This document shows, in pieces, positions 1 through 55,566 of a stretch of 55,566 nt of DNA. This stretch comes from Lachnospiraceae bacterium (GTDB taxonomy: Bacteria > Bacillota > Clostridia > Lachnospirales > Lachnospiraceae): the NCBI GenBank assembly GCA_015057615.1, contig SVEA01000086.1, forward strand, positions 1-55,566, given 5' to 3'. Position numbers and translations under genes: made by a program. The notes beneath the pieces were generated by a model. The model ran no database searches, had not been told where the DNA came from, and worked only from the letters and a program-made list of their open reading frames with translations. Position 1 is the first letter of the stretch. Every line of letters starts with the position of its first letter.

Positions 1-2
1 AC

Positions 3-35
3 GATATCGGAGAAGAAGGCTTTTATATCTTCTAA
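3..35 (+). CDS. Possible C-terminal tail of a gene entering from the left (partial)
   Basis: One plus frame is open from base 3 to a TAA at 33-35 and encodes DIGEEGFYIF. A strong hairpin (52-81) follows 16 nt later, as expected after a gene end. Ten residues cannot identify a product, and the frame could be fortuitous. Confidence 0.3.
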   Translation, partial: DIGEEGFYIF

Positions 36-51
36 TCTGCCATCGTCTACT

Positions 52-81
52 TCAAGCGCCTGCACCTGTGCAGGCGCTTAT
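52..81 (+). terminator. GC-rich hairpin, possible terminator
   Basis: AGCGCCTGCAC and GTGCAGGCGCT form a perfect 11-bp stem with a two-base loop. No T tract follows on either strand, so it may be a weak terminator or 3' stabiliser for the gene entering from the left. Confidence 0.45.
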
Positions 82-124
82 AATTATGGGTTACGGTGAA
101 TGGAGCATTTTCCTATAAAGCAAG

Positions 125-297
125 AAAGAGTTTCGCTGGCAAAACTCTAGCGCCGAGCACGGCCAGCATCGCTGGCAAAATACTACGAATACATGTTTCA
201 AGTATTCGTTGCGTGCTGAGTGCGTCATCCCAATGCGAACTATGTTCGCATGGAGCATTTTCATTGAATAGAACGAAACCTTCCTATTCAATGAAAA
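125..297 (+). ncRNA. Structured repeat family R, copy R1 (candidate RNA element)
   Basis: First of three copies of a five-helix element, the others being 5931-6062 and 21674-21846. Seen in order: hairpin AGAGTTT.../...AACTCT (127-148); the conserved string GCGCCGA (150-156), whose GCGC and following AGCACG pair with GTGC and CGTGCT near 212-223 to close a junction; two hairpins inside it, CCAGC/GCTGG and CGAATAC/GTATTCG; conserved CATCC then ATGCGAAC/GTTCGCAT closed by TCC/GGA; and a 14-bp 3' hairpin (258-271 with 284-297). It lies just beyond the 3' end of the minus-strand binding-protein gene. Function unknown. A MITE-like origin is possible, but no terminal inverted repeat or target duplication was seen. 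Confidence 0.6.
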
Positions 298-301
298 TAG
301 G

Positions 302-349
302 AGCTGTTTCCTTCGTACAAACAGCCCCTACTCAAGCTTTTTTTAAGCT
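302..349 (-). terminator. Hairpins after the binding-protein gene
   Basis: On the minus strand the stop of the binding-protein gene is followed by AAGCTT/AAGCTT and then a GGGGCTGTTT/AAACAGCTCC hairpin ending in TATTTTC. This is a plausible intrinsic terminator for the prfB-cheW-binding protein run. Confidence 0.45.
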
Positions 350-1182
350 TACTTACTTGTATGATTTGCAGTAAACTCTTCTATCTTGCCATCCTCTATT
401 AACTGCTCAATTACCTTATTAATTTGATCCAATAATTCCTGATTTCCTTTCTGTATAGCAATTGCATATTTATCCTCAAATAAAGTTCCATCAAGAATTG
501 TTAGTTTTTCGTTAGAATCTACCAGCTCCTGTGCAGGATATTGATCCATAACAATACAGTCGATTTTACCATTCAAAAGGTCTTGTGCAGCCTGGGCAAA
601 TTTCGTATAGCGTTTGGTCTTTTTTGCTTTAATATTCTCTTCTACATAGAAGTCAGCAATATTTCCCTGCTGTACACCGATTACTTTATCCGTAAGATCA
701 TCCAAACTTGCTACGGCAGGATTCTCCTTATTCACAACGACTACTTCGGTGGAATTCACATAATCCATGGAAAAATCCATAACCTCCTGCCGGTCTTCGC
801 TCACCGAAACACCTGCAGCGACAAAATCAATGGTACCATTTTGAACCGCCATTAACGCTCCGTCAAAATCCATGTTTTTAATCACAAGTTCTTTTCCTAA
901 TGCATCCGCGATTGCCTTTGCTATATCCATATCAATACCGACAACCTCATTGCCCTCCATATATTCGTAAGGTGCAAATCCCGCTTCCGTACCAACGATG
1001 ATGGTCTTACTTTCTTCCTCATCCTTGTCGGCGTCTTGCTCGTTGTCTACATCCGGCTGCCCGCCGTTCTCTGTATTATTCTCCTGATTCCCGGCATCAT
1101 TTTTTTCTTTGGTTCCGCATGCCGCTAGGATCCCGGTCATCATCATTGCTAAAAATAGCAATCCAATTATTTTCTTTTTCAT
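349..1182 (-). CDS. Amino-acid ABC transporter substrate-binding lipoprotein (SBP_bac_3 family)
   Basis: This is an extracytoplasmic solute-binding protein of 277 residues, of the family that delivers polar amino acids to ABC importers. The N-terminus is a lipoprotein signal with lipobox LAAC and lipidated Cys at residue 22. An Asp/Glu/Asn-rich linker runs to about residue 58, and the binding domain (starting IIVGTEAGFAPYEY) fills the rest at normal family length. The start has GGAGG 13-14 nt upstream. No permease or ATPase gene is adjacent, so it either uses a transporter encoded elsewhere or serves as a sensory binding protein. It follows cheW by about 48 nt on the same strand. The specific ligand cannot be read from sequence. 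Confidence 0.85.
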   Translation of the reverse strand: MKKKIIGLLFLAMMMTGILAACGTKEKNDAGNQENNTENGGQPDVDNEQDADKDEEESKTIIVGTEAGFAPYEYMEGNEVVGIDMDIAKAIADALGKELVIKNMDFDGALMAVQNGTIDFVAAGVSVSEDRQEVMDFSMDYVNSTEVVVVNKENPAVASLDDLTDKVIGVQQGNIADFYVEENIKAKKTKRYTKFAQAAQDLLNGKIDCIVMDQYPAQELVDSNEKLTILDGTLFEDKYAIAIQKGNQELLDQINKVIEQLIEDGKIEEFTANHTSK

Positions 1183-1230
1183 ATACTTTCTTTTATTCCT
1201 CCAATTATTTGCAAATCGTCAAGCAGTATC

Positions 1231-1689
1231 CTATTGCTTAAGCATTGCTTTTATTTTGCTTTGCTCCTCCTCGGATAAAATGCCATCAAGCTCCATAAGA
1301 ATCAATAAATGGTCATTACTTTTCGTTACTGCTTTGATATAAGAGGTGTCTTTATTCTTAACCAGCGGCGGAACGTCCAGGATCTGTTCTTCTTCAAATG
1401 CAACAATTTCTTCCATTTTATCCACTTCATAAGCGATCGTTATTCCATTGGAGTTGGTTACTATGAGCCTTGTATCCTCATCCGCTTCTTTCTCCTTCAG
1501 CCTAAATTTCTTACGAAGGCTGTATACCGGAAGCTTATCTCCACGGAGTATAATCATGCCTTTCATATTCGCCGGGGCATTGGCAGCTTTCTCAATAGGA
1601 ACCGGCTTCTCTATGGAATTAATATTCATGATATCCAATCCGTAACTTTCTTCCCCAAGCTTGAAAATTGCCTGTTTTGTACTTTGCAT
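1231..1689 (-). CDS. cheW: CheW-like chemotaxis coupling protein
   Basis: CheW is the cytoplasmic adaptor linking methyl-accepting chemoreceptors to the CheA kinase. The 152-residue product is a single CheW domain: N-terminal beta strands (QAIFKLGEESYGLDI), the family-typical MKGMIILRGDKLPVYSL segment near residue 45, and the strand NGITIAYEVDKMEEI. The length is normal. It lies only 11 nt after the prfB stop and ahead of the binding lipoprotein, so it is probably cotranscribed from the secA-prfB side rather than from a chemotaxis operon. A C-terminal acidic/basic helix (LSEEEQSKIKAMLKQ) extends slightly past the core. It could be a CheV-type adaptor without a receiver domain, but CheW is the simplest reading. 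Confidence 0.9.
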   Translation of the reverse strand: MQSTKQAIFKLGEESYGLDIMNINSIEKPVPIEKAANAPANMKGMIILRGDKLPVYSLRKKFRLKEKEADEDTRLIVTNSNGITIAYEVDKMEEIVAFEEEQILDVPPLVKNKDTSYIKAVTKSNDHLLILMELDGILSEEEQSKIKAMLKQ

Positions 1690-1700
1690 TGTAACCCCTC

Positions 1701-2826
1701 CTATGAAATTACTTCACTTTTCTTTTGTGCATTCCATTTTAGATATGCGTTAATAAATGGATCAATATTACCGTCTAAAACACTGTTTGCATTTCCGATT
1801 TCTTCGTTTGTTCTATGGTCCTTTACCATCGTATAAGGCTGCATCACATAGGACCGAATCTGATTTCCCCATCCGATTTCCTTGACCTCTCCGCGAATAT
1901 CCGAGATTTTCTCTTGATTTTCCTGCTGCCTAAGCAGATATAGCTTTGCTTTCAGCATCTGCATCGCTTTATCCTTGTTCTGCAATTGGGAACGTTCATT
2001 CTGGCATTGAACTACAATATTCGTGGGAATATGGGTAATTCTTATCGCGGAGGAAGTCTTGTTAACATGCTGGCCGCCTGCTCCGCTGGAATGATAGGTA
2101 TCAATTCTTAAATCCTTCTCATCAATCTCAATTCCGGTATCCTCTTCAATATCCGGCATAACATCACAGGAAACAAAGGAAGTCTGCCGCTTTCCTGCCG
2201 CATTAAACGGTGAGATTCGTACCAAGCGATGAACGCCTCGTTCTGATTTCAGATAGCCGAAAGCATTAAAGCCATTGATCTCCATCGTAATGGATTTTAA
2301 CCCGGCTTCATCGCCATCCAAAAAGTCCAGAATTTCAACCTGAAAGCCTTTCTTATCCGCCCATCTCTGATACATACGGCTGAGCATGCCTGCCCAATCA
2401 CAGCTTTCGGTCCCCCCTGCGCCTGCGTGCAGAGTAAGAATCGCATTGTAGCTGTCATATTCTTCAGAGAGTAACGTTTTCAGCTTCAGTTCTTCCATTC
2501 CCTGAATAAATTCCTCCAAGGCTTCACTAATCTCAGGTAAAAGTGATGAATCATTTTCTTCATAACCTATTTGAATGAGTGTTTCAACATCGTCATATCT
2601 GGTCTTAAGCTGGTGAAATTCCTCCACCGTATCTTTCAGGTTCTTCAATTCCTTCATCAGACCCTGCGCCTTATCGGCTTCCTCCCAAAAACCGGGTTCT
2701 TCCATGGTTTGTTCAATTTCCCTTATCCGATTTTTCTTACCGGCAAGGTCAAAGTGAATCCCCCATTTCGTTTAATGGTTGTTCATACGTGCTTAGTGTA
2801 TATTTATACTGATCTAATTCTACCAC
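1701..2826 (-). CDS. prfB: Peptide chain release factor 2, with programmed +1 frameshift
   Basis: RF2 ends translation at UGA and UAA. The reading frame starts at a GTG (2826-2824) behind AGAGGTGG and encodes 25 codons ending CTT (2754-2752), followed by an in-frame TGA (2751-2749). Shifting by one base (CTT T GAC) joins it to a 349-residue frame, giving 374 residues. GGGGG lies just upstream of the shift site, as in the classical autoregulatory frameshift: low RF2 lets the ribosome slip at the UGA. Counted over the fused protein, the stop-codon recognition motif SPF is at 205-207 and the catalytic GGQ at 250-252. It lies downstream of secA and upstream of cheW. The frameshift makes a single-frame start at 2705 wrong. 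Confidence 0.95.
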
Positions 2827-3045
2827 TATACCACCTCTTTCAATTTATTATATATCGCATTTAATAAAAATGCAATACCAAATTATAAAAATACATTATT
2901 TGCATTCCTATCTATCCATATATTCTATTTTTCTACGGTTCAAAGCCATATAATTTACTTCTTCATTCCCGTATATTATATGACTTAACCATACTAGCAG
3001 CATACGCTGCAGCTTTTTAATTTTATACTTTATACATTATTTCGT

Positions 3046-3088
3046 TAAATAAGGGTTGTTGCAAAACAAATACAACAACCTCTTATAT
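3046..3088 (-). terminator. Weak intrinsic terminator after secA
   Basis: GGTTGTTG and CAACAACC form an 8-bp stem just after the secA stop, followed on the minus strand by CTTATTT. The U tract is poor, so read-through into prfB is likely. Confidence 0.45.
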
Positions 3089-3099
3089 GCCGACAATAT

Positions 3100-5673
3100 T
3101 TATACATTTCTTCCGCAGCAATGCTTATATTTACGACCGCTTCCACATGGGCAGGGATCGTTCGGTTGAATCTTCTTACCGGTTCTTTTTACCGGAGTAT
3201 TGGCAGTGCTATCGTCACGGTTGGTACCGGTAACCTTCGCAACCTCTTCTCTTTCCACCTTCTGCTCTACGCGGACATGCATTAATGCCTTTACCGTATC
3301 CTCTCGAATCGATGTGGTCATTGCCTCAAACATCTCATAGCCCTGGAATTTATATTCTATAATCGGCTGACGCTGTCCGTATGCCTGAAGTCCAATACCT
3401 TGGCGCAGCTGATCCATATCATCGATATGATCCATCCACTTTCGGTCAATTACCTTTAGCAGTATGACACGCTCTAACTCACGGATATGCTCGACCTCCG
3501 GGAATTCCGCCTCTTTGGCCTCATAATACTTAACCGCCTGCTCCTTCAGCTGTTGGATCAGATCATTCTTCTTCATATGCTTCATCTGCTCATCCGTCAG
3601 CTCGATTTCCGATAACGGAATAATCTGAAGCAGCAGATTATTTAATTCAGGAATATCCCAGTCCGGCGAAGGCTGGTCATCACCGATACAGGAATTCACA
3701 CATCCCTCTACGGTATCTGTAATCATACGGTAAATCGTATCCCGCATGCTTTCGCCGTCTAATACCCTTCTTCGCTCTGCATAGATAATTTCTCTTTGCT
3801 CATTATTCACCTGATCATATTCCAACAAATTCTTACGAATACCAAAGTTATTGCTCTCGATTCTCTTTTGCGCTTTTTCAATCGCATTGGAAAGCATCTT
3901 ATGCTCGATCTGTTCTCCTTCCGGAATACCCAAAGAGTTGAATATGCTCATCAGACGTTCCTGTCCGAACAGACGCATCAGATCATCTTCCAGTGATATA
4001 TAGAAACGGGATTCACCTGGATCTCCCTGTCTTCCGGCACGTCCACGAAGCTGATTATCAATACGTCTTGCCTCATGGCGCTCCGTTCCGATAATCTTTA
4101 ATCCGCCTGCCTCGACTACGCCTTCGCCCAATTTAATGTCCGTACCACGTCCTGCCATATTGGTTGCGATCGTTACCGCACCCAGCTGCCCGGCATCCGC
4201 AATAATTTCGGCTTCCATCTCATGGAACTTAGCGTTTAATACCTTATGGGGTATATTTTTTTTCTTTAACAGGGAGCTGATTTCTTCGGAGGATTCAATT
4301 GTTATGGTACCAACCAGAACCGGCTGGCCTTTCTTATGAGAATCAATGATCTCCTGAATGATCGCATTCAGTTTCTCATGCCTTGTCTTATATACCGCAT
4401 CCTGCTGGTCAATACGGATCACAGGCCGGTTTGTCGGAACCTCAATGACATCCATTCCGTAGATTTCTCTGAACTCCTGCTCTTCTGTTAAAGCAGTACC
4501 GGTCATACCGCACTTCTTATTATATTTATTAAAGAAGTTCTGGAACGTAATCGTTGCCAGTGTCTTACTCTCTCTTTTTACCTTAACGTTCTCTTTTGCT
4601 TCGATTGCCTGATGTAAGCCATCGCTGTAACGTCTGCCCGGCATAATACGTCCGGTAAATTCATCCACGATCAGGACCTCATCATCCTTAACCACATAAT
4701 CCTTATCCCGGAACATCAGATTATGTGCACGGAGGGCAAGTATAATATTATGCTGGATCTCAAGGTTCTCTGGATCTGCCAGGTTCTCAATATGGAAGAA
4801 ATCCTCAACCTTCTTAACGCCTTCCTCGGTCAGATTGACGTTCTTTTCTTTTTCATTAACAACAAAGTCGCCTTCCTCTTCGATTTCCTCTTTCATAAGA
4901 GCCGCCATCTTGGTAAGCTCCGCGCTTTCCTTTCCTTTGACCAGCTGCCGGGCAAGAATATCGCAGACACGGTATAATTCCGTGGATTTACCGCTTTGTC
5001 CGGAAATGATCAGAGGCGTTCTTGCTTCGTCAATTAAAACGGAATCCACCTCGTCAATAATCGCATAGTGAAGCTTACGCTGTACTAACTGTTCCTTATA
5101 GATAACCATGTTATCCCGCAGATAATCAAAACCTAATTCGTTGTTCGTAGCATAGGTGATATCGCATGCATAGGCTTCCCTGCGCTCATCCTTGTCCATA
5201 CTATTCAGGATAACACCAACCGTTAAGCCAAGGAATTCATGGATCTTCCCCATCCATTCCGCGTCACGTTTTGCCAGATAATCATTTACTGTTACAATAT
5301 GCACGCCCTCGCCTTCCAGGGCATTGAGATAAGCCGGTAAGGATGCCACCAGGGTCTTACCTTCACCGGTACGCATCTCCGTGATTCGTCCCTGATGTAA
5401 GATAACACCACCGATTAGCTGTACGCGGTAGTGCCGCATCCCAAGGACTCTCTTCGCAGCTTCCCGAACAACTGCATAAGCCTCCGGCAATAAATCATTT
5501 AATGTTTCACCATTTTTCAGTCTATTCTTAAATTCTTCTGTCTTTCCTCTCAAAGCTTCATCCGAAAGCTTTTCCATATCCGGTTCGAGAGCTTCAATTC
5601 TATCCACGACTGGTATGACTCGCTTAACTTCCCGTTCACTATGAGTCCCGAATATCTTCTCTATTAATCCCAT
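3100..5673 (-). CDS. secA: Preprotein translocase ATPase SecA
   Basis: SecA is the motor ATPase that drives unfolded secretory proteins through SecYEG at the membrane. The 857-residue product is full length. Visible parts in order: Walker A ([11 protein letters not shown], near residue 100), DEAD-like box ([14 protein letters not shown]), the preprotein cross-linking region, the second helicase domain ([16 protein letters not shown]), the helical scaffold ([16 protein letters not shown]), and a C-terminal zinc tail [13 protein letters not shown] that binds SecB or ribosomes in the family. It sits between hpf and prfB, an order common in clostridia. Confidence 0.98.
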
Positions 5674-5829
5674 AATTATTCACTCCTGTACTGTTCCGTA
5701 ATAATATAAACAATCATTCACCTTGTATTGTAACATTTACGTCCCTACTATTCAACTTATTTTTACTTTTATGACCGGAGTATCCATAGGTAAATCATTG
5801 AGAAAAAGGATTATTATAGGTTATGTAGG

Positions 5830-5930
5830 AAACTACCGGCAAGTAAAATTACCGCAGCAGGGCAGATCGGCGGGTAAATATGCGGTCACAAGGCCGAGAA
5901 AGCTGCCTGCCGGTACACTTGTCCGTTAAC
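5830..5930 (+). ncRNA. Foldable region with possible pseudoknot, 5' of structured copy R3
   Basis: Direct reading shows nested helices TACCGGCA (5834-5841)/TGCCGGTA (5908-5915), GGCAG (5861-5865)/CTGCC (5903-5907) and TCGGC (5867-5871)/GCCGA (5893-5897). In addition ACCGC (5851-5855) can pair with GCGGT (5882-5886), which crosses the second helix and would form a pseudoknot. TTACC (5849-5853) can instead pair with GGTAA (5873-5877), so the structures compete. The region runs straight into R3, suggesting one transcript of about 230 nt, perhaps from the weak TTGAGA/TATGTA-like signal near 5800-5827. No known riboswitch core was recognised. Confidence 0.45.
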
Positions 5931-6062
5931 AAAGAGTTTGCCTTGGCAAACTCTCGCGCCGAACGCGTTCTGCCGCAGGCAGATAAATACCTTATGCGTG
6001 AGTGTGCATCCTTATCGGAGCTTTTATTCTCGTATAGGACGCACTCCTATACGAGAATAAAA
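5931..6062 (+). ncRNA. Structured repeat family R, copy R3 (candidate RNA element)
   Basis: Third member of the R family, with a shared plan but different stem sequences. P1 is AGAGTTTGCC/GGCAAACTCT. The conserved GCGCCGA is followed by ACGC pairing with GCGT. The inner hairpin CTGCC/GGCAG replaces CCAGC/GCTGG. The conserved CATCC...GGAGC pair closes on a 5-nt loop instead of a long hairpin. The 3' helix (6022-6038 with 6046-6062) has the same position and ACG-containing loop as in R1 and R2 but a different stem. It lies between hpf and secA, antisense to their transcription, and its end overlaps the T tract of the hpf terminator. Confidence 0.6.
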
Positions 6063-6097
6063 AAACCGCCGCCGGTACCTATCGACCGGAGGCGGTT
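6053..6097 (-). terminator. Intrinsic terminator of hpf
   Basis: AAACCGCC (6062-6069) and GGCGGTTT (6090-6097) form a strong stem with further CCGG pairing inside. On the minus strand it is followed by a run of T, so it terminates hpf before secA. Confidence 0.85.
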
Positions 6098-6189
6098 TCC
6101 CCCTGCTAACCTAGCTAACATTATAACGAAAGCTGCAGTAATTACAAATTCTATACTGCTAAAAACTATTGTGAACCTTAGAAAGCATA

Positions 6190-6726
6190 TTAATACTCCG
6201 GTTCAATAAGACCGTAGGTATTGCCCTTTCTTTTATAAACAACATTTACCTCATCAGTTTGCGAATTCCGGAATACGAAGAAACTATGTCCCAACAGCTC
6301 CATCTGAACGCACGCTTCTTCCGGGTCCATTGGCTTAATAGCAAATTTCTTTGTCTTAACAATTTTGATGGTATCGTCTTCCTCATACTCATCATCCACA
6401 TATTTTTGATTAAAACTGGAAGCAGCCTGCTTATTATCAATAATTTTATTTTTATACTTTCTTAATTGACGTTCGATAATCTCCTCTACCAAATCGATGG
6501 AAACATACAAATCGCTGCTTGCCTGCTCCGCCCGGATAATATTTCCCTTCACCGGTATCGTAACCTCAATCTTTTGTCGTTCTTTTTCTGTACTAAGTGT
6601 TACATGCACTTCCGTATCAGGAGTAAAATATCTTTCAAGTTTTCCTATCTTTTCATAAACTGCTGTCTTTAAGCCCTCTGTGACGTCAATATTCTTACCA
6701 CTAATAATATAACGCATCGTGCTCAA
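6190..6726 (-). CDS. hpf: Ribosome hibernation promoting factor, long form
   Basis: Long-form HPF binds the 30S decoding centre with its N-terminal domain and dimerises 70S ribosomes into inactive 100S particles through its C-terminal domain. The 178-residue protein has both: an N-terminal RaiA/S30AE fold (IISGKNIDVTEGLKTAVYEK), a charged linker near residues 100-120, and the C-terminal domain (IVKTKKFAIKPMDPEEACVQ) ending near GLIEPEY. This length marks the Gram-positive long type. The start has AAAAGGAG upstream. It has its own near-consensus promoter and a strong terminator, so it is a single-gene unit ahead of secA. Confidence 0.96.
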   Translation of the reverse strand: MSTMRYIISGKNIDVTEGLKTAVYEKIGKLERYFTPDTEVHVTLSTEKERQKIEVTIPVKGNIIRAEQASSDLYVSIDLVEEIIERQLRKYKNKIIDNKQAASSFNQKYVDDEYEEDDTIKIVKTKKFAIKPMDPEEACVQMELLGHSFFVFRNSQTDEVNVVYKRKGNTYGLIEPEY

Positions 6727-6799
6727 CTCCTTTTTACATTCATGTCAGCATCCTCAGATCATGAGCAAAAAGCAGGTTCATGGTCTTGCTGCTCCACTC

Positions 6800-6824
6800 G
6801 GAAATTGCAAATTTTGCAATTCCT
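6800..6824 (-). promoter_or_regulatory. Hairpin in the hpf 5' leader
   Basis: The leader downstream of the hpf promoter contains an inverted repeat (GGAAaTTGCA/TGCAAaTTCC). A second weaker pairing (GAGCAGCAAG with CTTTTTGCTC) lies nearer the gene. They may affect mRNA stability or translation; no mechanism is shown. Confidence 0.35.
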
Positions 6825-6836
6825 CGTTACGCCTTT

Positions 6837-6865
6837 ATTATACCATAGAGCGAAAGAAGTGACAA
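6837..6865 (-). promoter_or_regulatory. Promoter of hpf
   Basis: TTGTCA (6865-6860) and TATAAT (6842-6837) are separated by 17 bases, one mismatch from the housekeeping consensus. It gives a leader of about 105 nt. Confidence 0.75.
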
Positions 6866-7101
6866 GCAACGATTCTGCTGTAAAATGGAATCGCATAAAA
6901 TATCACTAGTTTACATATTATCCCATATGATAATTACATAAATTTTATTTATTCGCCAAATTACAATTTATTACCGTTAATTTGTTATCTCTTTTCTTTA
7001 TTATCCGACAATTAAAAAGTCAAGCCGGAATTAAAATAAGAACCGGGGATTTTGTCGATTTATCATAAGTTACAAAACGCATTTTCGTCCTTGACACTAA
7101 G

Positions 7102-7201
7102 TTATCCATGCGACAGAGGTAGATGAATAATGTGGATAATGTGGATAAACCCGTGTATAACTTTATTTTATTCAAATATTCCGGTAATAACTTGTGGATA
7201 A
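7102..7201. promoter_or_regulatory. Cluster of DnaA-box-like sites in AT-rich DNA
   Basis: TGTGGATAA, a perfect DnaA box, occurs at 7131-7139, 7140-7148 (abutting) and 7193-7201. TTATCCATG (7102-7110, opposite orientation) and CGTGTATAA (7152-7160) are near matches. The surrounding 6.9-7.6 kb has no gene and is very AT-rich. This looks like an origin or DnaA-binding locus, but no dnaA or dnaN is present here. It may be a secondary DnaA-titrating site. Confidence 0.5.
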
Positions 7202-7518
7202 CTTTTTGATAATATGTAAATCGAATTGCAAGAATATACATTTTTTGTAAACCAAGTCAATTAATTTGTGCAAGTTGCACATTCCACATTTTGTCAATAG
7301 GACTTTTCGATAGTTCTGGTTTTTTCACAATAACAAAAAACTTTTCAAATTTAATCAATTTTCTAAATTTTTTGAATATTAACATAACATATTCAATTAT
7401 TTACTGGCTACCATATATTGTGTTCTTCTAAGGAATACCAACTAAACTGCATAATTCGAAGTAGATGTACAATTTTTTTGATCTCGTTCCAATAAACTTA
7501 TCCGAAACATTCATAAAA

Positions 7519-7574
7519 ACAGGCTATTTCCGGAATATTATCAAAGGAAAGATAATCTTGCCGGAATAGCCTGT
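7519..7574 (-). terminator. Intrinsic terminator of the PilZ gene
   Basis: ACAGGCTATT/AATAGCCTGT, with inner CCGG/CCGG and ATTATC/GATAAT pairing, forms a long stem. TTTTTATG follows on the minus strand. Confidence 0.85.
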
Positions 7575-7616
7575 CATTTCACAATTCCTATCCAGTTAAT
7601 GTATATTATTAATGTT

Positions 7617-7985
7617 CTATGTAAATTTATTCAACTTTTTCTCGTATTTATCCACTTTATCAGCAAGGAAAGGTGCCAGGCCTACGAATTCTGCACCATA
7701 CACATGCCGGTGATGCTCCGAAGGCAAAGCTCGGACAATTCGAATGACAACACGAAAGAAATCCCCCTCCCCGAGATTAATCAGTGCTCGAAAGTAATAC
7801 CCAACGGGAAGCTTTGATTCACTAAGAAAGCCAATTCCGCTTTTTGAGATATCAAATACATAAACCGATGCATTGATATCTTTTAGTACCACGTAATCCT
7901 GTTTAAATATCTCATCCACTTCCAGACGCAAATCAATTGGAAGCCTCTTATATCTTCTTCTTTCTATCTTCTCCTTCTCCTGCAT
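7617..7985 (-). CDS. PilZ-domain protein (putative c-di-GMP receptor)
   Basis: PilZ domains bind cyclic di-GMP and act as effectors of motility and surface behaviour. The product from the chosen start is 122 residues and is essentially one PilZ domain. The arginine motif RRRYKR is near residues 9-14 and the second motif DISKSGIGF follows about 35 residues later, matching the RxxxR and D/NxSxxG ligand-binding pattern. An ATG four codons upstream is possible, but the internal ATG is preceded by GGAGG at proper spacing and was chosen. It is monocistronic with its own terminator. With cheW, yjfB and flagellar genes nearby, a motility role is likely but not shown. Confidence 0.85.
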   Translation of the reverse strand: MQEKEKIERRRYKRLPIDLRLEVDEIFKQDYVVLKDINASVYVFDISKSGIGFLSESKLPVGYYFRALINLGEGDFFRVVIRIVRALPSEHHRHVYGAEFVGLAPFLADKVDKYEKKLNKFT

Positions 7986-8126
7986 AATATCCTCCATGCC
8001 GCCATCGGCAGCTCAAATCAGTAAGCAATATGAACTATTTTTTCTACACCCATCCTTATTTTAGCATAATACTTTTATTTTTCCAACTAGTAATTAGCAA
8101 CATTTACCAGTTTCATAAAGAAGAAG

Positions 8127-8330
8127 GTTACTGTTCACACCCGCCATATATACCATGTTATGATTTCGTCAAATGTATCCGAATCGGAGACGCTTTCGCT
8201 TAGTTGCATTACGTAGCGGTACATAAGACTCCGAAATACGGAGCCAAAGTACCAACGAATGCAAATACTCCTTATCGGATATCATTTGTCGAAATCATAT
8301 TATAGACTTTACCCATGTGTGAACAGTAAC
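8127..8330. mobile_element. MITE-like palindromic element A
   Basis: The element is bounded by perfect 14-bp inverted repeats, GTTACTGTTCACAC and GTGTGAACAGTAAC, and flanked on both sides by AGAAG, a plausible 5-bp target duplication. Inside are further inverted arms (ATGATTTCG...ATCCGA, 8159-8182 against 8275-8298) and a central hairpin module at 8206-8262 shared with element family B. It has no coding capacity. It fills most of the gap between the PilZ and NlpC/P60 genes. Confidence 0.65.
8206..8262 (+). repeat. Covarying hairpin module M inside element A
   Basis: The outer stem is GCATT/AATGC, the middle stem GGTAC (8218-8222)/GTACC (8249-8253) and the inner stem CTCCG (8229-8233)/CGGAG (8239-8243). 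The unpaired strings ACGTAGC, ATAAGA and CAACG match the module copies at 11625-11676 and 44584-44641, while outer and inner stems differ. Confidence 0.55.
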
Positions 8331-8356
8331 AGAAGAAGAGAGCCTTATTTGATTTT

Positions 8357-8394
8357 TTCAAAACAAAGGAGTGGGATTATTAAAATCCCACTCC
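8357..8394 (-). terminator. Intrinsic terminator of the NlpC/P60 gene
   Basis: GGAGTGGGAT (8368-8377) and ATCCCACTCC (8385-8394) form a perfect 10-bp stem with a short loop. TTTGTTTTG follows on the minus strand. Confidence 0.8.
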
Positions 8395-8430
8395 AACGAT
8401 TGCCATAGCGCCTATCCTATAGAGCCTTAT

Positions 8431-9729
8431 TTAATTCACAATTCTTCTTACCCGATAGACATCCCTATAATTATATTTCGATGTAATAATACCCTGACGA
8501 GAATTCGCTGCATGCACGATCCGGTCATTACCGATATACATCGCCACATGGTTTACACGGCCGGAGCTGTTTGTATAGAAGAGAAGATCTCCCGGCTGGC
8601 GTTCCGACAAGCTAACCTTTCTTCCTGCGGAAGCTGCCTGATCCGCAGATACCCTGGCAAGAGAATAGCCAAAATCCTTATAGATTCGCCATATAAAGCC
8701 GGAGCAGTCCGCACCGTTTGTTAAGCTCTCGCCGCCCCATACATAACGGTTTCCAACGAACTTCAGTGCATAGCTAACAATCTCCTGCTGTAGTGCTCCT
8801 ACATTCGAGGAGGGTTTGGAAGGCTTCGACGGAGTCGAAGATGACGAAGACGATGAAGAAGAAGAATTATTTTTTGAAGAATTCTGCTGCTTCTCTGCAA
8901 CCTTTCTTTGCTCCTCTGCCTTCTTAGCCGCTTCTTCTGCCTTTCTCTTTGCTTCCTGCTCACGGGCTAATTTCTCTTTACGCTCTCGTTCCGCCCGTTC
9001 TGCTTCCTCCTGCGCCTTCTTTATCGCTCTTTCTTCCGCTATGGAAATTGCAAACTTAAATTCTACATCGATATGGATATGATCCTTGGAAACGAAACCG
9101 GTAAAGTCACTTTGCGAATCATCCCCATTACCTAAGAGGATCTCCGCCCATTTCTCATATTCTTTAACTACAACGTAGGTTTCTCCAATCGGTATCTGTG
9201 TTAATATTTTCGAATCGGTTGATTGCTTTTCCCTTACATTCAACGTTGTTGTATCAACTGTAGCATACTTTGTCGCATATTCATCCACCATGGATTCTGC
9301 TGCTTTTCCTATGGCAAGATAATTTGAGGCAATAAATCCTTCCACATCACCGGATTTTATCTTAACCCAGCCGCCATCCAGGTGCTCCAGAATATCCGCT
9401 GCACATCCCCGGTATAATTTACCTACAATTTCACTCTCCGTGTTAGGCTCTTTTCGGATGTTAACATAACTATCCGCAATGGAAACTCCTAAATTACGAT
9501 AAGGCGATAGAATCTCGGTCAATAATATCGTAGATAACTTTTCTTCCGCTGCTTCGGTCTCTTGATCCGCAACCGAAACATAATAATTGTCAAGTGAATA
9601 AGTGATTCCGGCAACCCCCTGCTCTGCAGGAATAGAGCTTTCTGCCCGAGCAGTTTCTGAAGGCATTACCAAAATCAATCCCAAGGATGCAAGACCAATT
9701 ACAGCCTTTAAAGCCCTATCTTTGCGCAT
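8431..9729 (-). CDS. Secreted SH3-domain NlpC/P60 peptidoglycan endopeptidase
   Basis: The product is a 432-residue cell-wall hydrolase predicted to cleave stem peptides of peptidoglycan. A signal peptide covers residues 1 to about 29 (ending ETARA-E). Two bacterial SH3 domains follow (around 79-130, with YVNIRKEP, and 150-215, with TLNVREKQ). Next come a long charged coiled coil rich in Ala, Glu and Lys (about 228-285) and a serine/proline linker. The NlpC/P60 domain at the C-terminus has the catalytic Cys in NGADCSGF and His in NHVAMYIG. The layout matches CwlO-type or p60 hydrolases. It is monocistronic, with a consensus promoter at 9848-9876 and its own terminator. Confidence 0.92.
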   Translation of the reverse strand: MRKDRALKAVIGLASLGLILVMPSETARAESSIPAEQGVAGITYSLDNYYVSVADQETEAAEEKLSTILLTEILSPYRNLGVSIADSYVNIRKEPNTESEIVGKLYRGCAADILEHLDGGWVKIKSGDVEGFIASNYLAIGKAAESMVDEYATKYATVDTTTLNVREKQSTDSKILTQIPIGETYVVVKEYEKWAEILLGNGDDSQSDFTGFVSKDHIHIDVEFKFAISIAEERAIKKAQEEAERAERERKEKLAREQEAKRKAEEAAKKAEEQRKVAEKQQNSSKNNSSSSSSSSSSTPSKPSKPSSNVGALQQEIVSYALKFVGNRYVWGGESLTNGADCSGFIWRIYKDFGYSLARVSADQAASAGRKVSLSERQPGDLLFYTNSSGRVNHVAMYIGNDRIVHAANSRQGIITSKYNYRDVYRVRRIVN

Positions 9730-9847
9730 GCATATTACCCCCCAAGTATTTTAAGTAATGAAATTACTTTTTTCATCCGTTTATTGTTAACATGTTTTTT
9801 TCTGTTTTATTTTTAAATGTTACGAAATTATTAAATTTGTTGAGGTA

Positions 9848-9876
9848 ATTATAACAAAACTGTCACAATGTGTCAA
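9848..9876 (-). promoter_or_regulatory. Consensus promoter of the NlpC/P60 gene
   Basis: TTGACA (9876-9871), a 17-base spacer and TATAAT (9853-9848) form a perfect housekeeping promoter. It gives a leader of about 110 nt. Confidence 0.85.
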
Positions 9877-9920
9877 TAAAGAATCGGGCTTATAAAGGAT
9901 TTTTTAGAAATAAATTTTAG

Positions 9921-10838
9921 TTATTTGCCATTTAGATACTTTTCTACTGCTGTAACTGCTACCGCACCATCGGAGGCAGCAGTAATAATCTGCCGCAGAC
10001 CTTTGGTTCTGACATCGCCCGCAGCAAAAATACCCGGTACATTGGTCTCGCTGTTCTCTCCCGCGATAATATATCCTCTGTCATCGGTTGCAACTACCTT
10101 TTTAAATATCTCCGAGTTTGGAATATATCCTACAGCGATAAACACACCGGACACTTCCACATTTTCCATTTCCCCGGTCTTCACATTCTTGACGCTGACC
10201 GATTCCGCTGCTTCCTCGCCATTAATTTTTTCAACCACGCTGTCCCATAATACCGTAACATTATCCATGGAAAGTAGCTTTGTGGACAGGCTTTTCTTGG
10301 CCCTGAGCTGATCTCGTCTGTGAATTACATATACCTTTTTGCAGATCCGTGCCAGAAATATAGCATCCTCTACCGCAACATCGCCGCCGCCGATTACCGC
10401 AACCGTCTTATTCTTAAAGAAGGCGCCGTCACAGGTTGCGCAGTAGGATACTCCCATACCGGCAAACTCTTCCTCCCCTTCGACATGCAAACGTCTCGGA
10501 GCTCCACCCGTAGCAATAATCACTGTTTTTGTCCGATAGGTCGTACCGTCATCCAAAGTAATTACTTTGCTATCGCCGTCGAGATGAAAATCCTTAACCT
10601 CACCGGTTACAAATTCCGTTCCTAATTTATCGGCATGTTCTCTAAATTTCATGCTTAGATCAAAACCGCTGATTCCCATAAACCCGGGATAATTATCTAC
10701 TTCATACGTATTTATAATTTGTCCGCCGCTGATTGCCGCTTTCTCAATTACAAGCATCGTAAGCTCGGACCTTTTTGCATAGATTGCTGCCGCTAAGCCA
10801 GCCGGACCGGAACCGATAATAATAACATCATATGTCAT
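9921..10838 (-). CDS. trxB: Thioredoxin reductase
   Basis: TrxB is the cytoplasmic flavoenzyme that transfers electrons from NADPH to thioredoxin. The 305-residue product is full length. The FAD-binding GSGPAGLAAAIYA is at residues 9-21, the redox-active CATC in YCATCDGAFF is near 133-136, the NADPH-binding GGGDVAVEDA follows, and the C-terminal FAD motif is GIFAAGDVR. The start ATG is preceded by ATGAGG, part of the short repeated element at 10846-10868. No thioredoxin gene is adjacent. A ferredoxin- or flavin-dependent relative cannot be excluded, but the NADPH motif (GGGDVA, HRRDQLRA) supports the standard enzyme. Confidence 0.95.
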   Translation of the reverse strand: MTYDVIIIGSGPAGLAAAIYAKRSELTMLVIEKAAISGGQIINTYEVDNYPGFMGISGFDLSMKFREHADKLGTEFVTGEVKDFHLDGDSKVITLDDGTTYRTKTVIIATGGAPRRLHVEGEEEFAGMGVSYCATCDGAFFKNKTVAVIGGGDVAVEDAIFLARICKKVYVIHRRDQLRAKKSLSTKLLSMDNVTVLWDSVVEKINGEEAAESVSVKNVKTGEMENVEVSGVFIAVGYIPNSEIFKKVVATDDRGYIIAGENSETNVPGIFAAGDVRTKGLRQIITAASDGAVAVTAVEKYLNGK

Positions 10839-10845
10839 ACTTCTA

Positions 10846-10868
10846 CCTCATTTCTGCGCAGCTTTTTT
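10846..10868 (-). repeat. SD-bearing short repeat S upstream of trxB
   Basis: AAGCTGCGCAGAAATGAGG places GAGG at Shine-Dalgarno distance from the trxB ATG. The same string, or close variants, precede yvyF, plsC, trpX and the UvrD-like gene. Confidence 0.6.
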
Positions 10869-11075
10869 CGTATTCCGGAGCTTATGGATGCCGCGCCGCC
10901 ACAAGCTCTTATGGATTGCAGTTATGGTATAAAGAATCGTTTTCATTTTCCTTTGCATTTTCTATCAATTATGGTATCATAGTAATCAGATAATATGCAA
11001 TCGTTTATCATAGTATAATACCTATAGATGAAAAAATCTGTAGCTAAGTCACACAAACGAGAAAGGAGCAACCGC

Positions 11076-11252
11076 ATGGATATTACAGAATTATCTACCG
11101 CCGTCAATCAGCCCGTTAATAGTATAACCGTCGGCGTGGCAGTTCTCTCTAAGAGCTTAGATACCATTGATCAGCTGGGACAAGGCTTGATTAAAATGAT
11201 GGAGCAGTCCGTCCAGCCGGGTCTGGGTCAAACGATTGATGTAAGAATTTAA
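11076..11252 (+). CDS. Small YjfB-family putative motility protein
   Basis: A 58-residue protein starting MDITELSTAVNQ and ending GQTIDVRI. It resembles the YjfB-type family (named a putative motility protein) in length, the N-terminal MDI..LS pattern, the VAVLSKSLD segment and the C-terminal LGQ.ID. The ATG at 11076 is chosen because AAAGGAG lies just upstream. The frame is open to an ATG at 11028, but that one lacks a ribosome site. It is monocistronic with a terminator at 11290-11337. The biochemical role is unknown; the motility link is by family name only. Confidence 0.75.
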   Translation: MDITELSTAVNQPVNSITVGVAVLSKSLDTIDQLGQGLIKMMEQSVQPGLGQTIDVRI

Positions 11253-11289
11253 TTATAATATAGTTTATTTCGCTTTTCTTACAGAAGCA

Positions 11290-11337
11290 TAGAGCCATAA
11301 TGTATCCCTCTCGGGTATTACATCTTGGCTTTTTTTA
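11290..11337 (+). terminator. Intrinsic terminator of the YjfB-like gene
   Basis: AGAGCCA...TGGCT, with inner GTA/TAC pairing, forms an imperfect stem followed by TTTTTTT. Confidence 0.7.
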
Positions 11338-11487
11338 ATTTCATTCCTTGGAATATGAAGCAGGGAGGCATTCGCCCATACGCCATCAAAGGTTTCTTCA
11401 AAATCGAATATATAACCTCCCTTCAAGACAAGCTTATTATAGCAAACTATCTATTTTTATTCTAGTATTATTCAAAAAGCCAAACTT

Positions 11488-11767
11488 GATTTGAATGTCA
11501 AAAGCCGATTCACAAAACCAACTTCATCAATTTTCACAATTTATGTATTGATAAGTAACAGGAAACATATTACATCCCCAACACATTGCTCCCAAAGTAC
11601 TGCAAAAAACGCAGTACTTGGATTAAAGTACTGGTACGTAAGACCACAAAAACGTGATCTAAGTACCAACGACTTCAAACAGTTGCTTATTAAATATTGT
11701 TCCCTATTCCTTGGTTTATGAAAATTGATATAGACTATTTGTTAAGAAGGCTATTAACACTCAAATC
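11488..11767 (+). mobile_element. MITE-like element family B, copy B1 (280 bp)
   Basis: The ends are imperfect inverted repeats of about 19 bp: GATTTGAATGTCAAAAGCC at the left and GGCTATTAACACTCAAATC at the right. It contains a hairpin (AAGTACTG/CAGTACTT, 11595-11619) and module M (11625-11676). The same family occurs at 38078-38369 (inverted), about 44495-44745 and 47203-47331. It has no transposase, and open frames inside it are not conserved. It fills the gap before the thioesterase gene. Confidence 0.65.
11625..11676 (+). repeat. Covarying hairpin module M inside B1
   Basis: GGTAC (11633-11637)/GTACC (11663-11667), inner CAC/GTG and outer AAGT/ACTT, with the conserved GTAAGA and CAACG strings. 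Confidence 0.5.
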
Positions 11768-11865
11768 AAACGAACTGCCTGGTTAAAAAATTAACTATAT
11801 AAATTTTATAATCAATGCTATAATAATACAAGAATGGCAAGAATTTTATAGAAAGGCGGAGGATC

Positions 11866-12576
11866 ATGTATACTTTTAATAGCAGAGTACGTTATAGTGA
11901 AGTCAATCATCAAAAAGGCGCTTTGGATATCGCTTCCATTATAAATTATTTTCAAGACTGCAGCACCTTTCAGTCCGAGGATCTGAATATCGGTCTGGAG
12001 TATCTGCAAGCCATGAATCGTGTATGGGTTTTAAATAGCTGGCAAGTACAGCTTTATAAACCAATTCATCTCGGGGAATATATTACGATCGGAACTTGGG
12101 CTTACGGTTTTAAAGGCTGCTATGGATATCGTAATTTCATTATTAAGGATAGAAAGGATGAGGTCCTTGCTTCTGCGAATTCCATTTGGGTTTACATGGA
12201 TACCTTAACCTGCCGCCCCACGAGAATTGGAGAGGATCATGCCGGCTACGAAATCGAACCACCCTATCCGATGGAATATGCAGATAGGAAAATAGCGGTT
12301 CCCAAGGTTACCATAACCCATCCTTCTTTTTCGGTCATAAAATCGAATATTGATTCGTATAACCATGTAAACAATGGGCAATACATTAAAATGGCGGAAG
12401 AATTTCTGCCGGAAGAATTTAAAATCTCCAGCCTGCGTGTGGAATATAAAAAACAGGCAGTCCTGGGTGACACGATTATACCAAAGACAGTAACGGATGG
12501 GAAACAGTTCACGGTTGTATTATGTAGCACGGATGAAAAGCCCTATGCGGTTGTTGAATTTCACTCCTTACGCTAG
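11866..12576 (+). CDS. Acyl-ACP thioesterase (FatA/FatB-like)
   Basis: The enzyme hydrolyses fatty acyl-ACP to free fatty acid and ACP in the cytoplasm. The 236-residue product has the double hotdog layout: an N-terminal hotdog (SRVRYSEVNHQKGALDI, then helix INYFQDCSTFQSEDL), a link near residue 140, and a second hotdog containing SYNHVNNGQYIKMAEEF, with the Asn/His pattern of this family near residues 165-170. Its length fits the bacterial acyl-ACP thioesterases. GGCGGAGG lies just upstream of the ATG. It is followed by cvfB in the same direction about 90 nt on, but is otherwise isolated from fatty-acid genes. Confidence 0.88.
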   Translation: MYTFNSRVRYSEVNHQKGALDIASIINYFQDCSTFQSEDLNIGLEYLQAMNRVWVLNSWQVQLYKPIHLGEYITIGTWAYGFKGCYGYRNFIIKDRKDEVLASANSIWVYMDTLTCRPTRIGEDHAGYEIEPPYPMEYADRKIAVPKVTITHPSFSVIKSNIDSYNHVNNGQYIKMAEEFLPEEFKISSLRVEYKKQAVLGDTIIPKTVTDGKQFTVVLCSTDEKPYAVVEFHSLR

Positions 12577-12664
12577 GCATTTATTTTATCCACCCAAAGG
12601 AATAGTGTCCAAAGAAAGTTAGCACCTATTAAAAAATAGTATCTACACCAGAAAGGAACTATAT

Positions 12665-13501
12665 ATGATAGAATTAGGAAAATATCAAACCTTAGAAGTA
12701 ATAAAGAAAACAGATTTTGGTTTCTATCTTAGTGAGACCGGAACCGACGGGAAGCACAGCATACTGTTGCCGCAGAAGGAAGCTCCGGAGGGAACCGCTG
12801 CCGGCGACAAGCTGAATGTCTTTCTATACCGGGATTCCGAAGACCGTGAGATCGCAACTACTGCCAAAGTGCCGGTTATCATCGGAGAGTTGGCTGTACT
12901 GGAGGTCAAAGAGGTAAATAATATCGGGGCTTTCCTAGATTGGGGGCTGAGGAAGGATCTTCTGCTTCCCTATAAGGAACAAACCGCTAAGGTCAAGGAA
13001 GGCGACCGCGTTCTTGTCACCCTGTACCTGGATAAAAGCAGCCGCCTTTGCGCAACAATGAAGGTATATCATTTACTTTCCACAGCTTCCCCTTACCGGA
13101 AGGAGGATACCGTTACCGGAATCGTATATGAGATCATCGACGCTTTCGGGATATTTGCTGCCGTGGATAATAAATACTCTGCTATGATACCAACGAATGA
13201 GATCTTTGCCCCCATTCAGGTCGGAGACATTATACACGGGCGGGTCACCGATGTCCGGGAGGACGGTAAACTGACCCTCAGTCTCCGGGAAAAATCTTAT
13301 CTGCAGATGGATGCCGATGCCATGAGGATTATGGAGAAATTAAAAGAAGCCGGTGGATTTCTTCCCTACCACGATAAATCCGATCCGGAGCAGATTAAAT
13401 CAGAATTCAATTTAAGTAAGAATAGCTTCAAACGAGCGATCGGAAGATTATATAAGGCAGGTACCATTACCATAACCGAGGAAGGAATTCGGTTAGTGTA
13501 G
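12665..13501 (+). CDS. cvfB: CvfB/YitL-type S1 RNA-binding protein
   Basis: CvfB-type proteins bind RNA through S1 domains and affect virulence or gene expression in Firmicutes. The 278-residue product shows tandem OB/S1 folds: about 1-65, about 70-135 (starting AVLEVKEVNNIGAFLDWGL), about 140-205 (TVTGIVYEIIDAFGIFAAVD, then GDIIHGRVTDVREDGKLTLSL), and a winged-helix tail ending LYKAGTITITEEGIRLV. The length and the AFLDWG signature are typical. AAAGGAAC precedes the ATG. It may share a transcript with the thioesterase. The function is by family only. Confidence 0.9.
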   Translation: MIELGKYQTLEVIKKTDFGFYLSETGTDGKHSILLPQKEAPEGTAAGDKLNVFLYRDSEDREIATTAKVPVIIGELAVLEVKEVNNIGAFLDWGLRKDLLLPYKEQTAKVKEGDRVLVTLYLDKSSRLCATMKVYHLLSTASPYRKEDTVTGIVYEIIDAFGIFAAVDNKYSAMIPTNEIFAPIQVGDIIHGRVTDVREDGKLTLSLREKSYLQMDADAMRIMEKLKEAGGFLPYHDKSDPEQIKSEFNLSKNSFKRAIGRLYKAGTITITEEGIRLV

Positions 13502-13516
13502 GGCACCTGCCTTACC

Positions 13517-13933
13517 TTATTCTTTAAATTCATTATTCAAGAAGCGCATTCTGGGATTCTCTCTGGGATCCTTCAGTTTTTCCACTGGTTTTTCTTCGGG
13601 ATATAATTCGGATAACCCTCTTGCCATTTTATCCTTACAGGATTTGCAAAAGCGTCCGGTCCGAATGGTGGCTCCGCACCGTTCACATTCCAGTCCGATC
13701 ACAGAGTCCTCCGCAAATGCCAGCCTTTCTTCCCGTATCCATTGCTTTATCTGTGGAATCGAAACCTCAAAGACCTCGGAGACCTCCTGCATATCAACCC
13801 TGGGATGATCATATATGTATTCCTTCACTTGTTCAAACTTTTCATCCAGCGCTTTCATACAGTTCGGGCATAGGGGAGGTCCCGATAAATAATTAAACAG
13901 CTTTCCGCAACTTTTACAATTCCTAACATCCAT
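13517..13933 (-). CDS. yvyF: Flagellar-operon zinc-binding protein YvyF
   Basis: The product belongs to the YvyF-type family encoded near flagellar genes in Firmicutes. From the chosen ATG it has 138 residues. The N-terminal zinc knuckle is CKSC...CPNC and the C-terminal one is CERC...CKSC. Between them is a helix-turn-helix-like segment (VDMQEVSEVFEVSIPQIKQWI), suggesting nucleic-acid or regulator contacts. A GTG 14 codons upstream is open, but that stretch lies within the SD-bearing repeat S, and the ATG at 13933 has GGGAG upstream. It follows comFC closely. Its molecular role is not established. Confidence 0.82.
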   Translation of the reverse strand: MDVRNCKSCGKLFNYLSGPPLCPNCMKALDEKFEQVKEYIYDHPRVDMQEVSEVFEVSIPQIKQWIREERLAFAEDSVIGLECERCGATIRTGRFCKSCKDKMARGLSELYPEEKPVEKLKDPRENPRMRFLNNEFKE

Positions 13934-13938
13934 ATTCT

Positions 13939-13966
13939 CCCTCATTTCTGCGCAGCTTTTTGCGCA
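13939..13966 (-). repeat. SD-bearing short repeat S upstream of yvyF
   Basis: TGCGCA and TGCGCA can pair around AAAAGC, followed by GAAATGAGGG, which supplies the ribosome site of yvyF. It lies between the comFC stop and the yvyF ATG. Confidence 0.6.
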
Positions 13967-13975
13967 TTTCTTCAC

Positions 13976-14698
13976 CTAATAGCCTTTTCCTATACATAAG
14001 GTGATAAACCAGATATCTTTTACCCCTTTGGACATTAACACATTGGTGCAAGCCTCGATTGTACTGCCGGTAGTAAAGATATCATCCACCAGTAAAATCT
14101 TATTTAATTCCTTATTAAAACGCTCTGCCACAGCTTCGTTATAGGCAAATGCCTCCTGTAGATTACGGAGACGCTCCTTATCGCTGAGCTGCTTTTGCGG
14201 CAGTGTTTTTTTATTTCGGACAAGCAAATCAGAGAGTACCGGATACGAAAGTCCCCTTCCCAGTCCGCAAGCAAGAAGCTCCGCCTGATTATATCCTCTT
14301 TCCCTATACTTACTGCGATGTAAGGGAACTGGCACGATCGCATCCGGAGAAAATCTTCTGATTTTATCTCCGTAGATACGAAGTAATTCCTCGATATAAA
14401 AATCTGCATATTCCCGTTTGCTGTGATATTTAAAAGCTGCAATGGAATGCCGCATGGTTTCATCATAGATCCAAAGCGCATACCCCTTTGTAAAATGGAA
14501 GCTCTTTTTCTCACAATCACTACAGAATTCCTTTTCCTCCTGCTCGATCGGTTTGCTGCATTTCTTACAACGGGGTTCCATGATATATTGCAGCTTGCTT
14601 CGGCACGGATCACAGACTTTATTCTTTTTCGGAAGTACAATCTCCCCGCAGACAGGACATCTGGGCGGATAAATCATATCCAGAATTGTTTGAAACAA
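13976..14698 (-). CDS. comFC: ComF-family phosphoribosyltransferase-like protein
   Basis: ComFC proteins are cytoplasmic amidophosphoribosyltransferase-like factors needed for DNA uptake in competent Firmicutes. The 240-residue product has two zinc-knuckle pairs at the N-terminus (CPVC...CDPC and CKKC...CSDC), the segment PVPLHRSKYRERGYNQAELL, and the PRPP-binding loop LLVDDIFTTGSTIEAC near residues 205-220. The start is an unusual TTG at 14698, supported by AAAGGAG 7 nt upstream. No other com genes are in the window, so competence itself is not shown. It lies between the nucleotidyltransferase and yvyF. Confidence 0.9.
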   Translation of the reverse strand: MFQTILDMIYPPRCPVCGEIVLPKKNKVCDPCRSKLQYIMEPRCKKCSKPIEQEEKEFCSDCEKKSFHFTKGYALWIYDETMRHSIAAFKYHSKREYADFYIEELLRIYGDKIRRFSPDAIVPVPLHRSKYRERGYNQAELLACGLGRGLSYPVLSDLLVRNKKTLPQKQLSDKERLRNLQEAFAYNEAVAERFNKELNKILLVDDIFTTGSTIEACTNVLMSKGVKDIWFITLCIGKGY

Positions 14699-14709
14699 TG
14701 CAAACTCCT

Positions 14710-15621
14710 TTATGCAAAAAGCTTAGACGGATAAACACCCTGATCGACTAGATCTTGAAATGATTTTACTACAGTTTCCTTATCCTCCCGGTAGGTTACG
14801 CCAAACCAGCGGTCCGCAGTCTTAAGAATCGTAACCTCGGCAAGCTGATTTGTAATGAGATCCCCAACGACCTCGGGAAGCAGATATTCTTTCTTATTCT
14901 GATTTACCTCGGTAAGCCCTGCTTGAAATTCAATAAATCCTTTTTCAAGTTCTGCGAACAGTACCGGTTTAAATCCCCACATATTCATGGATACCAGGCT
15001 GTTAAGGTCCAGGATGATATCGTTGCCATCCGGATCTTTTGCTGCTGCATGGTCTCCCTCTTTTTTAATTCCGGAGGTTTCCACAATACTTTTAAGAACT
15101 CCGTCTTCCCCCTTACATATACCACGCGTAACCGTTCCATTATCGCTTAACGTGTTCCCTAAGATAAAGCCCGCCATGCAATATTGATTCTCCTGATCGG
15201 ATGGCGTATTTAAAAATTGATAAATTTTCTGAAGGGCTTCCTTCCCGTAGTAATCATCCGCATTGATTACTGCAAAGGGTTCTTTCACGAGATCTTTGCA
15301 GCACAGGATCGCCTGCCCAGTTCCCCAGGGCTTTGTTCTGCCTTCCGGTTTTTTAAATCCGCTTGGCAGGTCCTCCAGCTCTTGAAATACATATTCAACC
15401 TGGATCAGCTTCTCGATACGGTTCCCGATCACTTCTTTAAAATCTTTCTCTAAATCCTTACGTATGATAAATACGATCTTATTAAAGCCTGCCTCAATCG
15501 CATCATAGATGGAATAATCCATAATAATCTCACCACTTGGACCTACCGGCTCCAATTGTTTAATTCCTCCGAAACGGCTTCCCATTCCTGCTGCCATAAT
15601 AACCAATGATGTCGTAGACAT
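14710..15621 (-). CDS. Sugar-phosphate nucleotidyltransferase-like protein
   Basis: The product is a Rossmann-like NTP transferase, the class that activates sugar phosphates as NDP-sugars or CDP-alcohols in the cytoplasm. From the chosen ATG it has 303 residues. The signature AAGMGSRFGGIKQLEPVG is at the N-terminus, VINADDYYG carries the metal-binding Asp near residue 115, and SLVSMNMWGF follows. An in-frame TTG five codons upstream exists, but GGGGGAAG is properly spaced for this ATG. There is no left-handed beta-helix tail, so no acyl or acetyl transfer domain. The substrate is unknown; no sugar pathway genes are adjacent. Confidence 0.82.
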   Translation of the reverse strand: MSTTSLVIMAAGMGSRFGGIKQLEPVGPSGEIIMDYSIYDAIEAGFNKIVFIIRKDLEKDFKEVIGNRIEKLIQVEYVFQELEDLPSGFKKPEGRTKPWGTGQAILCCKDLVKEPFAVINADDYYGKEALQKIYQFLNTPSDQENQYCMAGFILGNTLSDNGTVTRGICKGEDGVLKSIVETSGIKKEGDHAAAKDPDGNDIILDLNSLVSMNMWGFKPVLFAELEKGFIEFQAGLTEVNQNKKEYLLPEVVGDLITNQLAEVTILKTADRWFGVTYREDKETVVKSFQDLVDQGVYPSKLFA

Positions 15622-15747
15622 AGCAACTTCCCCCAATCAAATGTATTTATAATATTATATCGCATATTTCCAAAAAATGCACTATTTATTTACCTTCCTA
15701 TACTAGAATACCCATTTTTCTTGTGAAAATGCGGTAGTTTAATTGAA

Positions 15748-15997
15748 ATGGTGCCGTAAGTTATACATAAACCAAGAGCATGAATAGGACCTTATCTATA
15801 TTCGGGTTGGCTAAGAACGACTGACGCTGGCTGTTTATATTCGATTTGAGACTCAGGTGAAAATAGAGCTTACCTGCACGATATTTTCACTAAGCTTTAA
15901 GGCTCAAAGAAGAATATGTCAAATCAGGTAAGGCAGCCAAATGAATATAGAGTAGGTCCTATTCATGGCAATATCTAAAATCGACTTATGGCACCAT
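15748..15997. mobile_element. MITE-like element family D, copy D1 (250 bp)
   Basis: The ends are ATGGTGCC and GGCACCAT, each followed inward by a TAAGT/ACTTA arm. Further nested inverted repeats are CATGAATAGGACC/GGTCCTATTCATG, TCTATATTC/GAATATAGA and a central GTGAAAATA/TATTTTCAC hairpin, so the whole element can fold as one branched structure. A related, more degenerate copy is at 32794-32944. It fills the gap between recD2 and the nucleotidyltransferase. No clear target duplication was seen. Confidence 0.6.
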
Positions 15998-16025
15998 ATC
16001 ACTGCTTTATAAAATAAATAGTGTA

Positions 16026-18239
16026 TTACCTTAGCTCTTTTATTCTCTCACAAAGTCCGGAATACCGGTTCTGTTCGCTTTTATTATCGATCATATATTG
16101 CAGCATTTGTTCGCTGCCGACAATGGTAACACATTTTTTCGCCCGCGTTACCGCCGTATAAAGAAGATTCCGGTTAAACAGCAGCCTCGGCCCGTCAAGG
16201 ATCGGCAGAACAACGGCTGGGTATTCACTGCCCTGCGATTTATGAATAGTGACCGCATAGGCAAGCTCTAGCTCATCCAACTGACTGAAGGTATAATCCA
16301 CAAGACGGTTATCATCAAATTCAACAAGCAAATGCTCCGAAAACAAATTAATTTCCTTTATGATACCGGCATCTCCGTTAAATACACCGGTACCGGATTG
16401 AGTGACTATTTCGAATTGGTTCTTTACCTCCCAGGCAAGCTGATAGTTGTTCTTAATCTGCATGACCTTGTCCCCTTCCCGGTAGATGCTCTGATGGTAC
16501 TCTTTCTCTTTTTTATCACCGGAAGGCGGATTAAGCGCCTGCTGTAAAACCTGATTTAAGCGTTCCACGCCCAGCTCTCCCTTTCGCATCGGTGTCAGAA
16601 CCTGTATATCAAAGGAGGTAGCATTCACATACCTCGGCAGCTTGTTCTTGATTAAATTAATCATAACCGCAATGATGACATTTGCCTCTAGCCGCCTTAG
16701 AAAGAAGAAATCCCTGCTCTTATTATCCAGGCGTATCGGCTCTCCGGCATTAATTTTATGCGCATTTACAATAATATCACTGCCTGCTGCCTGCCGGAAG
16801 ATCTTGGTCAGCATAACCACATTAAAGCTATGGGACTCAATAATGTCCTTTAGCACATTCCCGGGTCCGACGCTTGGCAGCTGATTAACATCACCAACCA
16901 GAATCAGCCGGGTGCCGACGGAGACTGCTTTAAGCAGGGAATGCATCAAACCGATATCCACCATCGACATTTCATCAATAATAAGAACATCCGCCTCCAG
17001 AGGATTTCCTTCGTTGCGTTCAAAGAGAAAATTACCTTCTCCCTCGGCAAGCTTCGATAGCTCCAGAAGTCTGTGGATTGTTTTTGCCTCATACCCAGTC
17101 GTTTCCGTCATACGCTTCGCCGCTCTTCCCGTCGGCGCTGCAAGCAGAATATCAAGCCCCTCTGCCTCAAATAATTTAATAATTGCATTGATTGTTGTCG
17201 TCTTCCCGGTGCCGGGTCCTCCGGTTACCACAAGCAGCCCGTTACCAGCCGCTTCCATCACTGCCGTTCTCTGCTGCTCCTCCAATTCAATCTCAAAATG
17301 CTCTTCAATTGCCGCCATTTTCTTTCTTACATCATCCGGCGGCAATTCATAGCGTATGTTCAGATCATGAAGCATTCTTGCCACATTCAGCTCCATATAG
17401 TAAAACATTGCGGAATAAATCAGCCTGCCGGATTCCGTCTCTTTTATTACAACCTTCTTTTCCAGAGTAATCGCCGTAAGCTGCCTTACAATATTGTCTT
17501 CCTCCGCATGCAGCAGCTCCCTTGCCCGCTGCATAATTTCCTTCTCTGGCAGATAGACATGCCCATCATTCCCAGCCTGAAGAAGGGTATAGAGAATCCC
17601 CGCTCGGATTCGATAATCTGAATCGCTTCCGATCCCGACCTTTCTTGCGATCTCATCCGCTGTTTTAAAGCCTACGCCGGTGATATCCTCCGCCAGCCGA
17701 TAAGGATTCTCCCGCAGAATATCATACATTCTCTGCCCATACTCCTGAAATATTTTTACCGCCAGATTGCCGCTGATATTATATTGCTGCAAAAACAGCA
17801 TGGCGCTGCGCATTTCCCTTTTCTCTTCAAACTGAACACAGATATTCCTTGCCATCCGTTCACTGATTCCTTTAATCTCGGCAAGACGTTCCGGCTCTTC
17901 TTCAATAATTCGAAAGGAATCCTTTTTGAATTTCTTGACAATGCGTTTCGCTAATGCGGCTCCGATTCCCTTAATCGCTCCGGAGCTCAAATAGCGTTCC
18001 ACCGAGACCAAATCCTCCGGTTCCTTCATATGGTAACTGTCAACCACGAATTGAACTCCATAGACCGGATGGTCGGTATATCCACCGGAGGCAGTAAGAT
18101 ATTCTCCTTCGCTGATAAAAGGGAAATTACCTACACAGGTCATTTCCTCCTCATCCGCCTGCAGGCTTAATACCGTATAGCCATTGTCATCATTATGAAA
18201 AACTATTTTCGAGACATATCCTTCAATCTCGTCTGCCAT
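16026..18239 (-). CDS. recD2: RecD2-type ATP-dependent DNA helicase
   Basis: RecD2 is a 5'-3' superfamily 1 helicase active in DNA repair independently of RecBC. From the ATG at 18239 the product is 737 residues. It has the RecD2-specific N-terminal OB/helix-hairpin-helix region (KGIGAALAKRIVKKF, EIKGISERMARNI, TGVGFKTADEIARKVGI), Walker A VVTGGPGTGKTTTINAI near residue 345, Walker B ADVLIIDEMSMVD, motif III LILVGDVNQLPSVGPG and the C-terminal UvrD-like motif AYAVTIHKSQGSEYP. An upstream in-frame codon adds seven residues, but GGAGGTGATG is placed for the chosen ATG. No recB or recC is present here. Confidence 0.95.
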   Translation of the reverse strand: MADEIEGYVSKIVFHNDDNGYTVLSLQADEEEMTCVGNFPFISEGEYLTASGGYTDHPVYGVQFVVDSYHMKEPEDLVSVERYLSSGAIKGIGAALAKRIVKKFKKDSFRIIEEEPERLAEIKGISERMARNICVQFEEKREMRSAMLFLQQYNISGNLAVKIFQEYGQRMYDILRENPYRLAEDITGVGFKTADEIARKVGIGSDSDYRIRAGILYTLLQAGNDGHVYLPEKEIMQRARELLHAEEDNIVRQLTAITLEKKVVIKETESGRLIYSAMFYYMELNVARMLHDLNIRYELPPDDVRKKMAAIEEHFEIELEEQQRTAVMEAAGNGLLVVTGGPGTGKTTTINAIIKLFEAEGLDILLAAPTGRAAKRMTETTGYEAKTIHRLLELSKLAEGEGNFLFERNEGNPLEADVLIIDEMSMVDIGLMHSLLKAVSVGTRLILVGDVNQLPSVGPGNVLKDIIESHSFNVVMLTKIFRQAAGSDIIVNAHKINAGEPIRLDNKSRDFFFLRRLEANVIIAVMINLIKNKLPRYVNATSFDIQVLTPMRKGELGVERLNQVLQQALNPPSGDKKEKEYHQSIYREGDKVMQIKNNYQLAWEVKNQFEIVTQSGTGVFNGDAGIIKEINLFSEHLLVEFDDNRLVDYTFSQLDELELAYAVTIHKSQGSEYPAVVLPILDGPRLLFNRNLLYTAVTRAKKCVTIVGSEQMLQYMIDNKSEQNRYSGLCERIKELR

Positions 18240-18274
18240 TTCATCACCTCCGATAAACAACGCATCATTGCAAA

Positions 18275-18330
18275 AATGTCATTTCGAATAAAAATCCCAC
18301 AAAACCCGGATTCCCATTCGAAATGACATT
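18275..18330 (-). terminator. Long hairpin after the flagellar gene run
   Basis: AATGTCATTTCGAAT (18275-18289) and ATTCGAAATGACATT (18316-18330) are a perfect 15-bp inverted repeat, with T-rich sequence following on the minus strand. It probably ends the mbl-flhO-flhP-rod-binding transcript. The size also fits a tiny palindromic repeat. Confidence 0.6.
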
Positions 18331-18383
18331 CAAGTGCTTACTACTATAATTTTCTGGACGAAACAAATTGCTTTGATCTAATC

Positions 18384-18710
18384 TTATGCGTTTCGCTTCA
18401 TTGATTCATACAGCATCTGCGCTATACCGAGTCCTTCCCCTTCCGTTGCACTCTTTGCATATTCCTCATAAAGAATGTCACCAAATTGCTCTAGATAAGG
18501 ATTCTTGTTCTCCCTTCCCGGGATCGTTTTCTCCATTTCCTTCATTACCTGGGTCAAAAGGTAGGTTTCAAAGCTTTTACATACTTCCTTCAATTCTTCA
18601 TCGGAAGCATTCTCCTTCTTTAACTTCTCCTGGAGCTGCTCCGCCTTCACTTGATCGCTCGTTATGCCTGCCGCTGCGGAATACATGTCCGAACCGATTG
18701 CTATACTCAT
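18384..18710 (-). CDS. Flagellar rod-binding protein (FlgJ N-terminal-like)
   Basis: The product is 108 residues and matches the rod-binding domain found at the N-terminus of FlgJ, which caps and assembles the flagellar rod. The core is SDEELKEVCKSFETYLLTQV, followed by MKEMEKTIPG and ILYEEYAKSATEGEGLGIAQMLYESM. The muramidase half of classical FlgJ is absent, as is common in Firmicutes, so wall opening must come from another hydrolase. It follows flhP by 18 nt and ends the operon. The symbol is left open because the single-domain form has no settled name. Confidence 0.88.
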   Translation of the reverse strand: MSIAIGSDMYSAAAGITSDQVKAEQLQEKLKKENASDEELKEVCKSFETYLLTQVMKEMEKTIPGRENKNPYLEQFGDILYEEYAKSATEGEGLGIAQMLYESMKRNA

Positions 18711-18728
18711 CGCACTCTCCCTATTCTA

Positions 18729-19541
18729 CTATCTTAAATTATTTGCCTGCTGCAACATTTCATCCGCAGCTGTAATAACCTTCGAATTCATTTCATAAGC
18801 TCTTTGAGCAACAATTAAGTTGGTAATCTCATCTACCGACTGCACGTTAGAGCCTTCCAAATACTTTTGATGAATTTTACTCTTATGCAGCGCTCCATCC
18901 TCGGATTCAAGGCGTGCCATGCCGGAGGCATCGGTCTCTTTCAGTAAGCTGTTTGCTATCTTTAATAAGCCACTGGGATTGTTAAACTGTGCCAGTCCGA
19001 TCTGGATTCCGATCGGTATATCATTATTATCCTCATCTGGATAGCAGAGCTCGCCAGCATCATTAATCGTAATTCTTGATGGATTATAGGCTGCATCGAT
19101 TACGATCGGTGAACCGGTGGTATCGAGTACCGGATTTCCGTCGGAGGTAGCAAGCGTTACTCCGTTCATACCATTTGCCAGCTGGAAGGAACCGTTTCTT
19201 GTATAAGCGACCCCTCCGTCACGGGTCTGCACCATGAAGAAACCCTGTCCTTCAATAGCAAAATCATAATCGTTGCCGGTTTCTAAAAGATTCCCCTGCG
19301 TATACCGGGACGTAATTGCAGAATTGCGGACGCCGAGTCCCACCTGAATTCCAGATGGCTTCGGATCACCGTTATTATCATAGGATTGCTCCTGAATTGT
19401 CTGATATAATAATGATTTGAATTCCGCTGTTTCTTTCTTAAACCCAGTCGTATTGACATTTGCCAGATTATTGGCGATGGTATCCACATTGGTCTGCTGT
19501 GTCATCATTCCCGTTGCTGCTGTCCATAAGGATCGCATCAT
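18729..19541 (-). CDS. flhP: Flagellar hook-basal body protein FlhP (FlgG-like)
   Basis: The protein is a flagellar rod/hook component exported by the flagellar type III system. The 270-residue product begins MMRSLWTAATGMMTQQTNVDTIANNLANVNT, the heptad-rich N-terminal rod motif, and ends with the partner motif SVDEITNLIVAQRAYEMNSKVITAADEMLQQAN. Its middle has GQGFFMVQTRDGGVAYTRNG, typical of FlgG-like proteins. In Bacillus, flhO and flhP lie directly after mbl, the same order as here. The name FlgG would be equally acceptable by sequence alone. Confidence 0.88.
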   Translation of the reverse strand: MMRSLWTAATGMMTQQTNVDTIANNLANVNTTGFKKETAEFKSLLYQTIQEQSYDNNGDPKPSGIQVGLGVRNSAITSRYTQGNLLETGNDYDFAIEGQGFFMVQTRDGGVAYTRNGSFQLANGMNGVTLATSDGNPVLDTTGSPIVIDAAYNPSRITINDAGELCYPDEDNNDIPIGIQIGLAQFNNPSGLLKIANSLLKETDASGMARLESEDGALHKSKIHQKYLEGSNVQSVDEITNLIVAQRAYEMNSKVITAADEMLQQANNLR

Positions 19542-19554
19542 AATGATCTACCTC

Positions 19555-20328
19555 CTATATTTTACCAACTGAATTTGCTGCCAAATCCAGTGTTTTATCG
19601 ATTGATTGTATTACCTTCTGATTCGCTTCATAGGTTCGGGTAACGGTGATCAAATCAACCATCTCTTTTACGACATTCACATTGGACTGTTCGGTATAGC
19701 CCTGCCGCACGGATGCACCCGATGGGATTTCCACCGCTCCTTCCAGCGCCTCATACATGGTATCTCCGGATTTTATGAGGTAATCGTAGTTATCAAAATC
19801 AGAAACCTGTACCGTATCAATATAGTTCCCGTCTCCGTAAATATCACCGTTCTCATCAATGATCACATCGGAAATATCCGCCGGGATCAGGATCTCACCG
19901 CTTTCTCCTAACAGGTGGTTCCCATCCTTATCGACAATCGCTCCATCCTTCGTCATGGTAAACGAACCGTCCCGCGTATATTTCGTACTGACATTCCCAG
20001 CCCTGTCCGTAACCGCGAGAGCAAAGAAACCCCTGCCCTCCAAAGCCAGATCATAGGTATTGGAGGTCTGCCTTAAGGATCCCTGATTATAATCGGTATA
20101 AACTTCTCCTAATTTAACACCAAGATTCATATTACCGATTGGCCTGTCATTATAAGCCTCGGACTCATCCCTGATTTTCAGGGTCAGTACCTCATCAAAA
20201 GATTGATTCGTAACACTTTCCTTCTTGTAACCTGTCGTTGCTGCATTTGCCAGATTATTTGCAACGATATCCAGCCGCTTTTGTTCATTCGACATTCCGG
20301 TATAAGCGGTATATAGTCCTCTTACCAT
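19555..20328 (-). CDS. flhO: Flagellar hook-basal body protein FlhO (FlgF/FlgG-like)
   Basis: A second rod protein of 257 residues, 13 nt upstream of flhP. The N-terminus VRGLYTAYTGMSNEQKRLDIVANNLANAATTGYKKE and C-terminus NVNVVKEMVDLITVTRTYEANQKVIQSIDKTLDLA are the conserved helical segments that pack in the axial structure. GRGFFALAVTDRAGNVSTKYTRDGSF is the middle domain. It lies 34 nt after mbl and is probably cotranscribed with it. The FlhO name rests on synteny with mbl. Confidence 0.87.
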   Translation of the reverse strand: MVRGLYTAYTGMSNEQKRLDIVANNLANAATTGYKKESVTNQSFDEVLTLKIRDESEAYNDRPIGNMNLGVKLGEVYTDYNQGSLRQTSNTYDLALEGRGFFALAVTDRAGNVSTKYTRDGSFTMTKDGAIVDKDGNHLLGESGEILIPADISDVIIDENGDIYGDGNYIDTVQVSDFDNYDYLIKSGDTMYEALEGAVEIPSGASVRQGYTEQSNVNVVKEMVDLITVTRTYEANQKVIQSIDKTLDLAANSVGKI

Positions 20329-20362
20329 ATTAAACCCTCTCTCTTCTTTTGTAACTGATCCT

Positions 20363-21352
20363 TTAGTCTCTCTTCCCGCTTAGGAATTCAACAAATTTAC
20401 CTGTTCCGATTGCCACTGCTGTCATAGGATCTTCCGCTGTCATTGTTGTAATCCCGGTCTTTTCTTCAACCAATTCTTCCAATCCATAAAGAAGGCATCC
20501 GCCACCAGTCAGTACAATACCGCGGTCTGCGATATCTGCCGCCAATTCCGGAGGCGTTTTTTCTAGCACGCTGTGAACTGATTCCACGATCTGAGAGGTT
20601 GTCTCCTTTAACGCTTCCTCGGTTTCCTCGGAGCTGACTTCAATCGTCTTAGGGAGACCGGTAACAAGGTTACGTCCTCTAACCTCCATCGAAATAGATT
20701 CCGGTCTGCGATAAGCGGAGCCTATCTTAATTTTAATATCCTCTGCCGTTCTCTCACCGATCAGCAGATTATGTTTCTTTCTCATATAGCGAATGATCGC
20801 ATCGTCAAAATCATCTCCGGCTATTTTAACCGAAGTACTTACCACGGTACCGCCTAGGGAAATGACTGCAATATCCGTTGTACCGCCGCCGACATCTACT
20901 ATCATATTACCACATGGCCTGGAAATATCAATGCCAGCTCCGATTGCTGCAGCGATCGGCTCCTCAATAATGGCAACCTCTCTGGCTCCTGCCTGATAGG
21001 TCGCATCCTCTACCGCTTTCTTTTCCACTTCGGTAACTCCGCTTGGGACACAGACACTGATCCTCGGCTTACGAAATCTCTGCTTGCCGACCGCCTTCTG
21101 GATAAAGTATTTCAGCATCTTCTCGGTTACGGTATAATCGGAAATAACACCCTGTCTTAACGGACGTACCGCTATAATGTTCCCAGGTGTTCTTCCAAGC
21201 ATTAACCTCGCTTCTTCTCCGATTGCTTTAATCTTATTCGTATCCCTGTCGAAAGCAACCACGGAAGGCTCCTTCAAAACGACTCCTTTGCCCTTTATAT
21301 AAACTAACACACTAGCTGTCCCCAAATCAATTCCAATATCACTGCCCAACAT
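20363..21352 (-). CDS. mbl: MreB-family cell-shape protein Mbl
   Basis: Mbl is a bacterial actin that positions elongasome wall synthesis on the cytoplasmic face of the membrane. The 329-residue product is full length. The phosphate-1 loop is DIGIDLGTASVLVY, the phosphate-2 loop NMIVDVGGGTTDIAVISLGG near residue 158, and the adenosine motif GIVLTGGGCLLYGLEELV near residue 285. The name Mbl, rather than MreB, is chosen because the next genes are flhO and flhP and no mreC or mreD follows. spoIIID, which precedes mbl in Bacillus, is absent. A promoter is visible at 21492-21520. Confidence 0.92.
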   Translation of the reverse strand: MLGSDIGIDLGTASVLVYIKGKGVVLKEPSVVAFDRDTNKIKAIGEEARLMLGRTPGNIIAVRPLRQGVISDYTVTEKMLKYFIQKAVGKQRFRKPRISVCVPSGVTEVEKKAVEDATYQAGAREVAIIEEPIAAAIGAGIDISRPCGNMIVDVGGGTTDIAVISLGGTVVSTSVKIAGDDFDDAIIRYMRKKHNLLIGERTAEDIKIKIGSAYRRPESISMEVRGRNLVTGLPKTIEVSSEETEEALKETTSQIVESVHSVLEKTPPELAADIADRGIVLTGGGCLLYGLEELVEEKTGITTMTAEDPMTAVAIGTGKFVEFLSGKRD

Positions 21353-21491
21353 AAAATGTATCTCCTTTCCTTCCTATCGTATATGGATTCTCCATATTTT
21401 ATAAGTATTTTCCTATCAAATTTATAGCGGTATAAATACATACTATTTATATTTTCTTCCAATCTTCGGTAACTTAAACATACTCTATTAT

Positions 21492-21520
21492 ATTATATAC
21501 GTTTTTTCCGTATTTTTCAA
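21492..21520 (-). promoter_or_regulatory. Promoter of the mbl-flhO-flhP operon
   Basis: TTGAAA (21520-21515), a 17-base spacer and TATAAT (21497-21492). The leader would be about 130 nt. Confidence 0.65.
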
Positions 21521-21673
21521 AGGATATTTTAAAAAGTTTTATTAATCGTCAAATTTCTCAGATAATTTAAGGAACCAATCCCGTAATATTCTAAATATTC
21601 TACTTTTTTGATGCCTTATTGAGGGATATTGCTGTTTGTATTATAATAGAAATATGCTCGTACGTAAACCTTA

Positions 21674-21846
21674 TTTTTATTGAATAGGAAATTTCGTCCT
21701 AATCAATAAAAAATGCTCCATGCGAACATAGTTCGTATTGGGATGACGCACTCAGCACGTAACGAATACTTGAAACATGTATTCGTAGTATTTTGCCAGC
21801 GATGCTGGCCATGCTCGGCGCTAGAGTTTCGCAAGCGAAACTCTTT
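21674..21846 (-). ncRNA. Structured repeat family R, copy R2 (candidate RNA element)
   Basis: This copy is close to R1 but on the opposite strand. Its P1 hairpin AGAGTTTCGC/GCGAAACTCT is perfect, whereas R1 has a mismatch. In the junction helix AGCATG pairs with CGTGCT through a U-G pair where R1 has a C-G pair. The 3' hairpin (21674-21713) has a different stem from R1 but the same place and ACGAAA loop. It lies upstream of mbl in the same transcriptional sense and 20 nt from the divergent membrane-protein gene. Confidence 0.6.
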
Positions 21847-21869
21847 CTTATGAATGAAAGGAAACTTCT

Positions 21870-22397
21870 ATGATGAACTCGGTTCAGGGACAAAACAGAT
21901 TAAAAACTATGCGAAAGGAAATCTTTAAAATCTCTGCTTATCGCGCATTAATCATCAGCCGGATTTATCTATCTCTATGCCTGGCTGTCTCCTTCTTTCT
22001 TCTCTCTCTTGCAGGATCTACCGAAGCAGCGTTTTACATCCTCCTGATCCTTAATCTTTTGCCTGTCCTTTTATCCTACCTAATTAAGAATGCTGCCGTA
22101 GCGACGCAGAAAGTGTTTTTCATCGCGCTTACGAAGGAGCCTCCTTTCTTATTAAATAACCTAAAAAAGAAATATAAATATACAAAGCTCCATCATTTTA
22201 CCAATTCCGTATCCTTTACCGCCGCTTTACTATTACTGTTGCTATGGCAATATAATTATCATACCAAGGGAGGGATTCAAAAATCTCTGCTCTTCCTTCC
22301 GACAGGAATCCTACTAAGCAGTATGCTTCTTCGTATACTGAGCATTCCTTATTATTACTGGAAGCTGCATATAGATCTATCATGTAACCGAATCTAG
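21870..22397 (+). CDS. Unknown small integral membrane protein
   Basis: I do not recognise a family. The 175-residue product has a basic N-terminus, then about four hydrophobic segments (around residues 28-52, 53-72, 110-130 and 138-160) separated by a Lys-rich loop (NNLKKKYKYTKLH). GAAAGGAA precedes the ATG. It is the only plus-strand gene between mbl and tuf and starts right beside structured copy R2. It carries no catalytic or binding motif visible to me. Hydrophobicity and a good ribosome site support it as a real gene. Confidence 0.6.
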   Translation: MMNSVQGQNRLKTMRKEIFKISAYRALIISRIYLSLCLAVSFFLLSLAGSTEAAFYILLILNLLPVLLSYLIKNAAVATQKVFFIALTKEPPFLLNNLKKKYKYTKLHHFTNSVSFTAALLLLLLWQYNYHTKGGIQKSLLFLPTGILLSSMLLRILSIPYYYWKLHIDLSCNRI

Positions 22398-22497
22398 CTC
22401 TGCAATACCATTACCATGCAAGGCATAGCAGCAAGCCGGATCTGCCTGTCACTTAAAAAATGCCTCCAAATCTCCACTCAATGTGCCTTTACGACAA

Positions 22498-22535
22498 AAA
22501 TAGACCACAGGAAAAACCTGCGGTCTATTTCTATG
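22498..22535 (-). terminator. Intrinsic terminator of tuf (bidirectional)
   Basis: AAATAGACC (22498-22506) and GGTCTATTT (22522-22530) pair with inner AGG/CCT, with T runs available on both strands. Confidence 0.8.
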
Positions 22536-22585
22536 CTTATGTTGCTACGAAGAACTTCATCGTTTCTACGCACACACAATTTTAA

Positions 22586-23779
22586 TTATTCGATAACCGT
22601 AGCTACTTTACCAGAACCAACGGTTCTGCCGCCCTCACGGATAGCGAAGCTTAAGCCCTGCTCCATAGCGATTGGATGAATTAATTCGATTGTCATCTCA
22701 ATGTTATCGCCAGGCATGCACATCTCTGTGCCTTCCGGAAGGTTAATTACACCAGTTACGTCCGTTGTTCTGAAGTAGAACTGAGGTCTGTAGTTGTTGA
22801 AGAAAGGAGTATGACGTCCACCTTCATCCTTTGTTAATACGTAAACCTGAGCGGTAAACTTCTTATGGCATTTGATTGTACCTGGTTTACAAATAACCTG
22901 GCCTCTTTCGATATCTTCTCTCTGAATACCACGAAGAAGAGCACCAATGTTATCACCAGCCTGAGCTTCATCAAGAAGCTTTCTGAACATCTCGATACCG
23001 GTAACAACCGTCTTCTTACTCTCTTCCCTGATACCAATGATTTCAACTTCATCAGACATATGAAGAACACCACGTTCTACACGGCCTGTTGCAACGGTAC
23101 CACGTCCGGTAATTGTAAATACGTCCTCTACTGGCATTAAGAAAGGCTTGTCAGTATCTCTCTGAGGATCCGGAATCCATGTGTCAACAGCTTCCATTAA
23201 CTCAAGGATCTTATCTCCCCACTTACTGCTAGGATCTTCCAGAGCCTTAAGGGCGGAACCCTGTACAATCGGAGTATCATCTCCAGGGAATTCATACTCG
23301 GTTAAAAGATCTCTGATTTCCATCTCAACTAACTCAAGAAGTTCAGGATCGTCAACCATATCGCATTTGTTCATAAATACAACGATGTAAGGAACACCAA
23401 CCTGACGGGATAGCAGGATATGCTCTTTCGTCTGAGCCATAACACCGTCTGTAGCAGCAACAACAAGAATAGCACCATCCATTTGTGCAGCACCGGTAAT
23501 CATGTTCTTAACGTAGTCAGCATGGCCTGGGCAGTCAACGTGAGCATAGTGTCTGTTATTTGTCTCATACTCAACGTGAGATGTAGAAATTGTGATACCT
23601 CTTTGTTTCTCTTCCGGAGCCTTGTCGATCTGATCGAATGCGACTGCACTACCAGTACCAAGTCTTGCATTCAGAGTCTTTGTAATTGCAGCTGTAAGAG
23701 TTGTTTTACCATGGTCAACGTGACCAATGGTACCAATATTACAATGTTGTTTGGTTCTCTCGAACTTAGCTTTTGCCAT
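22586..23779 (-). CDS. tuf: Translation elongation factor Tu
   Basis: EF-Tu delivers aminoacyl-tRNA to the ribosome as a GTP complex. The 397-residue product is full length. GTPase motifs are [11 protein letters not shown] (residues 19-29), [20 protein letters not shown] (81-100) and NKCDM (136-140). Domains 2 and 3 follow ([30 protein letters not shown]). It is the last gene of the str operon and is separated from fusA by 242 nt rich in hairpins. Confidence 0.98.
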
Positions 23780-23825
23780 TTTATAACGTCCTCCTTTAAA
23801 TAAATGCTTTTAAGCAAATGATTTT

Positions 23826-23904
23826 AGTCCTTTTCCGGACTGCTCTCTTAGTGAGAGTATGTTCCAGGAGGTTATACTCCTCCCGGATCTTTCCCGAATA
23901 CGGG
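23826..23904 (-). promoter_or_regulatory. Hairpin-rich fusA-tuf intergenic leader
   Basis: Four hairpins are visible: AGTCC/GGACT (23826-23841), CTCTC/GAGAG (about 23843-23857), CCaGGAGG/CCTCCcGG (23864-23885) and CCCG/CGGG (23893-23904). They sit between fusA and tuf and could process the operon mRNA or attenuate tuf. No clear promoter was found in this gap. Confidence 0.45.
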
Positions 23905-24021
23905 CTTGTTCCTATACTGCCTCATAAGCCTAATTATATTTCAAGATAGGAATATTTTCAAGCTTAAAAAGCGGATATATTCACTTTTTTCTCTCTTATT
24001 ACATATTTCGTTAGAAAACGA

Positions 24022-26142
24022 TTACTTATCTGCTTTTGCAGCTAAGACTTTCTCCTGTACGCTCTTCGGAACCGGCTCGTATTGTGAGAAGAACATGGAA
24101 TAAGCACCACGTCCCTGTGTTCTGGAACGAAGGGAAGTTGCATAACCAAACATTTCAGATAACGGTACAAAACCTCTGATCAATTTGGAACCGCTGACAT
24201 CCTCGGTACCTTCAATACGACCGCGGCGGGAGCTGATATCACCGATAACATCACCCATATACTCTTCCGGAACCGTAACTTCTACTCGCATGATCGGCTC
24301 AAGGAGTACTGCGCCTGCTTTATGCATAGCATCTTTGAACGCCATAGAACCGGCAATCTTAAATGCCATTTCACTGGAGTCGACTTCATGGTAGGAACCG
24401 TCGAAGCAGATCGCACGGATACCAAGTACGGGATAACCGCCGAGGATACCGGCTTTACTAGCTTCTCGGATACCATTGTCTACGGCTGGGATGTATTCCT
24501 TCGGAATAGCACCACCGGTAATATTATTAACAAATTCATAAGTCTGTTCTGCATTCGCATCCATAGGCTCAAAGCGAACTTTACAATGACCGTATTGTCC
24601 ACGTCCACCGGACTGCTTCGCATACTTAGAATCAACTTCGACTGTCTTGGTAAAGGATTCTTTGTATGCAACCTGAGGTGCACCAACATTTGCCTCTACC
24701 TTAAATTCACGAAGAAGTCGATCAACGATGATTTCAAGGTGTAACTCACCCATACCGGCGATAATTGTCTGTCCGGTCTCTTCGTTGGTATAAGCACGGA
24801 AGGTAGGATCTTCTTCCGCAAGCTTCGCCAAAGCTTCACCCATCTTATCCTGACCGGCTTTTGTCTTAGGTTCAATCGCAACATTGATAACCGGCTCCGG
24901 GAATTCCATGGATTCCAGAATTACCGGATGAGATTCATCACAGATGGTATCACCCGTGGTAGTAAATTTCAAGCCAACGGCTGCTGCAATATCTCCGGCA
25001 TATACTCTCTCTAATTCCTGTCTCTTATTCGCATGCATCTGAAGGATACGACCAACACGTTCCTTCTTATTCTTCGAAGAGTTTAAGATATAGGAACCGG
25101 AATTCATAGATCCAGAATATACACGGATAAATGCTAATTTACCTACGAAAGGATCCGCCATAATCTTAAATGCCAATGCAGCGAATGGTTCATCATCGGA
25201 TGATTTCTTTGTAATTTCATTTCCTTCCATATCCGTACCTTTGATATCCGGTACATCAATTGGAGAAGGCATATATTCGATGACTGCATCCAGAAGTTTT
25301 TGAACGCCCTTATTCTTGTATGCGGAACCGCATAGAACAGGGATAATCTCACCACTGATGGTAGCCTTTCTTAAAGCAACTTTTAATTCTGCCTCAGAAG
25401 GTTCTTCACCCTCTAAGAACTTCTCAATTAAATCATCATCTGTTTCGCAGATGGATTCAATCATTTTTTCTCTATATTCATCTGCAAGATCCTTCATATC
25501 ATCTGGAACTTCTTTGATTTCAATGTCGGTACCCTTATCATCCAGATAATAGTAAGCCTTCATTTCAAACAAATCGATCAGTCCCACGAAGGTATCTTCT
25601 TTACCGATCGGTAATTGCAAAGCAACCGGGTTCTTACCCAATCGTTCTGTAATCATACGTATAACGTTGAAAAAGTCTGCACCAGAAATGTCCATCTTAT
25701 TAACGAATGCCATTCTTGGTACATTATATTTGTCAGCTTGACGCCAAACCGTCTCAGACTGCGGCTCTACACCGCCTTTTGCACAGAATACACCGACCGC
25801 ACCGTCAAGCACACGCAGAGAACGCTCAACCTCAACGGTAAAGTCTACGTGTCCCGGAGTATCGATAATATTAATACGATGCTCTAAGGCACCGGGCATC
25901 TTCTTATGCTCTAATTCCTGAGTCCAATGGCATGTTGTAGCCGCTGATGTAATGGTAATACCTCTTTCCTGCTCCTGTTCCATCCAGTCCATGGTAGCAG
26001 TACCTTCGTGAGTATTACCAATTTTGTAGTTAACACCGGTATAAAATAAGATACGTTCTGTAAGTGTAGTCTTACCCGCATCGATATGAGCCATTATGCC
26101 GATATTTCTAGTCCTCTCTAACGGATATTCTCTTCCTGCCAA
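24022..26142 (-). CDS. fusA: Translation elongation factor G
   Basis: EF-G catalyses ribosomal translocation using GTP. From the chosen start the product is 706 residues, the usual length. GTPase motifs: [15 protein letters not shown] near residue 17, [20 protein letters not shown] near 88 and [10 protein letters not shown] near 142. The domain IV segment is [16 protein letters not shown] and the C-terminal domain V is [18 protein letters not shown]. The start is a TTG (26142-26140) with GGAGGAG directly upstream. An in-frame ATG 45 bases further upstream would add 15 unrelated residues and lacks a ribosome site. It follows rpsG in the str operon. Confidence 0.97.
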
Positions 26143-26239
26143 GGATAACTCCTCCTTAAATAGTGACAAAGAATGATGTGATATCAATCTCTATAAACTT
26201 AGTTCCAATGGTGGAAACATCATATGGTAATGATATCTC

Positions 26240-26746
<507 letters not shown>

Positions 26747-26949
26747 TCATCCGCTAGTCAATTAATTCTACGGTACTCACAAATTACTTCCTTGTGTTCG
26801 TGCTCAGCTTAACTTCACTTTCCAATCGCCTGTAACCACAGAAATACAAATCAAACGGAAACAAAAAATTAATCCGGCACTCAACTAATCAATTCGTAAT
26901 AGAACAAGTGAAATGGCTTTCGCCAATTCATCTTGTATGATCTGTAGTA

Positions 26950-27372
26950 TTACTTCTTAGCGTCTTTTGGTTTCTTAGCACCGTACTTGGAACGTGCCTG
27001 TCTTCTCTTAGCAACGCCTGCGGTATCCAAAGTACCTCTTATGATATGGTATCTGGTACCAGGTAAGTCCTTGACCCTTCCACCTCTGATCAGGACAACG
27101 CTATGCTCCTGAAGGTTGTGACCTTCTCCCGGGATATAGCTTGTTACTTCGATTCCATTGGACAAACGAACTCTGGCAATCTTACGAAGTGCTGAGTTAG
27201 GTTTCTTAGGGGTAGCTGTTCTAACCGCTGTACAAACACCTCTCTTTTGAGGAGAAGAAACATCGGTCGTTCTCTTGTTTAAGGAGTTAAATCCTTTCTG
27301 CAGAGCAGGTGAATTGGACTTATACTCTACCGTCTTTCTACCTTTTCTTACTAACTGATTAAATGTTGGCAT
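26950..27372 (-). CDS. rpsL: 30S ribosomal protein S12
   Basis: S12 lies at the decoding centre and controls accuracy. The 140-residue product contains the conserved [15 protein letters not shown] loop, where streptomycin-resistance changes occur; the Lys of TPKKPNSA is the wild-type residue. A second such site is [32 protein letters not shown] precedes the ATG. It is the first gene of the str operon, read from the consensus promoter at 27500-27528. Confidence 0.98.
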
Positions 27373-27499
27373 TAATTTTTCACCTCCTGAATGTAATTCA
27401 AAACGAATTCTGTGGTTTTTCTGCGTTTTTGGATGTATCTATTAACATCAACAAATTTCGCATTATAATAGTTGCATGTAGAAATTTACACGCTAAATG

Positions 27500-27528
27500 A
27501 TTATACGTTTAAATGGATGAATTGTCAA
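27500..27528 (-). promoter_or_regulatory. Consensus promoter of the str operon
   Basis: TTGACA (27528-27523), a 17-base spacer and TATAAT (27505-27500). The leader before rpsL is about 120 nt and unstructured by eye. Confidence 0.9.
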
Positions 27529-27652
27529 GGTTTTTTTATCCACCCGCATTATTATTTGCAATTATGCATTTTTCATGAATAAACGCTCTTATAATTTGAT
27601 CTATTTTTGCTTATCCGAATAATTTCTACAAAATTCGATTTCTTTTTTACTA

Positions 27653-27681
27653 TTTAATTCCTTTCTCTTCTATGATATAAT
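27653..27681 (+). promoter_or_regulatory. Possible promoter of rpoD
   Basis: A good -10 TATAAT (27676-27681) with a weak -35 TTTAAT 17 bases upstream, about 40 nt before the rpoD start. Confidence 0.4.
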
Positions 27682-27721
27682 AGCAGTTAGTGTTTTTATA
27701 TCCTAGGATGGAGGAACCAAA

Positions 27722-28855
27722 ATGAACGAACAGCCCAACTATGAGGTGTTAGAAGAAAAGTTCCGTGAGTTTTTCGTCAGCGCGAAGAACCAAAAAGGTA
27801 TTGTTAAGCTGCAAGATGTCAATACTTTAATTAACGAACTGAATTTGGACAATCATCAAATCGATAAAATATATGAGAAGCTGGAAGCAAATAATATTGT
27901 TATACTTGACTCCGGTGAGGAAGAGGAACCTGATGAGGTCCTTCTTCTTGAAATAGAAGAGGACGACGATGATATCGAGGATGAGGAAAAGAAGACGAAA
28001 ACCAGCTATGCTCCCTCCGCCTCCGGTTCTGACGATCCGGTACACCTCTATTTGAAAGAAATCGGTAATTACCCGCTTCTTACTACCGAGGATGAAATCG
28101 AGCTGTCAAAACGGATTGAGCAGGGAGATGAGGAAGCCAAAAATATACTTGCAGAATCGAATCTGCGCCTTGTGGTAAGTATTGCAAAACGTTATGTTGG
28201 ACGAGGTTTGTCCTTTCTGGATCTGATACAGGAAGGTAATCTGGGGCTCATTAAGGCGGTTGAAAAATTTGATTATACCAAAGGCTTCAAATTCAGTACC
28301 TATGCGACCTGGTGGATTAGGCAGGCAATTACAAGATCGATCGCAGACCAATCAAGAACGATAAGAATCCCGGTACATATGTCAGAAATTATAAACCGTA
28401 CCTATCGCGTCTCGAGAAATCTGCTTCAGATACTGGGAAGAGAGCCAACCGAGCAGGAGCTCGCTGATGAATTAAAGCTTCCCATAGAAAAAGTACGTGA
28501 GGTATTAAAGGTATCCGCCGATCCGGTTTCCTTAGATACTCCCATCGGGGAGGAGGATGACAGCCATCTCGGTGATTTTATACGGGATGAAACGGTTATG
28601 GGACCAGAAGAGGCTGCCTCCTACGCAATCTTAAAGGATCAGATAACAAAGCTTTTAGATACTCTGACCGAACGGGAGCAGCGCGTATTAATCCTGCGGT
28701 TTGGTTTACAGGATGGTAGAAGCAGAACCTTAGAGGAAGTCGGCAAGGAGTTTAATGTAACCAGGGAGCGGATCCGCCAGATTGAAGCGAAGGCTTTACG
28801 AAAGCTCCGGCATCCCAGCCGCGCAAAGCTGCTCAAGGGATATGAGGTTTTATAA
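27722..28855 (+). CDS. rpoD: Primary RNA polymerase sigma factor
   Basis: The housekeeping sigma-70 factor directs RNA polymerase to TTGACA/TATAAT promoters. The 377-residue product has region 1.1 (residues 1-80, acidic stretch [13 protein letters not shown]), region 1.2/2.1 ([27 protein letters not shown]), region 2.4 ([21 protein letters not shown]), region 3 (VHMSEIINR) and region 4.2 ([45 protein letters not shown]). GGATGGAGGAA precedes the ATG. dnaG, its usual partner, is not upstream here; instead the str operon diverges from it. Confidence 0.97.
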
Positions 28856-28870
28856 AAATTAATTTATGAC

Positions 28871-28894
28871 GGAAAAGCAAGCGCAGAAATGAGG
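28871..28894 (+). repeat. SD-bearing short repeat S upstream of the plsC-like gene
   Basis: GCGCAGAAATGAGG (28881-28894) ends 8 nt before the acyltransferase ATG and provides its ribosome site. It is preceded by GGAAAAGCAA. Confidence 0.6.
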
Positions 28895-28902
28895 AAAACT
28901 CT

Positions 28903-29613
28903 ATGAAACGAATTATTTTAATGGTAATACGAAGTATCTTTCTATTACCCTATTGGTTGTTTCGCATCTTCCGGCTCTGTAATATAGAAAAATATGATGC
29001 CAAAACCAGATATGATTTTCTGCATAAAATCACGCCGATCGTGATACGGCGGGGCAGAATTCAAATCGAGTGTACCGGACTGGAAAACTTACCGAAAGAA
29101 AATGGATATATTATGTTTCCAAATCACCAGGGTTTATTTGATGCCCTGGCATTTCTGCAAACACATGAGCGACCTTTTGTAACGGTTATGAAGAAAGAAA
29201 CAAAAAATGTCTTCCTATTAAAACAGGTGATACAAATACTGCAGGCGGAAGTTATTGACCGGGAGGATATCCGGCAGTCCATGCAGGTGATTATGAATAT
29301 GACCCGCAGGGTCAAGACCGGCGAAAACTTTCTGATATTCCCGGAAGGAACCCGTTCTCGTAAGGGGAACGAGCTTCTGGAATTTAAGGGCGGAAGCTTT
29401 AAAAGTGCCATGAACGCAAAATGCCCGATTGTACCGGTTGCTCTCATCGACTCCTTCAAAGCGTTTGATACCCATTCCATTAAGAAACTAAAAGTTCAGA
29501 TACATTATTTAGAGCCTCTGTATTACGAGGATTATAAGGGTAGAAAGTCAACCGAAATTGCTTCCTATGTTTCCTCACTGATTCAAGACAAAATCAAAGA
29601 AAAAACCAGATAA
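28903..29613 (+). CDS. 1-acyl-sn-glycerol-3-phosphate acyltransferase (PlsC family)
   Basis: PlsC-type enzymes acylate lysophosphatidic acid at the membrane in phospholipid synthesis. The 236-residue product has a hydrophobic N-terminus (IILMVIRSIFLLPYWLFRIF), the catalytic HxxxxD-type motif as PNHQGLFDALAF near residue 74, and the substrate motif FPEGTRSRKG near residue 147. It lies 47 nt after rpoD and ends with a terminator, so it is probably read from the rpoD promoter. Confidence 0.88.
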   Translation: MKRIILMVIRSIFLLPYWLFRIFRLCNIEKYDAKTRYDFLHKITPIVIRRGRIQIECTGLENLPKENGYIMFPNHQGLFDALAFLQTHERPFVTVMKKETKNVFLLKQVIQILQAEVIDREDIRQSMQVIMNMTRRVKTGENFLIFPEGTRSRKGNELLEFKGGSFKSAMNAKCPIVPVALIDSFKAFDTHSIKKLKVQIHYLEPLYYEDYKGRKSTEIASYVSSLIQDKIKEKTR

Positions 29614-29657
29614 AACCGCTGGAAGGCTGTTTTTCTTCTAACGGTTTCTTTTTTTGA
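29613..29657 (+). terminator. Intrinsic terminator of the rpoD-plsC unit
   Basis: AAACCG...CGGTTT, with inner GAAG/CTTC pairing, is followed by TTTTTTT. It may also stop the convergent phosphofructokinase gene. Confidence 0.75.
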
Positions 29658-29681
29658 AAATTATTCATGTAAAAACTGATA

Positions 29682-30902
29682 TTAGAACAGCTTCATTTGC
29701 CTGGGGATTCCATTTTCATATTGGATTTTTGTTTCTCCCTGGATCAACGGTTTTAGATATTCAATCATGTCTTTTGTAACATCATGGCCATCCTCGGTGA
29801 TCCAATCAAGTGGTACTTTCTTTTCCTTGTTTGCAACCTCTTCTACCGGTACCGAGATAAATTCGATCCGGTAAGGGTTATTACTTAGCCTCTTAATAGC
29901 AGACATCCTGCCGGTTTCTCCGGTCAATGCACAGTACAGTGCTTTCTGTCCCAGAAGAAGGGACTCTGTCACATCGGTTTCGCTGGCAATATGAGCCGAT
30001 GCTCTCTGCATCAGATTTAACTCTATGGAACGTACCTTACAGCCGATCTCTTTTCGAATCAACTGCTCCAAGGTACGTACCGCTCCGGCAATATACTTAT
30101 GTCCAAAATTATCCGTTTCTCCGGAAGACAGCTGATCCGATATATAGTTTCCGTTCCTGTCCTTAATTCCCTCACTGACCGCTATCAGGACATTGGGTTT
30201 TTGCTTCAACTTCTCTCTTACATCGCTAAGAAAGCCTGCATAATCAAATGTCCTCTCACAAAGGTAGATCAGATCCGGACCGGTACCTCCGTTGGTCCGG
30301 GCCGATGCCGATGAAGCAGTAAGCCATCCGGCATTCCTTCCCATGATTTCTACAATGGTAACCGCCGGTATATTATAGGAGGCAGTATCACTTTCCAATT
30401 CCGCCATCGTTGTTGCGATATATTTAGCCGCAGAACCAAATCCGGGGCTATGATCCGTCAGATTAAGGTCGTTATCTATTGTTTTCGGGGCACCGATAAT
30501 ACTAAAGTTATAATGCTTATTTTTACAATAGTCCGAAAGTTTATTAACGGTATCCATAGAATCATTACCGCCAATATAGATAAAATATGAAATCTCATAT
30601 TTGTAAAACGCTTCTACAATCTTCCGATAAGGCTCCTCGTCTTTACGCCAATCCTCTAGTTTGTATCTGCAAGTTCCCAGAGCAGAGGAAGGTGTGTACG
30701 TAAGGGTATCCAAAGCAAATGTATCCTCTACAAACTTATTTAACTTCATTACATTATCTTTTAATACTCCTTCAATTCCATTTTTTGCTCCGTAAATTAT
30801 GTCAACTTTATTGCTTGTCCGTACACCCCGTATTACACCGGCGAGTGTAGCATTAATCACAGCGGTTGGTCCACCGGACTGTGCTACCAGTAAATTATTC
30901 AT
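29682..30902 (-). CDS. 6-phosphofructokinase, pyrophosphate-dependent type
   Basis: The enzyme phosphorylates fructose 6-phosphate in glycolysis. The 406-residue product has the N-terminal SGGPTAVINATLAG, GGNDSMDTVNKL near residue 104 and GAPKTIDNDLNLTDHSPGFGS near residue 130. The Asp after GGN (GGDG in ATP enzymes) and the Lys of PKTIDND (Gly in ATP enzymes) are the residues known to switch specificity from ATP to pyrophosphate. The length is also that of the long PPi group. It is monocistronic with its own promoter. PPi use is inferred from these residues only. Confidence 0.9.
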   Translation of the reverse strand: MNNLLVAQSGGPTAVINATLAGVIRGVRTSNKVDIIYGAKNGIEGVLKDNVMKLNKFVEDTFALDTLTYTPSSALGTCRYKLEDWRKDEEPYRKIVEAFYKYEISYFIYIGGNDSMDTVNKLSDYCKNKHYNFSIIGAPKTIDNDLNLTDHSPGFGSAAKYIATTMAELESDTASYNIPAVTIVEIMGRNAGWLTASSASARTNGGTGPDLIYLCERTFDYAGFLSDVREKLKQKPNVLIAVSEGIKDRNGNYISDQLSSGETDNFGHKYIAGAVRTLEQLIRKEIGCKVRSIELNLMQRASAHIASETDVTESLLLGQKALYCALTGETGRMSAIKRLSNNPYRIEFISVPVEEVANKEKKVPLDWITEDGHDVTKDMIEYLKPLIQGETKIQYENGIPRQMKLF

Positions 30903-30948
30903 TAGCGTCCTCCTGATATGAATATATTATCCCTAATTTGCGGTTTAC

Positions 30949-30978
30949 ATTCTAACATGCAGGACAATACACCGTCAA
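30949..30978 (-). promoter_or_regulatory. Promoter of the phosphofructokinase gene
   Basis: TTGACG (30978-30973), 18 bases, TAGAAT (30954-30949). One mismatch in each box. Confidence 0.55.
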
Positions 30979-31013
30979 GGGAACTGAAATATGATATACT
31001 CATTAAACTAAAC

Positions 31014-31039
31014 AGGCTCTTGCAAATTTCACAAAAGCC
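31014..31039 (-). terminator. Weak terminator of the trpXYZ-like operon
   Basis: GGCTtTTG/CAAgAGCC forms an imperfect stem, followed by TGTTTAGTTT on the minus strand. Confidence 0.5.
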
Positions 31040-31055
31040 CGTCCACATTTCCCTA

Positions 31056-31829
31056 TTAATTTCCACATTCAATACTTATTTCATTAAATTTGTTTAGAAC
31101 ATCTTCCATCTTCAGCTCTTTTTTTGTTTCTTCCGACGCATCAAAAATAACATCGCCCTGGTGCATCATAATTAACCGGTTGCCATATTCTACTGCGTAG
31201 CGAAGATTATGCGTAACCATAATGGTAGTAAGATGCTTCTCCTTAACGATCTGATCCGTCAGCTCCATGATTAGCTCTGCGGTCTTCGGATCCAGTGCCG
31301 CCGTATGTTCATCCAATATTAAAAACTCGATTGGAGTCATCGTTACCATAAGCAGCGCCATTGCCTGCCTCTGCCCACCGGATAGGGAACCTACCGGCAC
31401 CTCCAATTTATCTTCCAATCCAAGGCCAAGCGTTCTTAAGCTTTCCCGATAGGCTTCCATTCTCATCCTATTGGTTCCCTTACCAAGGTTAAAAGCCTTC
31501 CCTTTATTATCTGCAAGGGACATATTTTGCAAAATGGTCAAGTTCGGACAGGTTCCCATCGCAGGATTTTGATAAACCCTGCCGATCCTTTGCTGCCGGC
31601 GGAATTCCGGCATATTCGTAATCTCCGTATCGTTGATCGCAATGCTTCCCTTATCGATCGGGATGCTGCCGCATATAATATTGAGCATTGAGGTCTTCCC
31701 CGAGCCATTGCTCCCGACTACGGATACAAAATCCTCTTTCTGTATCGATAGATTAAAATCATTAAACAGGCACATTTCATTTACGGTGCCAGGGTTATAA
31801 TATTTTGAAATTCCTTTCAGCTCAAGCAT
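31056..31829 (-). CDS. trpZ: ABC transporter ATP-binding protein (TrpZ-like)
   Basis: This is the ATPase of a substrate importer, acting at the cytoplasmic membrane. From the chosen ATG it has 257 residues. Walker A is VGSNGSGKTSMLNII, the Q-loop YQNPAMGTCPNLTI, the signature LSGGQRQAMALLM, Walker B EFLILDEHTAALD and the switch His MVTHN. The ATG overlaps the permease stop by 8 nt and has a GAAGGG site. An upstream in-frame codon was rejected because it lies inside the permease. The operon is headed by a T-box with a UGG specifier, so tryptophan is the likely cargo. Confidence 0.85.
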   Translation of the reverse strand: MLELKGISKYYNPGTVNEMCLFNDFNLSIQKEDFVSVVGSNGSGKTSMLNIICGSIPIDKGSIAINDTEITNMPEFRRQQRIGRVYQNPAMGTCPNLTILQNMSLADNKGKAFNLGKGTNRMRMEAYRESLRTLGLGLEDKLEVPVGSLSGGQRQAMALLMVTMTPIEFLILDEHTAALDPKTAELIMELTDQIVKEKHLTTIMVTHNLRYAVEYGNRLIMMHQGDVIFDASEETKKELKMEDVLNKFNEISIECGN

Positions 31830-32721
31830 TTCCCTTCGCCCTCCTTTTCCGGTCATTGCTGGCAACCAGGATGATAAAAAATAATACGGCTGTGATTAGC
31901 TTTAAATCAGAAGTTTCCAGACCATAGCGAATCGCGATTGCCACACATATCTTATAGATAATGGAGCCCAAAACAACCGCAGTGGTAGTTTTCAGAAAGG
32001 AAACTCTTTTAAATAAATTAATTCCTATGACAACGCTTGCCAGACCCATGACCATGGTTCCGGTTCCCGAGTATATATTAAAGAACCCGCTCTTTTGTGC
32101 ATATACACCACCGGACAAGGCAACGAAGGCATTTGCAATTGCAAGCCCGATTATCTTGATAATGCCTTTATCCTTCGCCAGTGACGTTACGACCATCTCA
32201 TTATCGCCTACCGCCTGGAGAAGATAACCGGATTTTGTTTTCAGGTACAAATCCAGCAGCACCTTCATAAGGATTACAATAAGAAGCAATACCGCCGATA
32301 TCAGATAGGGCTGGACCACCTCGGGCATTTTATTTAAAAACGAATTATTAAAAATTGTTTTCTTTGTAAAAATCGGGACATCTGCTTTCCCTCCGGTGAT
32401 TCGAAGATTAATCGAATATAACGCTGTCATCATAATGATACCGGCAAGGAGATCCCGGACCTTGAATTTTACATGAATAATTCCGGTCAGCATTCCGGCA
32501 AACGCTCCGATTACAAAGGAGATCAGCAGCGTGAGTACCGGGGAAACTCCTTTCGTTATTAGGACGGCTGTGATCGCAGCGCCGAGTGGAAACGTTCCGT
32601 CCACCGAAAGATCTGGAAAATCAAGAATTTTGTAGGTAATGTATACCCCCAGTGCCATAACGGCATAAGCCAGACCTTCCTCCAATGCTCCTATAAATAT
32701 GATCCATATGGTTGCTAACAT
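31822..32721 (-). CDS. trpY: ABC transporter permease (TrpY-like)
   Basis: This is the integral membrane subunit of the T-box-controlled importer. The 299-residue product is highly hydrophobic with about eight segments, including AVMALGVYITYKILDFPDLSVDGTFPLGA at the N-terminus and GGVYAQKSGFFNIYSGTG later, features of the branched-chain-type permease superfamily. It lies about 250 nt after the binding-protein gene, with repeat D2 between them, and overlaps the ATPase start by 8 nt, supporting cotranscription. Specificity is inferred from the leader, not from this protein. Confidence 0.85.
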   Translation of the reverse strand: MLATIWIIFIGALEEGLAYAVMALGVYITYKILDFPDLSVDGTFPLGAAITAVLITKGVSPVLTLLISFVIGAFAGMLTGIIHVKFKVRDLLAGIIMMTALYSINLRITGGKADVPIFTKKTIFNNSFLNKMPEVVQPYLISAVLLLIVILMKVLLDLYLKTKSGYLLQAVGDNEMVVTSLAKDKGIIKIIGLAIANAFVALSGGVYAQKSGFFNIYSGTGTMVMGLASVVIGINLFKRVSFLKTTTAVVLGSIIYKICVAIAIRYGLETSDLKLITAVLFFIILVASNDRKRRAKGNA

Positions 32722-32793
32722 ACCTTACCTCCCATGCTCTTCTCTACTTATCCTTTGGTATAAGTATCCTTTGTCATCTTAAGATTGCTAAGA

Positions 32794-32944
32794 GTGTCAT
32801 AAGTCATTATTAAGATTTTGATATGGATATATCCACCTATTCATGTTCATTGTCTTGATTGACTTATGACATTCAAATCATATTTCATCATGAATAGGAT
32901 CTTACAGTTATTCATGGGTATCGTTTTTATATGGCTTATGATGC
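32794..32944. repeat. Element family D, degenerate copy D2
   Basis: GTGTCATAAGTC at the left and GGCTTATGATGC at the right are imperfect inverted ends. Internal CCTATTCATG (32836-32845) and CATGAATAGG (32889-32898) match the D1 arms, and a third TAAGTC arm lies at 32861-32870. It sits inside the trpX-trpY gap, so if transcribed it folds within the operon mRNA. Confidence 0.5.
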
Positions 32945-32967
32945 TCATACCTTTCTTAATAAATCTA

Positions 32968-34035
32968 TCACTCTGCGATTGTATCAAACATTTCCTTTGC
33001 ATTCTCTACCAGATCCTCCGGCAATGAAATACCCAGCTTATCAGCTGCTGCCGTATTCCCGTAAAAGGCAGCTTCCTCAATTACTTCAAAGTTGATCGCA
33101 TCCGCTGATTTCTCACCGCTTAATACCTGGGCCGCAATTCTGCCGGTCTGCATTCCAAGAGCATAATAGTCCAGTCCCATGGAGGCAAGGCATCCAAGCT
33201 TTACCTGTTCAATTTCACTTCCGAATACCGGAATGTTCTTTTTGGCTGCCTTACTAAGAATAACCGGCAGGGCACTGACAACGGTATTATCTGTTAAGTT
33301 ATTGACACAGTCTACTTTCTCCAGTAAATTGTCTGCTGCCAGAGAAATATCTGCAATCGTAGAAATACCGCTTTCTACAATTTCAAAACCGTATTCCGGA
33401 GCTGTTTCCTTATATTCTTTGATGGCAGATATAGAATTTGATTCACTGGTACTATACATGATACCGATGGTCTTCGCCTCCGGCAGGATCGCACGGATCA
33501 TTTCCAGCTGCAACTCGATCGGAAGCTTATCACTGGTACCGGTCACATTGCCGCTCGGGGTCCGATCCGCATTCGCCAGCTGGGCTGCCACGGGGTCCGT
33601 TACTGCCGTAAAGATTACCGGGATATCGGTATCCTTTGCTGCTCCAAAAGCACTTTGTGCCATTGGTGTAGCAATTGCAGCAATTAAATCCACCTTCTTA
33701 GCGATGAAGTTATTGGCGATCTGATTGGCATTGCTTCCATCCGCAAGCGCATTTTCCATATAAACCGTAAGATTATCCCCCTCTACATACCCCTCCTCGG
33801 CTAATCCTGCCAGAAAACCTTCCCTGCAGTTATCTAGGGAACCATGCTCTGCAAACTGGCCGATCCCGATCGCTGCCGGTTTCTTCTGCCCGCTCTCTGC
33901 ATTTGTATTTTCTGCCCCCTGCGCTTCCGGCGTCTGCTTTACGACACTACCACTGTCTGCTTCCTTTGTACCGCATGCAGTCAGAACACTGATTGTAAAG
34001 GTTAAAACAAACATTGATAAAGCTAACTTTTTCAT
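32968..34035 (-). CDS. trpX: ABC transporter substrate-binding lipoprotein (TrpX-like)
   Basis: This is the extracellular binding protein of the importer. The 355-residue product has a lipoprotein signal (LALSMFVLTFTISVLTAC, Cys at 21) and a Ser/Gln/Glu-rich linker to about residue 50. The ABC_sub_bind-type domain starts AAIGIGQFAEHGSLDNCREGFLAGL, with IAAIATPMAQSAFGAAKDTDIPVIF in the middle, and reaches normal length. The T-box at 34178-34440 precedes it, so tryptophan starvation should raise expression. Homologous tryptophan importers called trpXYZ are known in Firmicutes. Confidence 0.85.
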   Translation of the reverse strand: MKKLALSMFVLTFTISVLTACGTKEADSGSVVKQTPEAQGAENTNAESGQKKPAAIGIGQFAEHGSLDNCREGFLAGLAEEGYVEGDNLTVYMENALADGSNANQIANNFIAKKVDLIAAIATPMAQSAFGAAKDTDIPVIFTAVTDPVAAQLANADRTPSGNVTGTSDKLPIELQLEMIRAILPEAKTIGIMYSTSESNSISAIKEYKETAPEYGFEIVESGISTIADISLAADNLLEKVDCVNNLTDNTVVSALPVILSKAAKKNIPVFGSEIEQVKLGCLASMGLDYYALGMQTGRIAAQVLSGEKSADAINFEVIEEAAFYGNTAAADKLGISLPEDLVENAKEMFDTIAE

Positions 34036-34042
34036 TCTCTCT

Positions 34043-34067
34043 CCTCATTTCTTCGCGGTTTTTCCGC
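34043..34067 (-). repeat. SD-bearing short repeat S upstream of trpX
   Basis: GCGGAAAAACCGC forms a 4-bp hairpin followed by GAAGAAATGAGG, which supplies the trpX ribosome site. The GCGG/CCGC pair differs from the yvyF copy (TGCGCA/TGCGCA) but keeps pairing. Confidence 0.55.
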
Positions 34068-34177
34068 ATCCTATTTTATTTATCCATCAGCAGGTTCCGT
34101 TTACTTTTTACCGTTTGGGTTACCTCAATTTTCGTGGTTTTTTATTCGTTTCTTACGTCTATTCATAAAATTTAGCA

Positions 34178-34440
34178 ACAAAAAAAGCCCCAAGTATAAA
34201 TATACTTGAGACGAATAAAATCCGCGGTACCACTCAAATTGACTAAGTCCACTCTTTCATATACTAACATATATGCCATGCAAATAACGGTTATGGTTTC
34301 CGTCAACGCCTACTATAAAGTTCGGGTTGCCCTCGAAAGCCCATTCAGCTAAAATCTACATATCGCATCCCACCACCTGCGACTCTCTGTCATGTCGGAT
34401 CAAAGCTTACTCTTCTTTCTCAACGGTTTCGCTTATTGAT
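34178..34440 (-). promoter_or_regulatory. Tryptophan T-box riboswitch with terminator
   Basis: The leader binds uncharged tRNA and prevents termination. In order on the minus strand: Stem I with an AGTA motif (GAAGAGTAAGC), the distal AGAGAG loop, GGTGG, and a specifier loop reading TGAA-TGG-GC, making TGG (34343-34341) the specifier for tRNA-Trp. The T-box sequence GAGTGGTACCGCGG is at 34235-34222, and the terminator stem CAAGTATA/TATACTTG with a T run is at 34210-34178. It controls the trpXYZ-like genes. The T-box itself is certain; the specifier choice is by position and homology. Confidence 0.9.
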
Positions 34441-34446
34441 GAGTCC

Positions 34447-34475
34447 ATCATAATACGTTGCTTTTCATTTGTCAA
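34447..34475 (-). promoter_or_regulatory. Promoter of the T-box/trpXYZ-like operon
   Basis: TTGACA (34475-34470), a 17-base spacer and TATGAT (34452-34447), starting transcription just before T-box Stem I. Confidence 0.85.
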
Positions 34476-34553
34476 TCACTAATTTTATTATTTAATACAT
34501 TTTAAGCCTGTTAGTAAATTTACTTATTGCTTTAACCTTTTTTAGCTTATTAA

Positions 34554-34648
34554 TTGAATTTATTTATTTCAATAGCCTTTTATAAGGCTTGTGATATTGA
34601 ATCTATTTATTTCAATAACCTCTTATGAAAGCCGGTTAATTGAATTTA
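34554..34648. repeat. Degenerate 43-bp tandem repeat
   Basis: TTGAATTTATTTATTTCAAT (34554-34573), its one-base variant (34597-34616) and a third partial start TTGAATTTA (34640) recur at a period of exactly 43 bases. The sequence is AT-rich and non-coding. Confidence 0.5.
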
Positions 34649-34659
34649 CTGATTTTTTT

Positions 34660-34695
34660 TGAAGCCCTGAAGGTTATGGAAAAAACCTCAGGGCT
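34660..34695. terminator. Hairpin after cotJC
   Basis: AGCCCTGAAGGTT and AACCTCAGGGCT pair strongly. The minus strand continues with A, not T, so it is not a canonical terminator for cotJC. Confidence 0.4.
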
Positions 34696-34711
34696 GTTAT
34701 TCTGGGACAAC

Positions 34712-35323
34712 TTATTGTTTCGCAAAATCACTCTTAAAAGATGGATTAAATGCATAGAAGTTCCTGCAGTCAAGATCATCTTGAATCATCCTTAAGGCTT
34801 CCCCGAATCTCTGGAAGTGAACAATTTCTCTCACTCTTAAGAATTTAATCGGTTCACAAACCTCTTGATCATTTACCAGACGAAGGATATTGTCATACGT
34901 AGTTCTGGCTTTCTGTTCCGCTGCCATATCTTCTACGAGGTCGGTAATGGGATCCCCTTTGCTCTGGAAGAAAGTAGAGGTAAACGGAATTCCGCCGGCG
35001 GACTGCGGCCAGAGACCTAAAGTATGGTCCACATAATATTTTTCAAATCCGCCATCAATAATCTGCTGCGGTGTCAGATCTCTTGTCAGTTGGTGAACGA
35101 TAGCGCACACAATCTCCATGTGGGCCATTTCTTCGGTGCCGATATCCGTTAAAAGTCCGGCAACCTTAGGGTTGCTCATCGTATAGCGCTGCGACAGATA
35201 GCGCTGTGAAGCTGCCAATTCGCCGTCAGGGCCTCCGAATTGGCTCATGATAACCTGCGCCAGTCTCGGGTTACACTGTGTTATATTTACCGGGTATTGT
35301 AATCTCTTTTCATAACTCCACAT
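34712..35323 (-). CDS. cotJC: Spore coat protein CotJC (manganese-catalase-like)
   Basis: CotJC is a spore-coat protein with the ferritin-like fold of manganese catalases. The 203-residue product has the helical metal-site pattern: Glu in GELAASQRYLSQRYT, EEMAHMEIV with Glu and His near residues 65-68, EQKARTTYDNIL, and REIVHFQRFGEAL. GGAAGGTG lies before the ATG and overlaps the end of cotJB. It is the last gene of the cotJA-B-C set, usually transcribed in the mother cell by sigma-E. Activity is not shown by sequence. Confidence 0.95.
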   Translation of the reverse strand: MWSYEKRLQYPVNITQCNPRLAQVIMSQFGGPDGELAASQRYLSQRYTMSNPKVAGLLTDIGTEEMAHMEIVCAIVHQLTRDLTPQQIIDGGFEKYYVDHTLGLWPQSAGGIPFTSTFFQSKGDPITDLVEDMAAEQKARTTYDNILRLVNDQEVCEPIKFLRVREIVHFQRFGEALRMIQDDLDCRNFYAFNPSFKSDFAKQ

Positions 35324-35326
35324 ACA

Positions 35327-35584
35327 CTAGCACCTTCCTTCCCAAGGCCATGGTCCTTCAGCCCAAGTCCATCTGTCTTCCACATTTACATCATACATGT
35401 TAATCGGCCCGTAGCATTTGGTATATTCCTTTACTGCTTCATTTCGAACTCTTTCGACCTTTCTCCAGTAGTCCAGAGCTTCCTGATCTCTTGGATGTGT
35501 ATCCAAAAATAGTCTCAGATCATCCAAGACAAAGCTCGTTGCCATAATGCAGGCAAAAAGTTTATCTCTATTCATAGCCTCCAT
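35327..35584 (-). CDS. cotJB: Spore coat protein CotJB
   Basis: An 85-residue coat protein of the CotJB family, with the core LFLDTHPRDQEALDYW and the end EDRWTWAEGPWPWEG. An internal ATG three codons in has GGAGG too close to it, while the first ATG has AAGGAG about 11 nt away, so the first is kept with some doubt. It lies one base after cotJA and three before cotJC, so the three are cotranscribed. Confidence 0.93.
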   Translation of the reverse strand: MEAMNRDKLFACIMATSFVLDDLRLFLDTHPRDQEALDYWRKVERVRNEAVKEYTKCYGPINMYDVNVEDRWTWAEGPWPWEGRC

Positions 35585-35585
35585 T

Positions 35586-35876
35586 CTATTTACAGCTCCT
35601 TCCCAGAAAATCTAAATCAAGATCTTTGAAAATGGTTCCACGGTCAAATGCCTGATATTCACTTTCATACAGATTTTCAAAGCGCTGCCAAGGAACATAA
35701 CACATCCCGAGCGGATACTTTTCAAAGCCACTTTCTCTGTCATCCATCCTTTTTTCACAGTAATTATCCGGTGATCCACACTTTGTGTCCCTGCAAGTAG
35801 AATCATTTGGTCTATACGGAGAAACATTTTTATTACCGGGTCCGTAATAATTTCCACGATACATCCGTCTATCCAT
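35586..35876 (-). CDS. cotJA: Spore coat-associated protein CotJA
   Basis: The first gene of the coat operon encodes 96 residues. The CotJA core is the C-terminal LGMCYVPWQRFENLYESEYQAFDRGTIFKDLDLDFLG. The N-terminal half is Asn/Arg/Cys-rich and longer than typical CotJA. AGGAGAG precedes the ATG. Upstream on the minus strand, CATAAAAT near 35942 could be a sigma-E -10 element, but the -35 is not convincing. Confidence 0.9.
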   Translation of the reverse strand: MDRRMYRGNYYGPGNKNVSPYRPNDSTCRDTKCGSPDNYCEKRMDDRESGFEKYPLGMCYVPWQRFENLYESEYQAFDRGTIFKDLDLDFLGRSCK

Positions 35877-36236
35877 TTATAACTCTCTCCTTTCACTTCA
35901 TTCAAGAGCAACAGTAGGGTGTTTGTTGTTCTATATATTTTATGAGATACGGACAATTCTGTGCCTGTTTCGATGTTACATAAAATGGGTAATAATTAAT
36001 TTTTTTGTAGAAATTCTTGTTTTATTCCTCTACTAATGATTGACAAGGAAACTATAATCATTTAATATTTAAACAGTATCAAAGTACGATAATCCAGCTT
36101 ATTTGTATGACATCTGCTCATATAATAATTATTATAGATGTTCGCTATTGCAAGTAACCTTCAAAAAACCGTTTCAGAATAAGCTTTCTTTGTAATTGTT
36201 AACGACTGGTTCTTGCAGCAAGGGAGAGAATTCGAC

Positions 36237-37163
36237 ATGTACCATTTTATTATTAATCCAAAATCAAGTTCCGGCAAAGGGATCCGCTATTGGCAGACAG
36301 TGCAAGGTGAATTGGATAAACGAAATATCCCTTACACTGCATCCTTTACCCGCTATGAAAAGCACGCAACCGAGATTGCAAAAGAGATCTGCAGTAAATT
36401 TAGCGGCATTAAAAACATCATCATTTTAGGTGGTGATGGAACTGTGAATGAAGCAATCAACGGTATTACAAATTATAAGGAAGTCTTATTAGGATATATC
36501 CCTTCCGGTTCCAGCAACGATCTGGCAAGAAGCTTGAAAATATCCCGGGATCCTATGAAGGCTCTGGAAAGTATATTGGCACCGGTCCGTTTTCAATATT
36601 TAGACCACGGACGAGTAGAATTTCCCGATCTTGACATTGCTCCCAGGAAGTTTGCATGCTCCAGCGGGATCGGATACGATGCCAATGTATGCTATGAGGT
36701 ATCCACTTCTCCTTTGAAAAAAAAGTTTAACCGTTTTCGCGCAGGTAAATTTATATATTTTGCAATTACGATTAAGCAGCTGCTCACAATAAAGCCTGCA
36801 GACGGTACGATTATTGTGGATGGAATCAAAAAGGACACCTATCACAAAATTCTCCTAGTGTCCAATATGATACATACTTATGAGGGCGGCGGTCTTCCGA
36901 TGGCGCCGCATGCAGATCCGACGGATGGTAAGCTCAGCATCTGCCTCGTGCACGGTCTAAACAAATTTAGAATTATGTTAATATTACCTACCTTGCTTTT
37001 CGGAAAGCACATTTATTTTAAAGGCGTAGATATTTTTAATTGCTCAACCATTGAGATTATAACGGACCATGATTTAGCTGTTCATACGGACGGTGAGATA
37101 CCAGCCCTATGTTCCCACATCAAGGTTAGCGTTATTCCTGAGAAAATACGAATGATTTTATAA
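36237..37163 (+). CDS. YegS/BmrU-type diacylglycerol or lipid kinase
   Basis: The family phosphorylates diacylglycerol or related lipids at the membrane. From the chosen ATG the product is 308 residues. FIINPKSSSGKG is at the N-terminus, the nucleotide motif ILGGDGTVNEAINGI near residue 60, GYIPSGSSNDLARSL near 85 and the C-terminal ITDHDLAVHTDGEIP. GGGAGAG precedes this ATG; a TTG 24 bases upstream was rejected. It is followed nine bases later by the VanZ-like gene, so the two are cotranscribed. The substrate is not determined. Confidence 0.87.
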   Translation: MYHFIINPKSSSGKGIRYWQTVQGELDKRNIPYTASFTRYEKHATEIAKEICSKFSGIKNIIILGGDGTVNEAINGITNYKEVLLGYIPSGSSNDLARSLKISRDPMKALESILAPVRFQYLDHGRVEFPDLDIAPRKFACSSGIGYDANVCYEVSTSPLKKKFNRFRAGKFIYFAITIKQLLTIKPADGTIIVDGIKKDTYHKILLVSNMIHTYEGGGLPMAPHADPTDGKLSICLVHGLNKFRIMLILPTLLFGKHIYFKGVDIFNCSTIEIITDHDLAVHTDGEIPALCSHIKVSVIPEKIRMIL

Positions 37164-37172
37164 AGAAAGCAG

Positions 37173-38069
37173 GTGTTCCCGGTGCAAAGACGTTCCAATA
37201 TTCAGATGTCTTCCCTAATTGTATTGTTAAGCATTCTTACTATCCTGATTGAACTATCGGCTTATTACTTTTTTGCATCCCCTTATCCAGTCTTGGGAAT
37301 TGCAAGCTTTGTTTCCATCCTCTGCTGCCATATACTTTTAGAGAAGTCAACTACCTATGAATCTTGTTTTACCTATACCTTACTAACCGTATTTATCATT
37401 CTAACGGTAACGATATTAACCTATTTCAGCGCAGATCGCACCTCTTTCATTTCCTATTCCCATCTGCTCCATGCAATCCTTGCACTGAACTGGCTTGTTC
37501 CATCCATTCACTGCTTTCTTCGTTATATGACCGGCTACGGAACCAGGATAAATCAGTACCCTGCCTTTTACCGAAGCAATAGTATTATTTTTATTCTGTT
37601 TTATCTTGGCATTCTGATCTATGGTTCCTTTGCAGAAGATGCCTTTCCCTGGGCATACCGGGCTGTCATGTGGTCGAATACCGCTAATTATACGCCATTT
37701 TTAGTACTTGCAAGACAGATTGAGGATTATCTGTACCGAATCATTCCGCTCCGTGATATCTTTGTCTATTTGGGGGTACGTATTCTAATTTTTGCCCCCT
37801 ATGGATACTATGTCACCCTGCTTACAAGGAAAAACTCCCGCTTACTGAAGCACCTGCTTTTCCTTTTATTGCCCCTGCTTATCGAGGTTTTCCAGTATTT
37901 TCTATTTACTGCAAGGTGTGATATTGATGATTTTATCTATGGTTTCCTTGGGGGGCTTCTCGGTTCCCTGCTTTTCTACCTTACCGATCGGATCTTCCAT
38001 TCAATTTCAGGGAGAACTTTTTTAGAGAGGGAACGTACCTACGGTTCCACCCGATATCTTTATTTCTAA
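37173..38069 (+). CDS. VanZ-like integral membrane protein
   Basis: A 298-residue hydrophobic protein with about eight transmembrane segments. The VanZ-type signature is near the C-terminus (LPLLIEVFQYFLFTARCD, then DDFIYGFLGGLLGSLLF). The family is linked to teicoplanin resistance in one case but is mostly of unknown role. The start is GTG at 37173 or GTG at 37182; the second has AGGTG at better spacing. The N-terminal half resembles generic membrane helices and gives no family signal. Confidence 0.75.
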   Translation: MFPVQRRSNIQMSSLIVLLSILTILIELSAYYFFASPYPVLGIASFVSILCCHILLEKSTTYESCFTYTLLTVFIILTVTILTYFSADRTSFISYSHLLHAILALNWLVPSIHCFLRYMTGYGTRINQYPAFYRSNSIIFILFYLGILIYGSFAEDAFPWAYRAVMWSNTANYTPFLVLARQIEDYLYRIIPLRDIFVYLGVRILIFAPYGYYVTLLTRKNSRLLKHLLFLLLPLLIEVFQYFLFTARCDIDDFIYGFLGGLLGSLLFYLTDRIFHSISGRTFLERERTYGSTRYLYF

Positions 38070-38077
38070 GTAAAATT

Positions 38078-38369
38078 GATTTGAGTGTGTCAAAAGCCTT
38101 CTTAACAAATCGTCTTCATCAATTTGCACAAATCAAAGAAAAACCAAGTAATTTGAAACGTATTTTGATGAGCAACTGTTTTAAGTCTTATGTACCCTTA
38201 CGTACTTCAATCCAAGTATTGCGTTTTTTGCAATGCTTTGCGCTGCGTTTTATGCAGCACTTTGGAAGCAATGTGTTGCGAATGAAATATGTTTCAAATT
38301 ATTTATCAATACATAAATTGCTCAAATTAATGAAGTTAATTTTATAAACCAGCTTTTGACACTCATATC
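38078..38369 (-). mobile_element. MITE-like element family B, copy B2 (inverted)
   Basis: The left end TTGAGTGTGTCAAAAGCC and right end AGCTTTTGACACTCATATC are inverted repeats. The body matches B1 in reverse, including TTTATGTATTGATAA and the CAGTTGCTCATCAAAA tract. The second half of module M is deleted here. It lies between the VanZ-like and helicase genes. Confidence 0.65.
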
Positions 38370-38377
38370 AGCAAATT

Positions 38378-40786
38378 TCATTCTTCCATCCAGAATTTCT
38401 TTAATGTTGTCCGCATCGTTTTGCGGTTTACAATAACATTAGGGAACCATTCCCTGGGAAACAGCCTCGAATATTGATTTTTTGTAAATCTATCATCCAG
38501 CAGCAAGATGGCTCCTCGGTCTTCCTTCGTTCGTATTACCCTTCCCGCTGATTGCAAAACCTTATTCATGCCCTGATATAGGTAGGCATATTCAAATCCC
38601 ATACGGTTTCTTTCATCAAAATATCCCCGGAACAATTCTCTCTCATTACATACCATAGGTAAGCCTGTCCCAACAATAACCGCACCGATGAGACGACTGC
38701 TTTTCAAGTCGATTCCCTCGCTGAAAATTCCTCCCAGAACACAGAATGCGATCCTACTTTTTTGCGGATTGGGAACGAACTCTTCCAGAAACATCTCCCG
38801 GTCCTCTTCGGTCATATTGCTACTCTGCACTACCAGCCCTTCCAGCTCGTTCTCTAAGATTTCTGCGATCTGACCAAGCATCTGATAGGAAGGGAAGAAA
38901 ACCATATAATTACCAACTTTTGCACCGGTAAATTCCTTAATATAGTCTGCAATTTTACGATATTCTCCTTCCGTTCTCCGCGTGTATTTTGTGCTTACAT
39001 CATCTGCTATCATAATCTGCCGATTCTCCGGAAGAAAGGAGGTAGGCGCATAAATTGCATAATCCTCCTCTTTCCCGCCCAGCTGCTCCTTATAGTAGCG
39101 GATCGGGAGGAAGGTAGCGGAAAACAGCACGGAACTTCTTCCTCTTTCCATACATTGGTACAGATTAATCGAGGGATCCATGCATTGAAGCTTAATACGA
39201 AAGCCGCCGCCGTCCTCATAATCCGTATAAATGGTGTAATGATCATCATGGATTTCATACATATTGATAAAATGCCGTATATCCATATAAAGCCGGAGGA
39301 TTTCCTCCTTTCCTTCCAGAACATGGTTCTCCTGCAGAAAGGTTTCATATTCCGTCATCAGGCGCATCAAATGCATATAGAAGCCATCCACATTATCCAG
39401 AACCTCAAATTCGTCGCATTCTCTTTTCATCTTCAAAAGATCATGATTGCAAAGCTCCAACTGCTTCGTAAGTGCATGGCTTCTCTCTTTAATCAGCTTT
39501 TTCACCTCAAGAAAAGGATCCTTATAAAGTACGGCACTATACATTTCCCTGGCACGGTCAACCAGATTATGACCTTCATCGATCAAAAAAATATAATCAT
39601 TCGTCTTCTCATTCTGAAAGAATCTACGTAAATAAACATTGGGATCAAAAACATAATTATAGTCACAGATTATAGCATCTGCCCAAAGAGTAACATCCAG
39701 GCACATTTCAAACGGGCAGACACAATGCTTTACGGCATATAAATTGATCAGATCTCTGGTAATCTCATTTTCATTTGTCAATAGATCATAGACCGCATCA
39801 TTTACCCGGTCAAAGTATCCCTTCGCCCTTTCACAAGCGCCCGGGTTACAATCCGGTTTATCCAGAATGCAGATCTTCTCCTTCGCGGTAATGGTCACAA
39901 CCTTCATAGAAGCGCCCATTTCATGAAGGATACGAAACGTATCCTCCGCCACCGTACGGGTGATCGTCTTCGCTGTTAGATAAAAAATCTTCTCTGCAAG
40001 CTTCTCCCCCATTGCCTTTACGGAAGGGAAAATAGTTGCGATCGTTTTCCCGACTCCGGTCGGAGCTTCGATAAACAATTTTTTCTTTCGGAGGATGGTC
40101 TTATATACCCCGGTTACCAAATCCTTCTGACCTTCGCGGTAAGGAAAAGGGAAATCCAAAGCCTTAATCGAAGCGTCTCTACGATTGTTCCACTTGATCT
40201 GCCAGACAGCCCATTTTCCATATTCTTCGATCAAATTCTGAAACCATTCCGTTAGCTCATGAAAGGATAAGGTCTCTTCAAAATAACGGAGATGCTCCGT
40301 TTCCAGATTGCAATAAGTCAGGCGGACGCCGATGCGCGGATGATCGTATTTTGCGGCATAGATATAGGCATAGCACATTGCCTGCGCCCGGTGAACACCG
40401 ATGGGCTCCTTTAGCTGGGACAATTCCATATAGACACCCTTAATCTCATCAATAATAATCTCCGGAGGCATGTCCTCTTTTTCATCAAGCAAAAAAGAAG
40501 AGAAATCATTCTCCGTATTATTATTCGTTATAATCCCATCCGCCCTGCCTTCTACGGTAAGAGAAAAGGTGATGTCGTCCCTTGTCACCGGAACCGTAAT
40601 GCTTAGCGGCACCTCCGCGCTGTAGTTCGAACCCATTTGCTTTTGGAGCTTTCGATGCATTCTACTGCCCGCCTGCATTGCATCTGCTTCATTTCCACTT
40701 CTTGTATTATCAAGATCTCCGCTGCGTAAAATAAATTCAACCAGATTACGGACGGAAATTTTGATTTCTTTTATATCATCCTGCAT
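38378..40786 (-). CDS. DinG/XPD-like DNA helicase with N-terminal Cas4-like nuclease domain
   Basis: A superfamily 2 iron-sulfur helicase joined to a predicted nuclease, for DNA repair or processing. From the chosen ATG it has 802 residues. The N-terminal part (about 1-220) has a PD-(D/E)XK-like pattern: GSRMHRKLQKQMG, VEGRADGII and IIDEIKGVYMEL, ending with HRAQAMCYAYIYA. The helicase follows: Walker A EAPTGVGKTIATIFP; four candidate cluster Cys (ILDKPDCNPGACERA; HCVCPFEMC); DEAH-type FLIDEGHNLVDRAR; and motif VI QSAGRVIRTKEDRG. A longer start at 40879 adds residues with no ribosome site. No CRISPR genes are nearby. Confidence 0.85.
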   Translation of the reverse strand: MQDDIKEIKISVRNLVEFILRSGDLDNTRSGNEADAMQAGSRMHRKLQKQMGSNYSAEVPLSITVPVTRDDITFSLTVEGRADGIITNNNTENDFSSFLLDEKEDMPPEIIIDEIKGVYMELSQLKEPIGVHRAQAMCYAYIYAAKYDHPRIGVRLTYCNLETEHLRYFEETLSFHELTEWFQNLIEEYGKWAVWQIKWNNRRDASIKALDFPFPYREGQKDLVTGVYKTILRKKKLFIEAPTGVGKTIATIFPSVKAMGEKLAEKIFYLTAKTITRTVAEDTFRILHEMGASMKVVTITAKEKICILDKPDCNPGACERAKGYFDRVNDAVYDLLTNENEITRDLINLYAVKHCVCPFEMCLDVTLWADAIICDYNYVFDPNVYLRRFFQNEKTNDYIFLIDEGHNLVDRAREMYSAVLYKDPFLEVKKLIKERSHALTKQLELCNHDLLKMKRECDEFEVLDNVDGFYMHLMRLMTEYETFLQENHVLEGKEEILRLYMDIRHFINMYEIHDDHYTIYTDYEDGGGFRIKLQCMDPSINLYQCMERGRSSVLFSATFLPIRYYKEQLGGKEEDYAIYAPTSFLPENRQIMIADDVSTKYTRRTEGEYRKIADYIKEFTGAKVGNYMVFFPSYQMLGQIAEILENELEGLVVQSSNMTEEDREMFLEEFVPNPQKSRIAFCVLGGIFSEGIDLKSSRLIGAVIVGTGLPMVCNERELFRGYFDERNRMGFEYAYLYQGMNKVLQSAGRVIRTKEDRGAILLLDDRFTKNQYSRLFPREWFPNVIVNRKTMRTTLKKFWMEE

Positions 40787-40890
40787 CTTATAATCATACC
40801 TTTCGCTAAAGTCTACAAGCTCTATAGGTTGCTGCAAAGCAATGTAAATACTGCAATGCAGCCCCTTTTTGCAGAGCACCTTTATTTATA

Positions 40891-40942
40891 CAGAAAGCCT
40901 TAGCATTCCTCGTGTTATCACGGAAAATGTTAAGGCTTCCTG
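40891..40942 (-). terminator. Imperfect hairpin before the helicase gene
   Basis: GAAaGCCTTA/TAAGGCTTC is an inverted repeat with extra CATT/AATG pairing, in the gap after the minus-strand gene at 41184. It is terminator-like but lacks a T run. Confidence 0.4.
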
Positions 40943-41065
40943 AAATTGCTGCTTGAACACTTCTTTTATTATAGCATATTACGATTACTCCTGACGCCCG
41001 GATTATCTTTTTGATTGCAAGCTCGGGTAAACACTCAGGCAAACTGCTGTTCCCTAATATTTAGC

Positions 41066-41197
41066 TTCGCAGATTAGAGCTCGATAACTTCGTTATCTCA
41101 CTTACGTTACACTTATCCATCCTCGCATGAATGCTTATTCAAGCAAACTTGATAATCACTCATGCTCGTCTGGACTAATCTGCTTATCGTGGATAGT
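41066..41197 (-). repeat. Structured element family C, copy C1 (full length)
   Basis: A closing helix GCAGATTAG (41069-41077)/CTAATCTGC (41175-41183) encloses hairpins GATAAC/GTTATC and GCATGA/TCATGC, the latter with inner TCAAG/CTTGA and loop CAAA. A partial copy is at 54093-54194. It overlaps the stop end of the disordered-protein gene. The ends resemble the GTTACTGTTCAC ends of element A. Confidence 0.5.
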
Positions 41198-41705
41198 AAT
41201 CATCTTCTTCATCATACATACCGTCTAAATAATTCTTTGTCCAATCTTTCTTTGGCGATTTTTTTGATTTCATCTGAGGATGTCTTATTTTCTCATACTC
41301 CTCTTCATCGTTCCTGTTCTTTTTACGTATTGCTTTCTTTTCCCGCTCAAGCCGCCTTAAGGTCTCTAATTTATCCGGCTGCTGTTCTTTCTCTTTGCTT
41401 TGGTAATTCTTTGCCTTATCCGCCGCTTTGTGTCCTTTTGCTCCTCGGTTCTCAGGCTCTTCATCCTTATCATAATTCTTGGGAAAAGAATAAGATGACC
41501 GGTCATTCGTTTTAAAATTATTATATCTAGAGGTATTATTGGGTTTAAAATCGTTATTCCTGCGTTGGGAATTGCTATCCTTGAAGTTATATTTATTTCC
41601 TCTTGGATTATTAACCGCTCCTCCTCTACTATTTTTCTGGCTTTTTACATCACGATTCATTTGACTTCCGGTTCTGCTCTCATTTGCATTGGTTGTAGCC
41701 ACCAA
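41184..41705 (-). CDS. Unknown basic, low-complexity protein
   Basis: I recognise no family. The product of about 173 residues is almost wholly charged and polar: Asn, Lys, Arg and Ser dominate, with repeats such as RYNNFKTNDRSSYS. A helical Glu/Lys/Arg region covers about 105-155 (KLETLRRLEREKKAIRKKNR), and an acidic/Tyr tail DGMYDEEDDYYPR ends it. No signal or membrane segment is present. The start is TTG 41705 or GTG 41702, behind AGAGAGGGG. The composition suggests a disordered nucleic-acid-binding or scaffold protein, which is inference only. The helicase lies downstream. Confidence 0.55.
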   Translation of the reverse strand: MVATTNANESRTGSQMNRDVKSQKNSRGGAVNNPRGNKYNFKDSNSQRRNNDFKPNNTSRYNNFKTNDRSSYSFPKNYDKDEEPENRGAKGHKAADKAKNYQSKEKEQQPDKLETLRRLEREKKAIRKKNRNDEEEYEKIRHPQMKSKKSPKKDWTKNYLDGMYDEEDDYYPR

Positions 41706-41938
41706 AATGTACCCCTCTCTACGCAATATCCTTGCAGAATATGCTATTTTAACATAGTTTCTACGTATTTTATTTTATGCTATTTTTATATAAAGTCAAT
41801 ATATTTTGGAAAAATAAATTCTAAATAATTCTATATTATATCTTGCATTTTTTACCTCAATCTGGTACATTCTACTTGTATCCTCTATAGCTTTTTTCTT
41901 AAGGCTATAAGTTTAAAATTAAAAAGTGAGGTAGTATT

Positions 41939-42289
41939 ATGAGCGAACACAAACACACCGATGATTGCGGATGTGGACATGATCATGAACATGATTATAT
42001 CACTTTATCCCTGGATGATGGTACAGAGTTAAATTGTATTGTTCTTGATATTTTTACAGTAGACGGCAAGGATTATATTGCTCTTCAACCGGAAGAGGGA
42101 GAAGAGGACGATGATAATGTATTCTTATATCGTTTTATTGATCATGATGATGATGAACCCGAACTTCTGAACATCGAGGATGACGATGAATTCGAAGCTG
42201 TTGCCGATGCTTTTGAAGAAATGCTTGATGAATTAGAATACGACGATATGCTTGATGATGATTTTGAAGAAACAGAAGAAGACGAATAA
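41939..42289 (+). CDS. DUF1292-family acidic protein
   Basis: A 116-residue, very acidic protein of the DUF1292 (YrzB-like) family. The core is ITLSLDDGTELNCIVLDIFTVDGKDYIALQP, followed by VFLYRFI. The N-terminus is a His/Cys/Asp cluster (HTDDCGCGHDHEHD) that could bind metal, and the C-terminal third is mostly Asp and Glu. AGTGAGG precedes the ATG. It is a single-gene unit with its own terminator. The molecular role of the family is unknown. Confidence 0.85.
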   Translation: MSEHKHTDDCGCGHDHEHDYITLSLDDGTELNCIVLDIFTVDGKDYIALQPEEGEEDDDNVFLYRFIDHDDDEPELLNIEDDDEFEAVADAFEEMLDELEYDDMLDDDFEETEEDE

Positions 42290-42307
42290 TTTATTCAAAT
42301 GATATAC

Positions 42308-42345
42308 TGCTCTGGCAGATGCCCTTTATCTCCGGAGCAGTTTTT
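42308..42345 (+). terminator. Intrinsic terminator of the DUF1292 gene
   Basis: CTGCTC (42308-42313)/GAGCAG (42335-42340), with GG/CC inside, followed by TTTTT. Confidence 0.75.
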
Positions 42346-42428
42346 ACGCTCTCTAGTTTACTTTTGACAATCTTTGCTTTTATCAATCTTAGCTTTTCTA
42401 GCTCTTTATTTAAGATTATTCTTGCTGC

Positions 42429-44300
42429 TCATTTTTTCTGCTTATTCTTGCTGACTTTTTTATCCCCGCCTTCCACTTTTATTTCATCAATAAATCTTGA
42501 GTGCTCCATTACTTTATTATACCTTTCCTTCGTGCTTAAAATATACAGACCATTTTTCGCCCGGGTCATGGCAACATAGAACAAGCGCCGTTCCTCTTCG
42601 ATATCCAGAGGAAGTACTGCCTTCTTATGGGGTGTAATTCCTTCATTTGCATCGACAATAAACACTACGCCAAATTCCAGTCCTTTCGAGCTGTGCATTG
42701 TAGCAATGGTGACACTGTCTGTATTTTTCTCCCGGCTTTCTACCGCCTGCCGCTTTAATTCTTCTTTGTATTCCTCCATATAGGAAAACCACTCGGCATA
42801 GGTCTTAAATTCCTTTGCATTCTCCTGGAGTTCATCTAGAATATCCAGCAGCTCATCCATTTTGATTCTGCGCATTTCTGCATATTCCTTAAGATATTCC
42901 TCATAGCCAATCCCTTTTCGAATATAATTAATTGCCGCATAGGGGCTCATATCTGCAAGAAGTGCCAAATCATACTCAAGCTGATCCAGCCGCTCCAGCA
43001 TCCAGTTTTTATCTTCATAATAATCCCGTATGAAATCAAAATTAACCTCGGAAGTATCGAAGCATTCCCTGCTGATATACCGTTTTGGCCGGTTGATAAC
43101 GCGAAGGTAATGACCGCGTTCATTGCTTCCCATCGCGATTTTAATATAGGTAATGAGATCAACTGCGATCCAATGCTCATAAATATTCGGAAGACTATCC
43201 CGCATGCGAAATGGAATATTATATTCCATCAGCTTATGTAGCAGCGCTCCCGATCCCATATTGGTGCGAACCAGGATTGCCATCTCAGAAAAATGAACAC
43301 CCTTCTTATGCAGGGTAAGGATTTCACCAGCTAACATCTGATTTTCTTCCTTCAGGGTCTTAAAATCACGTATCACAATCTCTCTGCCAGTCCCCCGCAC
43401 CGCACTCACATTCTTATTATATCGTTTCTCATTATGGCGGATCAGCCGATTCGCTGTTTCGACAATCTGAGAGGTAGACCGATAATTCTTATCCAGTACA
43501 ATTTTCTTACTCTGCGGATAATCCTCGGGGAATTTCAGCATAATCTCCGGCTTTGCTCCTCGAAAACGATAAATAGATTGGTCATCATCCCCGACAATAA
43601 ACATATTATTCTGTGGGGCTGCCAGCATCCGGATAATATCGTATTGTATCTTATTAATATCCTGAAATTCATCAATCAATATGTATTGAAATTTATTCTG
43701 CCAAAGTTTTAAAATATCCGGACGCTCGGATAATAATTGATAGCAGTATACCAGCATATCATCAAAATCAATCAGCCTTGCATGTCTTAGCCGGCTATTA
43801 TAGGCATCATAAAGCTTACGAAATATCTCATCTGCACAATGAATGGAATAGTAATTGGACAGGTCGATATTGCTGCCCTTTACAAGACTTATTTCAGACA
43901 GCAGATCGGCTGCCAGATCCTTTTCATCCTCATTCTCCAGATGAAGGCGATGCATAATTTCTTTTATGATTCTTACTCTGTCTTCCTCCCTGGCGATATT
44001 CTTTGCGTTAAAGTGGTAAGCATACTTTAGAATCGTAAAAAACACCGCATGAAAGGTTCCGAAGCTCACCCCCGTCCGGTTCTGTCCCATTCGCTTTAGA
44101 AAGCGGTATTTCATTTCCCTTGCCGCTGCTTTGGTAAAGGTGATAACAAGAATTTGATTCTCCGGTACCTGATAATTCTGTATTAAATTTCTAGTGCGCT
44201 CGGTAATAACAAAGGTCTTCCCCGATCCGGGTCCTGCCAGTACCATCATCGGGCCGTCCTTATGCTGCACCGCCTGCTGCTGTGCCTGATTTATCTGCAT
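42429..44300 (-). CDS. UvrD/PcrA-like 3'-5' DNA helicase
   Basis: A superfamily 1A helicase for DNA repair or conflict resolution. The 623-residue product has Walker A LAGPGSGKTFVITER at residues 21-35, motif Ia FTKAAAREMKYRF, the YILIDEFQDINK box, GDDDQSIYRFRGA, DKNYRSTSQI and ATMHSSKGLEFGVVFI. It is shorter than PcrA (about 720), lacking much of the C-terminal region, and ends in a Lys-rich tail. The SD-bearing repeat GAAGAAATGAGG (44308-44319) provides its ribosome site. Its paralogue recD2 lies at 16-18 kb. Confidence 0.92.
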   Translation of the reverse strand: MQINQAQQQAVQHKDGPMMVLAGPGSGKTFVITERTRNLIQNYQVPENQILVITFTKAAAREMKYRFLKRMGQNRTGVSFGTFHAVFFTILKYAYHFNAKNIAREEDRVRIIKEIMHRLHLENEDEKDLAADLLSEISLVKGSNIDLSNYYSIHCADEIFRKLYDAYNSRLRHARLIDFDDMLVYCYQLLSERPDILKLWQNKFQYILIDEFQDINKIQYDIIRMLAAPQNNMFIVGDDDQSIYRFRGAKPEIMLKFPEDYPQSKKIVLDKNYRSTSQIVETANRLIRHNEKRYNKNVSAVRGTGREIVIRDFKTLKEENQMLAGEILTLHKKGVHFSEMAILVRTNMGSGALLHKLMEYNIPFRMRDSLPNIYEHWIAVDLITYIKIAMGSNERGHYLRVINRPKRYISRECFDTSEVNFDFIRDYYEDKNWMLERLDQLEYDLALLADMSPYAAINYIRKGIGYEEYLKEYAEMRRIKMDELLDILDELQENAKEFKTYAEWFSYMEEYKEELKRQAVESREKNTDSVTIATMHSSKGLEFGVVFIVDANEGITPHKKAVLPLDIEEERRLFYVAMTRAKNGLYILSTKERYNKVMEHSRFIDEIKVEGGDKKVSKNKQKK

Positions 44301-44307
44301 TATTTAA

Positions 44308-44320
44308 CCTCATTTCTTCC
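44308..44320 (-). repeat. SD-bearing short repeat S upstream of the UvrD-like gene
   Basis: GGAAGAAATGAGG places GAGG about 8 nt before the ATG. It is a shortened copy without the hairpin part. Confidence 0.5.
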
Positions 44321-44494
44321 TAACAATAACTGGTTCCCAAAAAGGACAGATTCTCACCTGTATCATTCCTCTGAAATAAATTTAGTGGTTTTAGAAAACA
44401 GATATTACAAGAATAGTGTACGGAAATTGCCTAACCCATCAAGCAATTTTGGAATATTCATAAAGGTGTTTTATAAATAAAGAGATGTGATAAT

Positions 44495-44745
44495 TCATTT
44501 ACTCCCAAAGTACTGCATCAAACATCGTGCAAAGCACTACCAAGACATAGTGCAAAGCACTACCAAGACATAGTGCTTGGAATGAAGTACGTAGCGGTAC
44601 ATAAAACCACAAAATACGTGGGTCTAAGTACCAACGACTTCAAACAGTTGCTCATCAAAATACGTTTCCTATTACTTCAGGATTTTCCTTGTTTTGTGGA
44701 AATGGAAGAAGCTGATTGTTAGAAAAGGCTTTTGACACTCCTATC
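44495..44745 (+). mobile_element. MITE-like element family B, copy B3 (left end lost)
   Basis: The right end GGCTTTTGACACTCCTATC (44727-44745) and the body match B1, but the left inverted end is replaced or diverged. A 23-bp unit is duplicated head to tail at 44528-44550 and 44551-44573, enlarging the first hairpin. It contains the best-preserved module M (44584-44641). The left boundary is approximate. Confidence 0.6.
44584..44641 (+). repeat. Covarying hairpin module M inside B3
   Basis: Outer GAAGT/ACTTC, middle GGTAC (44596-44600)/GTACC (44628-44632), inner CCAC (44607-44610)/GTGG (44618-44621). The unpaired strings ACGTAGC, ATAA and CAACG equal those of the element A module, while outer and inner pairs differ. 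Confidence 0.6.
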
Positions 44746-44833
44746 TTTACTGAAACTTCGCATTTAAAAATATGCTCTTGCTTGATGAAATCAGTTTCGA
44801 TGAACATATATACCATGAATACTATACTTTTAT

Positions 44834-44860
44834 CCTAATTTCTGTGCCGTTTTTTGCGCA
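44834..44860 (-). repeat. Orphan copy of short repeat S
   Basis: GCGCAAAAAACGGCACAG followed by AAATTAGG resembles the SD-bearing repeat but precedes no gene; the next minus-strand start is 534 nt away. The rest of 44750-45004 shows nothing recognisable. Confidence 0.4.
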
Positions 44861-45004
44861 TAATGGGGCTTAAGCTAACTGCTGATTCTATCAGGCAATA
44901 AGCACCCTAATTAACTGCGAAGTTTCATTTACCTTATATTCAATCTTAAAACATTCATATCTTTTATGAATTCATGTACTAATTCAACATGGCGCGTAAA
45001 TCTA

Positions 45005-46480
45005 TCAGCTCAGCTTATCGATTGCAATACGGATACGGCGTAAGCTTTCTTTTTTACCAATAATATTCATGATTTCATAAGCACCGCCCGGAGTCGATTG
45101 CTTGCCGGATACCGCAGTTCTTACTGGCCACAGTCCCTGTCCGTTTTTAATACCCTTTTCCTTAATGTAGGACATAATTAGGTTCTCGATACTGGCTTCC
45201 GAATAGTCCTCAAGAGCTTCAAACTCCGGCAGCAGATCTTTTAAGACAGCCAGAGAGCTTTCCGACGTTGTCTTCATCTTCTTATGCGTATACATAGCGA
45301 TATCATAATCCGGAAGCTCTTCGAAAAAGTCTATCTTCTCTTTGATATCGAGGAAAGTCTCTATTCTGGATTGAATAAGTCCTGCTATCTTTCTTAGATC
45401 CAAATCCTTTGTTATTACTTCTTTCATATAAGGAAGTGCAAGATGATAGAATTCCTCATCCTCCATCATCTTAATATATTCCCCATTCATCCAGCGCAGC
45501 TTCTTCATATCAAATACTGCCGGGGATTTATTAATGTGATGATAATCAAATGCCGCAATCAATTCCTCCAGAGACATGATCTCCCGATTGTCCGGCGCAC
45601 TCCATCCAAGTAATGCGACATAATTTACAATAGCCTCAGAAACAAAGCCCTGCGCAAGTAAATCCTCAAAGGAGGAATGGCCGCTTCGTTTACTTAGCTT
45701 TTTATGCTCTTCATTCGTGATCAGAGGAAGATGAATATAAATTGGTTCTTCCCATCCAAAGGCATCATATAATCTTGTATATTTCGGAGTAGAGGATAGA
45801 TATTCATTTCCCCGGACTACATGCGTGATCTTCATTAGGTGGTCATCAACAACATTCGCGAAATTATACGTAGGATAACCGTCGGATTTAATAAGAATCA
45901 TATCATCCAACTCTTCATTATCCACCGTAATATCTCCAAATATAACATCATGGAAGGTAGTCGTACCCTCCGTTGGTATATTCTGACGAATAACATAAGG
46001 AACGCCTGCTGCAAGTTTTTCTTCGATCTCTTCCTTGCTCAAATGAAGACAGTGCTTGTCATACTTGGTAATCTCTTTTGCCTCACCATCCTCCTCCTCA
46101 ACGGAGCTGCCTACTTTTGTTTTAAGGCTTTCTAAACGTTCCTTATCGCAAAAGCAATAATATGCGTCACCTTTTTCAATCAATTTCTTCGCATATTCCA
46201 GATAAATTCCCTGTGCCTGACGCTCGCTTTGAATATAGGGGCCATAACCGGCATCCTTGTCCGGTCCTTCATCATGAATCAATCCGGTCCCCTGCATGGT
46301 ACGGTATATAATTTCAAGGGCGCCTTCTACAAAACGTTCCTGGTCCGTATCTTCTATTCTTAAAATAAAGGTTCCGCCTTCATGCTTCGCTATCAAATAT
46401 TCATATAAAGCGGTTCTTAAATTTCCTACATGCATTCTTCCCGTTGGACTCGGTGCAAATCTCGTTCTTACCTCACTCAT
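45005..46480 (-). CDS. gltX: Glutamyl-tRNA synthetase
   Basis: Charges tRNA-Glu, and tRNA-Gln for transamidation in organisms of this type. From the chosen ATG it has 491 residues. The HIGH-like motif is [19 protein letters not shown] at residues 6-24 and the KMSKS-like motif is KLSKRSG near residue 240. [26 protein letters not shown] and the C-terminal anticodon-binding helices follow. Nineteen upstream in-frame residues are rejected because AGAGGAAGAGGG sits just before the internal ATG. No T-box or other leader signal was seen upstream. Confidence 0.96.
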
Positions 46481-46664
46481 GTTCCCTCTTCCTCTCATAC
46501 CTGTCGTCAAATTAAACAAGAGGAATCGGCACTCCAATTCCCTTGTTATAAAAAATTTTATTAATTACTTCTTACTTTATTTATGATTAATAATAAATTT
46601 ATTGTTTCCTACAAAGTTATATACAAGCAAAACGAATCGGTAATCCGTCGCTTGTCATGAAGCA

Positions 46665-47120
46665 CTAGTACATACTACGAATCTTGTTTAAATCAAATGT
46701 TCCTGTCATCATTTCCTGGAAAATCGGATTACGAATCATGCTCGTAATAACAAATACCGCTACAATTAAATAAACGAGCAGAAAGATCAACGTTGCTCTC
46801 GACCAGTTTTTCTTACTAACCGGCGTATTGTTTGCAAATGCCCAGACAAATAGCATTACCAGTGGTATTACCCATCCGATGAATGGAATAAACAACGGTA
46901 AAAATAAAATCGCATACATACCTAGCCATTGCAGAAATGAAATAGGTCTCTCCGTTGCTTCCTGCTGCGATGCAGCTTTCTCCCTTGGTTGTCCCGCCCT
47001 TTGTTCCTTTATAACTGTAGGTCCCAGCATATCTATATTTTCACGGAAGGAGCTTCCACAATATTCACAGAAATTCGCTTCTTCATTCTGTGTCTGCCTC
47101 CCACATGTATTACAAATCAT
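46665..47120 (-). CDS. Zinc-ribbon membrane protein of unknown role
   Basis: The 151-residue product starts MICNTCGRQTQNEEANFCEYCG, a zinc ribbon with CxxC...CxxC. A polar linker follows, then two hydrophobic segments (WLGMYAILFLPLFIPFIGWVIPLVMLFVWAF near 70-100 and ATLIFLLVYLIVAVFVITSMI near 110-130). AAGAGGTG precedes this ATG; an upstream codon 42 bases away was rejected. Such proteins are common in Clostridia and have no assigned function. No operon partner is evident. Confidence 0.75.
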   Translation of the reverse strand: MICNTCGRQTQNEEANFCEYCGSSFRENIDMLGPTVIKEQRAGQPREKAASQQEATERPISFLQWLGMYAILFLPLFIPFIGWVIPLVMLFVWAFANNTPVSKKNWSRATLIFLLVYLIVAVFVITSMIRNPIFQEMMTGTFDLNKIRSMY

Positions 47121-47202
47121 TTGATTCACCTCTTTTGCATTTGTTTTTACATTATACCACACCTTAATTAAAAATCAAAGGTAACTAAATTGAATTATGT
47201 TA

Positions 47203-47331
47203 ATTGAAGTGTCAAAAGCCGATTTATAAAACTAACGTCATCAATTTGCACCATTTATGTATTGATAAGTAATAGATAACATATTTCATTCATGAAGACT
47301 ATTTGTTATGAAGGATTTTGATACTCCTATC
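47203..47331 (+). mobile_element. MITE-like element family B, copy B4 (internally deleted)
   Basis: Both ends are present, GAAGTGTCAAAAGCC (47206-47220) and GGATTTTGATACTCC (47312-47326), and the left arm TTTATGTATTGATAAGTAA matches B1, but the hairpins and module M are missing. It is a simple deletion derivative of the family. Confidence 0.6.
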
Positions 47332-47348
47332 AGCTGTTGAATAAAAGT

Positions 47349-47401
47349 GAAAAAAGGAATAATGCAGTGAATATTTTAATTTCCTGCATTATTCCTTTTT
47401 T
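47349..47401. terminator. Bidirectional intrinsic terminator
   Basis: GGAATAATGCAG (47356-47367) and CTGCATTATTCC (47384-47395) form a perfect 12-bp stem flanked by A6 and T6. It ends the ABC cluster on the minus strand. Confidence 0.85.
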
Positions 47402-47470
47402 CTACGCTTTCAAAACCCCAAACTAAAATAGGAGCGTATATATGTTCCGGTTGGCTAAGACCAATACTTC

Positions 47471-48799
47471 TTAACCCTCCGTCTTCATTGCCTCAATTGC
47501 ACTGATCTTCGTGGCTCTTCTTGCCGGAAAGTATCCGGACAGAAGACCAACTGAAACGGAAACACATAGCGCAAGAATTGGCAAATGAATTGGTATGATG
47601 GAAAATGAGGTATTCCCCGTATCATACATCCAGTTTCCTGACATCAGTGCTCCAAACAGCGGCTGACCGAACTTATTAATCAGCCAGGAGGCAACATAAC
47701 CGAGAATAATTCCGATAATCCCACCAAGCAAGCCGATTAAAGCAGCTTCAAAAAGAAATAATTTACGGATATCCTTAATTACACAGCCTAATACTTTCAT
47801 AATACCGATTTCTTTTGTCCGCTCATAAATTGACATAACCATGGTGTTCGCGATACTGATTGCAGAAACCACCATTGCTACGGCTCCTAAGGCGCCAAGC
47901 ACCATCTGCAGGGTTTCGGAGGCTTGCTGCAGCGGCTGCAGAAACTGCATATCACTATAGGACTGAAAACCCAACTTTTTAATTTCATCCTGTACCCCGA
48001 TTACATTATCGATATTATCTACATTAAGCTTGATCTGCTGATATTGATCCAGCGACTTTATCGCTTTCTTACGATCCTCCACTTTTAATGTATTGCAATA
48101 TTTTAAGTATATCTTCTTAAAATATTCCATATCCATATAGGTATTATAGTCAAATTCTCCGTTGGTCTGCTCCATTTTAGCGATATTCTTTAACGGCAGA
48201 GTAAATTCTTTTTTCTTGTCATTGGTAGGGTAGCCTTGAAATTTAAGTGTCAGCTTATCCCTTTGTAAATCAATTTCTTTCGTATTACGGCCTCTGGAAG
48301 CAGTATCCCAAAATTCATCCGGCGTATTAGCTCCGAAAATGATCGTGGATGGATCTTCCGGTGTGGGATACTCTCCCATAGTCAATCCCGGAAATTCAAA
48401 GTCATCAAAGCTATCCATATCCATCGCTGTAATATAGGTCCAGCCCTGATACCTGCCAGATATTAACGCAGCATCCATTTGGACTACCGGAGTTACCGCC
48501 CTTACATGCTCGATCTGCTTGATCTGTTCCACTAGGTGGTTATCTAGCTTCTGCTGCTTACTATCGACATAATCTCCATTGTCATCGTAAATCGCTCCAT
48601 AGGTACTGACAGTTATCGTAGTAAGACCACCCTGCTCCATTACCTGGGTCTTAAAGTTATTCTCCATCCCATAGCCGATTGAACGCATAATAATGATGGA
48701 TAGAGACCCAATCACAACGCCGAGTATCGTAAGGATTGTTCTGGCTTTGCGGCGGGAAAGACTTTTCAGACCCATGATTAAAATGTCACTAATCTTCAT
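47471..48799 (-). CDS. MacB-type ABC transporter permease
   Basis: The membrane subunit of a LolD/MacAB-like transporter. From the chosen ATG it has 442 residues. One N-terminal TM (RTILTILGVVIGSLSIIIM) is followed by a large external domain of about 250 residues, then three C-terminal TM segments of the FtsX/MacB fold (VLGALGAVAMVVSAISIANTM; LFLFEAALIGLLGGIIGIILGYV; IHLPILALCVSVSVGLLSGYFPARRATKISAIEAM). The ATG overlaps the small TM protein gene by 11 nt, so the two are translationally coupled. Mechanotransmission proteins of this fold act on envelope substrates rather than transport through a channel. Confidence 0.88.
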   Translation of the reverse strand: MKISDILIMGLKSLSRRKARTILTILGVVIGSLSIIIMRSIGYGMENNFKTQVMEQGGLTTITVSTYGAIYDDNGDYVDSKQQKLDNHLVEQIKQIEHVRAVTPVVQMDAALISGRYQGWTYITAMDMDSFDDFEFPGLTMGEYPTPEDPSTIIFGANTPDEFWDTASRGRNTKEIDLQRDKLTLKFQGYPTNDKKKEFTLPLKNIAKMEQTNGEFDYNTYMDMEYFKKIYLKYCNTLKVEDRKKAIKSLDQYQQIKLNVDNIDNVIGVQDEIKKLGFQSYSDMQFLQPLQQASETLQMVLGALGAVAMVVSAISIANTMVMSIYERTKEIGIMKVLGCVIKDIRKLFLFEAALIGLLGGIIGIILGYVASWLINKFGQPLFGALMSGNWMYDTGNTSFSIIPIHLPILALCVSVSVGLLSGYFPARRATKISAIEAMKTEG

Positions 48800-49067
48800 A
48801 AAGATCAATTCCTTTTTTTATTTTTCTGCTTGCCAGAAGTGCTCCTAAGGCTACGCTTACAATTAGAACCGCACCAGATATGCCGATCACAAATGGCCAT
48901 GAGGAAAGCTTGGGATCCTTCACTTCTGCCATACCGGTTTCCATACCGGGCTCTCCATTCATTTCCTCCCCGTCAAGAAACTCCTCGCCTCCCACGCTTC
49001 CGGATTCCACCTCCGAAGTTACTGCACTTGCCAATTCTAGAATTTTTTCTTCATTCACTATATTCAT
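48789..49067 (-). CDS. Small single-pass membrane protein in ABC cluster
   Basis: No family recognised. The 92-residue product has an acidic/Gly/Met-rich N-terminal half (residues 10-55), one TM (SWPFVIGISGAVLIVSVALGALL, about 56-78) and a short basic tail (ASRKIKKG). It lies between the CARDB-like gene and the permease and overlaps the latter, so it probably joins or regulates the complex. It could be a linker or adaptor subunit. This is inferred from position only. Confidence 0.65.
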   Translation of the reverse strand: MNIVNEEKILELASAVTSEVESGSVGGEEFLDGEEMNGEPGMETGMAEVKDPKLSSWPFVIGISGAVLIVSVALGALLASRKIKKGIDLYED

Positions 49068-49100
49068 GCTGTTCCTCCATTCTTATTACAGCGAACCAAA

Positions 49101-51233
49101 TTAACTATTTTTATATTCTTCCATTTCTTTTTTACGAAGCTTCCCTTTATAGATACTGATAATAATCTTTCTGGTAACCGGTACAAATATTACAAAGATT
49201 GCGACCTGTATAATTACAAACAGCCACAAGGGCACGATCATTTTCTTCGTTTCCGGAGCCATCGGATTAAATACATCTTCCGCACCGGGATCTATCATAT
49301 CAGGGCCCCATTCCTGTTCTCCCTGGACCATGGATTCAAATTCTTTTTCAAATTCAATCTCTTCCCCATTACTATCCTCGTACGTAATTTTCACAACACC
49401 CTTTGCCGTTCCTTCTACATTCGGAATAACATCGAACTCTGCAAAGGACGAACTTCCTGCCTCCACATTACCGATAAATTGCCGATCGCCTTCCGCCTTC
49501 TTGAAATCTCCTTCTATTTGGGCGATTACGTTATTCAATGGAGATTTTCCCATGTTATAAAATTCAAAGGATAACGTTGCAGGATTTCCTACGATTACGT
49601 TGCCATCCCAGGAATATACACTTACATAGTCTATCGCCGGTCTTGAATTCTCAACTGCCTGCAGGCTGAGCTCAATTTCAGTTTTTTCGCCAACCTCACC
49701 GGTTGCAGGGTTTTCTTTAATCCCATCGTATTCATATTCTACAGTCAATTTAATCGGGTATGCTTTCGTCATGGTATCTGCCTTTACCTTCATTTCTAAG
49801 GTGTTCTGTACGGTCTCACCCGCCCCGATCCGATTGATAAAGAAGCTGTTGCTGCCCTGGGTAGGAGTAAATATAGCATCCGCCTGGGAAACAGTTACAG
49901 TAATATTCTTTGCTGCTACGGAGCTATGCGTATTTCGCAGATCAAAGGTAAAATTAAAGGTAGAGCCTGCACGAAGTTCAGAGACATCTGTGGTATATTT
50001 GCTAACAATCAGCTTTGGTCTGCTTATTCCCTGCTCTTCCTCTTCATCCTCTTTAATAACATCCGGATATACGGCAGCCTTTGTACTATATTCCTTTCCT
50101 GCCTCATCGGTATAGCTGATGATAAGGTTCAACGTTTTCAAACCTTTGGTAGCCTGTTTTGATACTGTTAACGGGATCTTCGCCTGACGATTGTTGTCCG
50201 CTTTGATGCTTCCCACCCAGATATCCTCGGTGTAATAATCTTTTACCAAGCCTTCCGGACCCAACCCGGTACTGGTTTCATCCAGTTTGATCTTAATATC
50301 CTTTGCCTCGGTCCTTCCGTAATTTGCGATTGTCGCAAGCAAAGTAATCTTCTTCCCCGGTTCTACGCTTCCTTTGAAAGTTATATCATCCACCGCCAAA
50401 TCCGGTGCATTATCTTTCTTTTTCAAATCAATAAAGATGTCATGGGTATTGGATCCCTGCTCTCCATCCATATTCTTAAATTCAACCTTTAATGTTACGG
50501 TTTTTAAGCCTTCTGTAGCGGTAGACAGAATCTTAATCGGTAAGGATATAAACTGATCCTTTCCCGCAGCCAGATCTCCAATCTTAACCTTGGAAGTCTC
50601 ATATAAAGGTGTGATATTGGTTTCACCAAAATCAACGCTGAGATATGTATTTAAAGCGGAAACCTCGCCATCATTGCGAATTCGAAACAGCATAAGGGTT
50701 TCTTCACCAACCATTGTATTTCTTACGCTGACATCGCTTAGAGAGATCTGTGCCGGGGATAATTCCCTTACAATGGAGAAATCCAATTCCAGGATTCTAT
50801 CATAAGATTCCCCACTGTTTTGATTAATGGCGGAAACCTTTATGGTAACCGGATAGTTTCCTATCTTCGCCGTTTCCTTTACTGCCAAATCAAATTCCAC
50901 ATAGGTTGTTCCATAATTGGATACACCATAGCAGGGAGTTCCGTCTCCTTTTTCCGAAATGATCACATTCGTAGCAGTAAATGGCGCTTCACCTACATTT
51001 ACCGTAACATAAGCGCTGTTCATATACGCATTCACTGCCTTGATCGGCACCCGCATATGCTTTGTTTTTCCCGGTGCTAAAACCAGTTCATCTTTTTCTA
51101 ACATATCATTAATGATGATTGCATCGGCCGCACCTTCTTCTGCCTTTACGGTTTCACTCCGATAAATCAGGCCGGAAAAAGATAGTAAAACTGCCAGTAG
51201 GATTACCAGCATTTTGTTTGACTTGATTTTCAT
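49101..51233 (-). CDS. Large CARDB-like repeat surface protein with C-terminal membrane anchor
   Basis: The 710-residue product has a signal peptide (LVILLAVLLSFSGLIYR; residues 1-32), at least four successive beta-sandwich repeats of the CARDB/NEW3 type (recurring phrases such as VEPGKKITLLATIANYGRTEAKDIKI and RAGSTFNFTFDLRNTHSSVAAKNITV), a final repeat near 570-640, one TM (KMIVPLWLFVIIQVAIFVIFV, near 670-690) and a basic tail. Such domains bind cell-surface partners or act as extracellular scaffolds. It is flanked by the ATPase and the permease of a MacB-like system, suggesting that it is the external partner. The ligand is unknown. Confidence 0.8.
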   Translation of the reverse strand: MKIKSNKMLVILLAVLLSFSGLIYRSETVKAEEGAADAIIINDMLEKDELVLAPGKTKHMRVPIKAVNAYMNSAYVTVNVGEAPFTATNVIISEKGDGTPCYGVSNYGTTYVEFDLAVKETAKIGNYPVTIKVSAINQNSGESYDRILELDFSIVRELSPAQISLSDVSVRNTMVGEETLMLFRIRNDGEVSALNTYLSVDFGETNITPLYETSKVKIGDLAAGKDQFISLPIKILSTATEGLKTVTLKVEFKNMDGEQGSNTHDIFIDLKKKDNAPDLAVDDITFKGSVEPGKKITLLATIANYGRTEAKDIKIKLDETSTGLGPEGLVKDYYTEDIWVGSIKADNNRQAKIPLTVSKQATKGLKTLNLIISYTDEAGKEYSTKAAVYPDVIKEDEEEEQGISRPKLIVSKYTTDVSELRAGSTFNFTFDLRNTHSSVAAKNITVTVSQADAIFTPTQGSNSFFINRIGAGETVQNTLEMKVKADTMTKAYPIKLTVEYEYDGIKENPATGEVGEKTEIELSLQAVENSRPAIDYVSVYSWDGNVIVGNPATLSFEFYNMGKSPLNNVIAQIEGDFKKAEGDRQFIGNVEAGSSSFAEFDVIPNVEGTAKGVVKITYEDSNGEEIEFEKEFESMVQGEQEWGPDMIDPGAEDVFNPMAPETKKMIVPLWLFVIIQVAIFVIFVPVTRKIIISIYKGKLRKKEMEEYKNS

Positions 51234-51290
51234 ATAAAATTCCCCCGTCTTCCTGTTTTTATTTTCTTTTTATTTTATTTGTATTGTTTT

Positions 51291-52091
51291 TTAACCGGTT
51301 ACCGGTTGTTCCTTTAAAATTGCTGTGACCTGCTCTTCCTCCGCCGAGTGATCCGATGCATTATCCTCTAACGGCATTTCGCCTGGTCTTTCCTTTTTAA
51401 TTTCAATTCTTTCAACCTTACCATCGAATATATGTATAATCTTATCCGCATACTCTGCCAGTCTTCGATCATGGGTTACCATAACAATTGTTTGATGGTT
51501 CTTTCTCGCCATATCCTGAATAAGGTCCATTACTTCCTTCGAGGTCTTTGAATCCAAGTTACCTGTGGGCTCATCGGCAAATACAATTTCAGGATTTCCT
51601 ACGAATGCTCTGGCGATTCCAACCCTCTGCTGCTGGCCACCGCTCATTTCCTTTGGCTTATGCTTGACTCTGGCTCCTAACCCAACCTTAACCAGCATAT
51701 CCCTCGCCATCTTTTTCCTTGATTTCGGTTTCATATGCTTAAAGACAAGAGGCAATTCTACGTTTTCTAAGGCCGTCATAGAATTCAATAAATTGTAAGA
51801 CTGGAAAACGAATCCCAAATTATTCTGGCGGAATTTAGCCAGATTTTTCTCGTTCATTTTCTTTATGCTCTTTCCTTTAATCATAATCTGCCCTGAAGTA
51901 AGCTTCTCAATCCCCGCCATCAGATTCAACAAAGTAGATTTACCGGAACCGGAAGCACCATATAAACAACAGAATTCTCCCCTCTGAATCGTAAAGCTGA
52001 CATCATTAACAGCACAGATTCTTTCCGTTCCCATTCTGTAGATTTTCTTGGCATTTTTTACTTCAATAATGGTTTCTGCTTTATCGTTCAT
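51291..52091 (-). CDS. LolD/MacB-type ABC ATP-binding protein
   Basis: ATPase of the cluster. From the chosen ATG the product has 266 residues. Walker A is GASGSGKSTLLNLM, the Q-loop is FQSYNLLNSMTALENVELPL, the signature MSGGQQQRVGIARAF, Walker B IVFADEPTGNLDSKT and the switch His MVTHDRRLAEYADKI. This motif set is the MacB/LolD/FtsE class that drives FtsX-type permeases. It has a C-terminal acidic extension. AGGAAGG lies before this ATG. It is the first gene of the run ATPase - CARDB-like - small TM - permease. Confidence 0.92.
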   Translation of the reverse strand: MNDKAETIIEVKNAKKIYRMGTERICAVNDVSFTIQRGEFCCLYGASGSGKSTLLNLMAGIEKLTSGQIMIKGKSIKKMNEKNLAKFRQNNLGFVFQSYNLLNSMTALENVELPLVFKHMKPKSRKKMARDMLVKVGLGARVKHKPKEMSGGQQQRVGIARAFVGNPEIVFADEPTGNLDSKTSKEVMDLIQDMARKNHQTIVMVTHDRRLAEYADKIIHIFDGKVERIEIKKERPGEMPLEDNASDHSAEEEQVTAILKEQPVTG

Positions 52092-52193
52092 ATTCACACC
52101 TTCCTGTTCGACACCAAAACAGTATCTTATCATTATAATGCTACACTAAAAATCTTAAAGAAAGTCTAATAATTTCTTACATTTATCTTACAA

Positions 52194-53426
52194 TTACATT
52201 AATTTTCCATTAATTTTCTTCCCTTCGGTTTTTAATGTCTCCTTCTTTAGCTCCTCCTTCCTTGTTATTCTGGCATCAACAAAACGAACAAATACCAGTT
52301 TAATGTATGCCCCAACCGGAACCGCAAGAAGCATGCCAAGGAAACCACCGATCGCACTTCCAAAGATTAGCGAAACAATGATAATCAAAGGGTGAATCTT
52401 GATGGAGCGGCTGAGTAGCTTCGGGCCAATAAAATTACCGTCAATGGTTTGTATAACAACCAATGCAATCATAGATACGAAAAGATTTTTAATATCACCA
52501 TTGATCAGACATACAAATGCAGTACTTACATAAGCTACGATAGGTCCGAAATATGGGATTAGATTTCCTATCCCGGCAAAAATTCCAATGACAAGCGCAA
52601 ATTTTACACGGGTAATCGACAGTACAATACTAATTGCCAGCATCATAAAAAGGGCATCCGCCAGCTGCCCGCGAATATATCCGGAGAATACTTCATCCAG
52701 ATCATGGGTAATCCGGTTGATTCTACGGTTCTTACGCTCACTGAACAAGGCATAGCAGACCTTTTTCATATAATTGATAATCATTCTTCCATCAATTAAA
52801 AAATAAAATCCGATCAGAAAACTGAATAATATTGTTGTAAAGTAGCCCGAGAGATTCGTAATTGAAGTGAGACTTGATTTTACAACATTCATAACGGAAT
52901 CCAGTATAAAGGTAATCGCATTTTTCATATAGAGCTCAAATTCCTGCGACTGAATATCCAGCTTCTCTAAGTTATCAAGTATCGCATTATAAAATGCATT
53001 CAGACTGTTGATTAACTCGTTCCCTAATTTCGTAATATCATCCAGATTGGCCAGGCGCAGCTGATCGGTCACACTGAATACAAGTAAAGAAATCAGCCCC
53101 ACAACAGCAACAACCAACAGAACTACTGATGTGGCAGCGGCCCAGGTTCTGGGTGCATGAAACTTACGAAGGAATTTATTCGTTTTAATGTTACGATATT
53201 TCTTTTCAAAGAAGCCAACAATGGGATCCAAAAGATAAGCAAACACGAATCCAAAAATAACCGGCTTAAACACCTGGATAAACCAGCTTACTTTCTCCAT
53301 GATTTCACGCAATATCGTCGGCGCATTTTTCGCAACTAAACTAAGGGAGTATATAATCACTGCCGTTATAATCACATATAACGATATCTGCATGTATTTT
53401 CGATTAAATTTATCGGTCCATTTCAT
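52194..53426 (-). CDS. AI-2E family transporter (YdiK/PerM-like)
   Basis: A polytopic membrane protein of 410 residues from the chosen ATG, with about eight TM segments and the family motifs FGFVFAYLLDPIVGFFEKKY near the N-terminus, VIGIFAGIGNLIPYFGPIV, and the C-terminal SAIGGFLGMLLAVPVGAYIKLV. Family members are described as AI-2 exporters or Na+/H+ antiporter-like; the substrate here is unknown. The ATG overlaps the kinase-like gene stop by one base (TAATG), so the genes are coupled. The N-terminal extension from an upstream start is the overlapping gene read in another frame and was rejected. Confidence 0.87.
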   Translation of the reverse strand: MKWTDKFNRKYMQISLYVIITAVIIYSLSLVAKNAPTILREIMEKVSWFIQVFKPVIFGFVFAYLLDPIVGFFEKKYRNIKTNKFLRKFHAPRTWAAATSVVLLVVAVVGLISLLVFSVTDQLRLANLDDITKLGNELINSLNAFYNAILDNLEKLDIQSQEFELYMKNAITFILDSVMNVVKSSLTSITNLSGYFTTILFSFLIGFYFLIDGRMIINYMKKVCYALFSERKNRRINRITHDLDEVFSGYIRGQLADALFMMLAISIVLSITRVKFALVIGIFAGIGNLIPYFGPIVAYVSTAFVCLINGDIKNLFVSMIALVVIQTIDGNFIGPKLLSRSIKIHPLIIIVSLIFGSAIGGFLGMLLAVPVGAYIKLVFVRFVDARITRKEELKKETLKTEGKKINGKLM

Positions 53427-54058
53427 TATTTCGCAGGTGTTCTCCTTTCGCCAAACTCCAGATACTGAATGATGCAATCCACCGAAGGATCCATACCAAT
53501 AAAGTCGCTTCGAAGGGATAGATGGTAATTCTCTGCTTTTCCCCACTTACCGGTGGCATGGTAATTGTAATAATTTGCTCTGCGCTTATCCATCTTTATG
53601 ATTTCTTCTTCCGCTTTATTTGCCGATAAATGGTACTCATGAATTGCCCGTTCTTTCCGGTAATTCAAATCTGCCCAGATAAATATATGAACCACATTCT
53701 CATAATCCTTAAGAACATAATCCGCACAACGGCCAACGATAACACAAGGTCCTTCTGCAGCAACCTTACGTATCACATCGGACTGCGCCAGATAGATTTG
53801 ATCATCTAAGGATAGATGAGTAAATCCGATATCACGATTTCCATATGCATTAATCCCCATAGCAATGGAGTATAATAGGCTGCTGGTAGCTTTATTCTCT
53901 ACATTTTCAAAGGCAGATTCGGCGAATCCGCTCTCTTTTGCAGCCAGGGAAATTAACTTGTTATCATAAAAAGGAATTTCCAGTTTCTCAGCTAATTTAG
54001 CGCCAATTTCTCTACCGCCGCTTCCATATTGTCTGCTGATTGTAATAATATTTTTCAT
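53426..54058 (-). CDS. Cytidylate-kinase-like protein
   Basis: The 210-residue product has the P-loop ITISRQYGSGGREIGAKLAEKL at residues 4-25 and EGPCVIVGRCADYVL near 100, placing it in the cytidylate-kinase-like family of nucleotide kinases, distinct from Cmk of nucleotide synthesis. The lid region is RKERAIHEYHLSANKAEEEI. It shares a one-base overlap with the AI-2E gene. Its partner and substrate are unknown. Confidence 0.83.
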   Translation of the reverse strand: MKNIITISRQYGSGGREIGAKLAEKLEIPFYDNKLISLAAKESGFAESAFENVENKATSSLLYSIAMGINAYGNRDIGFTHLSLDDQIYLAQSDVIRKVAAEGPCVIVGRCADYVLKDYENVVHIFIWADLNYRKERAIHEYHLSANKAEEEIIKMDKRRANYYNYHATGKWGKAENYHLSLRSDFIGMDPSVDCIIQYLEFGERRTPAK

Positions 54059-54092
54059 AAAGTCACTCCATTCTATTGGTTATGGAAGAAAA

Positions 54093-54194
54093 TCTCACGT
54101 TGCACTTATCTATCGTCGCATGAACATTTCCTCGAACAAACTCGGTAAATGTTCCTACTCGTCTAGACTAATCTGCTTATCGTGAACAGTATAC
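54093..54194 (-). repeat. Structured element family C, copy C2 (one arm lost)
   Basis: It keeps the C1 string CACTTATC...TCGCATGAAC, a hairpin GAACATTT/AAATGTTC with inner TCGA/CTCG, and the tail GACTAATCTGCTTATCGTG ending in GAACAGTA. The helix at this position is GCATGA/TCATGC in C1, so the stem sequence changes while pairing is kept. The partner arm GCAGATTAG is absent. Confidence 0.5.
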
Positions 54195-54245
54195 CATATT
54201 TTGCTGGGTGGGTGAAGCAATTTTTGGTAAGATATTCATTCAGTT

Positions 54246-55566
54246 TTATAGTAATAGTTGTAGTTTCAGATGCATTTTCTTCCCAATAGAAGCATTTTGG
54301 TAGGTTCTCTCAAACAGTGCTTCATAGAAACTCATTACCTTACGTAATTCCTTGGAGCTGATGGGGGTTTTTCCGAACCGTGCTTTTTGTATAATTTCCA
54401 TGCAGGCTTCAAATTCTTCCTCTTGCAGATCCGGAACCCCTTTCTTAACCTCATCCAGGTGATCCTCCAGCCGTTCCTTCCGTTTTAAAAAACCGTAACC
54501 GGAGGATATCACTTTTTCAATTTCTTTATATAGAAGTAATACTTTTTGATTGCGGTTACTTCTTCTAATCTGTTTTTTCTTTTGGTAAATCGGGAGGACT
54601 ACTCCGATCACACCTGCTCCCATAACTCCCATAAGCACAAAGATCAGGAAATGCAGACTGCTCCGTTTCCTATCGCCTTTCTTCATCCATGCATTTTCCT
54701 GCTCCGGGGATACGGTTGGTTTCGTCGTATTGTCCGCATCTACATCCTCCTGCGTCTCCGGTGCCGCGGTCGGCATGGAGGTTGGTGTTTCCGGCGCCGG
54801 CGTAGGTGTTACCGGTGCCACGGGAACTTCTTGCTCTTCATACCGGTTTAAATCATCCCCGATCTGTGTCATATCCTTTACGACTGCTTCCGTATTTTCC
54901 TGCGATGCTCCGGGGGTAACTTCCACCGGCATCCAGCCACAGCCATCAATATAGACCTCCACCCAGGCATGCGCATTATAATCCCTTACCGATAACTCGA
55001 GCTGCCTTACCCCATAGGAATAATCCACCGTATTCGAATAACCAGTGACCATCTGATCCTCTAAGTAATCGCTTTCCTCAATCTCCTCCCTGCCTATGGC
55101 ATAACCCTCTACATATCTTGCCGGCACTCCCATGATGCGCAGCATCAGCGTTGCCGCGGAGGCATAATGGGCACAGTATCCCACCTGATTCTCATAAACG
55201 AAGTATTCTACAAAATCCTTATTCTTCGGAAGCTTTCCCGGGGAAAGAGAATATTGCGTATTCCGATTCAAGTAATTTTTGATATAAGCAATCTTCTCCG
55301 GAATACTCTTTACGTCCGCATCAATATTTTCCGGAGAGAAATCTTGTTTCAACCGTTCTATTCCGATATCCGGCAGCTGCGTATATACCTCATAGACATA
55401 TTCCCGGTACTGTTTCTCATATGTGCTAAAATCCTCCAGTTTTCCAGGTAAGTCCTTATCAAGTATCCCGGGGGACTCATTTCCAATCGCAATATCATAA
55501 TAGTATTCCAATTCATAACAATCTCTTCTAACCGAAGGGACCGCATATAAATCCTGTTCATATTTG
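54246..55566 (-). CDS. Transglutaminase-like membrane protein (partial, 5' end outside window)
   Basis: The frame is open through the right edge of the window, so the N-terminus lies beyond 55566; the in-frame TTG at 55511 is not a likely start. The visible C-terminal 440 residues have a transglutaminase-like core with Cys in VGYCAHYASAATLMLRIMGVPARYVEG, His in NAHAWVEVYIDG and Asp/Glu in GWMPVEVTPG. A Pro/Thr-rich linker (APVTPTPAPETPTSMP), one TM (FLIFVLMGVMGAGVIGVVLPIY) and a cytoplasmic helical tail follow. TgpA-type proteins of this plan usually lie next to MoxR ATPase and DUF58 genes, which would be to the right. Confidence 0.85.
   Translation of the reverse strand, partial: KYEQDLYAVPSVRRDCYELEYYYDIAIGNESPGILDKDLPGKLEDFSTYEKQYREYVYEVYTQLPDIGIERLKQDFSPENIDADVKSIPEKIAYIKNYLNRNTQYSLSPGKLPKNKDFVEYFVYENQVGYCAHYASAATLMLRIMGVPARYVEGYAIGREEIEESDYLEDQMVTGYSNTVDYSYGVRQLELSVRDYNAHAWVEVYIDGCGWMPVEVTPGASQENTEAVVKDMTQIGDDLNRYEEQEVPVAPVTPTPAPETPTSMPTAAPETQEDVDADNTTKPTVSPEQENAWMKKGDRKRSSLHFLIFVLMGVMGAGVIGVVLPIYQKKKQIRRSNRNQKVLLLYKEIEKVISSGYGFLKRKERLEDHLDEVKKGVPDLQEEEFEACMEIIQKARFGKTPISSKELRKVMSFYEALFERTYQNASIGKKMHLKLQLLL

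Follow-up and report, generated by a model that had tools for sequence, protein, structure and literature searches.

A very common mobile element of Lachnospiraceae without an Rfam listing: covarying helices, terminator-like neighbours and orientation to replication

Small repeats that are scattered through bacterial genomes are known from several lineages. In Bacillus cereus, bcr1 and its kin are non-coding interspersed repeats of 100-400 bp, and a strain can carry as many as 130 copies of bcr1; they are associated with repeated TTTAT motifs and have mobile features, for which movement resembling site-specific recombination has been proposed (PMC6542083). The pneumococcal BOX, RUP and SPRITE repeats are small, interspersed and rich in secondary structure, with 60.8-63.3% on the leading strand (PMC3049150). 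Two further systems are tied to the lagging strand: group IIC introns insert directly after Rho-independent terminators and prefer the template of lagging-strand synthesis (PMC8919778), and IS200/IS605 elements show a strand-specific tie to the lagging-strand template (PMC6006769). Here, we describe three sequences (R1, R2 and R3) in a 55,566-nt stretch of Lachnospiraceae DNA, hereafter the window, and show that they belong to a very common mobile element of this family, about 130-180 bp long, that has no Rfam listing. Searched against Rfam release 15, the window gave no match at gathering score and the element was unmatched at E<=5 within positions 1-7000; seven relative loci gave no element match at E<=1 beyond an overlap with rhtB at the end of the copy in L120 (E 0.86; 26.4 bits vs a cut-off of 55). 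The comparison with Rfam proposed in the original prediction has thus returned no matching family, and the open-access literature searched held no recognised description of the element. No link to the 5S rRNA expansion segments of Lachnospiraceae was found in passages of their description (PMC7812874).

The copies that the original prediction had placed at 125-297 (+), 5931-6062 (+) and 21674-21846 (-) are present in the sequence at those positions and on those strands, and all three lie outside the 12 sequences from which our covariance model was built. R1, of the long subtype A, occupies 121..298 on the forward strand, with its 5' end near 121 and a model match at 124-297 (E 1.7e-12). Its sequence and predicted fold give a P1 hairpin at 127..148 (127-133 with 142-148), followed at 150..225 by the P2 region, which, read against the consensus, comprises P2a (150-154 with 220 and 222-225), a GA/GA loop (155-156 and 218-219) and P2b (157-161 with 212-216); RNAfold favours another register for P2a, 150-153 with 220-223. 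The covarying P3 hairpin lies at 162..176 (162-167 with 171-176), an extra hairpin of the long form at 185..209 (185-192 with 202-209), a lengthened P4 at 228..254 (228-230 with 252-254 and 233-240 with 244-251) and a predicted P5 hairpin at 257..298 (257-271 with 284-298). By analogy with R2, the intrinsic 3' end of R1 is probably near 291, and the empty sites of other copies suggest that the base of its P5 3' arm is probably target DNA. R3 (21674..21851, reverse strand; model match 21674-21847, E 9.8e-18) is also of long subtype A and shares with R1 the extra hairpin and lengthened P4, both missing from R2; the other short forms compared also lack the extra hairpin. R2, of short subtype B, spans 5926..6054 on the forward strand (model match 5930-6060, E 7.9e-23), its ends being set by an empty site in the relative G007. 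Sequence and empty site together place its P5 at 6022..6062 (6022-6039 with 6045-6062), of which 6055-6062 is target DNA that pairs with the element's own 6022-6029. Immediately to the right, a terminator-like hairpin on the reverse strand (6063..6098) lies at the 3' end of an S30AE (hpf-like) gene at 6190-6726, assigned by Pfam.

Searching the own genome and other Lachnospiraceae with a covariance model, as the original prediction had advised, returned many further covarying copies, so that its count of three, while correct for the copies named, falls far short. The own genome has 129 matches at E<=0.01, R1, R2 and R3 among them, which correspond to at least 127 places: two are reverse-strand matches to the P5 palindromes of other copies, and the count is a lower bound because only 150 candidates were scored. 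Under strict filters, the model matches 134 of 299 Lachnospiraceae genomes and, at genus level, the element occurs in 133 of the 298 genera sampled; the rest of the class yielded only seven weak single matches. Plasmids gave one weak partial match, phages another (in a record that is an unverified scaffold), and IMG/VR one contig with a match.

Taken together, the sequences strongly support a five-helix covarying structure with a preferred strand. Two alignments were compared: A4 (101 rows, 97 distinct, 12 also in the model's alignment) and A5 (89 rows, none in the model's alignment, three identical to A4 rows), giving 190 rows and 183 distinct sequences, with reverse-strand P5 matches to other copies (six A4 and four A5 rows) retained in the covariation counts; subset analyses of A4 took 91, 92 or 88 rows after short, duplicate or gappy rows and those with flanks that were short or read N had been dropped. 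Without tree correction, 43 of 44 pairs vary on both sides in A4 and 40 of 44 in the A5 sequences outside the model, bearing out the claim that stems change while pairing holds. In 500 trials, shuffled controls never reached the observed values; covariation scores were 0.41 and 0.44 compared to 0.03-0.08 for slid structures. P3 and the core pairs of P4 covary in both alignments. Some particulars needed revision: TTTCGC/GCGAAA, quoted for P1, pairs as described in R3, but P1 of R1 is imperfect, and the GCGC/GTGC helix describes the form in R2 but not the family consensus, in which P2a pairs GCGCC with G(U)GCGC, leaves a single U bulged and adjoins the GA/GA internal loop. On the top strand G.U outnumbers A.C by 213 to 77, a surplus that favours the strand originally chosen as transcribed; the preference is seen in P2 and P5, but is not significant in P1 and P3, and P4 leans towards the opposite strand, with no significant support for the top one. 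The same G.U (G.T) asymmetry could arise from folded single-stranded DNA.

The element is mobile, because relatives retain empty sites, found for two of the 15 copies looked for (R2 and L030:3008-3181). Insertion was precise at both, with A-tract/T-tract joins and no target duplication. On visual inspection the ends of the element, GTAGC/AYAAG (5') and CCTATACGA (3'), do not form inverted repeats. A terminator-like hairpin lies to the right of 106 of 157 copies and is missing from 51, compared to 18 on the left and 16 in shuffled sequence (157 of the 190 alignment rows, duplicates removed only within each file), and such placement beside gene ends may affect expression. At its base, the 3' helix P5 consists in part of target DNA, to which the element contributes the matching arm. 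Complementarity between arm and flank was 381.5 across 56 subtype B copies vs 354.5 when permuted, with 0 of 5,000 permutations reaching the observed value; these 56 were the parsable subtype B members of 100 P5 stretches, among which some of another subtype are listed twice. Pairing with the target is imperfect in L030:3008-3181, and the P5 match could have arisen when an imperfect palindrome was subsequently repaired.

Copies are also oriented with respect to replication. Across eight genomes, 102 of 103 copies are consistent with two replication-oriented arcs, though the arcs were fitted and random strands equalled the observed fit in six of the eight (60 trials); in G297 all 45 copies fit, vs a random-strand maximum of 35 in 60 trials. 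For 137 of 166 copies (166 of the 190 rows, duplicates removed only within each file), the strand that carries the element has negative GC skew, and the arc analysis excludes one G135 copy on contig C2 and three G003 copies. The bias is weaker in the own genome, where 45 of 58 copies agree by skew and neighbours on a contig share orientation in 27 cases and oppose it in 20; here 127 of the 129 matches were entered, excluding the two on the reverse strand, and the 58 remain from a set of 61 after removal of the few listed under two loci. R3 breaks both placement rules, lying on the leading strand by GC skew and ending, on its 3' side, without a clear terminator-like hairpin.

On balance, we favour a non-autonomous element that is inserted at replication forks as a folded single strand, either RNA or single-stranded DNA, guided by its P5 arm. 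The top strand would move in folded, single-stranded form (RNA or ssDNA), and the T-rich 5' arm of P5 would act as a short guide, pairing with the A-tract that adjoins a terminator hairpin opened at the fork. This pairing would fix the joining point, and the new copy would arise in one orientation to the fork, copied either by an enzyme acting in trans or by the proteins with which the host replicates and repairs its DNA. Insertion next to a terminator would do little damage, so that high copy number could be tolerated. Bolder, and in our estimate unlikely, is the proposal of a new class of mobile element, a folded RNA or ssDNA of roughly 130 nt whose short inbuilt guide would pair at the replication fork with the A-tract of an intrinsic terminator. 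Host replication would copy it in, with neither a transposase nor a reverse transcriptase (RT) dedicated to the task, and each new target would complete, and perhaps rewrite, the guide helix.

An ordinary transposon end, a reading that the original prediction named as one that would refute it, is unsupported as far as tested: within searches for Y1, RT and IS110, no mobilising enzyme was identified, and the element is not an IS200/IS605, IS110 or group II end. The IS110 recombinase is absent from 10 of 13 element-rich genomes. A form with an open reading frame between two halves was sought by strict regular expression in 417 loci (1.86 Mb), yielding two spaced pairs, neither of them such a form: in L305 a coding sequence matches the 5' part by chance and the 3' part stands alone as a remnant, and the L357 pair comes from two copies lying side by side, one of which looks incomplete by eye. 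Motifs left without a partner (100 of the 5' and 109 of the 3' kind) are a product of the strict expression and were not used.

The best-placed alternative, itself unlikely, is that an HUH/Y1 single-strand transposase of IS200/IS605 or REP/RAYT-like type moves the bottom strand, which lies in the lagging-strand template, with P5 and P1 as end hairpins. IS200/IS605 and REP/RAYT systems are not known to make target duplications, and the element shares with such a route its terminal hairpins, its joins without duplication and a strand bias tied to replication. GTAG also precedes P1 in some own copies, resembling GTAG-tagged REPs (PMC3733652). Yet Y1 (PF01797) is absent from six of the 13 element-rich genus genomes, the single match in the own genome lies in a 67-aa open frame, a search of 22 of the 30 Y1 loci gave no element match at E<=0.1, and G.U in P2 and P5 favours the top strand. 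Less plausible again would be a bacterial SINE, in which a reverse transcriptase in trans copies top-strand RNA, with the 3' end of the T-tract next to a terminator hairpin serving as primer. The top-strand G.U and the geometry, with the RNA 3' end abutting the bottom-strand T-tract, agree with it, as does the use of terminators and the lagging-strand template by group IIC introns (PMC8919778), but RVT_1 (PF00078) is absent from 10 of the 13 element-rich genomes and its four matches in the own genome are each broken, short or below cut-off.

It is improbable, further down the order, that no dedicated enzyme acts and the element is spread by host replication, a nascent strand that has stalled at a terminator hairpin crossing to another copy as its template through T-tract/A-tract pairing and then crossing back. 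Fork orientation, the A-tract/T-tract joins and the absence of Y1, RT and IS110 alike from G011, G012 and G030 would fit, whereas an internal core so deeply conserved points to some specific partner that binds it, and an exact double return to the original template is not known to be common; proof that no enzyme is needed could likewise define a new route for short sequences. It is very improbable that selection maintains the element as a regulatory RNA of the host or as a gene-end element, and that it is no parasite, since despite deep structural conservation, location near gene ends and single well-scoring matches in certain genomes (e.g., G240), 165 of 299 family genomes have no match at the threshold applied (strict filters), sites vary between close relatives, and truncated and degraded copies exist.

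Having many non-coding, foldable, dispersed copies, the element we favour reading as a guided single-strand insertion sits among small interspersed mobile repeats of the bcr/BOX/REP kind, and it has the covarying structure (without tree correction) by which non-coding RNA genes are recognised. Like the bcr repeats it is non-coding, dispersed and mobile, but it differs in the lack of duplication at two empty sites and in being family-wide, terminator-targeted and fork-oriented. Pneumococcal repeats are less uniformly oriented (60.8-63.3% on the leading strand) than the element is in the eight genomes with fitted arcs (102/103), and BOX and RUP have terminal inverted repeats, which are not apparent by eye in the element. 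It adjoins terminator-like hairpins, as group IIC introns do, whereas its folded strand is the opposite one, Rfam gives no group II match and RVT_1 is mostly absent. End hairpins are shared with IS200/IS605 and REP/RAYT, unlike the conserved multi-helix core, the guide-like pairing of arm with flank and the frequent absence of Y1; the missing target site duplication at two empty sites likewise sets it apart from a MITE moved by a DDE transposase. Fork orientation, terminator placement and a target-completed helix together fit no one known route, and discovery of the mobiliser could therefore define a new mode of spreading.

The three copies that the original prediction placed in the window, R1 (+), R2 (+) and R3 (-), were recovered at those places and strands with their common helix order, and BLAST found at least 43 matches to R1 in the 4.07 Mb and 215 contigs of their own genome (40 of 100 candidates scored). 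A covariance model, the check proposed with the prediction, was built from 12 sequences of this genome and its genus (R1 to R3 excluded; hand-drawn structure of 132 positions and 44 pairs) and gave at least 129 own-genome matches at E ≤ 0.01 (150 of 2,402 candidates scored), two of them on the reverse strand over the P5 palindrome of other copies, leaving at least 127 places. It matched 25 of 34 genus genomes (E ≤ 0.001), 134 of 299 sampled family genomes (E ≤ 1e-4, stricter filters) and 14 of 391 sampled class genomes, seven within the family and seven in other families, the latter as weak single matches (E 4e-8 to 8.5e-5). A pattern scan of named genomes matched at least 80 records; among the matches listed are Coprococcus comes, Butyrivibrio, [Clostridium] aminophilum, Clostridium fessum, Hungatella, Kineothrix, Herbinix and Anaerocolumna, together with many Lachnospiraceae and a few records labelled simply Clostridiales, Clostridiaceae, Eubacteriales or bacterium. 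The proposed Rfam comparison found no counterpart of the element. A partial copy, possibly bacterial DNA, also lies at MT837746.1:878-934, on an unverified 6.3 kb scaffold that is recorded as phage and comes from human faeces.

In the consensus, P1 is a AAAGAGTTTCGCTTGCGAAACTCT-like hairpin and P2a pairs GCGCC with G(U)GCGC, followed by a GA/GA internal loop, P2b (GCGCG/CGCGC), the P3 hairpin, a joining strand of ~10 bases, P4 (UCC...GGA) and, last, the long A/T-rich hairpin P5, whose conserved core is TAGGACG...TTTCCTA. A second hairpin (AAGCTTGC...GCAAGCTT) stands between P1 and P2 in loci L087 and L131 (G014) and L073 (G008). Two alignments of copies, both fitted to the model, so that counts lean towards it, and scored with statistics that ignore relatedness, bear out the covarying five-helix structure: in A4 (97 distinct rows) pairing holds in 96.3% of cells, both sides change in 43 of 44 pairs and the covariation score is 0.412 vs 0.141 shuffled (reached in 0 of 500 shuffles), and in A5 (89 rows from named genomes, none from the model's own alignment) the values are 96.9%, 40 of 44 and 0.438 vs 0.127, slid structures scoring 0.03-0.08. 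The strand preference originally read from G-U pairs stood in part. G.U outnumbers A.C by 213 to 77 overall and by 27/9 in P2a, 47/8 in P2b and 96/19 in P5, which supports the predicted strand, whether RNA or single-stranded DNA, as the one that folds in P2 and P5; the preference is not significant in P1 (24/19) and P3 (16/11), and P4 leans the opposite way (3/11, p 0.06).

A terminator-like hairpin lies right of the element in 106 of 157 copies, compared with 18 for the left side and 16 when right flanks are shuffled; a first-pass count gave 56/88 right, 9/88 left, 12/83 at 250 bases further on and 41/440 shuffled. With ORFs called by length only, the hairpin is present in 75 of 98 copies whose right-hand ORF points at the element and in 17 of 39 otherwise, and the usual bottom-strand order is therefore gene, hairpin, T-tract, element. 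A T-box-like motif, recognized by eye, adjoins a few copies (L012, L125, L128, L132, L145), and very similar T-box-like leader ends stand next to copies of different subtypes in three genomes (L012:2979-3158; L125, G007; L145, G008), representing either a hot spot used more than once or an old insertion common to all three. The window itself carries a T-box leader at 34204-34432 (-; RF00230, 125.9 bits).

Empty sites were found for two of the 15 copies looked for (R2 and 14 others). The secA-hpf spacer of the relative G007 is without R2: our genome reads CTTGTCCG, the element from TTAACAAAGAG to CCTATACGA, then GAATAAAAAAACCGCC, and G007 reads CTTATCCG GAATCAAAAACCGCC, the left flank being somewhat diverged. 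The copy at L030:3008-3181 is absent from both G007 and G018; here CTTCTT, the element (AGTAGC to CCTATACG) and ACAAGATAAAGCAC correspond to CTTCTT ACAAGATAAAGCAC in G007, one A being ambiguous at the join, and G018 has CTCCCACAAGATAAAGCAC at the insertion point. Neither site shows a target duplication or loss. At the L041 site G007 retains a remnant made up of a piece of P1 and the P5 end, and that site was therefore occupied before the two genomes diverged; the remaining 12 copies had no informative match. Adjoining R2, a ~92-base stretch (window 5821-5913), inverted-repeat-rich by eye, is missing from the orthologous G007 spacer, and no second copy was found in 420 kb of own-genome loci. 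The left flanks of L018 (several matches in G007, also in G026) and L009 (several in G007) look like other dispersed repeats. Head-to-tail tandems without a spacer occur at G297 C1:2059992-2060444 (three copies, period ~150 bases), L326, L335, L022:3057-3350 and L172; at its own 5' end, where an A-rich stretch precedes the P1 hairpin, the element looks like a target site.

Comparison with the empty sites shows the base of the P5 3' arm to be target DNA, with which the element's T-rich 5' arm pairs. Among 56 own-genome copies of one subtype, arm fit to the own flank was 381.5 vs 354.5 with randomly dealt flanks (0/5000), with 41 vs 24.2 informative Watson-Crick pairs. R2 is a clear match (TTTTATTC against GAATAAAA; most kin carry TTTTTTAT or TTTTTTGT), and L030 is a counter-example, its common arm pairing imperfectly with its target. 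Such matching could reflect either an arm choosing targets or later repair of an imperfect palindrome.

In eight genomes with 1 to 5 contigs each, 102 of the 103 copies considered agree with a division into two arcs of opposite strand, each about half the genome. This split is fitted, so little can be read from small sets: the observed fit was equalled at least once by random strands in G265, G079, G135, G137, G118 and G328 and never in G297 (45/45; random maximum 35 in 60 trials) or G224. Flank GC skew, which is independent of that split, takes a negative value on the element strand for 137 of 166 copies; if the leading strand is G-rich here, as it usually is in Firmicutes, the element strand would mostly be the lagging one. 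The bias is weaker in our genome (45/58 by skew; 41/61 antisense to most coding sequence; neighbours on one contig 27 same vs 20 opposite), for which a greater share of old or rearranged insertions is our guess. The window's + strand (skew -0.156; 38,073 of 45,243 ORF bases on the - strand) is lagging, so R1 and R2 obey the rule and R3 breaks it.

Candidate movers were sought in the 13 genus genomes with at least 10 copies (G000, G004, G005, G007, G008, G010, G011, G012, G014, G018, G027, G030, G031). Y1 transposase was not found in six, RVT_1 reverse transcriptase in ten or IS110 recombinase in ten, and G011, G012 and G030 lacked hits to all three (completeness 96% for G012, 78 and 81% for the others). 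No copies were found in 22 Y1 loci searched, nor any ORF-bearing version of the element. A low-copy Y1 transposase-like gene (open frames ~180-260 aa), presumably RAYT-like by size, occurs in G001, G004, G006, G008, G010, G014, G015, G016, G017 and G028; its searched loci held no copies.

Our best reading, which goes beyond the sequence facts, is a non-autonomous element that would travel as a folded single strand and be inserted at replication forks next to terminator hairpins, at a join determined by its P5 arm. Of the known kinds compared, bcr repeats, BOX/RUP/SPRITE repeats, group IIC introns and IS200/IS605 each share part of this feature set and none has the whole, and there is a chance that the element represents a new class.
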